From: Albugo candida
Lineage: Eukaryota; Oomycota; Peronosporomycetes; Albuginales; Albuginaceae
Assembly: GCA_905220665.1 (NCBI GenBank)
Contig: CAJNAR010000152.1
Span: 310,001 to 374,000, forward strand
Length of the DNA: 64,000 nt
Reading direction: 5' to 3'
Part shown: positions 1-64,000 of the stretch, piece after piece
Layout of the letters: every line of letters starts with the position of its first letter
Position numbering within the stretch: position 1 is the first letter of the stretch
Made by a program: the position numbers and the translations under genes
Notes under the pieces: generated by a model
The model's input: the letters and a program-made list of their open reading frames with translations, nothing else
Databases searched by the model: none
What the model was told of the DNA's origin: nothing

Positions 1-3000
1 CTTCAGACATATCCGACGTGTTCAGCTCTTCGTCGTTGTAATAGTTGGCGACGAAATCTTCCTTCGTTGGCCATGTGTCGCTTTCACGAAAAAAGTCTTG
101 CAGACTTCGAACGTCGAAAAGTGTAGCAAACGTTTTTTGAAATGTTCGATGTGGTTCATCCACCATGCCAATATTGTACCAAACGTTCTGCGTACTCGGA
201 TGGCGAGTAGCAGCTTCATAATGTGATTCTTGGTCGCAGTGAAACCACATCGGTTGCTCCATGTAGTACTGACGGCGTTGTGAAACATTTAAATCTGATA
301 TTGAAATGCTCCAATCCATCTGATGCCACATTCTAAATGCTTGTTTCCACCATGACGATATGCGCTCCCATTGAACCATTTTCCCATGTCGATTTGGTGC
401 GATGGTGAATATATCCATCGGCTTGTGTGGTCCAAAGGAAGGTTGGATAAGTTGTAATAATTCCGTCGAAGCAGTTGTCCAATTCGCAGAATAATTTGTT
501 GACGCATCGGATGCGAACTGATGAAGGAATTGAATACGTTGTAGCTTTAATCGTTTCACCAAAAAAGGAACTTGTAGTCCACCATCTTGTCGACGAAGAT
601 ATAAAAATTCTTTGCTGAGTAGGTGAACATGTTTTGAATCTTTTTTGTGTTTCCGACCAAGCACAAATCGATTTAACATCGATTGCCACTGTCGAATTGT
701 CGCTGCTGGTATGTCCACGTGCATCGTGTAATGCCACAAACGTGATAAGTAAACAGTAGTCGACCACGAACAGTTCTTGCTCGTCGAAACCATACACCAA
801 ACCCATCGTAAAAACGCTTGCGAGAGTTGAAATAACCATCGAATGAGTCGATTTCTGGCCGAACGGAATACCCAAATACTTGACCGAATCCTCCGGACCC
901 ATTATGGTCAAATTGGGAATACGTGGACACGGCATGGTCCGATTCAACGAGAGCAAAGATGATTTACTCAAGTTGAGTTTCGCACCCGATCCATCGCAAT
1001 AGACTTGGACGAGTTCGAGTTGCGTCAAAACACCATTTGTTGTCTCTGAAAGCAATGTCGAATCGTCCGCAAAAAATAATCCAGTTGCGACAGTCGTGCG
1101 ATTAATCCAAAAGCCATGTTCTTCATGTTGGTAAAGTAAATTTCCCAAAGGTTCGATCGTCATCAGAAAAAGTAATGCTGAGAGAGGATCACCTTGTTTC
1201 ACTCCACGTTGTGGTGTAATGGACGGTGTGATATTTCCATTAATCATCAACTGCGCCTTTGTGTTATTGTACAAAAGACGAACCCAGTCGATGAAACTTT
1301 TTCCAACGCCCATTTTTTCCAGAACGCGAAACATGTACGTCCAATTGACTCGATCATAAGATTTCTCAAAGTCAAGAAAAGTCGCATAAGCTTCCTCCCC
1401 ACGATGAGTGACCAAGTCTTGAATGTCGGTCAGATGTCGAATAGGGTGATGCATTTACCTTCCTCGCACGAATGCTTTTTGATCTTGATGGATCAATTTT
1501 GGCAAGAAACGTTGCAATCGATACTCCAACACTTTTGAAAGTACTTTTACGTCGACGCAAAGTAGTGCGATCGGTCGATAGTTGCCAGGATCACCTCGTG
1601 ATCCTTTTTTGTATAAAAGTGTGATTGCCGAGTGACGTTCTGATCGAATTAAAATTCCTCTGTCCAGCTTATATTCGAACACGATCTTCAGACACTCGCC
1701 AAACGTTTCCGGATCAAGCTGATAAAATGCAGCTGGTATTCCATCCATACCTGGAGAAGAACTACTCCGCATGTGCTTGATCGCTTCCGCCATCTCGGTC
1801 GTACTTAACCGAGTTGAGAGACGGTCTTGCTCTGCTGAGGCAAGGGAAACGTGAATCGAATCGAGCAACTTTTTTTGCTTTCTTGCACATGGAACATTTG
1901 AGTCGGTCTCAGAGCTATAAACAGATCCCATGACGCCACCCCAATGATCTCTGAATTCGTCAATAATCTCCCTCGGGTTCGATGTCACGGTACCACATTT
2001 TTTGATGACATTTTCGATCGGCACGCGACGACAAGAACTATCCGGAGGGCGAAAAAAATGCTTTGAAGAGTTCTCCATATGCTTCACGTGATGGTCGAAA
2101 CTTTCATCTTGGTTGTATTTCGCATTGTTTTCGACTGAAATTCTAAATTGTTGGAGACTCGATTCGTAAAAATACCGTGACTCATTGGTGTCTTGGATGC
2201 GATATCGAGCTGCTGCGACTTCCAAAACACGCTGGCTAGACTCAACATCACGTCGGCTATCTTTTGCAGCCTTTTTTTCAATGATTTGAAGCTGTTTCTT
2301 GATTTTCGTCTTCCAACTTTCCCACATTTTACCGGGATTCGAAGTTGTCCGCAACTGTGCGAGCACCAAATTCGCTTCCAATTTGATTGCTTCGACAACT
2401 TTAGAATATTCAAATAGTCGTAATGAACATTTCCAATATCCTCGTCCCGGTGATTGAGTTGGATTTGCAAAAGTTACTTTTTGTGCCAGATGATCTCCCG
2501 CATGTCGTGGACGAAAGTACTCAGAGGTTTTGTATACCATATTGAATAGCTCTTCCGACATGCAGATATAATCTAATCGATTCTTGCGCGGTAATGGTCC
2601 TGTAAATACTTTTTCAGTCGGATGTTGAATTCGCCAAGCGTCGACCACACCCAACTGTGAAAGCCATTCAAAACACGCTAATCGACTTGGTTCGTGTCGT
2701 ATTGTTCCACTCGAAGCATCAATAGATGGATCGAGTGGTGAGTTGAAATCACCAAACACGATATGTATTGCGGTCGATTCGAAAGTGTTGGAAAGCAATA
2801 AATCATAAAAACCCACTCGTTCCTCGGCCTTGACCGGTGCATATACATTGTGAATATACACCGGTGCATCGTGAATGAGAAGACGCAGAACCAAATAGCG
2901 ATTTCGAATGCTTCGTTCGGTGAGTTCTTCAGCTGTTGTATAAACGGGAAAGTCCGAACGAAGGATTGTCATGACGCCGCCACTGCGGTTTTGAGTCGGA

Positions 3001-3263
3001 TGGAGAAAAGCACTGTTGTGGTCATTGACAAACATTTTGTGCTGCATTTTTGAGGATAATAAAAACTGAAATGAGTCCAGTTGATTGTGATCGTGAAACT
3101 TGGTTTCTTGAACACAACAAATGGAGTGTTCTGATAGAATGTGGTGGATAAAAAGATGACCATTTTTATAAATTCCATTAACATTCACCGTGAGTGCTGA
3201 GATATTGTTCCACGTTGAAATAATCGAGGAGCCCTTAGCATTCACGCTGAAGTGGACCGGCAA
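1..3263 (-). pseudogene. E1 ORF2 (endonuclease-reverse transcriptase), broken, partial
   Basis: Encodes the LINE replication protein. The open N-terminal part (3263 down to 1455, about 600 aa) holds the APE-type endonuclease with VQETKF, VYAP, GDFNSPLDPS, RLDYI and GDH motifs, and the first part of the reverse transcriptase. A nonsense codon TAA at 1455-1457 replaces TCA of E3. The frame then continues with FLDFEKSYDRV, GVKQGDPLSALLF and FADDS until a one-base loss near 831 and a net 13-base loss near 755 shift it. The rest, to position 1, is recognisable only in switching frames. No ATG opens the frame; the first codon after the upstream stop is TTG at 3263. Not functional as it stands. Confidence 0.88.
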
Positions 3264-5702
3264 TCAGCCTCATTTCACCATCTTCTTTTGAGAGGTGAAG
3301 TGTTGCTTTCTCTTCAGGGAAAAAGCTGAGATTGACTGAGAGCTCGCCGATATCGCCACAGAGAAGTCCTTGCCATTTACCACCAAACCATTGCGACCAA
3401 CACTTTATGCCCACGTCGGAGCGTAACAACAAGATAAGCACATTGATGGGGAGTAAACGACAATGGTGACCCGGAATCCAGATCACTGGTCTATCGGTGA
3501 GATAGTGGATCCAGTGATCGTTTGTGTAAAATGTCGGGGCAGTAGACATAAATAACAATTCCAATAATGCGAGAGCTTTGGTCGCCCGAGTCAAACCGTG
3601 AACAGTGTCCGGCACTGACTTCCACCAAGGCATCACTTTCTCGAACAATACAGCTCTCTTTAGGGAACTTTTCCACCAACGTGGCGATTCCATCGCGTCG
3701 TAAATGTGACATCTTCGCCGAGATTATGCGCCGCAAAAACGCGATTGATGAGAAGTAGATGTGCTACTTCGTCCAACGCAGGATCATTCGACTCCATGCA
3801 TGAAATAAGCACCCCATGCATGGTGATGGGATGATCTAATGCTGCCCGGATGATTTGGTCCGGGTTAGTACAAAATTGTACCAGCCGACGCACATGAGGG
3901 ATGCACGCATCGGCTTGGACCAGCTTGTCCGGTCGAAGCTGGTGGAGTGCATTTTTGGAATCCATTTCCATGAGCTCTCCGATTTCACCAATTCGAGTTG
4001 GTCGCTCTGCTTTTTCCACCGTTGTATGACGCTTCTTATAAAAGTGTGCCGCCTCTTTCGAGTGGCTATCTCTTTTGGCATCCGTGCTTTCACGGGAATA
4101 ATTTGAATGCGGTTGCCATGCGCCGGATTGGCAACCGCTTGGACTTCTTCGACATCCACCTCCATTGTTGCGAGCACAGCAAAGTAATTACTAGTCGCCA
4201 ACGTTGGGAGCGCACGAGGTGGTGCATTGGAAACCATTTGGTCGAACGGCTCAGTCCGATTACGCTTTCCTCGTGTCCATGCCAGCTGCATGTATGTGTC
4301 ACCATCCTTCTCCACCCGTGGATGGGAAGATGATTGACTTTTTAATTGGAGGATTTGGGGGAGTAGGCTGAGAGAAGTCTGGTGCCTCTGGTGGTGAGAT
4401 AGAGGGAGGACTGTTGAGCTCCAACTAAATTTGGTCGGAATTTTTTCGCTCCGGTCGCTTCGTCTCCAATTCCTGAATTTGAACTGTCTTCTCCACCTTT
4501 TTTGGGACCACCGCGACTGTCTTTGGCGTGGTTTTTTGTTTTTGTTTTTCTTGTTGCGTTTTTGCTTGTTTTTGATTATGAGGTTGAGTGTGAGTTGTGT
4601 TTGGTTCTTTGTTGTTGTTGCTCTTTTTCTTTTCGTTTGATTGCTGCCGTGTTCCCGAGGCTAATGCAGCACCCAAATCCAAGCAGTAAGGACCACGTTG
4701 GCCAAAACGTGGTCGTTCCGTTGGAATAGGAGCGTTCTTACCCCGTACTGGATAGAGCTGCTTGTCGTAAACGATTTGTTCAATCACTTTACCAACTCTA
4801 ACCAGTTGTTGGGGACACGTCAAACAACCAAAGTAAACTCGGCAAGTCGACATCACCACTTCCTTAGTGGGAATCGTCTCGCGAAAGGTGTCATGCACCA
4901 CTTGAAACCCGAGTTTGTGAAGAGCGCGGAGAATGTTGTTCCGTTCTCCCTCCACGCCCACACAGAACACATCGAGGTAGTACTTTTCCCCAAGGATAGT
5001 CACCGGCTGACACTCCAACTGCTGGCAGGCATCCGCCGTGGTGACCATCACCCTAATGTTGCCCCCAGGCATTTTCGACACCTGAGCGATTGACCGGCTC
5101 TCCAGTAGGCTTTCAAAACCCGGATTACCGTGGTCTCGCATCAGGGATGTTAGGATTTTCCCATTTGAAGTACGGGTCAAGGACTGGCCCGTCTCCAAGA
5201 CCATCGGGAAGGTTGCTTTCCAGATTTGGAAAGGTCTTGCTGCTTCCAATTTCGCAGACAGAACAGACCAATCCAGGTGCTCCCCATCAGCATATAGCTG
5301 CAGTATAGCCTCGATATCCGAGGCTTTCGGCTTTGCGAGCTCGACCCGAAATTTCGCCCGAGCTCTAGCCTGGTCCTTACGCAAGGACTCCTGTGACTTT
5401 ATAAGGTCAGCCAAAGTGGGACTTTTAGTGTCGTCCACACTTGCAGTTGCCTTTGGGTCACCCTGTGACGAGGCAACGACAGTACCGCATGTACCACCGG
5501 TACCAGATCCGACTCCGGTAGTACCGGTATTACCCTGTACCGTCACACATGGGGTGGAGGTACTTTCCACGTCATCACACAGGGGTGATGACTCATCAAC
5601 AATCATGCAATCGTTCAAAACAGGGTGACTCATGAGGGTTGCCACGTCACTACAAGTGGACGCTAGCACCCTTGGTTGTGTCGATATGTCGACTTGGACC
5701 AT
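3235..5702 (-). pseudogene. E1 ORF1, broken
   Basis: The lineage A ORF1 starts MVQVDISTQP at 5702 and would end at 3235, overlapping the ORF2 frame by 29 bp. It is interrupted by a nonsense TAG at 4425-4427 (TCG in E3), a one-base loss near 4060 and a further frame change near 3663. The N-terminal third is acidic and Ser/Thr-rich. It is followed by a conserved region with PGGN(I/L)RVMV and YYLDVF, then a Gln/Lys/Asn-rich linker, then a conserved C-terminal region with LDHPITMHGVL and WIPGHHCRLL. No CCHC knuckle is visible. By position it is the nucleic-acid-binding ORF1 protein typical of LINEs; that role is inferred. Confidence 0.8.
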
Positions 5703-5794
5703 TGTTTTCGAGAGGAAAGAGTTGAAAAAAGTAGTTTTTCGAGTTGTTTTGTACTAACTTGGCGGGTTACGTAGTAGCCGGCAAATTGAGAAGT

Positions 5795-5812
5795 GCTCCT
5801 TTGGCTCAGTTG
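5795..5812 (+). repeat. tRNA-Met nt 1-18 fragment (target-site duplication) between E1 and E2
   Basis: GCTCCTTTGGCTCAGTTG, identical to nucleotides 1-18 of the intact tRNA-Met at 35723. It lies exactly between the 5' end of E1 and the 3' end of E2. Read as the left copy of the duplication made when E2 inserted. Confidence 0.92.
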
Positions 5813-5971
5813 AAGTTGTCTATATTACTAGAATTAGACGTAAATGACTTCTCTAAATGCCTAGACTACAATAAATAACATATAATACATGCAGATGTGG
5901 CTTGAAAAGTCCCAAAGAGTGGACTAGGTGCGGTTGATGACGGTTGAGTAGACTAGCCACTCAACTCAGAC

Positions 5972-8900
5972 TTATGAGCGCGCACGCCTTCGTATCTTGA
6001 GAAGATCTGATCTCCCGGAGAAATATCCTTTTGCTGAACCTGATTGCAATAGGGCGAGTAAAATCATCTGAAGCTGATCAAGCTGTGTGGGATCATAGCA
6101 CTGACGTTGATAAAACCGAATATGGGCGCTGAAAGTGCTGTAGATTACCGAAACAGCTGGTCCTGTTGGTGTTGAAGATACTTGGTCGAAAAGTCGTCTA
6201 TTCCGATCCGTCCAGATGAAGTGGATCGAAATGGCAACCAATGCAAACCAAAGATCTTCCAACACCATCCTGAATGGCTTCCACCTATCCCGAAGGAGAG
6301 GAAGTCGTAGACACGCAATGTGCGACCACTTAGGTCGAGCTGAAAAGAAAGCTGTCCAAGAAGTAAATAGCTCCTCCCAAATCGGGTGTGTCCTACTACA
6401 GTCGAAAAACAGATGCTGGTAACTTTCCACCTCACCACAATGCTCCTGTGTGCACAGGATGATTTCCGGATGAGCTTGCTTCAGAAACCAGAACCGGGAT
6501 CGCACTGGTAAAATTGAATATGTAAGTCGGAGCTGAATGTCCGAGTATATTGGTAATAAACGCCCGCGAAGACGTTTAAAACCCGTTGAGAAATCCTTCA
6601 CCCAAGTCGAAGCACTTGGCCGGTCTCTCTCTGGTATGTGCAGCAGCAGTGGGTGAGGCTTATCCGGTGGTTCTGCTTTCCCAACAACTCGAAAGAGTTG
6701 ATTCCTAGGAATAGTCGGAAAGAAAACCTTCGTATTCGAAATTTAAATGCCAAACTGGAACCAAATACGCCTTTGCAATGGAACTCTCTGGACACAACAA
6801 AACGCCCTCCGGTTGAATTCGACGTAAACTTTGAGTAGCTTCCACGTACAAGCGTCGTAAAAGCTTTGTCTTGGCTACTTCCGCTGAAATTCCAACTGTA
6901 TGCGTACTGAAACGCAAGACAAACTCGGAAGACGAATTGAACCAAGTTGATCTTCCACCGAACAAATCACGTAGAGAACGGATACGGAACGCTTGAGCGA
7001 ACTGCATCCTAAAAGTACGCGCAGGTTCCGGGACCATTCCCATGCATCGACGATGAGCAACCGCACTAGTAGAGCGTTGCCGTTGCTCAAACTGAAGATG
7101 AGAATCCACCTGCAGCCAGACAGGAGCATTTAACATAACGATGTATTGCTCCTGTAAGACAAGGTCTGGGGTGTGAGTTCCCACTTACTCTGACTCCACC
7201 AAACGCACGTCTGCTTCCACCACGATGACGCTCCATTCCAACGAACCATGTTAGCATGCCGACGAGGTGATATCGTTAAGATATCGAGCGGCTTGAACGG
7301 TCCAAAGTTGGGTAAGATGCTCTTCACAATTTCCATACCAGGCAATGTCCAGTTGCTTGGAACAGGTCTACTGCAATGTAGTGCAAATTGTTGTAGAAAT
7401 TGGAGTCGTTGCTTCATTATTTGCTTCTCGATCATCGGAACCTGTAGACCACCTTGTGAATAAGGCAGATATAAAAGTTCCGATCGAATGAGCTGCACGT
7501 GTGTTGAATCCCGCTCATACTTTCGACTCAACACAAATCGATTTAACATCGATTGCCAACGTCGCAGTAAATGTTGCGGGATATTAACATGTGTCGTAAA
7601 ATGCCATAATCGTGACAAAACCATGGTCTGCGCCACCAGTAAACGTCCACGCACCGTTCTTGCTCGACGAAACCACTGACGAAAACCACCATAGAAACGA
7701 TCTTCTAGGAATTCAATCATCAAATCACTCACTGGTGATTGACTGAATGGAATTCCCAAATACTTGACCGACTCGCACCGTGATAGAACTTTCACTAAAG
7801 CGAACGGCTGACAGACTTAATGACGGTTAAGAGGAAGTAAAGTTGACTTTGAAAGATTTAACTTTGCTCCTGAACCATCACAATAGTGTTGAACGACATC
7901 AAGCTGAGCCTCCACCCCACCGAGCGAAGACGATAACAAAGTCGAGTCGTCCGCAAAGAATAAACTGGTTGATGTATCCATTGGAGTGATACAAATACCA
8001 GGTCCTTCATTTCTCCGCAACAAATTTCCCAACGGCTCAATAGTCATGAGAAAGAGCAATGCGGAGAGTGGATCACCTTGTTTGACTCCGCGAGAAGGAG
8101 TGATCTTTGGTGAAAGCGTTCCATTCAACAACAGCGAAACATTCGTGTTGGTATATAGAAGCTTTGTCCACTTGATAAACGAATTTCCGCAGTTCATTTT
8201 CGAAAGCACAGCAAACATGTACGACCAATCCACTCGATCGTACGCTTTCTCAAAATCGAGAAAGGTTGCATATGCTTCCTCGCCACGATGAGTGATCAAA
8301 TATTGTAGATCACTCATGTATCGAATGTGGTGGTGGATGGATCTGCCTCTCAGAAATGCTTTTTGGTCTTCGTGAATCAATTTCGGAAGCATTTTCTGGA
8401 GTCGATAAACAAGTACCTTTGACAGCACTTTCACATCCACGCAGATTAATGCAATAGGCCGATAGTTTCCAGGATCTGCTCGAGATCCTTTTTTATAAAG
8501 CAACGTGATTGCCGAACTACGCTGAGAGCGCAGCAAAGAGCCGCGACGAAGTTGATCGTCAAAGACAATTTGCAAACATTCACCAAAGACACTCGGAGCA
8601 AGTTGGTAGAATGCTGCCGGCAATCCATCCATTCCAGGTGATGAGTGTCCGCGCATACTTTTGATGGCTCCTTCCATTTCCGATTTAGTTAATGGAGCAG
8701 AGAGAAACGACTCATCAGAGCTGTTTAATGTTTTGGTAATTGAGTCGAGAAGCGTATTCTGTTTTTTAATGCAGGGACGGAGTGGGACTCCAGCAGAACT
8801 TTCCTTATCACCCATAATTCCACCCCAATGATCGGTGAACTGAAGGGTGATTTCAAGTGGATTCTTTGTTACTTTGCCATTCGGAAAGAGGACTTCTTCC

Positions 8901-10163
8901 AATGGAACCCGATGACAAGTTGAATCCAGCGGACGAAAGAAGTATCTCGATGATTTCTCCACATTTCGCATCTGGTGGTCGAACGCGGAGTCTTGATTGT
9001 ACTTTGACGACACTCGTTCGTGATAAGAATGAAGAGCGTCCTTGTAAAGTTTCTTTTCTGTGCTCTGATCTGATATTCGATAGGCGGATGCAGCATGTTC
9101 CTACTCCGATTGAGCTCGAATGAGCTCATCTTCCTCTTGACGTCGAATCATCTTTTGAATTTGCTGAAGTAAACGCTTCATATACTTCTTCCAACGCTCC
9201 CAATCCTTTCCGGGACTGGAAGAAGCACGAAGCTTTTCCCAAATGCGTTCCGCGTCGACTTTGATCGCCTCGATGATTACTGGGTACTCGAATAGTGAGA
9301 GAGGACATTTCCAGTAACCACGGCCCTGAAGTTGGCTCGGATTTGCAAACTTGAGTACATGTGCCAAATGATCCCCCGTGTGAGGAAGAGTGGCATAATT
9401 TGAATCCTTATAAATTGTACGGAATAGGTGTTCCGACAAAAGGATGTAATCCAATCGATTACGTCGTGGCTGAGGGCCAGTAAAGATACGCTCTTCGGGA
9501 TGCTGGTGACGCCAAGCATCGAGAACACCCAAGTTTGAAAGCCATTCTAAGCACGAGAGGCGACTTGGCTCATGGCGATATGCACCACTAGAACAATCCA
9601 GACTTGGACAGAGAGTTGTGTTGAGATCTCCACAGACGATATGTGATGCATTTGCTTCGAATGATCCAATTGGAAGCTGATCGAAAAAAGGTTTTCGTTC
9701 CGTTGAATCCACCGGAGCATAAACGTTGTGGACGTATACTGGTGCTCCATGAACCACCAAGCGAACTACCAGATAACGATCTTGAACTGTGACATTGTGC
9801 ACGGCTTCAGCAGTTTGAAATCCAGGAAAATCGTTCCGGATAATGGTCATAACACCGTTTACTCGTTCCCGAGAGGGGTGAGAGTGAAGACTATTCGTAT
9901 CACTGATAAACGATTTAGTTCTGAAGTTCGATGTCATATGAAAGCGAAACGTCTCCAGGTGCTGACGATTACGAAAACGTGTATCCTGCACGCAACAAAG
10001 TGCGTATTTTGAAAATGTATGTTGGATTGCAAGGTGACCATTCTTTTTGACACTCGTTTGTATTGACTGATAGAATGGTTTTATTGGTCCAAGAATTGTA
10101 ATCCGATAAGCTTCCCTTAATACTGAACAGAGAGAGCACCCACAACGAGTGTTTGTACTCCAT
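5972..10163 (-). pseudogene. E2 ORF2 (endonuclease-reverse transcriptase), broken
   Basis: Same protein as E6 ORF2, opening with ATG at 10163 (MEYKHSLWV) inside the end of ORF1. Lesions seen by comparison with E5/E6: an indel near 10045 that destroys NTNGIIKNG; a nonsense TAG near 9101 (GAG TAG GAA); an in-frame 6-base loss near 9010; a nonsense TAA at 7817; a one-base loss near 7155; and a one-base gain near 6755. Endonuclease (VQDTRF, VYAP, CGDLNT), RT (FLDFEKAYDRV, GVKQGDPLSALLF, FADDS) and zinc-finger (ILCTQEHC) motifs are all still readable in pieces. Confidence 0.88.
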
Positions 10164-12588
10164 CTACTTCGCTCAGTTGCAAAATAGACACTTCATCGGG
10201 TAGAAAATTTGTCGAAAGCTGAATGGCTTCCAAATTGTCGTAAAGGGGACTATCCCACTGCGCATCAAACCACTCACTAAGGCAAAGTGTGCCTAGTGGG
10301 GAGCGCAATATCATAATCAGTGCATTGGTGTGTAGTAAGCGACAATGGTGTGTCGGTATCCAAAGCACCGGGCGACCAGTGATGTTTCGAATCCAGTGGT
10401 CATTATGAAAAACGGCCGGAGCTGTGCACATCAGCATGATCTCGAAGAAGGCGAGCGATTTGGTGGCCCGAGTGAGCTCTTCCACTTCAGGTGAATCCGT
10501 CCACCAACCATTGGTTGCGTCAAACAAAGCTTGACGTTTTGTTGGGATTTTTCTCCCAATCTTTTTCGACCATTTTGTAATGAAAGTGGTGTCCAAATTC
10601 GGGTTGGATGCAGCAAGTATACGATTGATCGTGTGTACTTGCACCACTTCAGCTAAACACGGATCATTCGATCGCATACCCTTATTGAGCACTCCATGTA
10701 ATGCGATCGGGTGAGTAAATACAAACTGGAGAAGGCTATCTCCATTGGACGTGAATTCAAGATGCTTCTCCGCCTTGGACACGTGAATGTCCGCTTGAAG
10801 AAGCCGATCGGGCTTCGTTGGGATCTGTGCCGTCAGTAGATCTTCTGCCAACAAGTTCACCACTTCCCCCACGCGAGTAGGACGAGAATCCTTCACGATT
10901 TTGGTGTGCTTTTTTGTGAAAAAATGAGCCGCTTCTTTCGACGTAGCTACATCTTTAGGTACCACAACATTGTTAGGAACGATATGATAGCGCTTTCCGA
11001 ACGCTGGATTCGTCGTAACATCTATCTTTGTATATTCCACATCGATAGTGCTAAGCACATCGAAAAAATTGCTGGTGGCGAGCCCTTCCAGTTTTTTTGG
11101 AGGAGCTTTACTGAGCAGGCTTTTGAAGCTGTCTAACGAGCGGTTCCTTTTGTTGTTTGAGCGAACAACTGTTTAAGAAGCTGGTTGTGATTCTTCAGCT
11201 TGTTTTGATTCCTCAGCAGGATGGGAATCACTGCTTCCAAGCTTCTCTTCCGGTTCTGAAACAGGCGACGTAGATGCCTTCTGATGACGGTCCGATGTAG
11301 TAACTTTGGGAGTTGTCGGAGGACAGAATGTTTCATCAGTTTTAGATGAACTTGTAGCCTTACTTGAGGTAGATTTTTTATCTTTATCATTTATGTTTTG
11401 CTTCTCTTGAGCTGGTTTTGTTGTTTTTCCGGTGCGCTTGCTTGGCACCGATTTAGATTCAGTTTTTGGAGTCGGGGGTTTCGTCGCTCGCTGAGTCGGT
11501 TTCGGAGTGTTCACTGGCAGCAATAAGCAGTGTGGACTGCGCTGACCCATCCTCAATCGCTCAACAGGTAACGGAGCCCCTTTTCCGCGAGCCAAATAGT
11601 ATCTCCCTTCGATACAAATTTGCTCGCAAACTTTTCCAGCCACGACCAGAGGTTCAGGACATGACGTGGAGCGAAAGTACACTCTCCACGTAGACATGGA
11701 TAGCCGTTTAGAAGCCACTGCTTCACGAAAGTTTTCATACAAAACATCGCAGCCAAGACGATGCAGTGCTGATGCAATTGTTATTGTGGACATTTCCGGT
11801 CCAATTCCGAAAACGTCCATGAAGTATCTTGACCCGAGCACATCGAACTCTCGGAATGAGTACTGGTTCCCCGTGAGGGTAATCGTCTCATGAGCCAACT
11901 TCTGGCAAACATCCTCGCTCGTGACGAGAAGGCGTAAATTACCCCCAGGTAATTTAGCCAGTTGGCCAATTTTCCCCGCATCAAATAAATCGTCGAGAAT
12001 CGTGTTCCCATGATCTCTAACGAACGATTGTAGGATTTGGGCGGGTGGTGTGCGTACAAAAGTTTGTCCCGTCTCCAGGACGATGGAATACTTTGCACTT
12101 GGCAGTATAAACAGCTTTACTGCCGCCAAGTGTACAGCCAAAACGTCCCAGGACGGACGTCCGTCTTGAAAGAGTTGTTCGATAGCAAGTAAATCTGATG
12201 CTAAAGGTTTTGGCATTTCAACCTTCCACTTCGCTTTTTTATAGCTTTGTCCTTGCGAGCTTCTTCTTTCGGCTAAACTTGGGCGATGGTCGGTTTCACT
12301 CGTCGTTTTAACCGGTTTCGAAGCTGATGACGCGGTGTTGTCATCAACCTCCATTGGTACCGGCTGATTGGCAGAAATAGGAGTGGGAGAGAGAGGCGTC
12401 TCTATCTCTATCTCGGTCTCGGATTGGCCAATAACCTCAGCGGACGCGGTAGAGTCGGACGGTAGAGGTGTGCGGGTAGCTGTACTTTCCGCCGGTAACG
12501 TGTCAGTAACGGACACATTACATGGAGAAGTACTACCCACATCAGGGGATGTAACGATAGGTAAGCTGGATATGTCGATAGTGACCAT
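10117..12588 (-). pseudogene. E2 ORF1, broken
   Basis: Lineage B ORF1 from MVTIDISSLP at 12588 to the stop at 10117. The first 471 codons are open to a TAA at 11173-11175 that replaces the TGG of E6. The same frame then continues to 10117, so one nonsense codon is the main lesion. A short scrambled patch near 12240-12280 (compensating indels) also replaces the KGQEEARKDKA segment of E6. The PGGNLRLLVTS and GSRYFMDVFGIG motifs are conserved. Confidence 0.82.
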
Positions 12589-12688
12589 TGTCTTTGACAG
12601 GTGAGGGTGGAAAAGTGCGTGTTTTGCTGAAAAGGCGCTTTGTTGTATTCGTTTTGCGGGTTACGTAGTAGCCGGCAAATTGAGAAGT

Positions 12689-12706
12689 GCTCCTTTGGCT
12701 CAGTTG
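12689..12706 (+). repeat. tRNA-Met nt 1-18 fragment between E2 and E3
   Basis: Same 18 bp as at 5795, between the 5' end of E2 and the 3' end of E3. Read as the left target duplication of E3. Confidence 0.92.
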
Positions 12707-13003
12707 AAGGTGTCTATATTACTAGAATTAGACTAACTGACTTCTCTAGTTGCCTAGGCTATCTTAAATAACATATATACATATAAAAAACGTTTCGTGA
12801 AATACCTGTGAGAGATGATAAAATGTCGTCTCGTTAATAATCTCGTATCGTAGTAGCCTCAGCACCCTTAATACGAGACTGTGTCCAGCCTGTAGATGCT
12901 GTAAAGTTGAAAAAGTTGTTAAGTTGTAAAAATGGTCCAAAAGTACCGTGGTTTGCACATTGGTGTGCGCCACACTACGGTGAGCATGACCAGCCAACTA
13001 GGA

Positions 13004-16000
13004 CTAGGATCCGAGTTGCACTTGCCGTTCCACTCGCCTGTGCCGGACCCGCAGCAATGATCTTCGACTTCTGAAAAATCCACCAAATGATCCTTGCGTT
13101 TCGAGTTGATCCAGTACCTTTGCAAGCCGAATGCGTTCCTCTTGGTCGTAACACTGTCTTCGAAAGTACCGAACGTGCGCACTAAACGTGGTGTAAATGA
13201 CGGAAAGTGCTGGAACTGTCGGAGTTGCTGATCGCTGATCGAACAAACGACGATTCCGATCTGTCCAGACGAAGTGCAGTGTCACCGCTTGCAATGCAAG
13301 CCACAAATCCGATATAATTGCTAAATATTCTTTCCAATCCGACCGTAGTGTTGGTACGATTGCACATGCAATATGCGTCCAACGTGGTCGAAAGGAGAAA
13401 AACTGATCCCAACTAGGAAGTAACTCTCTCCATAACTGTGCCGTGTGGTCGCACTCTAGAAAGAGATGTTGATCGGATTCCACTGCCCCACACGAAGTCT
13501 GCGTGCACAATATAATGTCGGGCTGAATATTTGTTAAGAACCAAAAACGAGATCGAACTGGCAACATTCGAAAGGCGATACGAAACTGTAAATCCTCGAA
13601 AATTGGTAATACACGTTTTCGAAGATGCCGTGATGTAGCCATAAAAGTTCGAACTCGTTCGGAATCCAGTGCGTCCGATCTCTCCCGTGATGACCAATGT
13701 GTCGACATCGGATGACTCTTGGTTGGTTCGGGAGGTTTCCAGACGATTCGTGAGAGTTGTGAGCGTGGAATAGATGGAAAATAATGTTTCCTTTCCTTGC
13801 TTTTTACTCCCACAGAAAATGATCTGCCACTTGTGGTTGGTATAATCCAAGTGATGAGACCAATCGTCGAGTGGAGACGCTGGAGAATCTGAGTGACTTC
13901 ATTGTAAAGTCGACTCAGCAACTTTTCTTCCGACATATCCGACGTGTTTAGCTCTTCGTCGTTGTAATAGTTGGCGACGAAATCTTCCTTCGTTGGCCAT
14001 GTGTCGCTTTCACGAAAAAAGTCTTGTAAACTTCGAACGTCGAAAAGTGTAGCAAACGTTTTCCGAAATGTTCGATGGGGTTCATCCACCATGCCAAGAT
14101 TGTACCAAACGTTCTGCGTACTCGGATGACGAGTAGCAGCTTCGTAATGTAATTTTTGTTCGCAGTGAAACCACATCGGCTGTTCCATGTAGTACTGATG
14201 GCGCTGTGAAACATTTAAATCTGATATTGAAATGCTCCAATTCATCTGATGCCACATTTCAAATGCTTGTTTCCACCATGACGATATGCGCTCCCATTGA
14301 ACCATTTTCCCATGTCGATTTGGTGCGATGGTGAATATATCCATCGGCTTGTGTGGTCCAAAGGAAGGTTGGATAAGTTGTAATAATTCCGTCGAAGCAG
14401 TTGTCCAATTCGCAGGAATATTTGTTGACGCATCGGATGCGAACTGATGAAGGAATTGAATACGTTGTAGCTTTAATCGTTTCACCAAAAAAGGAACTTG
14501 TAGTCCACCATCTTGTCGACGAAGATATAAAAATTCTTTGCTGAGTAGGTGAACATGTTTTGAATCTTTTTTGTGTTTCCGACCAAGCACAAATCGATTT
14601 AACATCGATTGCCACTGTCGAATAGTCACTGCTGGTATGTCCACGTGCATCGTGTAATGCCACAAACGTGATAAAATCATCGTCTGCGCAACCAGTAGTC
14701 GACCACGAACAGTTCGTGCTCGTCGAAACCATACACCAAACCCATCGTAAAACGCTTGTCGAGAGTTGAAATAACCATCGAATGAGTTGGTTTCTGGCCG
14801 AACGGAATACCCAAATACTTGACCGAATCCTCCGGACCCATTATGGTCAAATTGGGAATACATGGACACGGCATGGTCCGATTCAACGAGAGCAAAGATG
14901 ATTTACTCAAGTTGAGTTTCGCACCCGATCCATCGCAATAGACTTGGACGAGTTCGAGTTGCGTCAAAACACCATTTGGTGTCTCTGAAAGCAATATCGA
15001 ATCGTCCGCAAAAAATAATCCAGTTGCGACAGTCGTGCCATTAATCCAAATGCCATGTTCTTCATGTTGACAAAGTAGATTTCCCAAGGGTTCGATCGTC
15101 ATCAGAAAAAGTAATGCTGAGAGAGGATCACCTTGTTTCACTCCACGTTGTGGTGTACTAGATGGTGTGATATTTCCATCAATCATCAACTGCGCCTTTG
15201 TGTTATTGTACAAAAGACGAACCCAGTCGATGAAACTTTTTCCAACACCCATTGTTTCCAAAACGCGAAACATGTACGTCCAATTGACTCGATCATAAGC
15301 TTTCTCAAAGTCGAGAAAAGTCGCATAAGCTTCCTCCCCACGATGAGTGACCAAGTCTTGGATGTCGGTGAGATGTCGAATATGATGATGCATTGACCTT
15401 CCACGCACAAATGCTTTTTGATCTTGATGGATCAATTTTGGCAAAAAACGTTGCAATCGATACGTCAACACTTTTGAAAGTACTTTCACATCGACGCAAA
15501 GTAGTGCGATCGGTCGATAGTTGCCAGGATCACCTCGTGATCCTTTCTTGTATAAAAGTGTGATTGCTGAGTGACGTTGTGATCGAATTAAAATTCCTCT
15601 TTCCAGCTGATATTCGAACACGATCTTCAGACACTCTCCAAACGTTTCCGGATCAAGCTGATAAAATGCAGCTGGTAGTCCATCCATACCTGGAGAAGAA
15701 CTACTCCGCATGTGCTTGATCGCTTCCGCCATCTCGGTCGTACTTAACCGAGTTGAGAGACGGTCTTGCTCTGCTGAGGCAAGGGAAACGTGAATCGAAT
15801 CGAGCAACTTTTTTTGCTTTCTTGCACATGGAACATTTGAGTCGGTCTCAGAGCTATAAACAGAGCCCATGACGCCACCCCAATGATCTCTGAATTCGTC
15901 AATAATCTCCCTCGGGTTCGATGTCACGGTACCACATTTTTTGATGACATTTTCGATCGACACGCGACGACAAGAACTATCCGGAGGGCGAAAAAAATGC

Positions 16001-17200
16001 TTTGAAGAGTTCTCCATATGCTTCACGTGATGGTCGAAACTTTCATCTTGGTTGTATTTCGCATTGTTTTCGACTGAAATTCTAAATTGTTGGAGACTCG
16101 ATTCGTAAAAATACCGTGACTCATTGGTGTCTTGGATGCGATAGCGAGCTGCTGCGACTTCCAAAACACGCTGGCTAGACTCAACATCACGTCGGCTATC
16201 TTTTGCAGCCTTTTTTTCAATGATTTGAAGCTGTTTCTTGATTTTCGTCTTCCAACTTTCCCACATTTTACCGGGATTCGAAGTTGTCCGCAACTGTGCG
16301 AGCACCAAATTCGCTTCCAATTTGATTGCTTCGACAACTTTAGAATATTCAAATAGTCGTAATGAACATTTCCAATATCCTCGTCCCGGTGATTGAGTTG
16401 GATTTGCAAAAGTTACTTTTTGTGCCAGATGATCTCCCGCATGTCGTGGACGAAAGTACTCAGAGGTTTTGTATACCATATTGAATAGCTCTTCCGACAT
16501 GCAGATATAATCTAATCGATTCTTGCGCGGTAATGGTCCTGTAAATACTTTTTCAGTCGGATGTTGAATTCGCCAAGCGTCGACCACACCCAACTGTGAA
16601 AGCCATTCTAAACACGCTAATCGACTTGGTTCGTGTCGAATTGTTCCACTCGAAGCATCGATAGCTGGATCGAGTGGTGTGTTGAAATCACCAAACGATA
16701 TGTGTTGCGGTCGATTCGAAAGTGTTGGAAAGCAATAAATCATAAAAACCCACTCGTTCCTCGGCCGTGGCCGGTGCATATACATTGTGAATATACACCG
16801 GTGCATCGTGAATGATAAGACGCAAAACCAAATAACGATTTCGAATGCTTCGTTCGGTAAGTTCTTCAGCTGTTGAGTAACCGGGAAAGTCCGAACGAAG
16901 GATTGTCATGACGCCGCCACTGCGGTTTTGAGTCGGATGGAGAAAAGCACTGTTGTGATCATTGACAAACATTTTGTGCTGCATTTTTGAGGATAATAAA
17001 AACTGAAATGAGTCCAGTTGGTTGTGATCGTGAAACTTGGTTTCTTGAACACAACAAATGGAGTGTTGTGATAGGATGTGGTCGATAAAAAGATGACCAT
17101 TTTTATGAATTCCATTGACATTCTCCGTGAGTGCTGAGATATTGTTCCACGTTGAAATAATCGAGGAGCCCTTAGCATTCACGCTGAAGTGGACCGGCAA
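13004..17200 (-). pseudogene. E3 ORF2 (endonuclease-reverse transcriptase), two frameshifts
   Basis: Three overlapping open pieces make up one ORF2: 17200-16688 (endonuclease N-terminus with VQETKF and VYAP), 16806-14677 (GDFNTPLDPA, RLDYI, GDH, then RT with FLDFEKAYDRV, GVKQGDPLSALLF, FADDS) and 14869-13004 (thumb and C-terminal part with the Cys/His motif LCTQTSC...HLFLEC). The breaks are a two-base loss near 16696 and a one-base loss near 14749 (four A where E4 has five). No internal nonsense codon was noted. The reading frame opens after a TGA with TTG, not ATG. Confidence 0.87.
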
Positions 17201-19665
17201 TCAACCTCATTTCACCATCTTCTTTTGAGAGGTGAAGTGTTGCTTTCTCTTCAGGGAAAAGCTGAGATTGACTGAGAGCTCGCCGATATCGCCACAGAGA
17301 AGTCTTTGCCATTTACCACCAAACCATTGCGACCAACACTTTATGCCCACGTCGGAGCGTAACAACAAGATAAGCACATTGATGGGGAGTAAACGACAAT
17401 GGTGACCCGGAATCCAGATCACTGGTCTATCGGTGAGATAGTGGATCCAGTGATCGTTTGTGTAAAATGTCGGGGCAGTAGACATAAATAACAATTCCAA
17501 TAATGCGAGAGCTTTGGTCGCCCGAGTCAAACCGTGAACAGTGTCCGGCACCGACTTCCACCAAGGCATCACTTTCTCGAACAATACAGCTCTCTTGGAG
17601 GGAACTTTTCCACCAACGTGGCGATTCCATCGCGTCGTAAATGTGACATCTTCGCCGAGATTATGCGCCGCAAAAACGCGATTGATGAGAAGTAGATGTG
17701 CTACTTCGTCCAACGCAGGATCATTCGACTCCATGCATGAAATAAGCACCCCATGCATGGTGATGGGATGATCTAATGCTGCCCGGATGATTTGGTCCGG
17801 GTTAGTACAAAATTGTACCAGCCGACGCACATGAGGGATGCACGCATCGGCTTGGACCAGCTTGTCCGGTCGAAGCTGGTGGAGTGCATTTTTGGAATCC
17901 ATTTCCATGAGCTCTCCGATTTCACCAATTCGAGTTGGTCGCTCTGCTTTTTCCACCGTTGTATGACGCTTCTTATAAAAGTGTGCCGCCTCTTTCGAAG
18001 TGGCTACCTCTTTTGGCATCCGTGCTTTCACGGGAATAATTTGAATGCGATTGCCATGCGCCGGATTGGCAACCGCTTGGACTTCTTCGACATCCACCTC
18101 CATGGTTGCGAGCACAGCAAAGTAATTGCTTGTCGCCAACGTTGGGAGCGCACGAGGTGGTGCATTGGAAACCATTTGGTCGAACGGCTCAGTCCGATTA
18201 CGCTTTCCTCGCGTCCATGCCAACTGCATGTATGTGTCACCATCCTTCTCCACCCGTGGATGGGAAGATGATTGACTTTTCAAATGTAGGATAGGGGGAG
18301 TGGGCTGTGATAAGTCTGGTGACCGTGGCGGTGAGATAGAGGGAGGAGTATTGAGCTCCAACGAAATTTGGTCGGAATTTTTTCGCTCCGATCGCTTCGC
18401 CTCCATTTCCTGACTGGGAACCGGCTTCGCCACCGTTTGTGGGACCACCGCGACTGTCTTTGGCGTGGTTTTTTGTTTTTGTTTTGCTTGTTGCGGTTTT
18501 GCTTGTTTTAGGTTCTCATGTTGAGTTTGATGCGTGTTTGGTTGTTTTGTGTTGTTCTTTTTGTTTTCGGTTGGTTGTTTCCGTGTTCCCGTGGATATTG
18601 CAGCACCCAAATCCAAGCAGTAAGGACCACGTTGACCAAAACGTGGTCGGTCCGTTGGAATAGGAGCATTCTTACCCCGAACTGGGTAAAGCTGCTTGTC
18701 GTAAGCGATTTGTTCAACCACTTTACCAACTCTAACCAGTTGTTGGGGACACGTCGAACAGCCAAAGTAGACTCTCCATGTCGACATCACCACTTCGTTA
18801 GTGGGAACCGTCTCGCGAAAGGTGTCATACACCACTTGACACCCGAGGTTGTGAAGGGAACGTAAAATCGGCATCCGTTCTTCCTCCACGCCCACTCCAA
18901 ATATATCTAGATAGTATTTGGATTCCAGAGAGTCGTACTCCCGAAAAAAGTATTGCGACCCGAGGATGGTTATCGGCTGGCACTCCAGCTGTTGACAAGC
19001 ATCCTCGGTGGAACCATCACTCGAAGATTGCCACCAGGCATCTTTGAGACTTGAGCAATGGCTCTGCTCTCCAGTAGACTCTCGAATACTGGATTCCCAT
19101 GATCCTTCATAAGGGAAGACAGGATTTTTCCATTTGGTGTAGCCACCAACGCTTGACCTGTTTCCAGAATCATGGGAAAGGTGGCCTTGGAGACCTTAAA
19201 AGGCTTCGCTGCCTCTAATTTCTCCGCCAACACCGACCACTCGGGATGTTGTCCATCAGCATACAAGCGCATAATAGACTCGATGTCCGAGGCTTTCGGC
19301 TTTGCGAGCTCTACGCGAAATTTCGCCCGAGCTCTAGCCTGGTCCTTACGCAAGTACTCCTGTGACTTGATAAGGTCAGCAAGAGTGGGACTTTTAGAGT
19401 CGTCCACAGTTGCAGTTGCCTTTGGGTCACCCTGTGACGAGGCAACGACAGTACCGCATGTACCACCGGTATCAGATCCGACTCCGGTAGTACCGGTATT
19501 AACCTGTACCGTTACACTGGGGGTACTTTCCACGTCATCACATAGGGGTGATGACTCATCAACAATCATGCAATCACTCAAGGCTGGGTGACTCATGAGG
19601 GTTGCCACGTCACTACAAGTGGACGCTAGCACCCTTGGTTGTGTCGATATGTCGACTTGGACCAT
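17172..19665 (-). pseudogene. E3 ORF1, frameshifted
   Basis: Starts MVQVDISTQP at 19665. A one-base loss near 19013 (relative to E1) splits it into 19665-18970 and a second open stretch to 17207. A further one-base loss near 17260 replaces the native C-terminus, so the original stop at 17172 is out of frame. Composition and conserved blocks are as in E1 ORF1. It preserves segments missing in E1, such as the residues just before YYLDIFGVG. Confidence 0.82.
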
Positions 19666-19757
19666 TGTTTTCGAGAGGAAAGAGTTGAAAAAAGTAGTTT
19701 TTCGAGTTGTTGTGTACTAACTTGGCGGGTTACGTAGTAGCCGGCAAATTGAGAAGT

Positions 19758-19775
19758 GCTCCTTTGGCTCAGTTG
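19758..19775 (+). repeat. tRNA-Met nt 1-18 fragment between E3 and E4
   Basis: Same 18 bp as at 5795, between the 5' end of E3 and the 3' end of E4. Read as the left target duplication of E4. Confidence 0.92.
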
Positions 19776-21912
19776 AAGGTGTCTATATTACTAGAATTAG
19801 ACTAACTGACTTCTCTAGTTGCCTAGGCTATCTTAAATAACATATATACATATAAAAAACGTTTCGTGAAATACCTGTGAGAGATGATAAAATGTCCCTC
19901 GTTGCTAGTTCTGCAGTGCGGTAGCGTTCACCACTACAGTACGAGAGAGAGTGTGTCCATCGTGTAACGGATAGATGTTGAAAGTTGTAAAGTTGTTAAG
20001 TGGTAAGTTTGTAAAGTTGTAAAAATGGTCCAAAAGTACCGTGGTTTGCACATTGGTGTGCGCCACACTACGGTGAGAAAACCAGCCAACTAGGACTAGG
20101 ATCTGAGTTGCACTTGCCGTTCCACTCGCCTGTGCCGGACCCGCAGCAATGATCTTCGACTTCTGAAAAATCCACCAAATGATCCTTGCGTTTCGAGTTG
20201 ATTCAGTACCTTTGCAAGCCAAATGCGTTCCTCTTGGTCGTAACACTGTCTTCGAAAGTACCGAACGTGCGCACCAAACGTGGTGTAAATGACGGAAAGT
20301 GCTGGAACTGTCGGAGTTGCTGATCGCTGATCGAACAAACGACGATTCCGATCTGTCCAGACGAAGTGCAGTGTCACCGCTTGCAATGCAAGCCATAAAT
20401 CCGATATAATTGCTAAAAATTCTTTCCAATCCGACCGTAGTGTTGGTACGATTGCACATGCAATATGCGTCCAACGTGGTCGAGAGGAGAACAACTGATC
20501 CCAACTAGGAAGTAACTCCCTCCATAACTGTGCCGTGTGGTCGCACTCTAGAAAGAGATGTTGATCGGATTCCACTGCCCCACACGAAGTCTGCGTGCAC
20601 AATATAATGTCGGACTGAATATCCTTCAAGAACCAGAAACGAGATCGAAGTGGCAACATCCGAAAGGCGATACGAAACTGTAAATCCTCGAAAATTGGTA
20701 ATACACGTTTTCGAAGATGCCGTGATGTAGCCATAAAAGTTCGAACTCGTTCGGAATCCAGTGCGTCCGATCTCTCCCGTGATGACCAATGTGTCGACAT
20801 CGGATGACTCTTGGTTGGCTCGGGAGGTTTCCAGACGATTCGTGAGAGTTGTGAGCGTGAAATAGATGGAAAATAATGCTTCCTTTCCTTTCTTGTAACT
20901 CCCACATAAAATGATCTGCCACTTGTGGTTGGTATAATCCAAGTGATGAGACCAATCGTCGAGTGGATACGCTGGAGAATCTGAGTGACTTCATTGTAAA
21001 GTCGACTCAGCAACTTTTCTTCAGCCATATCCGATGTGTTTAGCTCTTCGTCGTTGTAATAGTTGGCGACGAAATCTTCCTTCGTTGGCCATGTGTCGCT
21101 TTGACGAAAAAAGTCTTGCAGAATTCGAACGTCGAAAAGTGTAGCAAACGTTTTCCGAAATGTTCGATGTGGTTCATCCACCATGCCAAGATTGTACCAA
21201 ACGTTCTGCGTACTCGGATGACGAGTTGCAGCTTCGTAATGTAATTTTTGTTCGCAGTGAAACCACATCGGCTGTTCCATGTAGTACTGACGGCGTTGTG
21301 AAACATTTAAATCTGATATTGAAATGCTCCAATCCATCTGATGCCACATTTCAAATGCTTTTTTCCACCATGATGATATGCTCTCCCATTGAACCATTTT
21401 TCCATGTCGATTTGGTGCGATGGTGAATATATCCATCGGCTTGTGTGGTCCAAAGGAAGGTTGGATAAGTTGTAATAATTCCGTCGAAGCAGTTGTCCAA
21501 TTCGCAGGAATATTTGTTGACGCATCGGATGCGAACTGATGAAGGAATTGAATACGTTGTAGCTTTAATCGTTTCACCAAAAAAGGAACTTGTAGTCCAC
21601 CATCTTGTCGACGAAGATATAAAAACTCTTTGCGGAGTAGGTGAACATGTTTTGAATCTTTTTTGTGTTTCCGACCAAGCACAAATCGATTTAACATCGA
21701 TTGCCACTGTCGAATAGTCACTGCTGGTATGTCCACGTGCATCGTGTAATGCCACAAACGTGATAAAATCATCGTCTGCGCAACCAGTAGTCGACCACGA
21801 ACAGTTCGTGCTCGTCGAAACCATACACCAAACCCATCGTAAAAACGCTTGTCGAGAGTTGAAATAACCATCGAATGAGTTGGTTTCTGGCCGAACGGAA
21901 TACCCAAATACT
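19776..21912 (-). mobile_element. LINE element E4 (lineage A), 5'-truncated
   Basis: Only 2.1 kb: an intact 3' end (hairpin 19781-19802) and the C-terminal part of ORF2, then an abrupt end at 21912 directly against the next tRNA fragment at 21913. ORF1, the endonuclease and most of the RT domain are absent. Truncation at the 5' end with precise target duplication is the usual mark of incomplete target-primed reverse transcription. Confidence 0.92.
20096..21907 (-). pseudogene. E4 ORF2 C-terminal fragment
   Basis: An open 603-codon remnant of lineage A ORF2. It begins in the conserved GIPFGQKPTHS segment after the RT catalytic motifs and ends normally at 20096. It contains the RARTVRGRLLVAQ region and the Cys/His motif LCTQTSC...HLFLEC. 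With no promoter, ORF1, endonuclease or RT active site it cannot move by itself. The lack of stops suggests it is younger than E3. Confidence 0.85.
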
Positions 21913-21930
21913 GCTCCTTTGGCTCAGTTG
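21913..21930 (+). repeat. tRNA-Met nt 1-18 fragment between E4 and E5
   Basis: Same 18 bp, directly against the truncated end of E4 and followed by the 3' end of E5. Read as the left target duplication of E5. Confidence 0.92.
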
Positions 21931-22089
21931 AAGTTGTCTCTATTACTAGAATTAGACGTAAATAACTTCTATAAATGCCTCAACTACAATAAATAACATA
22001 TAATACATGCAGATGTGGCTTGAAAAGTCACAAATAGTGAACTTGGTGCGGTTGAAGACAGTTGAGTAGACTAGCCACTCAGCTCAGAC

Positions 22090-25000
22090 TTATGAGCGCT
22101 GACGCCTTCGTATCTTGAGAAGATCTGATCTCCCGGAGAAATATCTTTTTGCTGAACCTGATTGCAATAAACCGAGCAAAACCGTCTGGAGCTGATCAAG
22201 CTGTGCGATATCATAGCACTGACGTTGATAAAACCGAATATGGGCGCTGAATGTGCTGTAGATCACCGAAACAGCTGGTCCTGTTGGTGTTGTAGATACT
22301 TGGTCGAAAAGTCGTCTATTCCGATCCGTCCAGATGAAGTGGATCGAAATGGCAACCATTGCAAACCAAAGATCTTCCAACACCATCCTGAATGGCTTCC
22401 ACCTGTCTCGAAGGAGAGGAAGTCGTAGGCACGCAATGTGAGTCCACTTAGGTCGACCTGAAAAGAAAGCTGTCCAAGAAGGAAATAGCTCCTCCCAAAT
22501 AGGGAATGTCCTACTACAGTCGAAAAACAGATGCTGGTAACTTTCCACCTCACCACAATGCTCCTGTGTGCACAGGATGATTTCCGGATGAGCTTGCTTC
22601 AGAAACCAGAACCGGGATCGCACTGGTAACATTGAATATGTAAGTCGGAGCTGAATGTCCGAGTATATTGGTAATAAACGTCCTCGAAGACGTTTAAAAC
22701 CCGTTGAGAAATCCTTTACCCAAGTCGAAGCACTTGGCCGGTCTCTCTCTGGTATGTGAAGCAGCAGTGGGTGAGGCTTGTCCGGTGGTTCTGCTTTCCC
22801 AACAACTCGAAAGAGTTGATTCCGAGGAATTGTCGGAAAGAAAACCTTCGTATCCGAAATTTGAATGCCAAACTGAACCGGATACGCCTTTGCAATGGAA
22901 CGCTCTGGACACAACAAAACGCCCTCCGGTTGAATTCGACGTAAGATTTGAGTAGCTTCGACGTACAAGCGTCGTAAAAGCTTTGTCTGGGCTACTTTCG
23001 CTGAATTTCCAACTTTGTGCGTACTAAAACGCAAGACAAAATCGGAAGACGAATCGAACCAAGTTGATCTTCCACCGAACAAATCACGTAGAGAACGGAT
23101 ACGGAACGCTTGAGCGAACTGCATCCTAAAAGTATGCGCAGGTTCCGGGACCATTCCCATGCATCGACGATGAGCAACCGCACTAGTAGAGCGTTGCCGT
23201 TGCTCAAACTGAAGATGAGAATCCACCTGCAGCCAGACAGGAGCATTTAACATAACGATGTATTGTTCCTGTGAAGACAAGGTCTGGGGTGTGAGTTCCC
23301 ACTTACTCTGACTCCACCAAACGCACGTCTGCTTCCACCACGATGACGCTACATTCCAACGAACCATGGTAGCATGCCGACGTGGTGATATCGTTAAGAT
23401 ATCAAGTGGCTTGAACGGTCCAAAGTTGGGTAAGATGTTCTTCACAATTTCCAAACCAGTCAATGTCCAGTTGCTTGGAATAGGTGTACTGGAATGTAGT
23501 GCAAATTGTTGTAGAAATTGGAGTCGTTGTTTCATTAATTGCTTCTCGATCATCGGAACCTGTAGACCACCTTGTGAATAAGGCAGATATAAAAGTTCCG
23601 ATCGAATGAGCTGCACATGTGTCGAATCCCGCTCATACTTTCGACTCAGCACAAATCGGTTTAACATCGATTGCCATCGGCGCAGTAAATGTTTCGGGAT
23701 ACTAAAATGTGTCGTGAAATGCCATAATCGTGACAAAACCATGGTCTGTGCCACCAATAAACGTCCACGCACCGTTCTTGCTCGACGAAACCACTGACGA
23801 AAACCACCATAGAAACGATCTTCTAGGAATTCAATCATCAAATCACTCACTGGTGATTGACTGAATGGAATTCCCAAATACTTGACCGACTCGCACCGTG
23901 ATAGAACTTTCACTAAAGCGAACGGCTGACAGGCTTGATGACGGTTAAGAGGAAGTAAAGTCGACTTTGAAAGATTCAACTTTGCTCCTGAACCATCACA
24001 ATAATGTTGAACGACATCAAGCTGAGCCTCCACCCCACCGAGCGAAGACGATAACAAAGTCGAGTCGTCCGCAAAGAATAAACTGGTTGATGTATCCATT
24101 GGAGTGATACAAATACCAGGTCCTTCATTTCTCCGCAACAAATTTCCCAACGGCTCAATAGTCATAAGAAAGAGCGATGCGGAGAGTGGATCACCTTGTT
24201 TGACTCCGCGAGAAGGAGTGATCTTTGGTGAAAGCGTTCCATTCAGCAACAGCGAAACATTCGTGTTGGTATATAGACGCTTTGTCCACTTGATAAACGA
24301 ATTCCCGCAGTTCATTTTCGAAAGCACAGCAAACATGTACGACCAATCCACTCGATCGTACGCTTTCCATAAATCGAGAAATGTTGCATATGCTTCCTCG
24401 CCACGATGAGTGATCAAATCTTGTAGATCACTCATATATCGAATGTGGTGGTGGATGGATCTGCCTCTCAGAAATGCTGTTTGGTCTTCGTGAATCAATT
24501 TCGGAAGCATTTTCTGGTGTCGATAGGCAAGTACCTTTGACAGCACTTTCACATCCACGCATATTAATGCTATAGGACGATAGTTGCCAGGATCTGCTCG
24601 AGATCCTTTTTTGTAAAGCAACGTGATTGCCGAACTACGCTGAGAGCGCAGCAGAGAGCCGTGACGAAGTTGATCGTCAAAGACAATTTGCAAACATTCA
24701 CCAAAGACACTCGGAGCAAGTTGGTAGAATGCTGCCGACAATCCATCCATTCCAGGTGATGAGTGTCCGCGCATACTTTTGATGGCTCCTTCCATTTCCG
24801 ATTTAGTTAATGGAGCAGAGAGAAACGACTCATCAGAGCTGTTTAATGTTTTGGTAATTGAGTCGAGAAGCGTTTTTTGTTTTTGAATGCAAGGACGGAG
24901 TGGGCCTCCAGCTGAACTTTCCTTATCACCCATAATTCCACCCCAATGGTCGGTGAACTGAAGGGTGATTTCAAGTGGATTGTTTGATACTTTGCCATTC

Positions 25001-26265
25001 GGAAGGAGGACTTCTTCCAATGGCACCCGATGACAAGTTGAATCCAGCGGACGAAAGAAGTATCTCGATGATTTCTCCACATTTCGCATCTGGTGGTCGA
25101 ACGCGGAGTCTTGATTGTACTTCGACGAGCTCTTCACTCGTTCATGATAGAAATGAAGAGCGTCCTTGTAAAGTTTCGTTTCTGTGCTCTGATCTGATAT
25201 TCGATAGGCGGATGCAGCATGTTCCAACTCCGATTGAGCTCGAATGAGCTCATCTTCCTCTTGACGTCGAATCATCTTTTGAATTTGCTGAAGTAAACGC
25301 TTCATATACTTCTTCCAACGCTCCCAATCCTTTCCGGGACTGGAAGAAGCACGAAGCTTTTCCCAAATGCGTTCCGCGTCGACTTTGATCGCCTCGATGA
25401 TTACTGGGTACTCGAATAATGAGAGAGGACATTTCCAGTAACCTCGGCCCTGAAGTTGGCTCGGATTTGCAAACTTGAGTACATGTGCCAAATGATCCCC
25501 CGTGTGAGGAAGGGTGGCATAATTTGAATCCTTATAAATTGTACGGAAGAGATGCTCCGACAAAAGGATGTAATCCAGTCGATTACGTCGTGGCTGAGGG
25601 CCAGTAAAGATACGCTCTTCGGGATGCTGGTGACGCCAAGCATCGAGAACACCCAAGTTTGAAAGCCATTCCAAACATGAGAGGCGACTTGGTTCATGAC
25701 GATATGCACCACTTGAACAATCCAGACTTGGACAGAGAGCTGTATTGAGATCTCCACAGACGATATGTGATGCATTTGCTTCGAATGATCCAATTGGAAG
25801 CTGATCGAAAAAAGGTTTTCGTTCCGTTGAATCCACCGGAGCATAAACGTTGTGGACGTATACTGGTGCTCCATGAACCACCAAACGAACCACCAGATAC
25901 CGATCTTGAACTGTGACATTGTGCACGGCTTCAGCAGTTTGAAATCCAGGAAAATCGTTCCGGATAATGGTCATAACACCGTTTACTCGTTCCCGAGAGG
26001 GGTGAGAGTGAAGACTATTCGTATCACTGATAAAGGATTTACTTTTGAATGTCGATGTCAGGTGAAAACGAAATGTCTCCAGGTGCTGGCGATCACGAAA
26101 ACGAGTGTCTTGGACGCAACAGAGTGCATATTTTGAAAATGTATGTTGGATGGCAAGGTGACCATTCTTTTTGATTCCGTTTGTGTTGACGGAAAGAATG
26201 GTCTTATTTGTCCACGAAAAAGTGGCCGTTGAGCTGCCCTTAGTATTGAACTGAAAGGGATCCAA
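22090..26265 (-). CDS. E5 ORF2: APE endonuclease-reverse transcriptase of a LINE
   Basis: An open frame of 1391 codons. Endonuclease: SVNTNGI, VQDTRF, VYAP, CGDLNT, RLDYI, GDH. RT: GVKQGDPLSASLF and FADDS. C-terminus: ILCTQEHC...HLFFDC, like the zf-RVT motif of L1/Tx1-type elements. It nicks target DNA and copies element RNA onto it (family knowledge). Oddities: motif A reads FLDLWKAYDRV where E2 and E6 have FLDFEKAYDRV, and SALLF has become SASLF, so activity is doubtful though the catalytic Asp residues remain. The frame has no ATG near its start; position 26265 is a TTG lying 26 bp inside the end of ORF1, so the true start or recoding mode is unknown. Confidence 0.88.
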   Translation of the reverse strand: MDPFQFNTKGSSTATFSWTNKTILSVNTNGIKKNGHLAIQHTFSKYALCCVQDTRFRDRQHLETFRFHLTSTFKSKSFISDTNSLHSHPSRERVNGVMTIIRNDFPGFQTAEAVHNVTVQDRYLVVRLVVHGAPVYVHNVYAPVDSTERKPFFDQLPIGSFEANASHIVCGDLNTALCPSLDCSSGAYRHEPSRLSCLEWLSNLGVLDAWRHQHPEERIFTGPQPRRNRLDYILLSEHLFRTIYKDSNYATLPHTGDHLAHVLKFANPSQLQGRGYWKCPLSLFEYPVIIEAIKVDAERIWEKLRASSSPGKDWERWKKYMKRLLQQIQKMIRRQEEDELIRAQSELEHAASAYRISDQSTETKLYKDALHFYHERVKSSSKYNQDSAFDHQMRNVEKSSRYFFRPLDSTCHRVPLEEVLLPNGKVSNNPLEITLQFTDHWGGIMGDKESSAGGPLRPCIQKQKTLLDSITKTLNSSDESFLSAPLTKSEMEGAIKSMRGHSSPGMDGLSAAFYQLAPSVFGECLQIVFDDQLRHGSLLRSQRSSAITLLYKKGSRADPGNYRPIALICVDVKVLSKVLAYRHQKMLPKLIHEDQTAFLRGRSIHHHIRYMSDLQDLITHRGEEAYATFLDLWKAYDRVDWSYMFAVLSKMNCGNSFIKWTKRLYTNTNVSLLLNGTLSPKITPSRGVKQGDPLSASLFLMTIEPLGNLLRRNEGPGICITPMDTSTSLFFADDSTLLSSSLGGVEAQLDVVQHYCDGSGAKLNLSKSTLLPLNRHQACQPFALVKVLSRCESVKYLGIPFSQSPVSDLMIEFLEDRFYGGFRQWFRRARTVRGRLLVAQTMVLSRLWHFTTHFSIPKHLLRRWQSMLNRFVLSRKYERDSTHVQLIRSELLYLPYSQGGLQVPMIEKQLMKQRLQFLQQFALHSSTPIPSNWTLTGLEIVKNILPNFGPFKPLDILTISPRRHATMVRWNVASSWWKQTCVWWSQSKWELTPQTLSSQEQYIVMLNAPVWLQVDSHLQFEQRQRSTSAVAHRRCMGMVPEPAHTFRMQFAQAFRIRSLRDLFGGRSTWFDSSSDFVLRFSTHKVGNSAKVAQTKLLRRLYVEATQILRRIQPEGVLLCPERSIAKAYPVQFGIQISDTKVFFPTIPRNQLFRVVGKAEPPDKPHPLLLHIPERDRPSASTWVKDFSTGFKRLRGRLLPIYSDIQLRLTYSMLPVRSRFWFLKQAHPEIILCTQEHCGEVESYQHLFFDCSRTFPIWEELFPSWTAFFSGRPKWTHIACLRLPLLRDRWKPFRMVLEDLWFAMVAISIHFIWTDRNRRLFDQVSTTPTGPAVSVIYSTFSAHIRFYQRQCYDIAQLDQLQTVLLGLLQSGSAKRYFSGRSDLLKIRRRQRS

Positions 26266-28672
26266 CGACGAGTTTGTGAATACCGTCTTCTTCCTTCAGT
26301 TGTAGTATGGAAGCTTCGTCGGTAAGAAAACGGTTGGATGACTGAAGCTGCACCAAGTCGTCGAAAATGGGACTTTCCCACTTTGCGTCAAACCACTCGC
26401 TGAGGCAAAGTGTACCCAACGGTGAACGCAAAATTTGCAACAACACATTCGTGTGAAGCAGACGACAGTGATGAGCTGGAATCCATACCACTGGATGACC
26501 AGTAACGTACTGGATCCAGTGGTCACTGTGATATATGGTTGGTGCCGTGCTTATCAACATCAGCTCAAAGAACGCGAGCGAGTTTGTTGCTCGTGTCAAT
26601 TCCTCCACTGCAGCTGACGCATTCCACCAGTTGTCCACCGCTGCGAGCATAACTTTCCGAACAGCCGAAACGGAACCACCGACTTTCTTCGACCACTTCT
26701 TGCTAAACGTGGTATCCGAATTCGGTTTGGAAGCTGCCAATACACGATTTATTGTGTGTATTCGCACCACTTGATCCAAGCATGGGTCATTGGACCTCAT
26801 GCAACGATTGAGCACTCCATGTAGTGCAATCGGATGATCTAATGCAAATTGGAGAATACTGTCTCCGTTGGATGTGAAACCAACATGTTTACTTGCTTTC
26901 GCAACGTAAACATCCTCTTTCAACAAAGTATCCGGTCGAGGAGGAGACTGAGCTGTTTTCACATCTTGAATTAAGAAATCCACTACTTCTGCCACACGAG
27001 TCGGACGATCGTCCTTTTCAATTCGGGTGTGGTTTTTTTTGATGAAGTGAGCCGCTTCTTTAGAATTGGCCAAATCGTTTTTCACCACAAGTTTGGATGG
27101 TACAACCTGGTACCTTTTCCCAAAGTCGTCCTTCGTACTTACGTCAATTTTGACAAAGTCGACGTCGACGGAGCCGAGCACATTGAAATAATTGCTCGTA
27201 GCCAAACCTTCCAATGATTTGGGAGGGGCATTGCTCAATAAGCTTTGAAAGCGATCAATAGATCGATTACGCTTGTTGCGATTTCGAACTGGAGTCCACA
27301 TGTCTTCGGCGGACTTCGACTCGTCTTGTTGGGTAATATTTGCTCCATTTTCCTCGACAGCCTGAACAGCTGAGGGAATTTTCTCCTGAGTCGGAACAGA
27401 GTTTTGTAATACTGGAATTGTCGCATCGTCAGCGGTGGTACCAGGGGTGTCTTGAAGATTAGATTGCTTGTTTTCAAGACATTGTTTAGACACTTCCGGT
27501 AATTTGCTGGTGTTTTTTTCCTGCTTTGGTGTCGTTTTCGACTTCATGGGCTGGCTTTTGACCGATGAAGCGGTTTGTTTCGTCGGTTTATGATTCGGTT
27601 GAGGAGTTTTCACCGGCAGCAGTAAGCAGTGTGGACTGCGCTGACCCATCCTCAACCGATCAACCGGGAGGGGAGAAGCTTTCCCTCGAGCCAAATAGTA
27701 TCTCCCCTCGATACATATTTGCTCACAAACTTTTCCGCCAACCATTAGCTGTTCAGGACAGCTTGTGTCGCGGAAATAAACTCTCCAAGTCGACATAGCA
27801 AGTCGTCTGGAAGCCACTGCTTCACGAAAATTCTCATACAGAACATCGCACCCAAGACGATGCAAAGCCGACGCAATGTTGAGTGTGGGCATTTCCGGTC
27901 CAATTCCGAAAATATCCAAGAAAAATCTCGAACCAAGAATATCGAATTCACGGAATGAGTATTTGTTCCCAAGAATCGTAACAGTTTCGTGGGCCAATTT
28001 ATGGCAAACTTCCTCTTCGGTAACGAGGAGTCTCAAATTACCACCTGGCAATTTAGCCAATTGGCCAATTTTCCCTGCTTCGAAAAGCTCGTCGACAATC
28101 ACATTACCGTGATCTCGAACGAAGGATTGCAAAATATGCGCTGGTGGGATTCGAACCAGAGCCTGACCAGTTTCCAGCACCACCGAGAATTTTGCACTGG
28201 GTAGAGCGAAGGGTTTTGCTGCAGTCAAGTGTGCAGACAAAATCTCCCAACTTGGGCGGCCATTTTCGAAAAGCTTTTCAATAGCGCGAAGATCCGCAGC
28301 TAATGGCTTAGGCATTTCAACCTTCCATGTTGCTTTTTTAGCCGCTTTATCCTTGCGGATTTCCTCGTTGCCCTTCAGGATATCCGCCAAGGTAGCGCGG
28401 TTTTCTTGTTTAACCGGTTTTTTTACCGATACAGGAGGTAATGACGCGGTCGCGTCATCGATGTCCATAGGGATCGATGGAATCTCCTTGGGTAGAATAC
28501 GAAATGGCTCGACAGTCATGGTCACATCTGATTGGACCGTTTCAGATTCCGTGGATTCTGAGTGGCAGGTGGCCGCATCCAAAGAAACATTTTCCGTTGG
28601 AACTGGTGCACGAGTTGTGACATCGTCGGACGAGGTAACGATGGGTAAACGCGAAATGTCGATAGAAACCAT
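26240..28672 (-). CDS. E5 ORF1 protein of LINE
   Basis: 810 aa starting MVSIDISRLP at 28672, the ATG matched in position and sequence by all other ORF1 copies (MV-x-(I/V)DIS). The open frame extends upstream without an ATG and that extension is ignored. Layout: acidic Ser/Thr-rich N-terminus; basic patch (KAAKKATWK); conserved PGGNLRLLVTEEEVC; then FFLDIFGIG ... helix ... STWRVYFRDTSC ... YYLARGK, which by eye resembles a beta-alpha-beta RRM-like fold; a low-complexity linker; and a C-terminal conserved region (LDHPIALHGVL, WIPAHHCRLL). No zinc knuckle seen. Probable RNA-binding partner of ORF2, by analogy only. It ends LSVQY-stop, in a different frame from ORF2. Confidence 0.82.
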   Translation of the reverse strand: MVSIDISRLPIVTSSDDVTTRAPVPTENVSLDAATCHSESTESETVQSDVTMTVEPFRILPKEIPSIPMDIDDATASLPPVSVKKPVKQENRATLADILKGNEEIRKDKAAKKATWKVEMPKPLAADLRAIEKLFENGRPSWEILSAHLTAAKPFALPSAKFSVVLETGQALVRIPPAHILQSFVRDHGNVIVDELFEAGKIGQLAKLPGGNLRLLVTEEEVCHKLAHETVTILGNKYSFREFDILGSRFFLDIFGIGPEMPTLNIASALHRLGCDVLYENFREAVASRRLAMSTWRVYFRDTSCPEQLMVGGKVCEQICIEGRYYLARGKASPLPVDRLRMGQRSPHCLLLPVKTPQPNHKPTKQTASSVKSQPMKSKTTPKQEKNTSKLPEVSKQCLENKQSNLQDTPGTTADDATIPVLQNSVPTQEKIPSAVQAVEENGANITQQDESKSAEDMWTPVRNRNKRNRSIDRFQSLLSNAPPKSLEGLATSNYFNVLGSVDVDFVKIDVSTKDDFGKRYQVVPSKLVVKNDLANSKEAAHFIKKNHTRIEKDDRPTRVAEVVDFLIQDVKTAQSPPRPDTLLKEDVYVAKASKHVGFTSNGDSILQFALDHPIALHGVLNRCMRSNDPCLDQVVRIHTINRVLAASKPNSDTTFSKKWSKKVGGSVSAVRKVMLAAVDNWWNASAAVEELTRATNSLAFFELMLISTAPTIYHSDHWIQYVTGHPVVWIPAHHCRLLHTNVLLQILRSPLGTLCLSEWFDAKWESPIFDDLVQLQSSNRFLTDEASILQLKEEDGIHKLVVGSLSVQY

Positions 28673-28773
28673 TCTGTTGGAGAGAATAGTAGTCAATAAG
28701 GGTGGTGTGGTTGAAAGTTGGTTGTTGTGTATCCGGTTTGCGAGGTCCGTAGCAGCTGGCAAATTGAGAAGTG

Positions 28774-28791
28774 GCTCCTTTGGCTCAGTTG
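28774..28791 (+). repeat. tRNA-Met nt 1-18 fragment between E5 and E6
   Basis: Same 18 bp, preceded by an extra G compared with the junctions of E1-E3. Read as the left target duplication of E6. Confidence 0.92.
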
Positions 28792-28950
28792 AAGTTGTCT
28801 ATATTACTAGAATTAGACGTAAATGACTTCTCTAAATGCCTAAACTACAATAAATAACATATAATACATGCAGATGTGGCTTGAAAAGTCACAAATAGTG
28901 AACTTGGTGCGGTTGAAGACAGTTGAGTAGACTAGCCACTCAGCTCAGAC

Positions 28951-31900
28951 TTATGAGCGCTCACGCCTTCGTATCTTGAGAAGATCTGATCTCCCGGAGA
29001 AATATCTTTTTGCTGAACCTGATTGCAATAAACCGAGCAAAACCGTCTGGAGCTGATCAAGCTGTGCGATATCATAGCACTGACGTTGATAAAACCGAAT
29101 ATGGGCGCTGAATGTGCTGTAGATCACCGAAACAGCTGGTCCTGTTGGTGTTGTAGATACTTGGTCGAAAAGTCGTCTATTCCGATCCGTCCAGATGAAG
29201 TGGATCGAAATGGCAACCAATGCAAACCAAAGATCTTCCAACACCATCCTGAATGGCTTCCACCTGTCTCGAAGGAGAGGAAGTCGTAGGCACGCAATGT
29301 GAGTCCACTTAGGTCGACCTGAAAAGAAAGCTGTCCAAGAAGGAAATAGCTCCTCCCAAATAGGGAATGTCCTACTACAGTCGAAAAACAGATGCTGGTA
29401 ACTTTCCACCTCACCACAATGCTCCTGTGTGCACAGGATGATTTCCGGATGAGCTTGCTTCAGAAACCAGAACCGGGATCGCACTGGTAACATTGAATAT
29501 GTAAGTCGGAGCTGAATGTCCGAGTATATTGGTAATAAACGTCCTCGAAGACGTTTAAAACCCGTTGAGAAATCCTTTACCCAAGTCGAAGCACTTGGCC
29601 GGTCTCTCTCTGGTATGTGAAGCAGCAGTGGGTGAGGCTTGTCCGGTGGTTCTGCTTTCCCAACAACTCGAAAGAGTTGATTCCGAGGAATTGTCGGAAA
29701 GAAAACCTTCGTATCCGAAATTTGAATGCCAAACTGAACCGGATACGCCTTTGCAATGGAACGCTCTGGACACAACAAAACGCCCTCCGGTTGAATGCGA
29801 CGTAAAATTTGAGTAGCTTCCACGTACAAGCGTCGTAAAAGCTTTGTCTTGGCTACTTCCGCTGAATTTCCAACTGTATGCGTACTGAAACGCAAGACAA
29901 ACTCGGAAGACGAATTGAACCAAGTTGATCTTCCACCGAACAAATCACGTACAGAACGGATGCGGAACGCTTGAGCGAACTGCATCCTAAAAGTACGCGC
30001 AGGTTCCGGGACCATTCCCATACATCGACGATGAGCAACCGCACTAGTAGAACGTTGCCGTTGCTCAAACTGAAGATGAGAATCCACCTGCAGCCAGACA
30101 GGAGCATTTAACATAACGATGTATTGCTCCTGTGAAGACAAGGTCTGGGGTGTGAGTTCCCACTTACTCTGACTCCACCAAACGCACGTCTGCTTCCACC
30201 ACGATGACGCTACATTCCAACGAACCATGGTAGCGTGCCGACGAGGTGATATCGTTAAGATATCGAGCGGCTTGAACGGTCCAAAGTTGGGTAAGATGTT
30301 CTTCACAATTTCCATACCAGTCAATGTCCAGTTGCTTGGAATAGGTGTACTGGAATGTAGTGCAAATTGTTGTAGAAATTGGAGTCGTTGTTTCATTAAT
30401 TGCTTCTCGATCATCGGAACCTGTAAACCACCTTGTGAATAAGGCAGATATAAAAGTTCCGATCGAATGAGCTGCACGTGTGTTGAATCCCGCTCATACT
30501 TTCGACTCAACACAAATCGATTTAACATCGATTGCCATCGTCGCAGTAAATGTTTCGGGATATTAAAATGTGTCGTAAAATGCCATAATCGTGACAAAAC
30601 CATGGTCTGCGCCACCAGTAAACGTCCACGCACCGTTCTGGCTCGACGAAACCACTGACGAAAACCACCATAGAAACGATCTTCTAGGAATTCAATCATC
30701 AAATCACTCACTGGTGATTGACTGAAAGGAACTCCCAAATACTTGACCGACTCGCACCGTGATAGAACTTTCACTAAAGCAAACGGCTGACAGACTTGAT
30801 GACGGTTAAGAGGAAGTAAAGTTGACTTTGAAAGATTTAACTTTGCTCCTGAACCATCACAATAGTGTTGAACGACATCAAGCTGAGCCTCCACCCCACC
30901 GAGCGAAGACGATAACAAAGTCGAGTCGTCCGCAAAGAATAAACTGGTTGATGTATCCATTGGAGTGATACAAATACCAGGTCCTTCATTTCTCCGCAAC
31001 AAATTTCCCAACGGCACAATAGTCATGAGAAAGAGCAATGCGGAGAGTGGATCACCTTGTTTGACTCCACGAGAAGGAGTGATCTTTGGTGAAAGCGTTC
31101 CATTCAGCAACAGCGAAACATTCGTGTTGGTATATAGAAGCTTTGTCCACTTGATAAACGAATTCCCGCAGTTCATTTTCGAAAGCACAGCAAACATGTA
31201 CGACCAATCCACTCGATCGTACGCTTTCTCAAAATCGAGAAAGGTCGCATATGCTTCCTCACCACGATGAGTGATCAAATCCTGTAGATCACTCATGTAT
31301 CGAATGTGGTGGTGGATGGATCTGCCTCTCAGAAATGCTTTTTGGTCTTCGTGAATCAATTTCGGAAGCATTTTCTGGAGTCGATAGGCAAGTACCTTTG
31401 ACAGCACTTTCACATCCACGCATATTAATGCTATAGGACGATAGTTGCCAGGATCTGCTCGAGATCCTTTTTTATAAAGCAACGTGATTGCCGAACTACG
31501 CTGAGAGCGCAGCATAGAGCCTTGACGAAGTTGATCGTCAAAGACAATTTGCAAACATTCACCAAAGACACTCGGAGCAAGTTGGTAGAATGCTGCCGGC
31601 AATCCATCCATTCCAGGTGATGAGTGTCCGCGCATACTTTTGATGGCTCCTTCCATTTCCGATTTAGTTAGTGGAGCAGAAAGAAACGACTCATCAGAGC
31701 TGTTTAATGTTTTGGTAATTGAATCGATAAGCGTTTGTTGTTTTTGAATGCAAGGACGGAGTGGGACTCCAGCTGAACTTTCCTTATCACCCATAATTCC
31801 ACCCCAATGATCGGTGAACTGAAGGGTGATTTCAAGTGGATTCTTTGATACTTTGCCATTCGGAAGGAGGACTTCTTCCAATGGCACCCGATGACAAGTT

Positions 31901-33147
31901 GAATCCAGCGGACGAAAGAAGTATCTCGATGATTTCTCCACATTTCGCATCTGGTGGTCGAACGCGGAGTCTTGATTGTACTTTGACGAGCTCTTCACTC
32001 GTTCGTGATAAGAATGAAGAGCGTCCTTGTAAATCTTCTTTTCTTTTCTCTGATCGGACATTCGATAGGCGGATGCAGCATGTTCCAACTCCGATTGCGC
32101 TCGAACGATCTCATCTTCCTCTTGACGTCGAATCATTTTTTGAATTTGCTGAAGTAAACGCTTCATATACTTCTTCCAACGCTCCCAATCCTTTCCGGGA
32201 CTGGAAGAAGCACGAAGCTTTTCCAAAATGCGTTCCGCGTCGACTTCGATCGCCTCGATGATTACTGGGTACTCGAATAGTGAGAGAGGACATTTCCAGT
32301 AACCACGGCCCTGAAGTTGGCTCGGATTTGCAAACTTGAGTACATGTGCCAAATGATCCCCCGTGTGAGGAAGGGTGGCATAATTTGAATCCTTATAAAT
32401 TGTACGGAATAGGTGTTCCGACAAAAGGATGTAATCCAATCGATTACGTCGTGGCTGAGGGCCAGTAAAGATACGCTCTTCGGGATGCTGGTGACGCCAA
32501 GCATCGAGAACACCCAAGTTTGAAAGCCATTCCAAGCACGAGAGGCGACTTGGCTCATGGCGATATGCACCACTAGAACAATCCAGACTTGGACAGAGAG
32601 TTGTGTTGAGATCTCCACAGACGATATGTGATGCATTTGCTTCGAATGATCCAATTGGAAGCTGATCGAAAAAAGGTTTTCGTTCCGTTGAATCCACCGG
32701 AGCATAAACGTTGTGGACGTATACTGGTGCTCCATGAACCACCAAGCGAACTACCAGATAACGATCTTGAACTGTGACATTGTGCACGGCTTCAGCAGTT
32801 TGAAATCCAGGAAAATCGTTCCGGATAATGGTCATAACACCGTTTACTCGTTCCCGAGAGGGGTGAGAGTGAAGACTATTCGTATCACTGATAAACGATT
32901 TAGTTCTGAAGTTCGATGTCATATGAAAGCGAAACGTCTCCAGGTGCTGACGATTACGAAAACGTGTATCCTGCACGCAACAAAGTGCGTATTTTGAAAA
33001 TGTATGTTGGATTGCAAGGTGACCATTCTTAATGATTCCGTTTGTATTGACTGATAGAATGGTTTTATTGGTCCAAGAATTGTAATCCGATAAGCTTCCC
33101 TTAATACTGAACAGAAAGAGCACCCACAACGAGTGTTTGTACTCCAT
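28951..33147 (-). CDS. E6 ORF2: APE endonuclease-reverse transcriptase of a LINE
   Basis: 1398 aa from ATG at 33147 (MEYKHSLWV), which lies 47 bp inside ORF1 in the +1 frame. The APE-type endonuclease is N-terminal (about residues 25-265): VNTNG, VQDTRF with Asp60 where the family has Glu, VYAP, CGDLNT, RLDYI, GDH. RT: motif A Asp638 in FLDFEKAYDRV, motif B GVKQGDP from Gly694, motif C Asp740-Asp741 in FADDS. Cys/His motif: Cys1239, Cys1244, His1252, Cys1257. No RNase H recognised. The domain order suits the L1/Tx1 group of LINEs. No stop, frameshift or damaged catalytic residue is seen; this is the best candidate for an active copy. Confidence 0.92.
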   Translation of the reverse strand: MEYKHSLWVLFLFSIKGSLSDYNSWTNKTILSVNTNGIIKNGHLAIQHTFSKYALCCVQDTRFRNRQHLETFRFHMTSNFRTKSFISDTNSLHSHPSRERVNGVMTIIRNDFPGFQTAEAVHNVTVQDRYLVVRLVVHGAPVYVHNVYAPVDSTERKPFFDQLPIGSFEANASHIVCGDLNTTLCPSLDCSSGAYRHEPSRLSCLEWLSNLGVLDAWRHQHPEERIFTGPQPRRNRLDYILLSEHLFRTIYKDSNYATLPHTGDHLAHVLKFANPSQLQGRGYWKCPLSLFEYPVIIEAIEVDAERILEKLRASSSPGKDWERWKKYMKRLLQQIQKMIRRQEEDEIVRAQSELEHAASAYRMSDQRKEKKIYKDALHSYHERVKSSSKYNQDSAFDHQMRNVEKSSRYFFRPLDSTCHRVPLEEVLLPNGKVSKNPLEITLQFTDHWGGIMGDKESSAGVPLRPCIQKQQTLIDSITKTLNSSDESFLSAPLTKSEMEGAIKSMRGHSSPGMDGLPAAFYQLAPSVFGECLQIVFDDQLRQGSMLRSQRSSAITLLYKKGSRADPGNYRPIALICVDVKVLSKVLAYRLQKMLPKLIHEDQKAFLRGRSIHHHIRYMSDLQDLITHRGEEAYATFLDFEKAYDRVDWSYMFAVLSKMNCGNSFIKWTKLLYTNTNVSLLLNGTLSPKITPSRGVKQGDPLSALLFLMTIVPLGNLLRRNEGPGICITPMDTSTSLFFADDSTLLSSSLGGVEAQLDVVQHYCDGSGAKLNLSKSTLLPLNRHQVCQPFALVKVLSRCESVKYLGVPFSQSPVSDLMIEFLEDRFYGGFRQWFRRARTVRGRLLVAQTMVLSRLWHFTTHFNIPKHLLRRWQSMLNRFVLSRKYERDSTHVQLIRSELLYLPYSQGGLQVPMIEKQLMKQRLQFLQQFALHSSTPIPSNWTLTGMEIVKNILPNFGPFKPLDILTISPRRHATMVRWNVASSWWKQTCVWWSQSKWELTPQTLSSQEQYIVMLNAPVWLQVDSHLQFEQRQRSTSAVAHRRCMGMVPEPARTFRMQFAQAFRIRSVRDLFGGRSTWFNSSSEFVLRFSTHTVGNSAEVAKTKLLRRLYVEATQILRRIQPEGVLLCPERSIAKAYPVQFGIQISDTKVFFPTIPRNQLFRVVGKAEPPDKPHPLLLHIPERDRPSASTWVKDFSTGFKRLRGRLLPIYSDIQLRLTYSMLPVRSRFWFLKQAHPEIILCTQEHCGEVESYQHLFFDCSRTFPIWEELFPSWTAFFSGRPKWTHIACLRLPLLRDRWKPFRMVLEDLWFALVAISIHFIWTDRNRRLFDQVSTTPTGPAVSVIYSTFSAHIRFYQRQCYDIAQLDQLQTVLLGLLQSGSAKRYFSGRSDLLKIRRRERS

Positions 33148-35620
33148 CTACTTCGCTCAGTTGCAAAATAGACACTTCATCGGGTAGAAAATTTGTCGAA
33201 AGCTGAATGGCTTCCAAATTGTCGTAAAGGGGACTATCCCACTGCGCATCAAACCACTCACTAAGGCAAAGTGTGCCTAGTGGGGAGCGCAGTATCATAA
33301 TCAGTGCATTGGTGTGTAGTAAGCGACAATGGTGTGTCGGTATCCACAGCACCGGTCGACCAGTGATGTGTTGAATCCAGTGGTCATTATGAAAAACTGC
33401 CGGAGCAGTGCACATCAGCATGAGCTCGAAGAAGGCGAGCGATTTGGTGGCTCGAGTGAGCTCTTCCACTTCAGGTGACTCCGTCCACCAACTATTGGTT
33501 GCGTCAAACATAGCTTGACGTTTTGTTGGAACTTTTCCCCCAATCTTTTTCGACCATTTTGTAATGAAAGTGGTGTCCAAATTCGGCTCGGATGCAGCAA
33601 GTATACGATTGATCGTGTGTACTTGCACCACTTCAGCTAAACACGGATCATTGAATCGCATACCCTTATTGAGCACTCCATGTAATGCAATCGGATGATT
33701 AAATGCGAACTGGAGAAGGCTATCTCCATTGGACGTGAATCCAAGATGCTTCTCCGCCTTGGACACGTGAATGTCCGCTTGGAGAAGCCGATCGGGCTTC
33801 GTTGGGATCTGTGCCGTCAGTAGATCTTCTGCCAACAAGTTCACCACTTCACCCACGCGAGTAGGACGAGAGTCCTTCACGATTTTGGTGTGCTTCTTTG
33901 TGAAAAAATGCGCCGCTTCTTTCGACGTAGCTACATCTTTAGGTACCACAACATTGGTCGGAACGATATGGTAGCGCTTTCCGAACGCTGGATTGGTCGT
34001 TACATCTATCTTTGTATATTCCACATCGATAGTGCTAAGCACATCGAAAAAATTGCTGGTGGCAAGCCCTTCCAATTTTTTTGGAGGAGCTTTGCTGAGC
34101 AGGCTTTTGAAGCTGTCTAACGAGCGGTTTCTTTTGTTGTTTGAGCGAACAACTGTCCAAGAATCCGGTTGTGATTCTTCAGCTTGTTTTGATTCCTCAG
34201 CAGGTTGGGAATCACTGCTTCCAAGCTTCTCTTCCGGTTCTGAAACAGGCGACGTAGATGCCTTCTGGTGATGGTTCGATGTATTAGCTTCGGTAGTTGT
34301 CAGAGGACAGAATGTTTCGTCAGTTTTGGATGTACTTTTAGCATTACTTGAGGTAGATTTTCTTTCTTTATCTTTTATGTGTTGCTGCTCTTGAGCTGGT
34401 TTTGTTGTTTTTCCGGTGCGCTTGCTTGGCACCGATTTAGATTCAGTTGTTGGAGTCGGGGGCTTCGTCGCTCGCTGAGTCGAGTTCGGAGTGTTCACTG
34501 GCAGCAATAAGCAGTGTGGACTGCGCTGACCCATCCTCAATCGCTCAACAGGTAACGGAGCCCCTTTTCCGCGAGCCAAATAGTATCTCCCTTCGATACA
34601 AATTTGTTCGCAAACTTTTCCAGCCACGACCAGAGGTTTAGGACATGACGTGGAGCGAAAATACACTCTCCACGTAGACATGGTTAGCCGTTTAGAAGCT
34701 ACAGCTTCACGAAAGTTTTCATACAAAACATCGCAGCCAAGACGATGCAGTGCTGATGCAACTGTTATTGTGGACATTTCCGGTCCAATTCCGAAAACGT
34801 CCATGAAGTAGCGTGACCCGAGCACATCGAACTCTCGGAAGGAGTACTGGTTCCCCATGAGGGTAACCGTCTCATGAGCCAACTTCTGGCAAACTTCCTC
34901 GCTCGTGACGAGAAGGCGTAAATTACCTCCAGGCAATTTAGCCAGTTGGCCAATTTTCCCCGCATCAAATAACTCGTCAAGGATCTTGTTCCCATGATCT
35001 CTAACGAACGATTGTAGGATTTGGGCGGGTGGTGAGCGTACAAAAGTTTGTCCCGTCTCCAGGACAATCGAAAACTTTGCACTTGGTAGCATAAACGGCT
35101 TTGCTGCCGCCAAGTGTACAGCCAAAACATCCCAGGACGGACGTCCGTCTTGAAAGAGTTGTTCGATAGCACGCAGATCTGATGCTAAAGGTTTTGGCAT
35201 TTCAACCTTCCACTTCGCTTTTTTTACAGCTTTGTCCTTGCGTGCTTCTTCTTGACCTTTCAAGATTTCGGCTAAACTTGGACGATGGTCGGTTTCACAC
35301 GCCGTTTCAACCGGTTTCGAAGCTGATGACGCGGTGTTGTCATCAACCTCCATTGGCACCGGCTGATTGGCAGAAATTGGAGTGGCAGAGAGAGGCGTCT
35401 CTATCTCCATCTCGGTCTCGGATTGGCCAATAACCCCAGCGGACGCGGTAGAGTCCGACGGTAGAGGTGTGGCAGTAGCTGTACTTTCCGCCGGTATAGG
35501 TGTGCGGGTTGCTGGACTTTCCGCCGGTAACGTGTCAGTAACGGACACATTACATGTAGAAGTACTACTCACATCAGGCGATGTAACGATAGGTAAGCTG
35601 GATATGTCGATAGTAACCAT
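33101..35620 (-). CDS. E6 ORF1 protein of LINE
   Basis: 839 aa from ATG at 35620 (MVTIDISSLP). The open frame runs further upstream into the tRNA gene, but the position of MV-x-(I/V)DIS in all copies fixes the start. N-terminal 110 residues are acidic and Ser/Thr/Pro-rich with a short degenerate duplication (TPIPAESTA / TPLPSDSTA). Then come a charged KGQEEARKDKA helix, PGGNLRLLVTSEEVC, and the RRM-like stretch RYFMDVFGIG ... TWRVYFRST ... YYLARGK. A Lys/Ser/Thr-rich linker leads to the conserved C-terminal region (ALHGVLNKGM, WIPTHHCRLL). Function inferred as nucleic-acid binding. It ends LSVQY-stop at 33101. Confidence 0.84.
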   Translation of the reverse strand: MVTIDISSLPIVTSPDVSSTSTCNVSVTDTLPAESPATRTPIPAESTATATPLPSDSTASAGVIGQSETEMEIETPLSATPISANQPVPMEVDDNTASSASKPVETACETDHRPSLAEILKGQEEARKDKAVKKAKWKVEMPKPLASDLRAIEQLFQDGRPSWDVLAVHLAAAKPFMLPSAKFSIVLETGQTFVRSPPAQILQSFVRDHGNKILDELFDAGKIGQLAKLPGGNLRLLVTSEEVCQKLAHETVTLMGNQYSFREFDVLGSRYFMDVFGIGPEMSTITVASALHRLGCDVLYENFREAVASKRLTMSTWRVYFRSTSCPKPLVVAGKVCEQICIEGRYYLARGKGAPLPVERLRMGQRSPHCLLLPVNTPNSTQRATKPPTPTTESKSVPSKRTGKTTKPAQEQQHIKDKERKSTSSNAKSTSKTDETFCPLTTTEANTSNHHQKASTSPVSEPEEKLGSSDSQPAEESKQAEESQPDSWTVVRSNNKRNRSLDSFKSLLSKAPPKKLEGLATSNFFDVLSTIDVEYTKIDVTTNPAFGKRYHIVPTNVVVPKDVATSKEAAHFFTKKHTKIVKDSRPTRVGEVVNLLAEDLLTAQIPTKPDRLLQADIHVSKAEKHLGFTSNGDSLLQFAFNHPIALHGVLNKGMRFNDPCLAEVVQVHTINRILAASEPNLDTTFITKWSKKIGGKVPTKRQAMFDATNSWWTESPEVEELTRATKSLAFFELMLMCTAPAVFHNDHWIQHITGRPVLWIPTHHCRLLHTNALIMILRSPLGTLCLSEWFDAQWDSPLYDNLEAIQLSTNFLPDEVSILQLSEVDGVQTLVVGALSVQY

Positions 35621-35722
35621 TGTCTTCGACAGGAAAGGGTGGAAAAGTGCGTGTTTTTGTTGAAAAGTCGCTTTGTTGTATTCGTTTTGCGGGTTACGTA
35701 GTAGCCGGCAAATTGAGAAGTG

Positions 35723-35795
35723 GCTCCTTTGGCTCAGTTGGTAGAGCGTCAGTCTCATAATCTGAAGGTCGCCAGTTCGATCCTGGCAGGGAGCA
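35723..35795 (+). tRNA. tRNA-Met (CAT), elongator type; target of the LINEs
   Basis: A 73-nt cloverleaf: acceptor GCTCCTT pairs with AGGGAGC plus discriminator A at 35795; D arm GCTC/GAGC; anticodon loop CTCATAA (anticodon CAT at 35756-35758); five-base variable loop; T arm GCCAG/CTGGC with TTCGATC loop. No intron. The anticodon arm GTCAGTCTCATAATCTGA matches eukaryotic elongator tRNA-Met, not initiator. Internal A box (about 35730-35741) and B box (about 35775-35783) are intact. The upstream flank is now LINE E6, so only the internal promoter and downstream terminator are original. Nucleotides 1-18 recur five times to the left at LINE junctions. Confidence 0.96.
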
Positions 35796-35797
35796 CA

Positions 35798-35801
35798 TTT
35801 T
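35798..35801 (+). terminator. RNA polymerase III terminator of tRNA-Met
   Basis: TTTT two bases after the tRNA 3' end, backed up by TTTTT at 35819-35823. This is the normal Pol III stop signal. Confidence 0.7.
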
Positions 35802-35833
35802 GAATTTCATTCAAACCATTTTTCCACATCTTC

Positions 35834-35860
35834 TTTTTTTTTTTTTTTTTTTTTTTTTTT
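35834..35860. repeat. Poly(T) run, 27 nt
   Basis: Uninterrupted T tract just downstream of the tRNA gene. Length is likely unstable or approximate in the assembly. Confidence 0.9.
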
Positions 35861-35941
35861 CAGGGGTGTAATGTTCTGCTGCAGTAATTATTTTTGGATA
35901 ACTTACATCAGCAAGTACTATCATCTCATGTCTGTATTTGT

Positions 35942-35961
35942 GGGGGGGGGGGGGGGGGGGG
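35942..35961. repeat. Poly(G) run, 20 nt
   Basis: Uninterrupted G tract, unusual in this AT-leaning region. It could form a G-quadruplex or be a sequencing artefact. Confidence 0.9.
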
Positions 35962-36353
35962 CGGCGTTATATTCAGACTACCATTGAATTGAGATGTCTC
36001 TGCGTGGTAACCATGGGATCCTAGTGCTCGTCCAGTTCGTATGCGAGCCAGTCCACTTCCCTTTGTGATGAGTAAGGTATCACCGTTGGTATCTAGTCGG
36101 GAACCGATTGCGTTTCTAACGTATCGGGTTTGAAATTGGGCTGATATCTTTCTCGATATCGGTCCAAGGTACCTTCCAAATTTTTACGTAAGAAGGGAAC
36201 TAAAAAAAAAATGTACGTACTTTTACGTCGGAACAGTAAAGATCAAGCCATCGACGAAGCTGTCGTCCGGATTGCTCTGTGGAACCATAACGACCAAAAC
36301 CGAACAGGGGTCAAAACCATACCTATTTTTTTTCCTGCGATGACATTAAGACT

Positions 36354-36379
36354 AAAAAAAAAAAAAAAAAAAAAAAAAA
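36354..36379. repeat. Poly(A) run, 26 nt
   Basis: Uninterrupted A tract 520 bp right of the T tract. It might be the tail of an old retrotransposed sequence on the plus strand, but nothing recognisable precedes it. Confidence 0.9.
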
Positions 36380-37226
36380 GGAACCAAGTTGGAGAAATTT
36401 TGAAGCCTGATCTCACCAAAATGTTTGTGTAAAAAATCTAGCCTCCAAATGTGGATGCTAAGCTAATAGCTCCAGTCCGTTACGAGACCTGATAGAATCA
36501 GTTATTTCAGTTACATTGTTCTGAGCTCAGGCGATTTGATATAATGTGATAAAAGCCAATGCGGACAGATGCGCCACTTTTTCCAGAATCTTGCAATTCT
36601 CACATATACAGACGATCTCTTGCTCTAAGATAAAGATCAACTGGACGACCTCTCGTATCTAGAGAACACAGGATTTGAGATCGCTGCAGATGTTACAGAA
36701 ATGCCGGTGAGCTTCTCCAATATCGCGGCTTGCTACTTTGTTTACATCCTTTCATTGTGTTGGTATCTTCTGGCTGAGGAGAGATCAATGATACCTTTTT
36801 GCTTTTTCATGCTACTCTGGGATAGCTGGATACGATGCAATAAACTAGGAAAGCAACATACGTGTATCAAGTCTTGAATTTGATGCAACTGAAAAATGCA
36901 GGTGATACCCAACTTCGCTAATTCATGATGTTACAGCCCTGATTTTGATGTGATCCAGATGTACCCGTTGTAAAATGCACACCACCTATAACCTGTAGCT
37001 TTTTTTGGCCTTAGTAAATTCACTACTCTTTACGCATGAAATATCGCATTACAAAAACAGAGATTTTATATGATAGATGCAGTCTAGCGCTTCAAAACAA
37101 AAGGCTTGGATGTTAAATTTGATGATTTTTGGATAATTTATAAGGCTCTAAGAGTTGCCTTGTTTCTCTAGATTTAACTAGTAATTTCTATCAAAGCGTA
37201 AAATTTGGCCGCCATCAGTGGGCATA

Positions 37227-37249
37227 TTAGGGTTTAGGGTTTAGGGTTT
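37227..37249 (+). repeat. Interstitial telomere-like tract (TTTAGGG)
   Basis: About three copies of TTTAGGG in a row (partial, full, full, then TTT). TTTAGGG is the plant-type telomere repeat, also used by oomycetes. A short internal tract suggests an old end-healing or break-repair event; chance is possible at this length. Confidence 0.75.
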
Positions 37250-37502
37250 GAGTACAAGTGTAATATATCTTTATGTTATACTTACAGCTTCATACAGTAG
37301 CTACTAAAGCATTGCTGTCTGTGTGAACTGAGTCTGGAACTCTTCGATGTGATCGGTACTTTTTCATATTCCGCGGCTTTCCGGTTAGATCTTTCCGATA
37401 CACATCCATATAAAGAAAGCACTTTCTAGCATGGCGACGGGTTGTTGCGAGCTAAACTGAGGCAGGTGCTTTCGGAGCTGTCGCAACCAATCCTTTCCTT
37501 GT

Positions 37503-39078
37503 TTAATCGCAATTTTTCCTTGCGTATCGTTTTGCTTCCCCCCAAAAGTTTTTTATAAAACTAAATTCGCAATGAAATTTGGGGTAAATTATGATGAGAT
37601 GGCCCGCCGCGGTGATTGTCTCTTCCAACAAACCTTCTTGAGCTTTAAAGTCTGGCTGGTTCTGAATAACACTGCGTCCGCAGCAGCTGACTGTATCACC
37701 ACATTTACCCCGGCAATCCAGGCGAAGCTTTGTCGCCCAGAGGTTGCGTTCCTGCAGGACGATCTTTATGCCATTTGGTTGGCCGGCCAGAGGATGATGT
37801 GCGAGGAATACCATGGATTGCGATATCCCATCTCCAAACATTCCATTCCGCATCACCGGTTGCTTTCCTCCCGGTCCAAGATTCATCCGTTGAGATACGA
37901 GAGCATCTTCAGCAAATGCTGCGTGGCTAGTCGCATTGTCAAAATCGAAGAGAGCTTTTTCAATGGGAAACTGCGCATCGAAAACGGAAATCAAAGCATC
38001 CGGACTTGCTTTTGACGGGCCTTCCGCAGTCTACCAACCATCATAGGTCTTGCCGGGATACGTGATTAAGCAGGCCTCTTCTGGAAGATTGCTGTGTTGA
38101 AGCTTCTTTTCTTTGCTCAAAGCTACTCAACCCCCTTGAATAAGACAGAAAATGTTAACTCTTGATCAAAGTAATGAGCGAAATACTCTAAAATAATAGA
38201 CTCACCAGCATCAGTCAGGAATTCGCTGACATGTATCGATTCCAGTCCCCTTCTTCCGCAGTGGCTGTTCGCCATCAGAAAGCCATAGCTTCTTCTGGCC
38301 ATAATGGGCGGCAAATGTGCTTCACCATGCGTCACCAGGATGATGGCATCTCTGGCAGGCAAAATCTCCGATTCCATTTCCGGCCCAGCAAATTCCGGCA
38401 TAAATGGCTCATAGATTCTCATTCGTTCCAAAAGCTGAGTACGATATGCAACGACATCTGCTTGTTCATGGCCATCAACGTACATGCCTTTCTTCACTAC
38501 TAAATAGCGTAGGCCAAGTAACTTCATCCAGCGGGTCACAGTGCTGAGGTGGACAGATGCGGTGGGATCAATTTTTGGAAGTATTTGCTCGTTGACATGC
38601 TTGGTAAAATCCTCTGGTACTATGCAGAATTTATTGTTTCGAGTGCAACAGAGGCAAGACGCAGCCGCATAATTCCCTCCTGTGATTCATTTGGTTTGTG
38701 TCCCATTCTTACAAGCGCTCTTTGAAGACTATTGTCAGAATAAAGAGGTCTTTCATCTATCGAGTCCTCGCTTGCAGAGTCTATAGGCTGACGCTGTGTG
38801 GCTTTCGCCTTAAAGTATGTCTCTAGCTTTCTTGGACCAATAGCTGCTTTTTCCTGCGCTGCTCTTTTGCGCCGCTTCGTTCTGTCGGAACCTCCAAGGT
38901 ACCTAGAAGGCCGTTTACAAGCAGCCTCAATACTCACAATAATGGTGCCCGTTTGCTCTTCCTCAAAATCCTCGAAATCAACTTCTAAATCCGCCTTTAT
39001 ATCGCTCCTACTTTCGATAGCTGAACTTGATATATTGCCGGCTTTTTTTGTCTCATAAGCAGCCCGCATAGCTTTCAT
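37503..39078 (-). pseudogene. Decayed DDE-type transposase
   Basis: Three open pieces on the minus strand read in order as one protein. 39078-38620 is an N-terminal region with a basic KRRKRAAQEKAA patch and a helix-rich end. 38539-38123 contains TRWMKLLGLRYLVVKKGMY followed by VDGHEQADVV, then a degenerate THGE where a THDE-like acidic motif is expected. Upstream of 37994, in a connecting frame, lies TYDGWW, then 37994-37503 with FDFDNATSHAAFAEDAL, MNLGPGGKQP and YPKFHCEFSFIKNFWGEAKR. These segments match, from memory, DDE-superfamily endonucleases widespread in fungal and oomycete genomes. Frame breaks near 38620 and between 38123 and 37994 make it a pseudogene. I saw no terminal inverted repeats. 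Confidence 0.7.
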
Positions 39079-42000
39079 GTGACGTTGCTATTTTGATGTT
39101 CGAGGCATGCTGCTTAGATCAATGGGCTGGCAGAAAAAAGATTGTGTTTTGTTGTCAAATGAGCAGAATGGTTGGTATCAAGATTAAATGTGATTGGGGA
39201 AAAAGCTGCTGGAATGGTCTTGGGGGGGTTGAATTTACGCCAATTATATTCGTTGACGGCTCATGTTTGATGATTTTTCGATTTTGGCCGCAAAAAATAA
39301 TAAGTACAGGTTATAGATTACTTGCACTATGATAAGAGAATAAGGGCCTGTACGCAAACGAGAGCATGCAATAGAGTGGTGTCTGCTGTGGTTGGAAGGT
39401 GTCTTCCATACCATATGAACTGTTAATAATTGCACCATTGTAGCCTTTTTTGGAGGCTGGTATACATCCGCATTACTGAGGTAGATCCTCCCAATCTAAA
39501 GAATGGAGAGTACCAAAGTGCATGAGGTTGTGTGCATTCACGCGCTCTATATGGCTCCTTGAACATAGCCGAACGTCATATGGATATGGCATCCTTCTAA
39601 GACGGGCTAACTATGTTGTAAACAATGTTAGTTTTCGATCAAAAAGGGAAGTATATTATCAAGTTTAACAGTCTCCTACGGGCCACTAATCACTACCTCT
39701 CGAATTATGTGTCGTACCTCATAGTCGTCGTTTCGCATGTGGTGTGTACTGCACGCTCGGTGCTTCAACTACAGTGTACGTTTCAACAAATATTTCCTAA
39801 AGCCTTCCATTACATGTTCATGCAAAAAGCAGGCACGGTGGGAAGAAGTGTCAAAAAGATTTTATAATGTCAAAATGTACCATCCTGTATGATCAGCTTT
39901 CTTTTGTTTTTGATGATTGCAGTGGCTACGACGAAGGCTCAGCTGATCATGTCAAATGTGAGAAGCTGGGTTTATATGTCATATCAGTGCAAACACATAG
40001 TAGATCCAAACGGATACTCTTGAAGGGTTAAGAAGATCTGAGATTACATAAAATAGGTGTGGTAGACAATTGTCTCTTGCTTTCAATTTCCAACTTATTG
40101 CACCTTATTCAGAAACGCCGCCATTGGTGTCTAGCTCTTTACAATTGTGGCAAACTTGCTTGCGACTATTGTGCACAGTACTTCGTATGAAGAGCGATAG
40201 GTTTGATTGGTGCAGGCAGGACGATGCTTTTCATGAACAACTTCCGACGTGTAGATATACTACTTTCGATATTTTTTGCGTCGGCGCAATCCAGCATGGA
40301 GGGTTAAACACCCATGTCGGTTGTTTTGACTGACTGACACCATTCGCTCTAACTCTTCCATGCTCCTTCCTTCCACATGAGGCCTCGTATGTCAAATGGA
40401 TAGTCAATTGAGACCAACCTCGACAGTACAAGACGTAGCCGCAAAAACAAATTACAAATAATCCGTATCAGAGCATTATATCGTCATATAGATTTCACGA
40501 AGGCATTGGAACCTGTACAAGAACCAACATAAGATACCGGAAATGTCATTCGGATGTATAATCGGCATTGCGAGATCAATGGTCACAACGAGTACATCAA
40601 AAGACTTGAATATCGGATAGCAAAGTAAGAACCTATTTTTGTGCGAAAGAATTTTTCTTCTACATCATTGCACCCGATGACTGACACAATAGTTAGAGAA
40701 GGTACGTTTGTGTCTTGTGGTGAATATAATCCCAATAGAAATGGAATGAAGGTTCACAGTTCGCTATTGTACATCTAAGACTTCATCTTGCTTCTTTTCT
40801 TTGTCTTCTTTTTTCCATTATTTATTTTCACCAATCTCATTGAATCCCCCGACCAATTTCAATTTTTTTCGGAAGTTCGCGCTATTATTGAGACTGTAGT
40901 TGATCAAGCCATAATCGTCGAATATAAAGGACAACAATTTTGTCTCTACTGAACCACCGCAAAGTTCAGCCAAGCAAAATGTTGCTACCTCATAAGCCGG
41001 AGCTAAGTCAGGAATTGACCGTAGCGGTCAGCGATGACAAAGTTTGAAGACAAAATCCGTATCGCTCGCTAGTTGGATAGTTTATTAACATTGCAAGCAG
41101 CACGAAGTCCGACGAACATATTCATTTGTGAACTTGTCGCTTCTGAAAAATCAAAGTTTTCGTGCTGGCATGCAAGGATTTGCGTACCTAGAAGTCTGAG
41201 GTGGCTCGGAAATGGAAGTAACTAGGGTGATCGATGTTCGACATCACAACTTATGCTCGAAGAATAGCTACTCCGCTAGTAAGTCCGGAATGGAGGATCA
41301 TTTGCAATCGATGTCAATTTGGGCGAGAGCTCTATAAATTAAGGTGAAAGTGGAATATGGGGGGGGCGGAACTACAACCAAAGCCTGCTTTTATTTTTCG
41401 CTGTCTTCTTCTTTGTTCTCGTCTCTCGTAGAAGCGGGCCGACATTTGAAGCGCATTGTGGCTCCGCTCATGCATACCCAGAAAATCCAAAGCCGGTCGT
41501 AGCGGGAGCCTCATTTTCCCTACTGCTTTACGTTTTGGTAATGAACACACGCTATGCATACTCGGGTCAATTGAAGAATTTTCGATACTAGTTCACATAG
41601 ACATAATGACCTCTTTTTATCCGCAAGAGCCTAGCACAACATGCCTCTCCGACGTCTCTTTTAACTGGTGCTGCTCGACATGTTCTGTCACCGCAGCAAA
41701 TGATCCATGCCGGCACTTACGCTATCGATGATGCTTCTGATTATGACTGTCAATCAACTTGTCGTGACCATATCCAAAAACATCCACAGAGTTTACCACT
41801 CGAAGTCGCGTGACGATAGTCTACAATAATTCAAAAGCTTCTCATTCAAATACGGGTACACAACTTCTCGGTGCTGTTTATAGTACAAAATACTCTTTGG
41901 GTCTCGGATGCACTCAGAATAATTTCATCTCGATGTCAGTTTTTGCATTACTCTAGAGAGATAAATACTTACAACAGATGCTCCCAGCGGGGTACTTCCG

Positions 42001-42464
42001 GTTTGATCGTTGCTGATCATACAGTGGCGGCATCGTACTAATCAACAGTACGTGTCCTTGTTTGTTCGTATAGGAGAAGCGGGTCGCGTAGAATGGCCAA
42101 TATTAACTACATTGGACTTCGCTAGTGAACGTAGCAATCAAGGAAATTATCTGCCCTATATCGTTCATCCGAAGGAGATAGATCCATGGTTAGTTGAACT
42201 TGTTGTGTTTGTACGAGCTTTGTAGTAGAAGTTCTGCACTTGTAACAAAAGAGTTGATCTTGATTGAGCGAAAGTATGGATGCAGTACGAATATGCATCG
42301 GTGGCGAGGAAGATTCAAGCAATTTTTATTCATGAGTTCGATTATATTCCCTCCTCTATACACCGCTTCCTCGAATTGCGTCAATATCGCGGTTGTCAAG
42401 CAATCTTCTCTACATCTATGTGACTCAATTAGTTTACTAAGGTTGAAAGACGCGATTCAGAATA
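39079..42464. other. No gene recognised
   Basis: About 3.4 kb with only short, unconserved reading frames on both strands. No tRNA, repeat array or transposon protein was recognised. It may hold decayed transposon DNA or non-coding transcripts. Confidence 0.5.
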
Positions 42465-43012
42465 TCATGGCTTACCCATGAATACGGAAAGCAGATCTTC
42501 AGTTTTTTCCACCTGAAGTAGCTCTGCTGATACGTCATTGAGTTCATTCAATTCCTGGTGCGTAATTGTAGTTAATTGTAGTTCTGATAATCAAGAATCT
42601 TTGTACGAATAACTCAATCTTTACGTACTTGTATTCGATCGAAGTTGCCGATGAATTGTATCTCGTCAGTTTCTTTATCTTGCAAGAACACTTGTGGATA
42701 GAGTCCTCGTAAACCACTGACTGAAATGAATTTGTCGCGAAGCACGCGATTTTCTTCTAAAGCGCAATCAATTTCTTCATGTGCTATCTTGTTTCCTCTA
42801 AATATTTGTTGCAGTCTTGTAATCTGACTGTTTTGCTCATGCTTTATAACGATAGATGAAACCAAAACGATGCATTTCTTCTACCCAACAAATTGAAGAG
42901 CACAAGATAGTCATTCTTATTGATATTCGCATAACCTTTACACATTGCTTTCCGATCAAATATGTGATTGGCATTGTGTACAAGGTATTAGATATAACGT
43001 GCTTACCGACAT
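42465..43012 (-). CDS. SH3BGR-like thioredoxin-fold protein
   Basis: Three exons: 43007-43012, 42629-42880 and 42465-42554, giving 115 aa. Exon 1 is only ATGTCG, followed by a GTAAGC donor; exon 2 begins AAGAAATGC after TTGGGTAG; exon 2 ends ATACAA before GTACGT; exon 3 follows CGCACCAG. All joins keep frame (6+252+90 nt). The protein reads MSKKCIVLVSSIV, then a helix (QITRLQQIF), HEEIDCALEEN, FISVSGLRGLYPQVF and FIGNFDRIQ-ELNEL. The order beta-helix-HEEID-x-PQVF-F-GNFD is that of the SH3-binding glutamic-acid-rich (SH3BGR) glutaredoxin-like family, which lacks the CxxC redox pair; none is seen here. Cellular role unknown. Divergent from RPN1, 141 bp between start codons. Confidence 0.8.
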
Positions 43013-43153
43013 GTCTAATATCGTCGTATGAATATTTTTTGATTTATGACAATGGCTATTACATCATGAACATCCTAACTGTTACATGGCAAAAAGATCG
43101 GATATGTTCGAAAGTCGTCGGTGTTCAAACAACTGATACGCACTATCACTAAG

Positions 43154-46147
43154 ATGTCGCGTGGTACAGCTGACATTGCTACTCCCTCGAAAGAATCAGA
43201 AAAAGCAAAAGAGCAACAAACTGCTCCAAAACATGAAGAAAAAAATCAGCCCAAGATCAAAGAAGAAGAGGTTGTAAGTTCCTATAATCGTCTAGGAGAA
43301 TTGCATGATTAGTCATGTGTTTTGTTTCCGAACTAGTCCGAGGCAGACCAAAAACTGAAAGATATTCTGGAAATTGCAGTCAAAGAGATTTGCGACAGCG
43401 AGCTAGGGGAAGAATTTAAGCGTGTAGCACTTGAAGTGTTACGGCGTGAAATTCGGACAGCTACTAGTTCTATGACCTCTGTACCGAAACCACTGAAATT
43501 CCTCCGTCCGCACTATGATCGTCTTAAATTATCGTTTCAGGTAATTGACGAAGCATCGTAAGATCTAGACCGTGTAATCATCTCTTCCTTAGACCTTACA
43601 ACAAGGAGATGCAAAGACGGAATTATCTGACATACTTGCAGTGCTCGCCATGACAATGGCTAAAGAAGGCACAAGAGAAAGCTTACACTTCAAATTGTCC
43701 GGTAACCGGACGGATCTTGGTCCTTGGGGACATGAATTTGTAAGATCTCTAGCAGGAGAAGTCGGCGAAGAATATGATGCCCGAATGACCACGCAATCTG
43801 GTGATGATCCTGATGTATCTGATCTGATTGAGATGGTGGATGCTATTGTTCCTTTTCATATGCAGCATAATGCAGAGCCTGAGGCAGTCGATATTCTGAT
43901 TGAAGTGCAACGATTGCCCAAATTGCTCGCACTTAAAGAAATCGATATAAACAATTATCAGCGCGTTTGCCTATACCTAATGGCTTGTGCTCAGTATATG
44001 TCAGATCCTGACGATCTCGATAGCATGCTGAATACAGCGTATCATATTTTTCTTCGCATGGAGCAATATCCGGATGCATTACGCATTGCGTTGCTATTAG
44101 ATAACGAAGAGTTGGTTTCTGCTATATTTCAAACCTGTGGCAATATGGCTGTGAAAGAACAAATGGCATACATTCTAGGCCGGCAGCGTTTTTCATATGA
44201 GGATGAAAACGATACCACGATCAATGAAATATTGAGCAACTCTGATCTAAGTGACAAGTACATCTCTCTGGCGCGCGACTTGGAGGTACTAGGGCCCAAA
44301 ACACCTGAAGATATCTACAAGTCCCATTTATCTGAAACCCGAAGCATCACGCAAAATCGTAACCCTGGAAGCCAAGCTCAAGATTCCGCAAGGCACAACC
44401 TTGCATCCACCTTTGTGAATGCGTTCGTCAATGCTGGTTATGGAACTGATAAACTGATTACACCTGAAGGGAACACGTGGCTGTACAAGAATAAAAAATA
44501 TGGAATGATGAGCGCGGCCGCTTCACTGGGTTTGATAATGCTATGGAATGTGGAAGAGGGGATCACACAGATAGACAAGTATCTGTATTCTGGTGACGAG
44601 TACGTCAAGGCTGGAGCTATTCTTGGGGTTGGTATCGTAAGCGCTGGCATCCGAAATGAATGTGATCCTCCTTTAGCGCTGTTATCTGAGCACATTGACT
44701 CTGGAAATTGTTCTATTCGCTGCGCTTCATGTCTTGGACTTGGTATAGCTTACGCGGGTTCCGCCAGAGAAGACGTATCTGAACTTTTGATCCCGGTGGT
44801 ATCACACGCAGACGAAAATGCGGATATCCAAGAAGTATCGTATGCCAGTCTTGCTCTCGGTATGGTGGAGGTCGGCACTTGTGATGAAGAGGCTGGAAGT
44901 GTGCTGATGCAGCGGCTAATGGAAAGCACAGACGTAGAACTTACTTCTTCATGTGCACAATTTCTAGCCCTTGGATTGGGATTACTTTATCTTGGGTACT
45001 ATGCTTTTACTTTCTGTACGTTCTTTCGTCAAATTGAATGATTTGTATCTGCTTATAGCCGTCAGGAGCGCGTTGAAGCAATGCTTGAGGCAACCAAAAC
45101 GATCGAACACAAATTCTCCAAATATCTCGCCATCACGCTGGAAACGTGTGCTTATGCTGCCTCAGGGAATGTTTTGAAAATACAGCAGCTACTACGCTTG
45201 TGCGCAGAGCATATTGAGGATCCGGCAGCTGCACAACATCAGTCTGTAGCGGTCATTGGAATAGCGCTTATTGCAATGGGTGAAGCTATTGGTACTGAGA
45301 TGGCGATGCGATCATTCGACCATCTCTTGCAGTATGGTGAACTCGCGGTGCGCCGAGCTGTACCATTCGCCTTGGCGCTGCTGAGTATTTCCAATCCGGA
45401 GTATTCTCTCATCGATACGATCTCTCGTTTGACGCATGACGGTGATAAGGGGGTCGCTCAGAATGCTATCCTTGCTCTGGGTTTGATTTCTGCTGGAACG
45501 AATAATTCTCGAGTTGCAGGTCTACTTCGACAATTATCTGAATTTTACAGCCGCGAAGCGAATCATTTATTCGTAGTTCGTATTTCTCAAGGTTTACTTC
45601 ACTTGGGCAAGGTCAGCGCTGCTTTCGATTAAACCAATACGCGCGTCTCATTCAATCTCACACTTTCTTGTCCAGGGCCTGATGACGTTGCATCCTTTTC
45701 ACTCTGATCGAATGATTCTGTCGAAAGTTGCCATCAGCGGGATTTTGGCTTTGCTTCACGCGTCGTTGGACATGGAACATACTCTTCTCGATACCTCGCA
45801 TTACATTTTGTATTGCATCGCAACAGCAATTCAACCTCGGATGCTTATAACGGTTGACGAAGATCTTCAGCCATTGCCGGTTTCAGTCCGTGTCGGACAA
45901 GCGGTACACGCCTCCTTGATTATGATTTATTTGGCTAACTACTCACTATCTTTATGATCAGCTTGAGATTGTGGGACAAGCTGGTCGACCGAAATCAATT
46001 ACTGGTTTCCAGACTCATACCACTCCGGTCTTACTAAATGTCAAGGATCGAGCAGAGCTGGCTACTGATGAATATCTCTCACTCACAAGTGTTCTTGAAG
46101 GCGTCGTCATTTTGAAGAAAAACCCTGACTACACCGCAGATAGTTAA
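43154..46147 (+). CDS. RPN1: 26S proteasome regulatory particle subunit RPN1 (PSMD2)
   Basis: Largest non-ATPase scaffold of the 19S base; docks ubiquitin and UBL shuttle proteins (family knowledge). Six exons: 43154-43273, 43337-43540, 43593-44995, 45059-45611, 45676-45903, 45962-46147; joined length 2694 nt, 897 aa, close to other RPN1 proteins. The N-terminus is charged ([10 protein letters not shown]), followed by the hallmark [18 protein letters not shown] and [21 protein letters not shown] repeats follow ([50 protein letters not shown]). The conserved end [11 protein letters not shown]...[10 protein letters not shown]...KKNPDY is complete. Introns are 52-65 nt with GT-AG ends. The start ATG is in AAGATGTCG. 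One of two proteasome genes in this block (beta-2 at 59048). Confidence 0.95.
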
Positions 46148-46221
46148 GAAAATTATCTTTGCTAATATTTGGTGTTTTTATTCGAGTTAATACGTCTAAA
46201 TAAGCGCCGAAGCCATGTTCG

Positions 46222-49200
46222 ATGGTCGTAATTAAAATAGTGGGCCCGCTAGCGTTCGTCATAACGTCTATCCGTACAACGCCGGCTTGCATTACCACCT
46301 CTATCCGCGATATGCACCGAAGAAGTAAGGTCCGAGACATTGACAAACCGCAGCGGCCACACCGCGTTGTTTATCTGGGATTGAGTGACGAAAATACAGC
46401 TCTTCGATACTGCGACAACAATGTTGTTACATCCAAATACACTGTTGTGTCATTCTTGCCAAAATTCTTATTTGAGACTTTCCGAAAGCTACCAAATATA
46501 TACTTTTTGTGCGTCAGCATCTTGCAAAGTATCCCAGAAATCAGCACTACTGCAGGCGTTCCGTCTACGTTACCGTCTCTAATGTTTATTATCATGATCG
46601 ACGCCGTTTTCGCAATTCTCGAGGATCGCAAGCGTCACCAAGCAGATAATATTGCAAATGCTAGGCTCACAGATGTTTTTGACAGAAATGAACGCGTATT
46701 CAAGCTCAAACGCTGGTCAAATGTGGTAGTTGGTGATATCATTAAAGTAGACAACAGAGTCATTGCTCCAGCAGACATCGTAATCCTCGCAACATATCGA
46801 TCCCCCGATGCTATAACGACAGGGCTTTGTTACGTCGAGACCAAGTCACTAGACGGCGAGACAAATCTCAAGATAAGAAATGCAATGAAAATCACCATGT
46901 TCGATTCAGACAACGTTGAGAGTTTACAGAAGCTAAGAGGTCGTATCGAATGTGAGCATCCAAACAACAAAATCAACACCTTCCAGGGCGTGCTCATATT
47001 GGACTCTGGTGAAAAGCAACCGATCACCCATGAGAACACTATTTTGCGAGGCTGCATCCTACGAAACTCTAAATGGGTATACGGTCTTGTTTTCAACACC
47101 GGGAAAGACACTAAAATCATGCAAGGCATGTCCGCAGTGACGGCTAAAATGAGCACCATGGATCATCTGCTTAATAGGTATATACTTTTAATGCTACTAA
47201 TACTGCTAACATGTAGCATCTTGGGCGCAACTGGCTGCATCAAATGGAATGAAAACGGATTACTGGCATGGTACTTGTATACCACATCGTCAACGAAAAG
47301 CGGCAGAGAGAACTGGATAACAATGTTATCTTACTATTTCTTGCTGATGTATCAATTCATTCCTATCTCCCTCAATGTTTCCATGAGCATGGTTAAATTT
47401 CTACAAGCTCAGTTCATTCAATGGGATAGCCACATTTATCATGAATCTACCGACTCACCAGCACTGGTTCGGTCTATGTCACTGAATGAGGAGCTTGGTC
47501 AGATTTCGTATATCTTTACTGACAAAACAGGGACACTTACATGTAACGTGATGGATTTTCGGAAATGCTCGATCGCAGGCGTCTCATACGGTCATGGAAC
47601 AACCGAGATTGGTCTTGCCGCGAAAAATCGAGCCGGAGGAACAACTAGTATTCAATGCTTGGAAGAGCAGCGAGGATCAAGTACCAAACACGTCAATTTT
47701 GATGGTCCAGAATTGTTTACGGCCATAAGAGGAGAAGCTGGAGAAAAACAGAGGAAAAATATTGAGAAGTTCTTTACACATTTATCGATTTGCCATTCTG
47801 TGACCCCTGAAGTTATCGAAGGATCTGATATTGTGACGTTTTCCGCTTCTTCCCCTGATGAGCAAGCACTTGTGGCAGGGGCAAGTTATTTCGGATATCA
47901 GTTTGTAGGACGCACCCCCGGTACTGTTCAACTACGATTTCAAGGAGTACCAGAAGAGTTCGACATTCTGGAGGTATTTGCGTTTACAAGCACTCGTGCG
48001 CGAATGTCTACAATCGTGCGCCATCCGGACGGGCTGATAGTTCTTTTTACGAAAGGGGCAGATAGTGCGCTATATCCGCGGCTGGAAAGAAGTGGTTCTT
48101 ATCAAGCGTTACAGCAAGTCACCCAGCAGCACATAAATGAATACGCTGAGGAGGGACTTAGAACTTTAATCATAGCAATGCGTGAAATTGATCCTGAATA
48201 CTACAAAGAGTGGAGCAAAAGATTCTACTTGGCGAAAAATGATTTGGTCGCGATTGAGAGACAAAGAGAAGAACTTGACAATGATATCGATGATTGCATG
48301 AATGAGATAGAAGCTAACCTGAAATTATTAGGTGCGACAGCTATTGAAGATAGGTTGCAGCAAGGGGTTCCTAGAACTCTCTCCAGGCTTTCCGCAGCCG
48401 GAATCAAAACATGGGTTCTCACCGGAGATAAAGAAGAAACCGCCATCAATATCGGGTACGCATGCCAGCTTCTCACAAATGACATGAAAATTATTATCAT
48501 GAACTCTCGACGTTATCTCACATCCTTGGCCATTCGCGAAGAGCTCGATGCACAAATTGATGCACGTATCGCAGAGCTGAATGCATCAAAAGCTAGGAAG
48601 GAAAAACTTAAAAAAATGGGATTTATCATTGATGGTGAGACATTGGCGCATATATTAAAAGATGACAATAAAAGCGTTCTTGCAACCTTATCTCAGTTTT
48701 GTACCGTGGTCATTGCTTGTCGAGTTTCACCCTCACAAAAAGCTGAAGTGGTAGCTCTCATAAAAAAAGCAATTCCAAGTGCTCGAACATTATCGATCGG
48801 AGACGGAGCCAACGATGTTCCCATGATACAGGAGGCCCATATAGGTGTTGGCATATCCGGACAAGAAGGACTACAAGCGGTCAATTCGAGTGATTACGCC
48901 ATTGCTCAGTTTCGCTTCCTCGAACGACTAATTCTGGTGCACGGTCGTCGAAATTACAAGAGGTTAGCCACTTTGGCTCTCTATATCTTTTACAAGAATA
49001 TCCTCCTAACGATGGGTCAATTTTGGCACACATGTTACAATGGTTTTTCGGGTCAAAAGTTATTCCTTGAAGCTGGGGTGCAAATTTACAACATCATGCT
49101 GACATCATTTCCAGTCATTCTCCTTTCTGTATTGGATCAAGATGTTGTAGATCAGCTCGCCCTGGATCATCCTCTTCTATATTATTCCGGATTGCGAGGA

Positions 49201-49899
49201 AGTGAGCTAAATAACCGAGTATTTGTTGGCTGGGTGCTCGATGCTTTCTTTCAGTCTGCTGTGATTACTTTTGGAACATTTATGTCGTATGGTAGTATGC
49301 TTGGAAATGGGAAGAGTGGATCAATATGGCTGGATGGAAATACTATATTCACCATTATCGTCTTCGTGGCGAACATAAAACTCCTTCTGCATCAAAATAG
49401 TTTTCACTGGTTTAATTTCCTGGCAACCATGTTATCCATTCTAAATTGGTTAATGTTCGCTTTGATTGCTGGAAGAGTGTCCCTCCTATCAGATTTTTTT
49501 TGGAGCGACATTATGATAACTACTTTGGGATCTTCCGTATTTTGGCTAGATGCATTGCTCATACCTTCTGTCGCACTTTTGGTCACATTCACAACCATTG
49601 TGTTAAAGTCAGAATTCTACCCTGACTATGTCCAATTAGTGAAAGAAGTGAGCAAGTTTAAGCTCGATGAAAAACTTTTGTCTAATAATGTTGAGAGCAT
49701 GATATCATCATCAAAAGCTCAACAGAAGAACCGTATAGGGCGTGTAAGCAGACGAAGGACAGGTTCAATTATACCAGCCGGTGTTTTTCAGAATAGGTCA
49801 AAAACAACGACGACATTGTACAACGGATTTGCATTTTCAACAGATGATTGTTCAAATAAGACAGAGTCTCGCAATGCATTAAAATTCTCCAAAAAGTAA
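46222..49899 (+). CDS. P4-type ATPase, phospholipid flippase
   Basis: Single-exon membrane pump of 1225 aa that moves phospholipids from the outer/lumenal to the cytosolic leaflet, usually with a CDC50 partner (family knowledge). Motifs: DGET at 211-214 (P4 form of the actuator loop), PISL in the M4 segment before SMSMVKFLQAQF, phosphorylation Asp434 in DKTGTLTCN, KGAD, TGDKEET near 734, GDGANDV at 860-866, then several C-terminal membrane spans. The C-terminal tail is basic and Ser/Thr-rich (GRVSRRRTGS), possibly regulatory. The first 30 residues are poorly typical; the ATG at 46312 (MHRRSKVRD, 1195 aa) is an equally plausible start and leaves a more normal gap after RPN1. The upstream start sits only 74 bp from the RPN1 stop. 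Confidence 0.93.
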   Translation: MVVIKIVGPLAFVITSIRTTPACITTSIRDMHRRSKVRDIDKPQRPHRVVYLGLSDENTALRYCDNNVVTSKYTVVSFLPKFLFETFRKLPNIYFLCVSILQSIPEISTTAGVPSTLPSLMFIIMIDAVFAILEDRKRHQADNIANARLTDVFDRNERVFKLKRWSNVVVGDIIKVDNRVIAPADIVILATYRSPDAITTGLCYVETKSLDGETNLKIRNAMKITMFDSDNVESLQKLRGRIECEHPNNKINTFQGVLILDSGEKQPITHENTILRGCILRNSKWVYGLVFNTGKDTKIMQGMSAVTAKMSTMDHLLNRYILLMLLILLTCSILGATGCIKWNENGLLAWYLYTTSSTKSGRENWITMLSYYFLLMYQFIPISLNVSMSMVKFLQAQFIQWDSHIYHESTDSPALVRSMSLNEELGQISYIFTDKTGTLTCNVMDFRKCSIAGVSYGHGTTEIGLAAKNRAGGTTSIQCLEEQRGSSTKHVNFDGPELFTAIRGEAGEKQRKNIEKFFTHLSICHSVTPEVIEGSDIVTFSASSPDEQALVAGASYFGYQFVGRTPGTVQLRFQGVPEEFDILEVFAFTSTRARMSTIVRHPDGLIVLFTKGADSALYPRLERSGSYQALQQVTQQHINEYAEEGLRTLIIAMREIDPEYYKEWSKRFYLAKNDLVAIERQREELDNDIDDCMNEIEANLKLLGATAIEDRLQQGVPRTLSRLSAAGIKTWVLTGDKEETAINIGYACQLLTNDMKIIIMNSRRYLTSLAIREELDAQIDARIAELNASKARKEKLKKMGFIIDGETLAHILKDDNKSVLATLSQFCTVVIACRVSPSQKAEVVALIKKAIPSARTLSIGDGANDVPMIQEAHIGVGISGQEGLQAVNSSDYAIAQFRFLERLILVHGRRNYKRLATLALYIFYKNILLTMGQFWHTCYNGFSGQKLFLEAGVQIYNIMLTSFPVILLSVLDQDVVDQLALDHPLLYYSGLRGSELNNRVFVGWVLDAFFQSAVITFGTFMSYGSMLGNGKSGSIWLDGNTIFTIIVFVANIKLLLHQNSFHWFNFLATMLSILNWLMFALIAGRVSLLSDFFWSDIMITTLGSSVFWLDALLIPSVALLVTFTTIVLKSEFYPDYVQLVKEVSKFKLDEKLLSNNVESMISSSKAQQKNRIGRVSRRRTGSIIPAGVFQNRSKTTTTLYNGFAFSTDDCSNKTESRNALKFSKK

Positions 49900-50535
49900 A
49901 TAACTCTGGGCCGATGTGGAACAAACGAGAAAACGAGGTAGTGGAAGCGCTTAGGATCACCAAGCATCCTTATACAGAGATAATTGTGATCCTGGCTGCG
50001 TAGGATATTGTTTAATCACACGAGCGGCTGACGGAACAACATCTGAGTGAAATTCTGATTCTCATACTCGAATTTGTTTAATTTCTTCAGCATTTTGTTT
50101 CCAGAACTCAGGATTACGTGGAATATACAGTTACTATATCGTAGTTGATATCACGGAAACGAGATTCGTAACAATCGATACTGTGTATAAGGTCAATCAA
50201 TAATTATCTGTCTCTCGGTGCTATATGGTAATGATGGCATCTCACACCTCCCTGATAGCACTCTACGGAAGGCAAGGAAATTATCATCTGTTAATAGATA
50301 AGCATGCCGCAACGAATTAGTCGCAATTGGAAAATATACAATCGAGTAGATAGGTCTCAAGTAAAAAACGACTTTTATCTCTCTCGCGTCACTCACTTGT
50401 GATCGTCATGCATTAGATTTTGGCAGAGATATTCCAGCCAACGATACTCGCTCTTTAATAAGCTTTCACACGACGCTTGGCAGCAGCTGTAAAACCGTCC
50501 ATAATCAAGAAAAGCTTTTGATCAATCCTTCTCGG
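49900..50535. other. Intergenic, nothing recognised
   Basis: About 640 bp between the P4-ATPase stop and the next gene's ATG. AT-rich, only short frames. Presumably 3' UTR, promoter and 5' UTR. Confidence 0.5.
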
Positions 50536-53500
50536 ATGTTGCGCTATCCATGTTTCGCTTATGAAGGCACTACTATAAGCGAGGATATCAATACGCCTTG
50601 GGGGAACGCCTCGAAACGAGATCGAGACATGAGATTTGACCCAGTGATGCAAGGCGCTTTCGCCCGATTCTACGATGCTGCCAAACCTTACGATAGTGAA
50701 ATGCTACCGTACCAAGAATATGTAGCTTTCTATCAGCGTGTGGCATTAGCATTATTTACTAATATCAGCATCGACGTCGCTCAAGAAATAGCGGCACAAG
50801 ATTGGTTGTACGATAATCCCCCAGGAGAAGCTGCTGATTTGTCACTTTCTAAAGCGAAAGTAATTGCGTTCGAGCCTTTTGCATTATCCATGCATGAACT
50901 TGCGCAATTAGTTCTTCCGATAAATAGTCCTCGGTCGTTTTTCAATTCGTTTTACAGTGAACTCGAAAGATCGCTATTTATCATCCCAGAAATATGTTTA
51001 TGCTCCATAAATCGAGTAAATCATATTTGTGAAGCATTTCAACAGAACAGCACGATTTTTTCTGGACAATCAACACCAGTTGAGGGAAAGACTGCCTCGA
51101 AAAGGTCGTTGAAGCATTGCATTTATGGAAGCAGGAAGTCAGAACCCGAATATTCTCAGCAAGTCTTACAGCATCTGAACGAGAACCACAAAGATGAAGA
51201 GGATATGAAAAGCGGTATCACTGGATACTCCAATGGTTATTCACAGATTTTAGATAGCACTGAAGCCCTTGTGCACATTTTACGCGTGTTCGATTCAGCC
51301 ATGCTGCCACCGAATATTACTGATGATTGGGATGTAGAGGAGGCAAAAATATCAGCATTATTGACACAACAAGCTACAGTGGTTGCTGTTGTCGGTCCTA
51401 CGGGATCAGGAAAGTCAAGAATAGCAAAATATTTGGCAGAATACTTTGGGTTCGTTCTGTGTTCCATCGAGACAGCGGTTACAAACTTGATGGCTAAGTA
51501 TGGCAACGAGGCGAGAAAGAGGTTTTTCGAGAAGAAAGGTATCACCTATGATCTTGATGGAAACGATGAAAAAGGGATCGATGAGAAACCCAATGATTTC
51601 GATGTAGAAACGTCAAATATGTGCGAGATTCTCGAGCAGCTCCTTTCTGGAGGAGCGTTATCAAAATTTGAGTTGATTGATATTCAAATGCGTTATGCAC
51701 AACAGATTCTACAAAGTGAGAATATTGGAGTCGTTCTCGATGACTTGGACCTATCTGAGTCGTGTGAAGTGAAATGCAATTATCTCGTATCTTTACACGG
51801 TAATGACAACGTTAGTGCGCAAAAAATGCATCGGATGGTACTCAACAGTGTGGATGGAGAACATTATATCCCGAAAGAGCTAGCTCTTTCTACCCCAACA
51901 TGCCAAGAAGTGCATCATGTCGGTGAAACCGCAAAAGGAGGCTACATTGCTGATAATCATAATCCTATTCATGAGAAAATAATGAGCTCGGCGGGCGTAA
52001 GGTTGATTCAGGAAGAGTGTGAATTAGCTAACTGTAGCTTTAGAAATCTTACCCCAATTGGTGGGTTTTCGGCTGGAACATCGCTGAGGTCCGATGAGAA
52101 TGTCACGTGGAGCCAGTCTTCTGTATATTGCAACAACGGGACGACCCGAATTCCTATATTGGTCACGCAACCGATCTCAACTATCCTCGAACAATGTATC
52201 TTGGAGATTCACAGAGTACTTTCTTCCTCAGTATTTCTTTCTTCACGTCATGCTAACCATGCTTTTCTTCGATAGAATTTGCTCGGGATTTCGAACCTCG
52301 TTATACCTCGGAAAGCGCTTTCAATTACACTACCTGATGACATTATCGAGTCATCTCGCACCGATCAAGTTATCTGGTTACTGCAATCTGGCAACGAAAT
52401 AGATTCTTTGGATGCTGGGTCTAATGCATGGAAGTCTAAGCAGCGAACCTTGTCCAAACGGTGGAAGCAATTTTGTCCCGTGTCATTTGATAGAAATAAC
52501 GGACAATCAGCAGTCAATGGCGATCCAGCATATTCCGCTTACTTGCACGGACATGTGAGTTTCTTGTTCAAGTTGTAATACTGGCTGCGTAATGTTCTTA
52601 TACTTTTCTTCCAGATTTATATGCTCGCTTCAGAGGAGTTTCGAGTTAAGTTTTGCCTGCATCCTGAAAAATATTTAGGTCATAATCCTGCCAAGGAATA
52701 CGTTACTCCGTCACGAATCCTTCTCGGAATGGGACCGGATGACCTCGAAATTATTGGAAAAATAGCCCGCTCTTTGGAAATAGACCGCATCATCAATGTT
52801 GCTGCAATACTCGAAACCATGTCTTCATTAGATCGAGCTTTGTCTGAGAGGTTGTTGGAAGGGCAGATCATACCTTACGATGAGATTCTTTTCCATATAT
52901 CGTCTACCCTTTTGGGTTTGAATTCTTGGCTATTGTTCGGACTACCACCCACCCCCTCGGTTATTGAAACCCTGACGAATCACAAGGTGCAAATCGATGC
53001 CATTTTGCTTCTCGATGACAGCAATAATGCTACTGATAGCCAATCACTCGTTTTGGATTGCAAAGAGAACGGACAAGTATGCGATGTACCGATAAAAGTG
53101 GTGCATTGGGAGAGCGAATCTATCAATAATGTGCTAATTTGTATACGCCAGGCATTCAACCCTTTTCTACCCCAGTCACACGTGGATACACTTCAGGATG
53201 GTACATTCAACGATAAGGATCGCTATCAATATGTACAAAATGCAATCGCCTCGTTCAGTTTAGGGGATACGAAAACGCAAACTGAGACCGTCTCATTAGA
53301 GCTGTCTGCTGATAATCCTAATCCTCCTAGTGCAATTCGTTGCCATGCTAAGCAACAAATGCTGGGTGAAACAGGTTTGTTTTGTCCAGTAGCTTGGAAA
53401 ACTCTCAAAGAATTGGTTCAAAGTGGTCCGGATCACCTTGTTACTGTAGATGGATATCATTACTGCTTGTCCGGGCCTGAAGCACTAGAAGCATTTAGTC

Positions 53501-56115
53501 GGAATCCATTTGACTATGTACCTTCAAGTTTTATTGATACCGACACAGTTCAATTTGTTCCTTGGATACTTTTGTTGAATATTCCAAGATCTTATCTGGG
53601 TGAAAGGCTTGTGGAACTGTGTGGAAAAACGTTTTTGCTGCAAGAAATAGAGTACGGTCGTGTCAAGAAGACTTATCGTGAGAAATTGCTGGTCAATAGC
53701 TTGAAAGACCCAGAATCGCGATCAGATGAAGAAATCCTTTACTTAAAGTCTATTGAAGAAGCAATATTTACGACGATAGCGCAAGGACGCTTGACTTCAA
53801 GTATCAAGCCTATCATTGTTGCACTACAGGATACGATGTGTGAAGTAGGCGAGATATCGATCGACAGAGTGGTCAACTCAATTACCGAGTACAAACTTAG
53901 CTCAGCTCCAATGCTTGTCATCTCTCTGAATATTGCGCAGGAGACTTTTATCGAGCAGCAACTTATGGAATGGAAAAAAAGTATATCTTCAAAAAATGGC
54001 AGAATCGACACAACGAGTCTCAGCGTGTCTAAAGCCCACGAACACACTGATCTTGATAGTGCAGATGTTGATGTGAACAACCTGGAATCATTGGAACGTG
54101 AAAAACTCGAAACTAAGTACCAGGAAGGTATTTCTGTGCATAACGGTATCCTGGAACGGCTGGGTATACGAGGAATTGCAATTTTGCCTATATCTTTGGC
54201 AAACGAAACTATTCGTCAGTCTATAGATAAAGTCAAGTATTTCATCAATAATTTACACGAAAGAAAATCCTCACTGCTGCAACGATGCGAAGTTCTAACA
54301 TATCAAGAGATGCTTGATGAGTTAATTATGGGGAGAAGTATCATCAGTAATTACAATACAACGTGTCCACTCACTTTTATTTGCGGTGCAAAGCATGACG
54401 AAAGCTCGTTCAAATGTGTTAACTACAGGAATAGACTGTATTTCCCAGATGGAGAGCATAATTTGAAAAGGTTTGTTGCGAATCCGGCTACTTATGTGTA
54501 CATCTCGAATAGGATCGGAGAATCCGCTCATGTGAGGTTACAGTGCTGCATTGTTGGGCCGCCGAAAATGGGAAAGACTACGCTCGCACTGGATCTGGCT
54601 TCTCATTATGATCTTGTCTATGTATCGCCCCATACTGCAGTGGCGTGGATACAACGATATTCGAAGCATACATTACTTGGGAGCTATCTCACTCAAAACG
54701 TTGATTCCTGGCCTGCATCGGTTTTGTATATAGCTATTATGCATCGAATCTGTGCTGGGGATTGTCAAAGCAGAGGCTGGGTTCTCGACGACTTCTTTAT
54801 AAATGATGAAGAATGGGAGCAAACCAAACGAATTAATCACGAGATCAACGGAGCATTCCCTTCTGTGATGTTCTACTTGAAAAGGAAGGACAACTGCTGC
54901 AATGCTTATTCGAAGTTGACCAGTTTTTATACGATGGCTTTTGGAGCCTTTCACCTACAGCAATTAATATCAATGAAAGACTCTGCTTCATCATCTTGGA
55001 AAATACTAGATAAAGCGAAGCAGAAACTGGATTCATATCTTCGTTTGAGACGTGAATATAATCGAGTCATGTCGACGTCAAAAGCCAAAGGTCCCGTTGG
55101 TATGTATGGAGTCTTGTTACATCAAAAGACGGTGGAAGACAATTTGAACGAAAATGTGCAGCTATTTTGCCCTGTTGAGCTAACTAAGCGCTGTCTTTTC
55201 GCTTCTTATATGACAGACCGCCGTCATATCGTACAGTACAATGGTTCATACTACTTCTGTGCCAACAAAGAGAACCTTGAAACTTTTCTGCAAAATGCGG
55301 ATAAAATCTTGGCTACAATCAGCGATCAAGAAGACATCAAAAGTCTCGTGAGTTCACCTCCAATCGATTTTTCAATTACGAGCTTATTTATGGATCTCAA
55401 CTCCAAGGATGCAGAGTTCAAAGGCTTTTGCCCAGTTACCTTGGAGCTAGCTCAAACCGGAATAAAAAAAGAAACAGCAGAACAGTGGAAGCATTTGGTG
55501 AAAGGAAGTGATTTTCACCGTGCATCTTTCTGTGGAAAAGTTTATCTATTTGCATCAGAAATGCAAAAACAGCGCTTTCTTTTCGAACCGCATCGATACA
55601 TATATCAGAAACTACCGCACAAATTACCTCCATCGGTCCGACAACCAGTAGCTTGCTCTAAAGCGTGCGTGTCACACTATGAGCAAGAGTTGGACGTGCC
55701 GATACAAAAGGCAATGCTCCTGATTGGAAAGGAACGGCCCAAACTTCCCGGAACGAGCACGAAAGCATCTGCATGTATCCTTTTGGGTTTGATGCTAAAG
55801 ACAGATTATAGTGCCATTTCAGAGAAAACGAGAACCAGATATCAAAAAGCGATGGGAGAATTCAAGCTTGATTGTGGTCTGCTAGAAGTTTTGAAAAGTG
55901 CGATTAGCAGTCAAATGTTCTGTGGTGCTGGCATCAATCTTATTCGTGCTGTCAGAAGTAGTGGCGATTCTTCTACTAATGTGTCGACATCGACTGAGTC
56001 TACAACAATGATAAGAAGCGATTCGCATGAAACACAAGAAATACGGAAGAGATTTGACTTGTTGCTTTCCGAGAGTGCTGAGCCTAGCAGACTTGTTCGC
56101 TACATTATTGCTTAG
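50536..56115 (+). CDS. Adenylate kinase 9-like multidomain protein
   Basis: Exons 50536-52230, 52276-52554 and 52615-56115 join in frame to 1824 aa, close to the size of animal AK9. AK9 proteins contain several (di)phosphonucleoside kinase-like domains and are linked to cilia/flagella (family knowledge). Two clear Walker A loops: GPTGSGKS at about residue 287 and GPPKMGKT at about 1306. Between and after them are at least five modules that begin with a Cys-Pro motif (FCPVSF, FCPVAW, TCPLTF, FCPVEL, FCPVTL) and in most cases run into a Y-x-G-x-Y-F/L-F-x...F...P-x-x-Y pattern, resembling YHS-type domains. An N-terminal helical region (about 1-190) may be EF-hand-like. The start is uncertain: ATG 50536 or 50629. 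In an oomycete it would be expected in flagellated zoospores (inference). Confidence 0.82.
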
Positions 56116-56570
56116 GTGGCTGAAATCTTTCCTACTATTTACAAGTTTTGTGAGTCGGCTGATGTCGTAGTCGTACCTGAGCTCGTAAGAGAAGGATGTT
56201 CATATTTCGACGACTTTTGTTGTTTAAAATTTGTGTTTCAACCATCGCAGACGCGCCTTGATTGTTTACTGAGGGTATGAAATGGATCCCGATAATGTCT
56301 ATGTATTCTGTATCATTCACGAGTTTGTCGGTCACGATTGTGACGCCAATCATAAATGCGACGCTTGTAACCTTTAGGTGTCGCGGTAGCTATGAGGTTC
56401 CGACATCTATTCCTACCAACATCTGTGTTCCATACAGTTGTAGTGGTTCGTATGATATATCATAGCGCTGTTACCATGTTAGATTGTGATCAGTTGGTGG
56501 GCTACTTATCAACGCCTGAGTGCCCACAATAATGTATACGACATTATCTGGACTCTGTCTACTGTAGAAG
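56116..56570. other. Intergenic, nothing recognised
   Basis: About 450 bp between the AK9-like stop and the alpha-SNAP ATG, holding only short frames. Confidence 0.5.
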
Positions 56571-57734
56571 ATGGCGGAGCGAAAAGCTGAAGAGTATTTG
56601 GCTCAAGGAAACAAAGCCTTGAAGAAGAGCGGGTTCTTCTCGTTCGGAGGCTCACAAAAATATGAAGATGCGAGCGACTTATTTGAAAAGGCTGGCAATC
56701 AATACAAAATCGCTAAGAATTGTAAGCGTTTTTCTTGGTGTTGATAGTCACATTCTTTGACGATGTGGTGTCATATACAGTTCAAGAAGCAGCGCAAGCG
56801 TTTGCTAAATGCGCCGATTGTCAGGTATGTGAATGATTAGAAAACAACATCATTCGGCATATCATATACGGATCGCAGATGAGATTAAAAGAAAGTTCCC
56901 GCGCCGCGCAATTCTATCAATTTGCTGCAGAATCACTCAATAAGGTCAACCCACAAGGTGATCGAGTCTGAGCTGCAGCTTATATTTCATTTAGATGCTA
57001 AACGGTGTACCTTTCTGGCTGTATCAGACGCTGTTGGATATTACCGTACCGCAATAGCAATGCTGTGTGATGCAGGGCGCTTTTCAAATGCTGCAAAATT
57101 ACAAAAGCAAATCGCTGAAACTTTTGAAGCTCAAGACAATAAGGAAGAAGCTCTGGAAAATTACCGGCAAGCCGCAGACTATTTTTCCGGAGAAAATCAA
57201 TCTTCCTCAGCCAACAGCATGTTAATCAAAGTCGCTCAGATCTCGGCTCAGCTGGAAAGGTTTGAAGCATAAACATCATATACGCTTTCTCATTGAGATT
57301 TGTATAGATATGACGCAGCGCGAGAAATTTATGAAAACCTCGCAAAGTCTTCCATGGACTCGAATTTACTCAAGTTTAACGCCAAAAATCATTTGCTGAA
57401 CGCGGGTATATGTGCCCTTGCAACAAAGGATCTTGTTCTCGTTCAGATGAAAATGGGAGAGTATCAAGACATTGACTACACTTTTGGAGATTCTCGCGAA
57501 GGGAAGTTTCTACAGGTTTGATATTGAGACCTATGTTTGCACAATGCTGACCACATGCCGTTATGTTTCAAGGGTATGGTGAAGGCGTACGAAAGCTTCA
57601 GCGCTGATGCATTTGCAGATGCTGTGTACCAGTACGATACAATCTCTAAAATCGAACCCTGGAAAATTTCGATGCTGTTGCACGTCAAAGAAAGCATTGT
57701 TGGTGAGACAACCGTCGCACAAGATCTCACATAA
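56571..57734 (+). CDS. Alpha-soluble NSF attachment protein (alpha-SNAP)
   Basis: Binds assembled SNARE complexes and recruits the NSF ATPase to take them apart after membrane fusion (family knowledge). Six exons: 56571-56721, 56781-56824, 56879-56957, 56995-57259, 57308-57515, 57573-57734; 909 nt, 302 aa (human 295). It starts MAERKAEEYLAQGNKALKKS and has the typical FFSFGGSQKYEDASDLFEKA, then TPR-like helical repeats (AAQFYQFAAESLNK, YYRTAIAMLCDAGRF, ALENYRQAADYF, YDAAREIYENLAKSSMDS). The C-terminal part has the EYDTISKIEPW-like segment (QYDTISKIEPWKISMLL) that in other SNAPs leads to the NSF-stimulating end. The last residues are GETTVAQDLT. Two exons are very short (44 and 79 nt) and one intron is only 37 nt, easily missed by gene finders. 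Confidence 0.92.
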
Positions 57735-57835
57735 ATCATGCTACGTCGAGCGCGATCCGTTGTGAAGAACAAGTAATTTTCGACTTGTTTGACGTGTTGA
57801 AACATATAATTAGTGTACTGATTTTCGGTAGGATA

Positions 57836-58987
57836 ATGGCAGATTGTAAGAAAAAATTCGAGCTATCTGTTCATTTGAAACATCTTCTAGCCTTAAAAGA
57901 CAAAAAGGAAGATTTCGAAGCATGCATGACAGAACACATGCGTCTAAGCGGTATGTATTGGGGCGTTGGGGCAATGTATTTGCTCGGATATGAGCAGGAG
58001 ATGGATCCTGAAACAATATTAAAGGAGGTTTTGGAGTGCTATCATGACAATGGAGGTTTTGGAGGCAATGTCGGGCATGACCCCCATTTACTTTACACTC
58101 TTCATGCGCTGTTGATTCTCGCGATGCTGAATGCATTATCGCGTATCGATACCTTAAAAACAGCCTCTTATGTGGCTCAATTACAGCTTGCGGATGGATC
58201 TTTTGTCGGTGATCAATGGGGAGAAGTCGATACAAAATTCACATATTGTGCGCTTTCAGCACTCTCAATTTTGAAGCAAATGCATCTTGTTGACGTTGCA
58301 AAAGCAATGGAGCATATCAATAGCTGCAAGAATTTCGATGGAGGTTTTGGCAATCTTTCTGGTAAGTCGCCGTGAAAGTGCTCGAATCGAATGCACTAAC
58401 TTTTTAATCAACCTAGGCTGTGAGTCTCACGGCGGGCATGTCTTCACGGCTGTCGGTGCGCTTTCGATCGGGCAAGCGGTGACTAAGGTGAGAGTGTAAG
58501 GCCAGTATGGCAATGGTGAGACATAGTCTCTCTGACGCAATCAATTTAGTACGTCGATGCCGAATTACTGGGCTGGTGGCTAAGTGAACGTCAGTGTGAT
58601 TCTGGCGGTTTGAATGGACGACCGGAGAAGCAAGCCGATGTTTGTTACAGCTGGTGGGACATAGCCTCACTCATAATGATCGGCAAGCTTGACTGGATCA
58701 ACAAAGATAAGCTGATTGATTACATACTAGACTGTCAAGACTTGGAAGATGGAGGAATTGCTGATCGGCCCGGAAATATAGCGGATGTTTTTCACACCTT
58801 TTTCGGGATTTGTGGATTGATCATGTTGGGGTATTTTGATCGAGAAGCAACTAAGCACCCCGAATACGCTGGAATCAGAAAAATACACCCAGTATTCGCG
58901 CTCCCGGTGGATGTCACGGAACAACTCGAGCTGTCTGCGGAGATTATTTCGCCAGAATCAATGGCCAGTTATTCAGAATGCAAATAG
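57836..58987 (+). CDS. Rab geranylgeranyl transferase (type II) beta subunit
   Basis: Catalytic subunit that attaches geranylgeranyl groups to C-terminal cysteines of Rab GTPases presented by REP (family knowledge). Three exons: 57836-58361, 58417-58487, 58550-58987; 1035 nt, 344 aa (human 331). Repeated prenyltransferase motifs are visible: [71 protein letters not shown]. Zinc ligands are the Asp and Cys of ADVCYSW and the His of ADVFHTFFG. The C-terminal extension after GYFDREAT is unremarkable. The start ATG lies 101 bp after the alpha-SNAP stop, so both membrane-traffic genes run in the same direction. Converges on PSMB7 with 60 bp between stops. Confidence 0.93.
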
Positions 58988-59047
58988 ACCATCCCGTTCT
59001 TGTTATGTATGTATAAGCATGTGAGCTGTTAAACGCTACAAAATTAC

Positions 59048-60325
59048 TTATAGCTCCATTGGAGTCGCTTCTTCGACCACAAGCTCGGGACGGAACTTTT
59101 CAAAGCTTGATTTAAGAACGGCTGCAATAATGAAATTCAGCTCCTGTAAGAATTGTGATCGTCATGCGTACCTGTTGCCCCTCGAGGAATGTCGGTGACA
59201 ATATTCCGCTTTACTTGATCTCGTAATTGCGAAACTTCATTTGGCTTGATTGAGTTGATGTCCTGGACGACCTCCACACCGGTTGGACCCTTCTTAATGA
59301 TGGTAATATCGACGTTACTGCCTGAACCTAAATCATTGAAAACGCCAGCCAAGATCGCATCTTGTACAAGTCTCTTGGCCTCTTCTTCCTAGAATTCAGC
59401 AAATTTGTTTTAGTCATAATGAACGAATAAAACATAGCTGGTTCATACGGTCATGTCATCTTTGTATCCTTGCTCAAAAGTCGCCATTGCCGCCAGACTC
59501 CCAGAGCCCATCGTTACGTAAGGGAGTTTGTCGGTGCTACAGAAACCCAATGGTCAATTCCATTGCTCCTGACAACGCAAATCCATTAATCACCTTCCAT
59601 GTGGATAGACGGTGTACAAGTGGGGACCAGTAGCATCAACACCACCTAATACCAATGCTGCTGAAATGTGACCCTGATAGCGAAATAACATTTGTTTTAA
59701 TAGCGTCATTGCCGTAACCACACGTGACTCCGTGTTGGTGTTCTGTATCAGAAACGTAATGTCACAAGACAAACTAGATAATCATCTATTCCTCATGCAT
59801 TTACCAGACGATGGAGTTCCAGCTGGGAAGAAATTAAAGCTACAACCAGAGTTTTTAGTTTTTAAGCGTGATCTCGCCGACCCCGACAGCTTACCTGTCG
59901 TATTCTCTGTGTCAGCTGCCGTACCAGCACCACAACAATATATATTTGGTGCAATGTAATGAATTTTTTCGCAATTCTTATCCATTACCTAGTCGAAAAC
60001 ACAAATCAAGATCAACGCGAACGCTGCACATAATTTGACCAGACATACAATTGTTCCACCGGTAGAGCGCGTGTCGGCACCGAGAACAACTCCGTCCTGA
60101 TATAGACCGTGACTTTTGCGAAATTCATTCAGATCCTGATATGTGTACCTTGTAAACAATGCCACAAATTGTTGTTCCCGTTTTCATGGCTTTTATCGTT
60201 AAATTCCCATTTTGTAACAATCGCTTGTTTCTTTCGCAATTTTCAAAATCAAATCCTTTGTCGGAGGTATGTTTGATCGGTGTGCCATCGCCAAAAGAGC
60301 TGAGTGTACGTCGGAATTCGGACAT
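59048..60325 (-). CDS. 20S proteasome subunit beta-2 (PSMB7 type)
   Basis: Trypsin-like catalytic subunit of the 20S core. Eight exons on the minus strand: 60149-60325, 60049-60096, 59895-59988, 59805-59839, 59594-59742, 59449-59536, 59172-59388, 59048-59121; 882 nt, 293 aa. A 50-residue propeptide ends MKTG; the mature N-terminus is [11 protein letters not shown], so the catalytic triad Thr1, Asp17 (GAD) and Lys33 (NCEK) is complete. Further hallmarks: [77 protein letters not shown] and the extended C-terminal tail ending TPMEL. The 35-nt exon 4 and the last intron (acceptor ATTGCAG at 59122) are needed to keep the frame. Divergent from RPS18. Confidence 0.94.
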
Positions 60326-60527
60326 CCTCTCACACTGTTTGGATTCGTTTTTAGGATCTGCTCTTTTCTAACTGCTATGGTCAGCCATAACTGCGACAAT
60401 TTATGATTGGTTGTATCAAATCTAAATACGTTTTGATTGGATTAAATACTCTTACATTGTGTACCAATCATTTTTGGTGTATACGTACCTTGATTTGCAT
60501 TGCTTTCGCGTTTCAAAGGAAGAAAAA
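60326..60527. promoter_or_regulatory. Shared divergent promoter region of PSMB7-type gene and RPS18
   Basis: 202 bp between two start codons on opposite strands. It holds three CCAAT-type boxes: ATTGG at 60406-60410 and 60436-60440, and CCAAT at 60464-60468. CCAAT boxes are common in promoters of ribosomal and other housekeeping genes; their use here is inferred from position only. Confidence 0.4.
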
Positions 60528-61178
60528 ATGGTATTACACCTGACTAATTTTACTTCGAGAATGGCAAAACTAGAGCTTACCGTATCCTCTGTTTATTCGT
60601 GTTCGTAGTCACTCGTCGTTGGCCCAGATTTTCAGCATATTTTGCGTATTCTTAACACGAACATTGATGGACGTCGTAAGTGTTGGATTGCTCTAACTTC
60701 AATTGCGGGTATCGGTCGTCGATTTGCAATTCTGATCTGCAAGAAGGCTGAAGTGGATATCACTAAAAGGTATAGATTCTTATAACATTACACGAACTCA
60801 AAGTAACCTCATGTCAACGTAGAGCCGGAGAACTCAGTAATGATGAGATCGAACGACTTGTCGCGATCATCCAGAATCCACTCCAATTTAAGATCCCAGT
60901 ATGGTTTCTGAATCGAAAGAAGGATTACAAAACAGGCAAACATTCTCAAGCAGTGGCAAATAACCTGCAAGGAAAACTGCGTGAAGATCTAGAGCGCTTG
61001 AAGAAGATTCAGTAAGATGACCTTACTTCCTTACATTTGATCAGCTGCTGACAAGATTGTTGATGCATATAGTACTCATCGTGGTCTTCGTCACTGTTGG
61101 GGACTCAAAGTTCGCGGTCAACACACAAAAACTACAGGTCGTCGTGGTCGTACTGTTGGTATCCTTGAGAAGAAATAG
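60528..61178 (+). CDS. RPS18: 40S ribosomal protein S18 (uS13)
   Basis: Small-subunit protein near the head/bridge to the 60S subunit. Four exons: 60528-60530, 60609-60769, 60823-61011, 61073-61178; 459 nt, 152 aa, the same length as human RPS18. Exon 1 is the bare start codon ATG followed by a GTATTA donor; exon 2 begins TCA CTC GTC, giving [15 protein letters not shown], which matches the conserved MSLV...FQHILR start. Other conserved blocks: [86 protein letters not shown]. Oddity: [11 protein letters not shown], with CW where most species have two small or hydrophobic residues. Confidence 0.95.
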
Positions 61179-61464
61179 AGGATCCACATCTCAAAAGCAG
61201 TGTGCTCATAAAGCATGCTAGAGTAGCGAGTCGCCGAATGCATCCTTTGTTTGACGAGAGATTTGCTAATATACAGATATGCTGAACCAACGATCATTGA
61301 CGGAATACATCCTGTGTTTATCAATCTTTACTTGCGCACTTGCGGGCTCTCGCGGCGTCTAATGCATATAAGCCCACCTCTGGCATACAAATCTGAGTCA
61401 AAAGGTATTGACTTCAAACAAATTTTTCATGACTCAGATGATACCGATAATATTAAGGTAAATA

Positions 61465-62344
61465 ATGGAAACAGAAGGCGCAAATGAGTATCGCGTAGAT
61501 CGAACTGACACCACGAAAAGCGCCAATCTGAGCGCGACGCGTAATAATGTCGTTGTCAAGGTTGGGATGGTTGGTGACGCGCAGGTGGGTAAGACGAGTT
61601 TGATGGTTAAGTACGTTGAAGGCAAATTCGATGAGGATTACATACACACGCTTGGTAGGTCCACCCCGGTGGTAAGTGCATTCGGCTTCACACACATTCT
61701 GTGTAGGTGTTAATTTCATGGAAAAGACCATTGCATTACGTAATACCGAGATCACATTTAGCATTTGGGATCTAGGAGGTACGCTTCGGGTCTCATATGC
61801 TTGTAGCTGTGCAGGTTTAAATTAGATGCACAGGACATCGAGAATTTATCAGCATGCTTCCTCTTGTGTGCAATGATGCTGTTGCAATTCTCTTCATGTT
61901 TGATCTGTCAAGAAAAGCCACACTGACAAGCATCAAGGAATGGTATCGTCAAGTACGTTCCATCAATAAGGTGAGTATCTCAACTACGCAAGGCAGCCGA
62001 CAAAAAGTAACTCGCATTTCTCTGTGATTGCAATAGAATGCGTTTCCTTTTTTGGTTGGAATGAAATATGATGTCTTCAGTAAATTCAATTCGGAAGAAC
62101 AGGAAGATATCACAAAGCAGGTGCGGTTGTTGTATCACGATCACCAGCATGTTACTAAAGCTAGCTACGATGCATCTAGGCAAGAAAGTTTGCAAGAGCG
62201 ATGAAAGCGCCACTTATATTCACATCGGCCTCACACTCTATCAATGTTCAGAAAGTATTCAAAATTGTGCTGAGTAAGGTTTTTGACCTCAAGTGTACCG
62301 TTCCGATGATAGAAAAAATTGGTGATCCGATTTTGCAATATTAA
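61465..62344 (+). CDS. Spg1/Tem1-type small GTPase
   Basis: Ras-like GTPase of the septation-initiation/mitotic-exit switch family (Spg1 in fission yeast, Tem1 in budding yeast). Five exons: 61465-61654, 61707-61778, 61834-61970, 62037-62120, 62180-62344; 648 nt, 215 aa. Motifs: P-loop [20 protein letters not shown] (switch I), WDLGGHREF (switch II, DLGG where Ras has DTAG), [22 protein letters not shown] in place of NKx[12 protein letters not shown], and the C-terminus KVFDLKC...GDPILQY. There is no prenylation motif, as in this family. These are diagnostic against Rab or Rho. N-terminal 30 residues are acidic/polar and unconserved. The stop lies 10 bp from the stop of the convergent F-box gene. 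Confidence 0.94.
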
Positions 62345-62354
62345 TTATGTGCAT

Positions 62355-63689
62355 TTATCTTTGTCGAGATTTGCCTCCATACCGTCGCTTATGGTCTACA
62401 TGGCATCCCATACCATAACGACAGATATGACACTCCGGGATCATCCAGTGAAACGATCCATTCTCAACTGTGAAGCTTACTGCGAATTCACACGAATAAC
62501 GATCGCATAGAGCCTTGTATTCTTCCTCGGTGACAATTTCATACATACAGGAAGCTTGGAGATCCGCACTGAAAGGAAATAGATTAGGCTTTTGGAGACA
62601 GGATCCCGATCAGCGTGATTCTTACCTTTGAGTTGCCCTTATTGCTTCGTCCATGGTAAATCCTGATAGAAATAGCGTCAGGTACATTGGTGGTATCAAG
62701 TTTTTGTGTGCTACGCAGATCAATTCTGCGTTCATTATAGGACCGGGAACGGTGTCTTCATTTGCTCGAACATAATTTCTCCATCTAAAAAGCCACGAAC
62801 GAGGAACCAAGTAATATTCAGGCACATCAAACAACACGTTGTAATCATGTAGCAAATGCCCATCTGGAGCAAACAGCTGATTCGGAAACCCTGTTTTTCG
62901 TCCCAAAAGGCTGAGCAGCTGATTGGAATCTCCTGTGTGTTCGCTGAATCTCTCCTGTTTTTCTCGTTCTCTTTCTTCCTCCTGCATTCGCATCTCGAGC
63001 ACACACTCCCAACAATCTGTTGTACCACCCGGAAAAAGTCCACCCGGTTCGCTGCTTCTACTATCGATAAGAAGCTTCATTTTGTCCCATGCTTTTGTCG
63101 GTATAAAAGCTCGTTTGTATCGCCCAATACAGCTCGCAAAAGGCTTGAGACTTTCATGTTTACAACTCAATGAATCTTTCAACTCATCCGATATCAAATG
63201 TTCTTTCTTCACGTACGTCGATGAGAATTCAGCATAGCACAATTCATTGAGTCTCGCTTGTTTCTTCTTCTTACGTTTACTCGTCTTAAATTGCTGAAGG
63301 TACTGGTCGTACAGATGACACCGTTTTTTCAATGCTAAAATCCACGCTTTGCTTACAATCACATAGTTTGTGTGGCTTGCACGTAAAGATCGCTGCTGAA
63401 AGTGCTCATCGTTATTATAGACTGAAGTAAAAAAAGTTTTCATTTGAGCCATCTCACCGCATTTGAGAACAAACGCTGTTCGTGGCCACACATATTCGTC
63501 ATTAAGGACAAAAGAACAATTTGTTCCAAAGCGATTCTTTATGAGTTCATCGATTGCTTTTTGCACATCGACTTCCGTCACATTCAGTCGTTTTGATGTC
63601 TGATTAAGCCTGGCTATATCATGCGCTGAAAGGCACCTGAAAATTGTCAAGAGCGCTCCGAAAGGCAGATGCTCCATCACAATTAGCAT
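62355..63689 (-). CDS. F-box protein with DUSP-like region
   Basis: Two exons, 62626-63689 and 62355-62568, join in frame (AG|T, Ser) to 425 aa. The start is ATG at 63689 (MLIVMEHLPFG); a GTG-led extension upstream is ignored. Residues about 6-45 form an F-box: LPFGALLTIFRCLSAHDIARL...SKRLN, which would bind SKP1 in an SCF ubiquitin ligase. Following are repeated segments with an aromatic-Trp pattern (YVIVSKAWILALKKR; AFIPTKAWDKMKLL; YYLVPRSWLFRWRNYV) and PGPIMNAELIC. The last is typical of DUSP domains of ubiquitin-specific proteases such as USP48. A Cys pair (DCWEC) and a C-terminal CHICRYGMGC could bind zinc. No protease catalytic domain is present. A possible substrate-recognition subunit; partner unknown. 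Confidence 0.72.
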
Positions 63690-64000
63690 GTCATTCGACA
63701 CTCAGTACCAGCCTTTACAGTGGACTGTCCCAAAGGTTTTTCCACAATTGTATTCAGTGGGCCGCTGCTGTTGACATGAAGGCATTATCCTACTTTCATG
63801 GGTACCCATGTGTATACTTTGCATTGCTTTCTTATTCTCCAATCTACTTTACCCCGCACCGGTATCGCGTACGTGTTTGAGTACCGCTGCTGGTGATTTC
63901 TACCCATTGAACACCTATACCGCCGAATGAACAAATGTTCTCTCTTTCCCGTATTCTGGCAGAGGGTAAGAAGCCAGCACAAAGTAACTTCCAATAAGAG
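63690..64000. other. Intergenic or start of next gene, nothing recognised
   Basis: The last 311 bp hold the upstream region of the F-box gene and possibly the edge of another gene beyond the window. No conserved protein segment was recognised on either strand. Confidence 0.4.

Follow-up and report, generated by a model that had tools for sequence, protein, structure and literature searches.

The window analysed in this work, a stretch of 64,000 nucleotides of the Albugo candida contig CAJNAR010000152.1, holds in its left part six LINE copies antisense to an intact tRNA-Met(CAT) gene, at which they end. An APE endonuclease and a reverse transcriptase were found in these elements. The tRNA gene is the only one that ARAGORN detects in the window. 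Its nucleotides 1-18 (GCTCCTTTGGCTCAGTTG) recur exactly, with 0 mismatches, at all five positions previously noted (5795, 12689, 19758, 21913 and 28774), and no copy was found on the other strand of the window with up to two mismatches allowed. From the tRNA gene outward, the features are:

35723-35796, + strand: intact tRNA-Met(CAT), the rebuilt target (ARAGORN; RF00005, 67.7 bits at G000:C150:345723-345795)
28788-35722, - strand: full-length LINE copy c1 of family A, with both ORFs open; its 5' end adjoins the tRNA and its 3' end takes in GTTG at 28788-28791
33101-35620, - strand: c1 ORF1, 839 aa
28951-33147, - strand: c1 ORF2, 1398 codons open, with APE endonuclease, reverse transcriptase and an L1-like C-terminal region
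28774-28787, + strand: tRNA-Met nt 1-14, target site duplication from c1
21927-28773, - strand: full-length LINE copy c2 from the second subfamily of family A, again with both ORFs open
21913-21926, + strand: tRNA-Met nt 1-14, duplication from c2
19772-21912, - strand: LINE copy c3, family B, 5'-truncated
19758-19771, + strand: tRNA-Met nt 1-14, duplication from c3
12703-19757, - strand: full-length LINE copy c4 of family B, its ORF2 broken into three frame pieces
12689-12702, + strand: tRNA-Met nt 1-14, duplication from c4
5809-12688, - strand: full-length LINE copy c5 of family A, its ORF2 split in two and containing 5 stops
5795-5808, + strand: tRNA-Met nt 1-14, duplication from c5
1-5794, - strand: LINE copy c6, family B, decayed; its 3' part lies beyond the window and reaches about C150:308,794

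Although the array had been described as copies of a single LINE, it mixes two families whose ORF2s are about 54% identical. A junction pattern (element 5' end, 10-30 nt, element 3' end) has four matches in the window and none in any of 100 shuffles; the junction at 21913 escapes this search because the copy on its 5' side is 5'-truncated. The array also shows an order of decay, ORF2 being open beside the tRNA and carrying frameshifts or stops in the outer copies. At the outermost junction, the far end of c6, there is no Met fragment, and tRNA-Met nt 1-14 are matched at only 8 of 14 positions.

The domains of ORF2 that score above the cut-off are Exo_endo_phos (1e-6) and RVT_1 (6e-33). This protein matches human L1 ORF2p with an E value of about 1e-50 over residues 26-820, the value for R2 being about 1e-19. 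Since they combine an APE endonuclease with a reverse transcriptase, the elements are classed from their sequence as APE-type LINEs of an L1-like group. A poly(A) 3' tail is typical of the L1 clade; the copies described here have none at their 3' ends, which read ..ACAACTTCAAC or ..ACACCTTCAAC, and in this respect they fall outside the L1 clade proper. No RNase H family was matched in either intact ORF2 at E <= 0.001. ORF2s with zero stops occur in both LINE families among the candidates scored (33 of 2,154). Relatives are present in Globisporangium, Plasmopara and Peronospora. The ORF1 of c1 matched no Pfam family, and its AlphaFold model gives weak RRM-like matches at residues 180-353. In two family A copies the initial 33 nt are identical to those of family B while the remaining 5' UTR is different, as would be expected of a shared functional end. 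The 3' ends are constant, some copies are truncated and the duplications span 13-15 bp; these are signs of target-primed reverse transcription, a reaction that we infer from such traces.

The insertion point had been placed between tRNA nt 18 and 19, with an 18-bp duplication, and nt 19 is indeed matched at none of the five junctions (5/5 differ). However, in five short copies for which both ends were read, the duplication measures 13-15 bp and finishes with ..CA (..CTCA in four of the five), directly followed by GTTG. The tRNA-Thr(AGT) gene itself has GTGG at nt 15-18, and its junctions nevertheless read GTTG. This tetranucleotide belongs to the 3' end of the LINE, which places the cut after tRNA nucleotide 14 (AGCTCA^); as read from these flanks, the duplication is about 14 bp. 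At tRNA-Arg(CCG) the cut lies one nucleotide farther along. The 5' end of the element is found 0-3 nt from the 14-mer in all 57 exact tandem junctions of the genome, and also directly before intact tRNAs.

These 57 LINE-LINE junctions (0 with a reversed-pattern control) carry tRNA nt 1-14 in 53 cases, allowing one mismatch and counting duplicated contigs separately. Ten of the 53 are assigned to Ala; as a pattern search found no intact tRNA-Ala(AGC) gene, this target can only be inferred, and tRNA-Ala genes are probably targeted too. This insertion point is used by the same elements in the tRNA genes for Met, Phe, Lys, Tyr, Thr, Ile, Asn and Arg. Among the copies examined, most are away from tRNA-Met, lying at other tRNA genes and, in one of the families, also outside such genes, so that the specificity for tRNA-Met put forward in the first-pass annotation has to be abandoned, while sequence-specific antisense insertion into the A box (D loop) of tRNA genes, with a duplication that rebuilds the tRNA, is supported by the junctions. 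A LINE restricted to tRNA-Met that inserts after nt 18 and duplicates 18 bp would agree with the presence of tRNA-Met nt 1-18 at all five junctions of the window, but it has virtually no chance of being correct given the other tRNA types hit and the duplication of about 14 bp plus element-encoded GTTG; the flank tables already refute it.

Genome-wide, 476 LINE 3' ends and 298 5' ends were counted, and 98 distinct rows of the first 100 3' ends listed were classed (one row was unfetched, identical rows were merged and one additional match inside L034 was included). A junction was assigned to a tRNA when its 14-mer had at most two mismatches from a listed tRNA start, and to a SINE when it had at most three from CCGTACCCAGCTCA. 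Neither applied to 58 of the 98, and at these 58 sites the bases preceding the cut are aGCTCA.

The nuclear tRNA genes examined (n=31) come from the 63 of 1,851 profile candidates that were scored, omitting the tRNA rows of C134 and C196 (32/65, taken as organellar by their density) as well as the organelle-like L079 and L089. Eighteen of them are intact with a LINE or SINE end directly upstream. Occupancy differs with the box, with 18/23 for GCTCA, GCTTA or GCCTA versus 0/8 for GCGCA or GTGTA (p = 1.6e-4). All detected genes for Tyr (3/3), Lys (5/5), elongator Met (2/2) and Phe (2/2) are occupied. Since the 14 bp extend back to tRNA nucleotide 1, the gene is restored with each insertion and further insertion is possible; the rebuilt tRNAs are presumably functional.

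Both families use this site with different strictness. Among 104 deduplicated junctions, 49 of which are too short for family assignment, family A lies in A boxes in 24 of 25 cases (21 tRNA, 3 SINE) and family B in 6 of 30, the other 24 being outside tRNA genes (Fisher p = 8e-9). By these counts, family A is nearly strict and family B looser, its other sites sharing the motif. A preference of the endonuclease for AGCTCA^ might in principle suffice for this distribution, with no recognition of the tRNA or of Pol III, if insertions into tRNA genes were harmless and regenerated their target while others were lost. The non-tRNA sites carry exactly aGCTCA, nearly all with a family B type tail, family B uses many unrelated sites, and renewal of the target after every insertion inflates the tRNA counts. 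However, the genome has about 23,000 AGCTCA sites (extrapolated from 17 in 28.2 kb) versus 114 matches to an A box plus a B box, and since family A is still found at A boxes, the hexamer by itself cannot account for it. In addition, the deviating boxes of tRNA-Arg(CCG) (GCCTAA) and tRNA-Thr(TGT) (GGCTTA) are also used. We therefore regard the motif alone as a possible but rather unlikely explanation, and an additional tRNA or Pol III cue may guide family A.

A SINE of 318 bp with a putative tRNA head occupies the same insertion site as the LINEs and may be mobilised by them. It has a B box (GGTTCGAATCC), and ARAGORN reports a tRNA-Arg at one place (L021 = L022) and nothing in the copy from L019. 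One copy (L021) has Phe at one flank and Lys at the opposite flank.

Fourteen contigs have at least two tandem junctions; nine show a single fragment type and five are mixed (C64, C71, C72, C164 and C149, the latter with merely two Lys forms one base apart). On C74, a LINE beside tRNA-Tyr bears a Phe fragment at its opposite end. Mixed fragments are not explained by repeated insertion alone, so that arrays must also recombine or be misassembled; recombination is the source suggested here. Unequal crossing-over or segmental duplication of LINE-tRNA units could even be thought to have produced the arrays altogether, in keeping with these mixed fragments, the identical flank at C149, C164 and C12, the palindromic C72 and the aberrant outermost junction of the window array. 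However, that array has no repeating unit: from the tRNA outward its families run A, A, B (truncated), B, A, B; the copies differ in length and diverge by 4-35%, and c1 resembles c5 (95.7%) more than the adjacent c2 (88.8%). Moreover, the same junctions are seen at the other tRNA-Met gene, where one truncated copy sits alone (L002/L043). An origin of this kind is thus improbable. That the window array is an assembly artefact is still less credible: suspicious LINE contigs do exist (the palindrome of C72 and the mixed C64, C71 and C74), but this array is embedded in a contig of 1.09 Mb and has host genes to its right, all its copies are distinct, and the same junctions occur in copies at other tRNAs.

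The most probable reading, which we hold with considerable confidence, is that APE LINEs enter the A boxes of tRNA genes by target-primed reverse transcription, duplicate nt 1-14, rebuild the tRNA and stack repeatedly. The endonuclease of the element, as presumed specificity factor, would nick the tRNA-sense strand following nt 14 (AGCTCA^), and the freed 3' end would prime cDNA synthesis from the element RNA, whose own 3' end would be ..CAAC. The second strand, presumably cut later, would be cleaved 14 nt off or a little farther, where the tRNA begins at its 5' side. Filling of the gaps would then double tRNA nt 1-14, one copy completing the tRNA beside the element 5' end and the other staying at the 3' end. 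The tRNA would retain its internal promoter, and the sequence now flanking it upstream would be that of the LINE 5' end. As the target would never be exhausted, two LINE families and the putatively tRNA-headed SINE could re-insert at the same gene, stacking outward from the tRNA by age, and later recombination between arrays would mix some of them.

More tentatively, a lasting LINE-tRNA arrangement may be conceived, in which the stagger of the cuts is as long as the stretch between tRNA nt 1 and the A box, and the target therefore renews itself. The LINE 5' end would serve as the usual upstream region of the host genes for tRNA-Tyr, -Lys, -Phe and -Met, the Pol III locus would give the LINE an open, divergent start, and the Pol III complex and the sequence together would guide insertion. 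This extension is possible, and clearly less secure than the insertion scheme itself.

Target-specific LINEs usually harm the gene copy that they hit. In the proposed scheme the cut geometry would repair the target immediately, so that essential low-copy tRNA genes would tolerate repeated hits without loss, and a tRNA gene can hold a layered record of earlier insertions. The presence in one genome of two related LINE families of unequal strictness allows one to ask how a motif preference becomes near-absolute tRNA specificity. A LINE that writes beside tRNA genes without breaking them is also relevant to safe-site gene insertion.

A literature search found no such tRNA-rebuilding element, but several known systems share some of these properties, as far as the available text of the cited papers goes. 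Dada DNA transposons of fish and the protist Perkinsus hit many tRNA types at one point inside the gene, which for several families falls at nt 8-13, within the A box (PMC3706591, PMC8869645). Unlike the LINEs described here, with RT/APE and about 14 bp, they have a DDE transposase and a 6-7 bp duplication, and their tRNA genes are termed disrupted, not rebuilt. Dewa is a non-LTR element linked to a tRNA locus, but in the 'spacer of tRNA-Leu', not the gene body, and with a single tRNA type (PMC3706591). Utopia and Keno are LINEs fixed on a single point of a small RNA gene (U2 snRNA), and Utopia forms oomycete arrays with intact U2 genes, one target being common to several families (PMC4640811). 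However, Utopia leaves disrupted U2 genes without nt 1-38, and, as in R2-like elements, its endonuclease is restriction-like, whereas an N-terminal APE domain is present here. The TRE5 and TRE3 elements of Dictyostelium are APE-type LINEs tied to tRNA genes (PMC5911963, PMC5006619), and TRE5 lies upstream of and antisense to the tRNA, with insertions that can stack at one gene. Targeting of TRE5-A is abolished without the B box (PMC5911963, PMC5006619). Nevertheless, these elements insert outside the tRNA over a window, 31-98 bp upstream or 14-450 bp downstream (table, PMC5006619), and have poly(A) ends, while those of A. candida insert inside the tRNA and lie 0-3 nt away from it. In the accessible part of the account of NLTR-A from Dictyostelium purpureum, a tRNA-internal cut is not described and 'duplication' is used for another matter; this element also has an RNase H after the RT, which was not found here (PMC5006619). 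Yet NLTR-A could be the nearest parallel, since it is found 2-6 bp upstream of the mature tRNA (PMC5006619), compared with 0-3 nt for the LINEs of A. candida in tandem junctions.

The window holds a single tRNA gene, a tRNA-Met(CAT), and its nt 1-18 recur exactly at all five positions reported by the first-pass annotation, nt 19 being matched at none of them. On the opposite strand of the window no copy of these 18 nucleotides was found at up to 2 mismatches. A LINE-end junction pattern gave 4 matches in the window versus 0 in 100 shuffles; the fifth junction, where the copy on the 5' side is truncated, lies outside the pattern. The antisense orientation of the LINEs was likewise confirmed: all copies lie on the minus strand, and their ORF2 encodes an APE endonuclease and a reverse transcriptase. 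The six copies, from c1 (adjoining the tRNA) to c6 (outermost), belong to two families, A (c1, c2, c5) and B (c3, c4, c6), with about 66% DNA identity where alignable and ORF2 products about 54% identical.

Features of the window array and its surroundings (ORF2 as aligned with P0001, an outside relative)
35723-35796, plus strand: tRNA-Met(CAT)
5795, 12689, 19758, 21913 and 28774: exact repeats of tRNA-Met nt 1-18
35689-35721, 19725-19757 and 12656-12688: first 33 nt of elements
c1 and c2, minus strand: ORF2 in one piece, no stops
c3, minus strand: ORF2 truncated, no stops
c4, minus strand: ORF2 in three pieces
c5, minus strand: ORF2 in two pieces, 5 stops
c6, minus strand: ORF2 in three pieces, 1 stop; partly beyond the window
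35834-35861: run of about 28 T, soon 3' of the tRNA
35942-35961: run of about 20 G
43593-63701, right of the array: RPN1 proteasome subunit, phospholipid-translocating ATPase, prenyltransferase and DUSP/F-box protein, ordinary host genes

Relatives of ORF2 occur in Globisporangium, Plasmopara, Peronospora and Lagenidium. For ORF1, the nearest named relatives belong to Albugo candida (one at 80% across 41% of its length, another at 59%) and A. laibachii (58%), which points to an oomycete host, most probably an Albugo. The best named match of the host RPN1 fragment is from Phytophthora (75%, in a search whose length limits left out longer full-length relatives). Element nt 1-33 are identical in c1 and c5 of family A and c4 and c6 of family B, c2 being different; either 5'-end exchange or shared constraint could account for this common start. 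An ORF2 piece elsewhere in the assembly (C10:340901-344098; 74% identity to family A, 4 stops) perhaps represents a third, older family.

The genome-wide search covered 38.9 Mb in 196 contigs, the window included. With 301 bp of the c1 3' end as query, tRNA letters left out, 41 matches were obtained and 30 loci fetched. The LINE 3' end adjoins a tRNA start in 25 of them (Met, Phe, Lys, Tyr, Ile, Thr, Asn, Arg and probably Ala) and a SINE A box in three; one lies elsewhere and one locus lacks this end. The flanks of the 3' ends thus agree with the first-pass annotation as regards tRNA starts, but the proposed specificity for tRNA-Met did not hold, since Phe, Lys, Tyr, Ile, Thr, Asn and Arg tRNAs are used as well. 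LINE 5' ends are found immediately before intact genes for tRNA-Met, Phe, Thr (AGT, TGT), Asn, Lys, Arg(CCG), Ile and Tyr. At up to 3 mismatches the assembly contains 476 LINE 3' ends and 298 5' ends (reversed-pattern controls, 0). Exact LINE-LINE junctions number 57 (control, 0; duplicated contigs counted separately): 53 carry tRNA nt 1-14, three the A box of a tRNA-derived SINE and one another site. The 53 fragments are Lys (13), Ala (10, a probable assignment), Ile (7), Tyr (7), Phe (6), Met (5), Thr (4) and Asn (1); a pattern search found no intact tRNA-Ala gene.

The cut had been placed between nt 18 and 19, with an 18-bp duplication. Five short copies at non-tRNA sites are readable at both ends within one locus, and their duplications measure 13 bp (L057), 14 bp (L049, L066) or 15 bp (L053, L058), ending in GCTCA (three copies), CCTCA (one) or ACACA (one). 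Beyond the duplication the target continues as ATTG, TGAT, TATG, TACT or ACCG and the LINE end reads GTTG, which shows GTTG to be part of the element. It is present at 94 of 98 classified junctions, and by coincidence nt 15-18 of many tRNAs are also GTTG. The tRNA-Thr(AGT) gene reads GTGG at nt 15-18, and its junctions nevertheless have GTTG. These sequences place the cut after tRNA nt 14 (one nucleotide further on in tRNA-Arg(CCG)), and an 18-bp duplication gives way to one of 13-15 bp followed by the element's GTTG. Between the element end and the 14-mer there are 0, 1, 2 or 3 nt in 26, 18, 9 and 4 of the 57 junctions. The duplication thus spans from the cut back to tRNA nt 1, and because it reaches that far the tRNA gene is rebuilt. 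Antisense insertion into the A box with restoration of the tRNA is retained from the first-pass annotation, on the 14-mer junctions and intact tRNAs; the Met-only target and the 18-bp duplication are not.

Sites were classed for 98 of the first 100 3' ends listed: 35 are tRNA starts, five SINE A boxes and 58 elsewhere. Leading up to the cut, those 58 show aGCTCA, a motif that forms the core of the A box in tRNAs (counts out of 58, outwards from the cut: A 57, C 53, T 45, C 33, G 29, A 28), and nothing notable further out. Families were assigned from the LINE body and junctions deduplicated by flank; of 104 junctions, 49 did not have the length needed for assignment. In family A, tRNAs account for 21 junctions, SINE A boxes for three and other sites for one, whereas family B has three, three and 24 (Fisher p = 8e-9; A was sampled by tail similarity and B mostly by contig order, neither by target). 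AGCTCA should occur about 23,000 times per genome (extrapolated from 17 in 28.2 kb), against 114 matches to an A-box-plus-B-box pattern, 84 of the 100 listed being SINE-like. Therefore, family A must use more than the hexamer, by reading a more extended sequence or by relying on Pol III machinery; its use of the odd box GCCTAA of a tRNA-Arg points the same way. The GGCTTA box of tRNA-Thr(TGT) is also used, by a LINE outside the family-assigned set.

A 318-bp SINE with an apparently tRNA-like head and a B box has the same insertion point (72 3' ends at up to 3 mismatches). Among seven copies readable at both ends, the flanking 14-mers are equal in four (tRNA-Tyr, L024; the A box of another SINE, L050, L053 and L065), one base apart in two (Thr, L019; Asn, L033) and from different tRNAs in one (Phe and Lys, L021). 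Intact tRNA-Asn and tRNA-Cys genes directly follow SINE copies (L076, L091). Its antisense 3' end, GTTAAGGGTGT, resembles GTTGAAGGTGT of family B, and we infer that these LINEs mobilise it. The A box of a second, genome-wide tRNA-like SINE (containing AGCTCAGTCGGTTAAGCACTTGAGCG; for instance, C2:163966-164026) is a target of both the LINEs and the 318-bp SINE, and it is this second SINE that the 84 SINE-like pattern matches resemble. Three SINE 3' ends at 147-bp spacing (C136:5780-6104) form a small satellite derived from the SINE tail.

In an Rfam tRNA search, in which the best 63 of 1,851 candidates were scored, 65 matches were listed; 32, on C134 and C196, were set aside as organellar by our reading, and two organelle-like ones were dropped from the remaining 33, leaving 31 nuclear genes. 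Directly upstream of these lie a full LINE 5' end in 15 cases, a 5'-truncated family B copy in one (L002) and a SINE in two. Such an element occupies 18 of the 23 genes whose nt 10-14 read GCTCA, GCTTA or GCCTA and none of the 8 that have GCGCA or GTGTA there (p = 1.6e-4). All detected genes for elongator Met (2/2), Lys (5/5), Tyr (3/3) and Phe (2/2) are occupied and therefore, allowing for further copies beyond those detected, the cell probably relies on genes that have been rebuilt.

Were the tRNA restored at every insertion, the youngest copy would have to adjoin it. Arrays could instead have grown by crossing-over or duplication of units, which we regard as very improbable: in the window array, the family order (A, A, B, B, A, B) argues against a duplicated unit, as does the closer similarity of c1 to c5 than to c2. 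However, some contigs carry different tRNA fragments, and these mixed arrays raised the weight given to crossing-over and lowered that of repeated insertion. Fourteen contigs have at least two exact tandem junctions, nine with one fragment type and five mixed (C64, Tyr and Ile; C71, Phe and Ile; C72, Phe and Tyr; C164, Ala and Lys; C149, two Lys forms one base apart). In C74, a Phe fragment stands at the end of the copy that adjoins an intact tRNA-Tyr. The outermost junction of the window array, left of the window at C150:308,780-308,793, reads TCCACCTCAGCTCA and then GTTG, matches tRNA-Met at 8 of 14 positions and adjoins (to C150:308,797; L149:8780-8797) a decayed SINE, so that just one of the two flanks of c6 is Met. 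This junction, the mixed contigs and C74 do not fit repeated insertion alone; in our reading, arrays located at different tRNA genes have recombined with one another, or small LINE contigs have been misassembled. C72 (33.8 kb) is palindromic in appearance, and the flank at a tRNA-Lys fragment is identical in C149, C164 and C12; these could be duplications, haplotigs or faults of the assembly.

Repeated insertion by LINEs that cut inside the tRNA promoter and restore the tRNA by duplication is, with considerable confidence, a real and unusual integration system, in which a strict and a relaxed LINE family and a SINE have one site in common. No LINE of this kind was found in the literature searched. 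In the available portions of the papers cited here, Utopia is an oomycete LINE of U2 genes (PMC4640811), the A. laibachii genome paper gives tRNA counts and repeats without linking them (PMC3130010), and the tandem 'tRNA' arrays of Peronospora effusa and Phytophthora infestans are SINE-like or gene repeats of less than 1 kb (PMC11540230, PMC9584435), which look a different matter from the LINE arrays. Dada DNA transposons are described as hitting the same A box region, but they disrupt the gene, which is here restored (PMC3706591, PMC8869645). TRE5, TRE3 and NLTR-A are reported to insert outside the tRNA (PMC5911963, PMC5006619), whereas the LINEs described here cut inside it; NLTR-A, placed 2-6 bp upstream of tRNAs (PMC5006619), may hide the same geometry. 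The system belongs with the target-specific LINEs, as a variant that combines a cut in the tRNA promoter with a restoring duplication.
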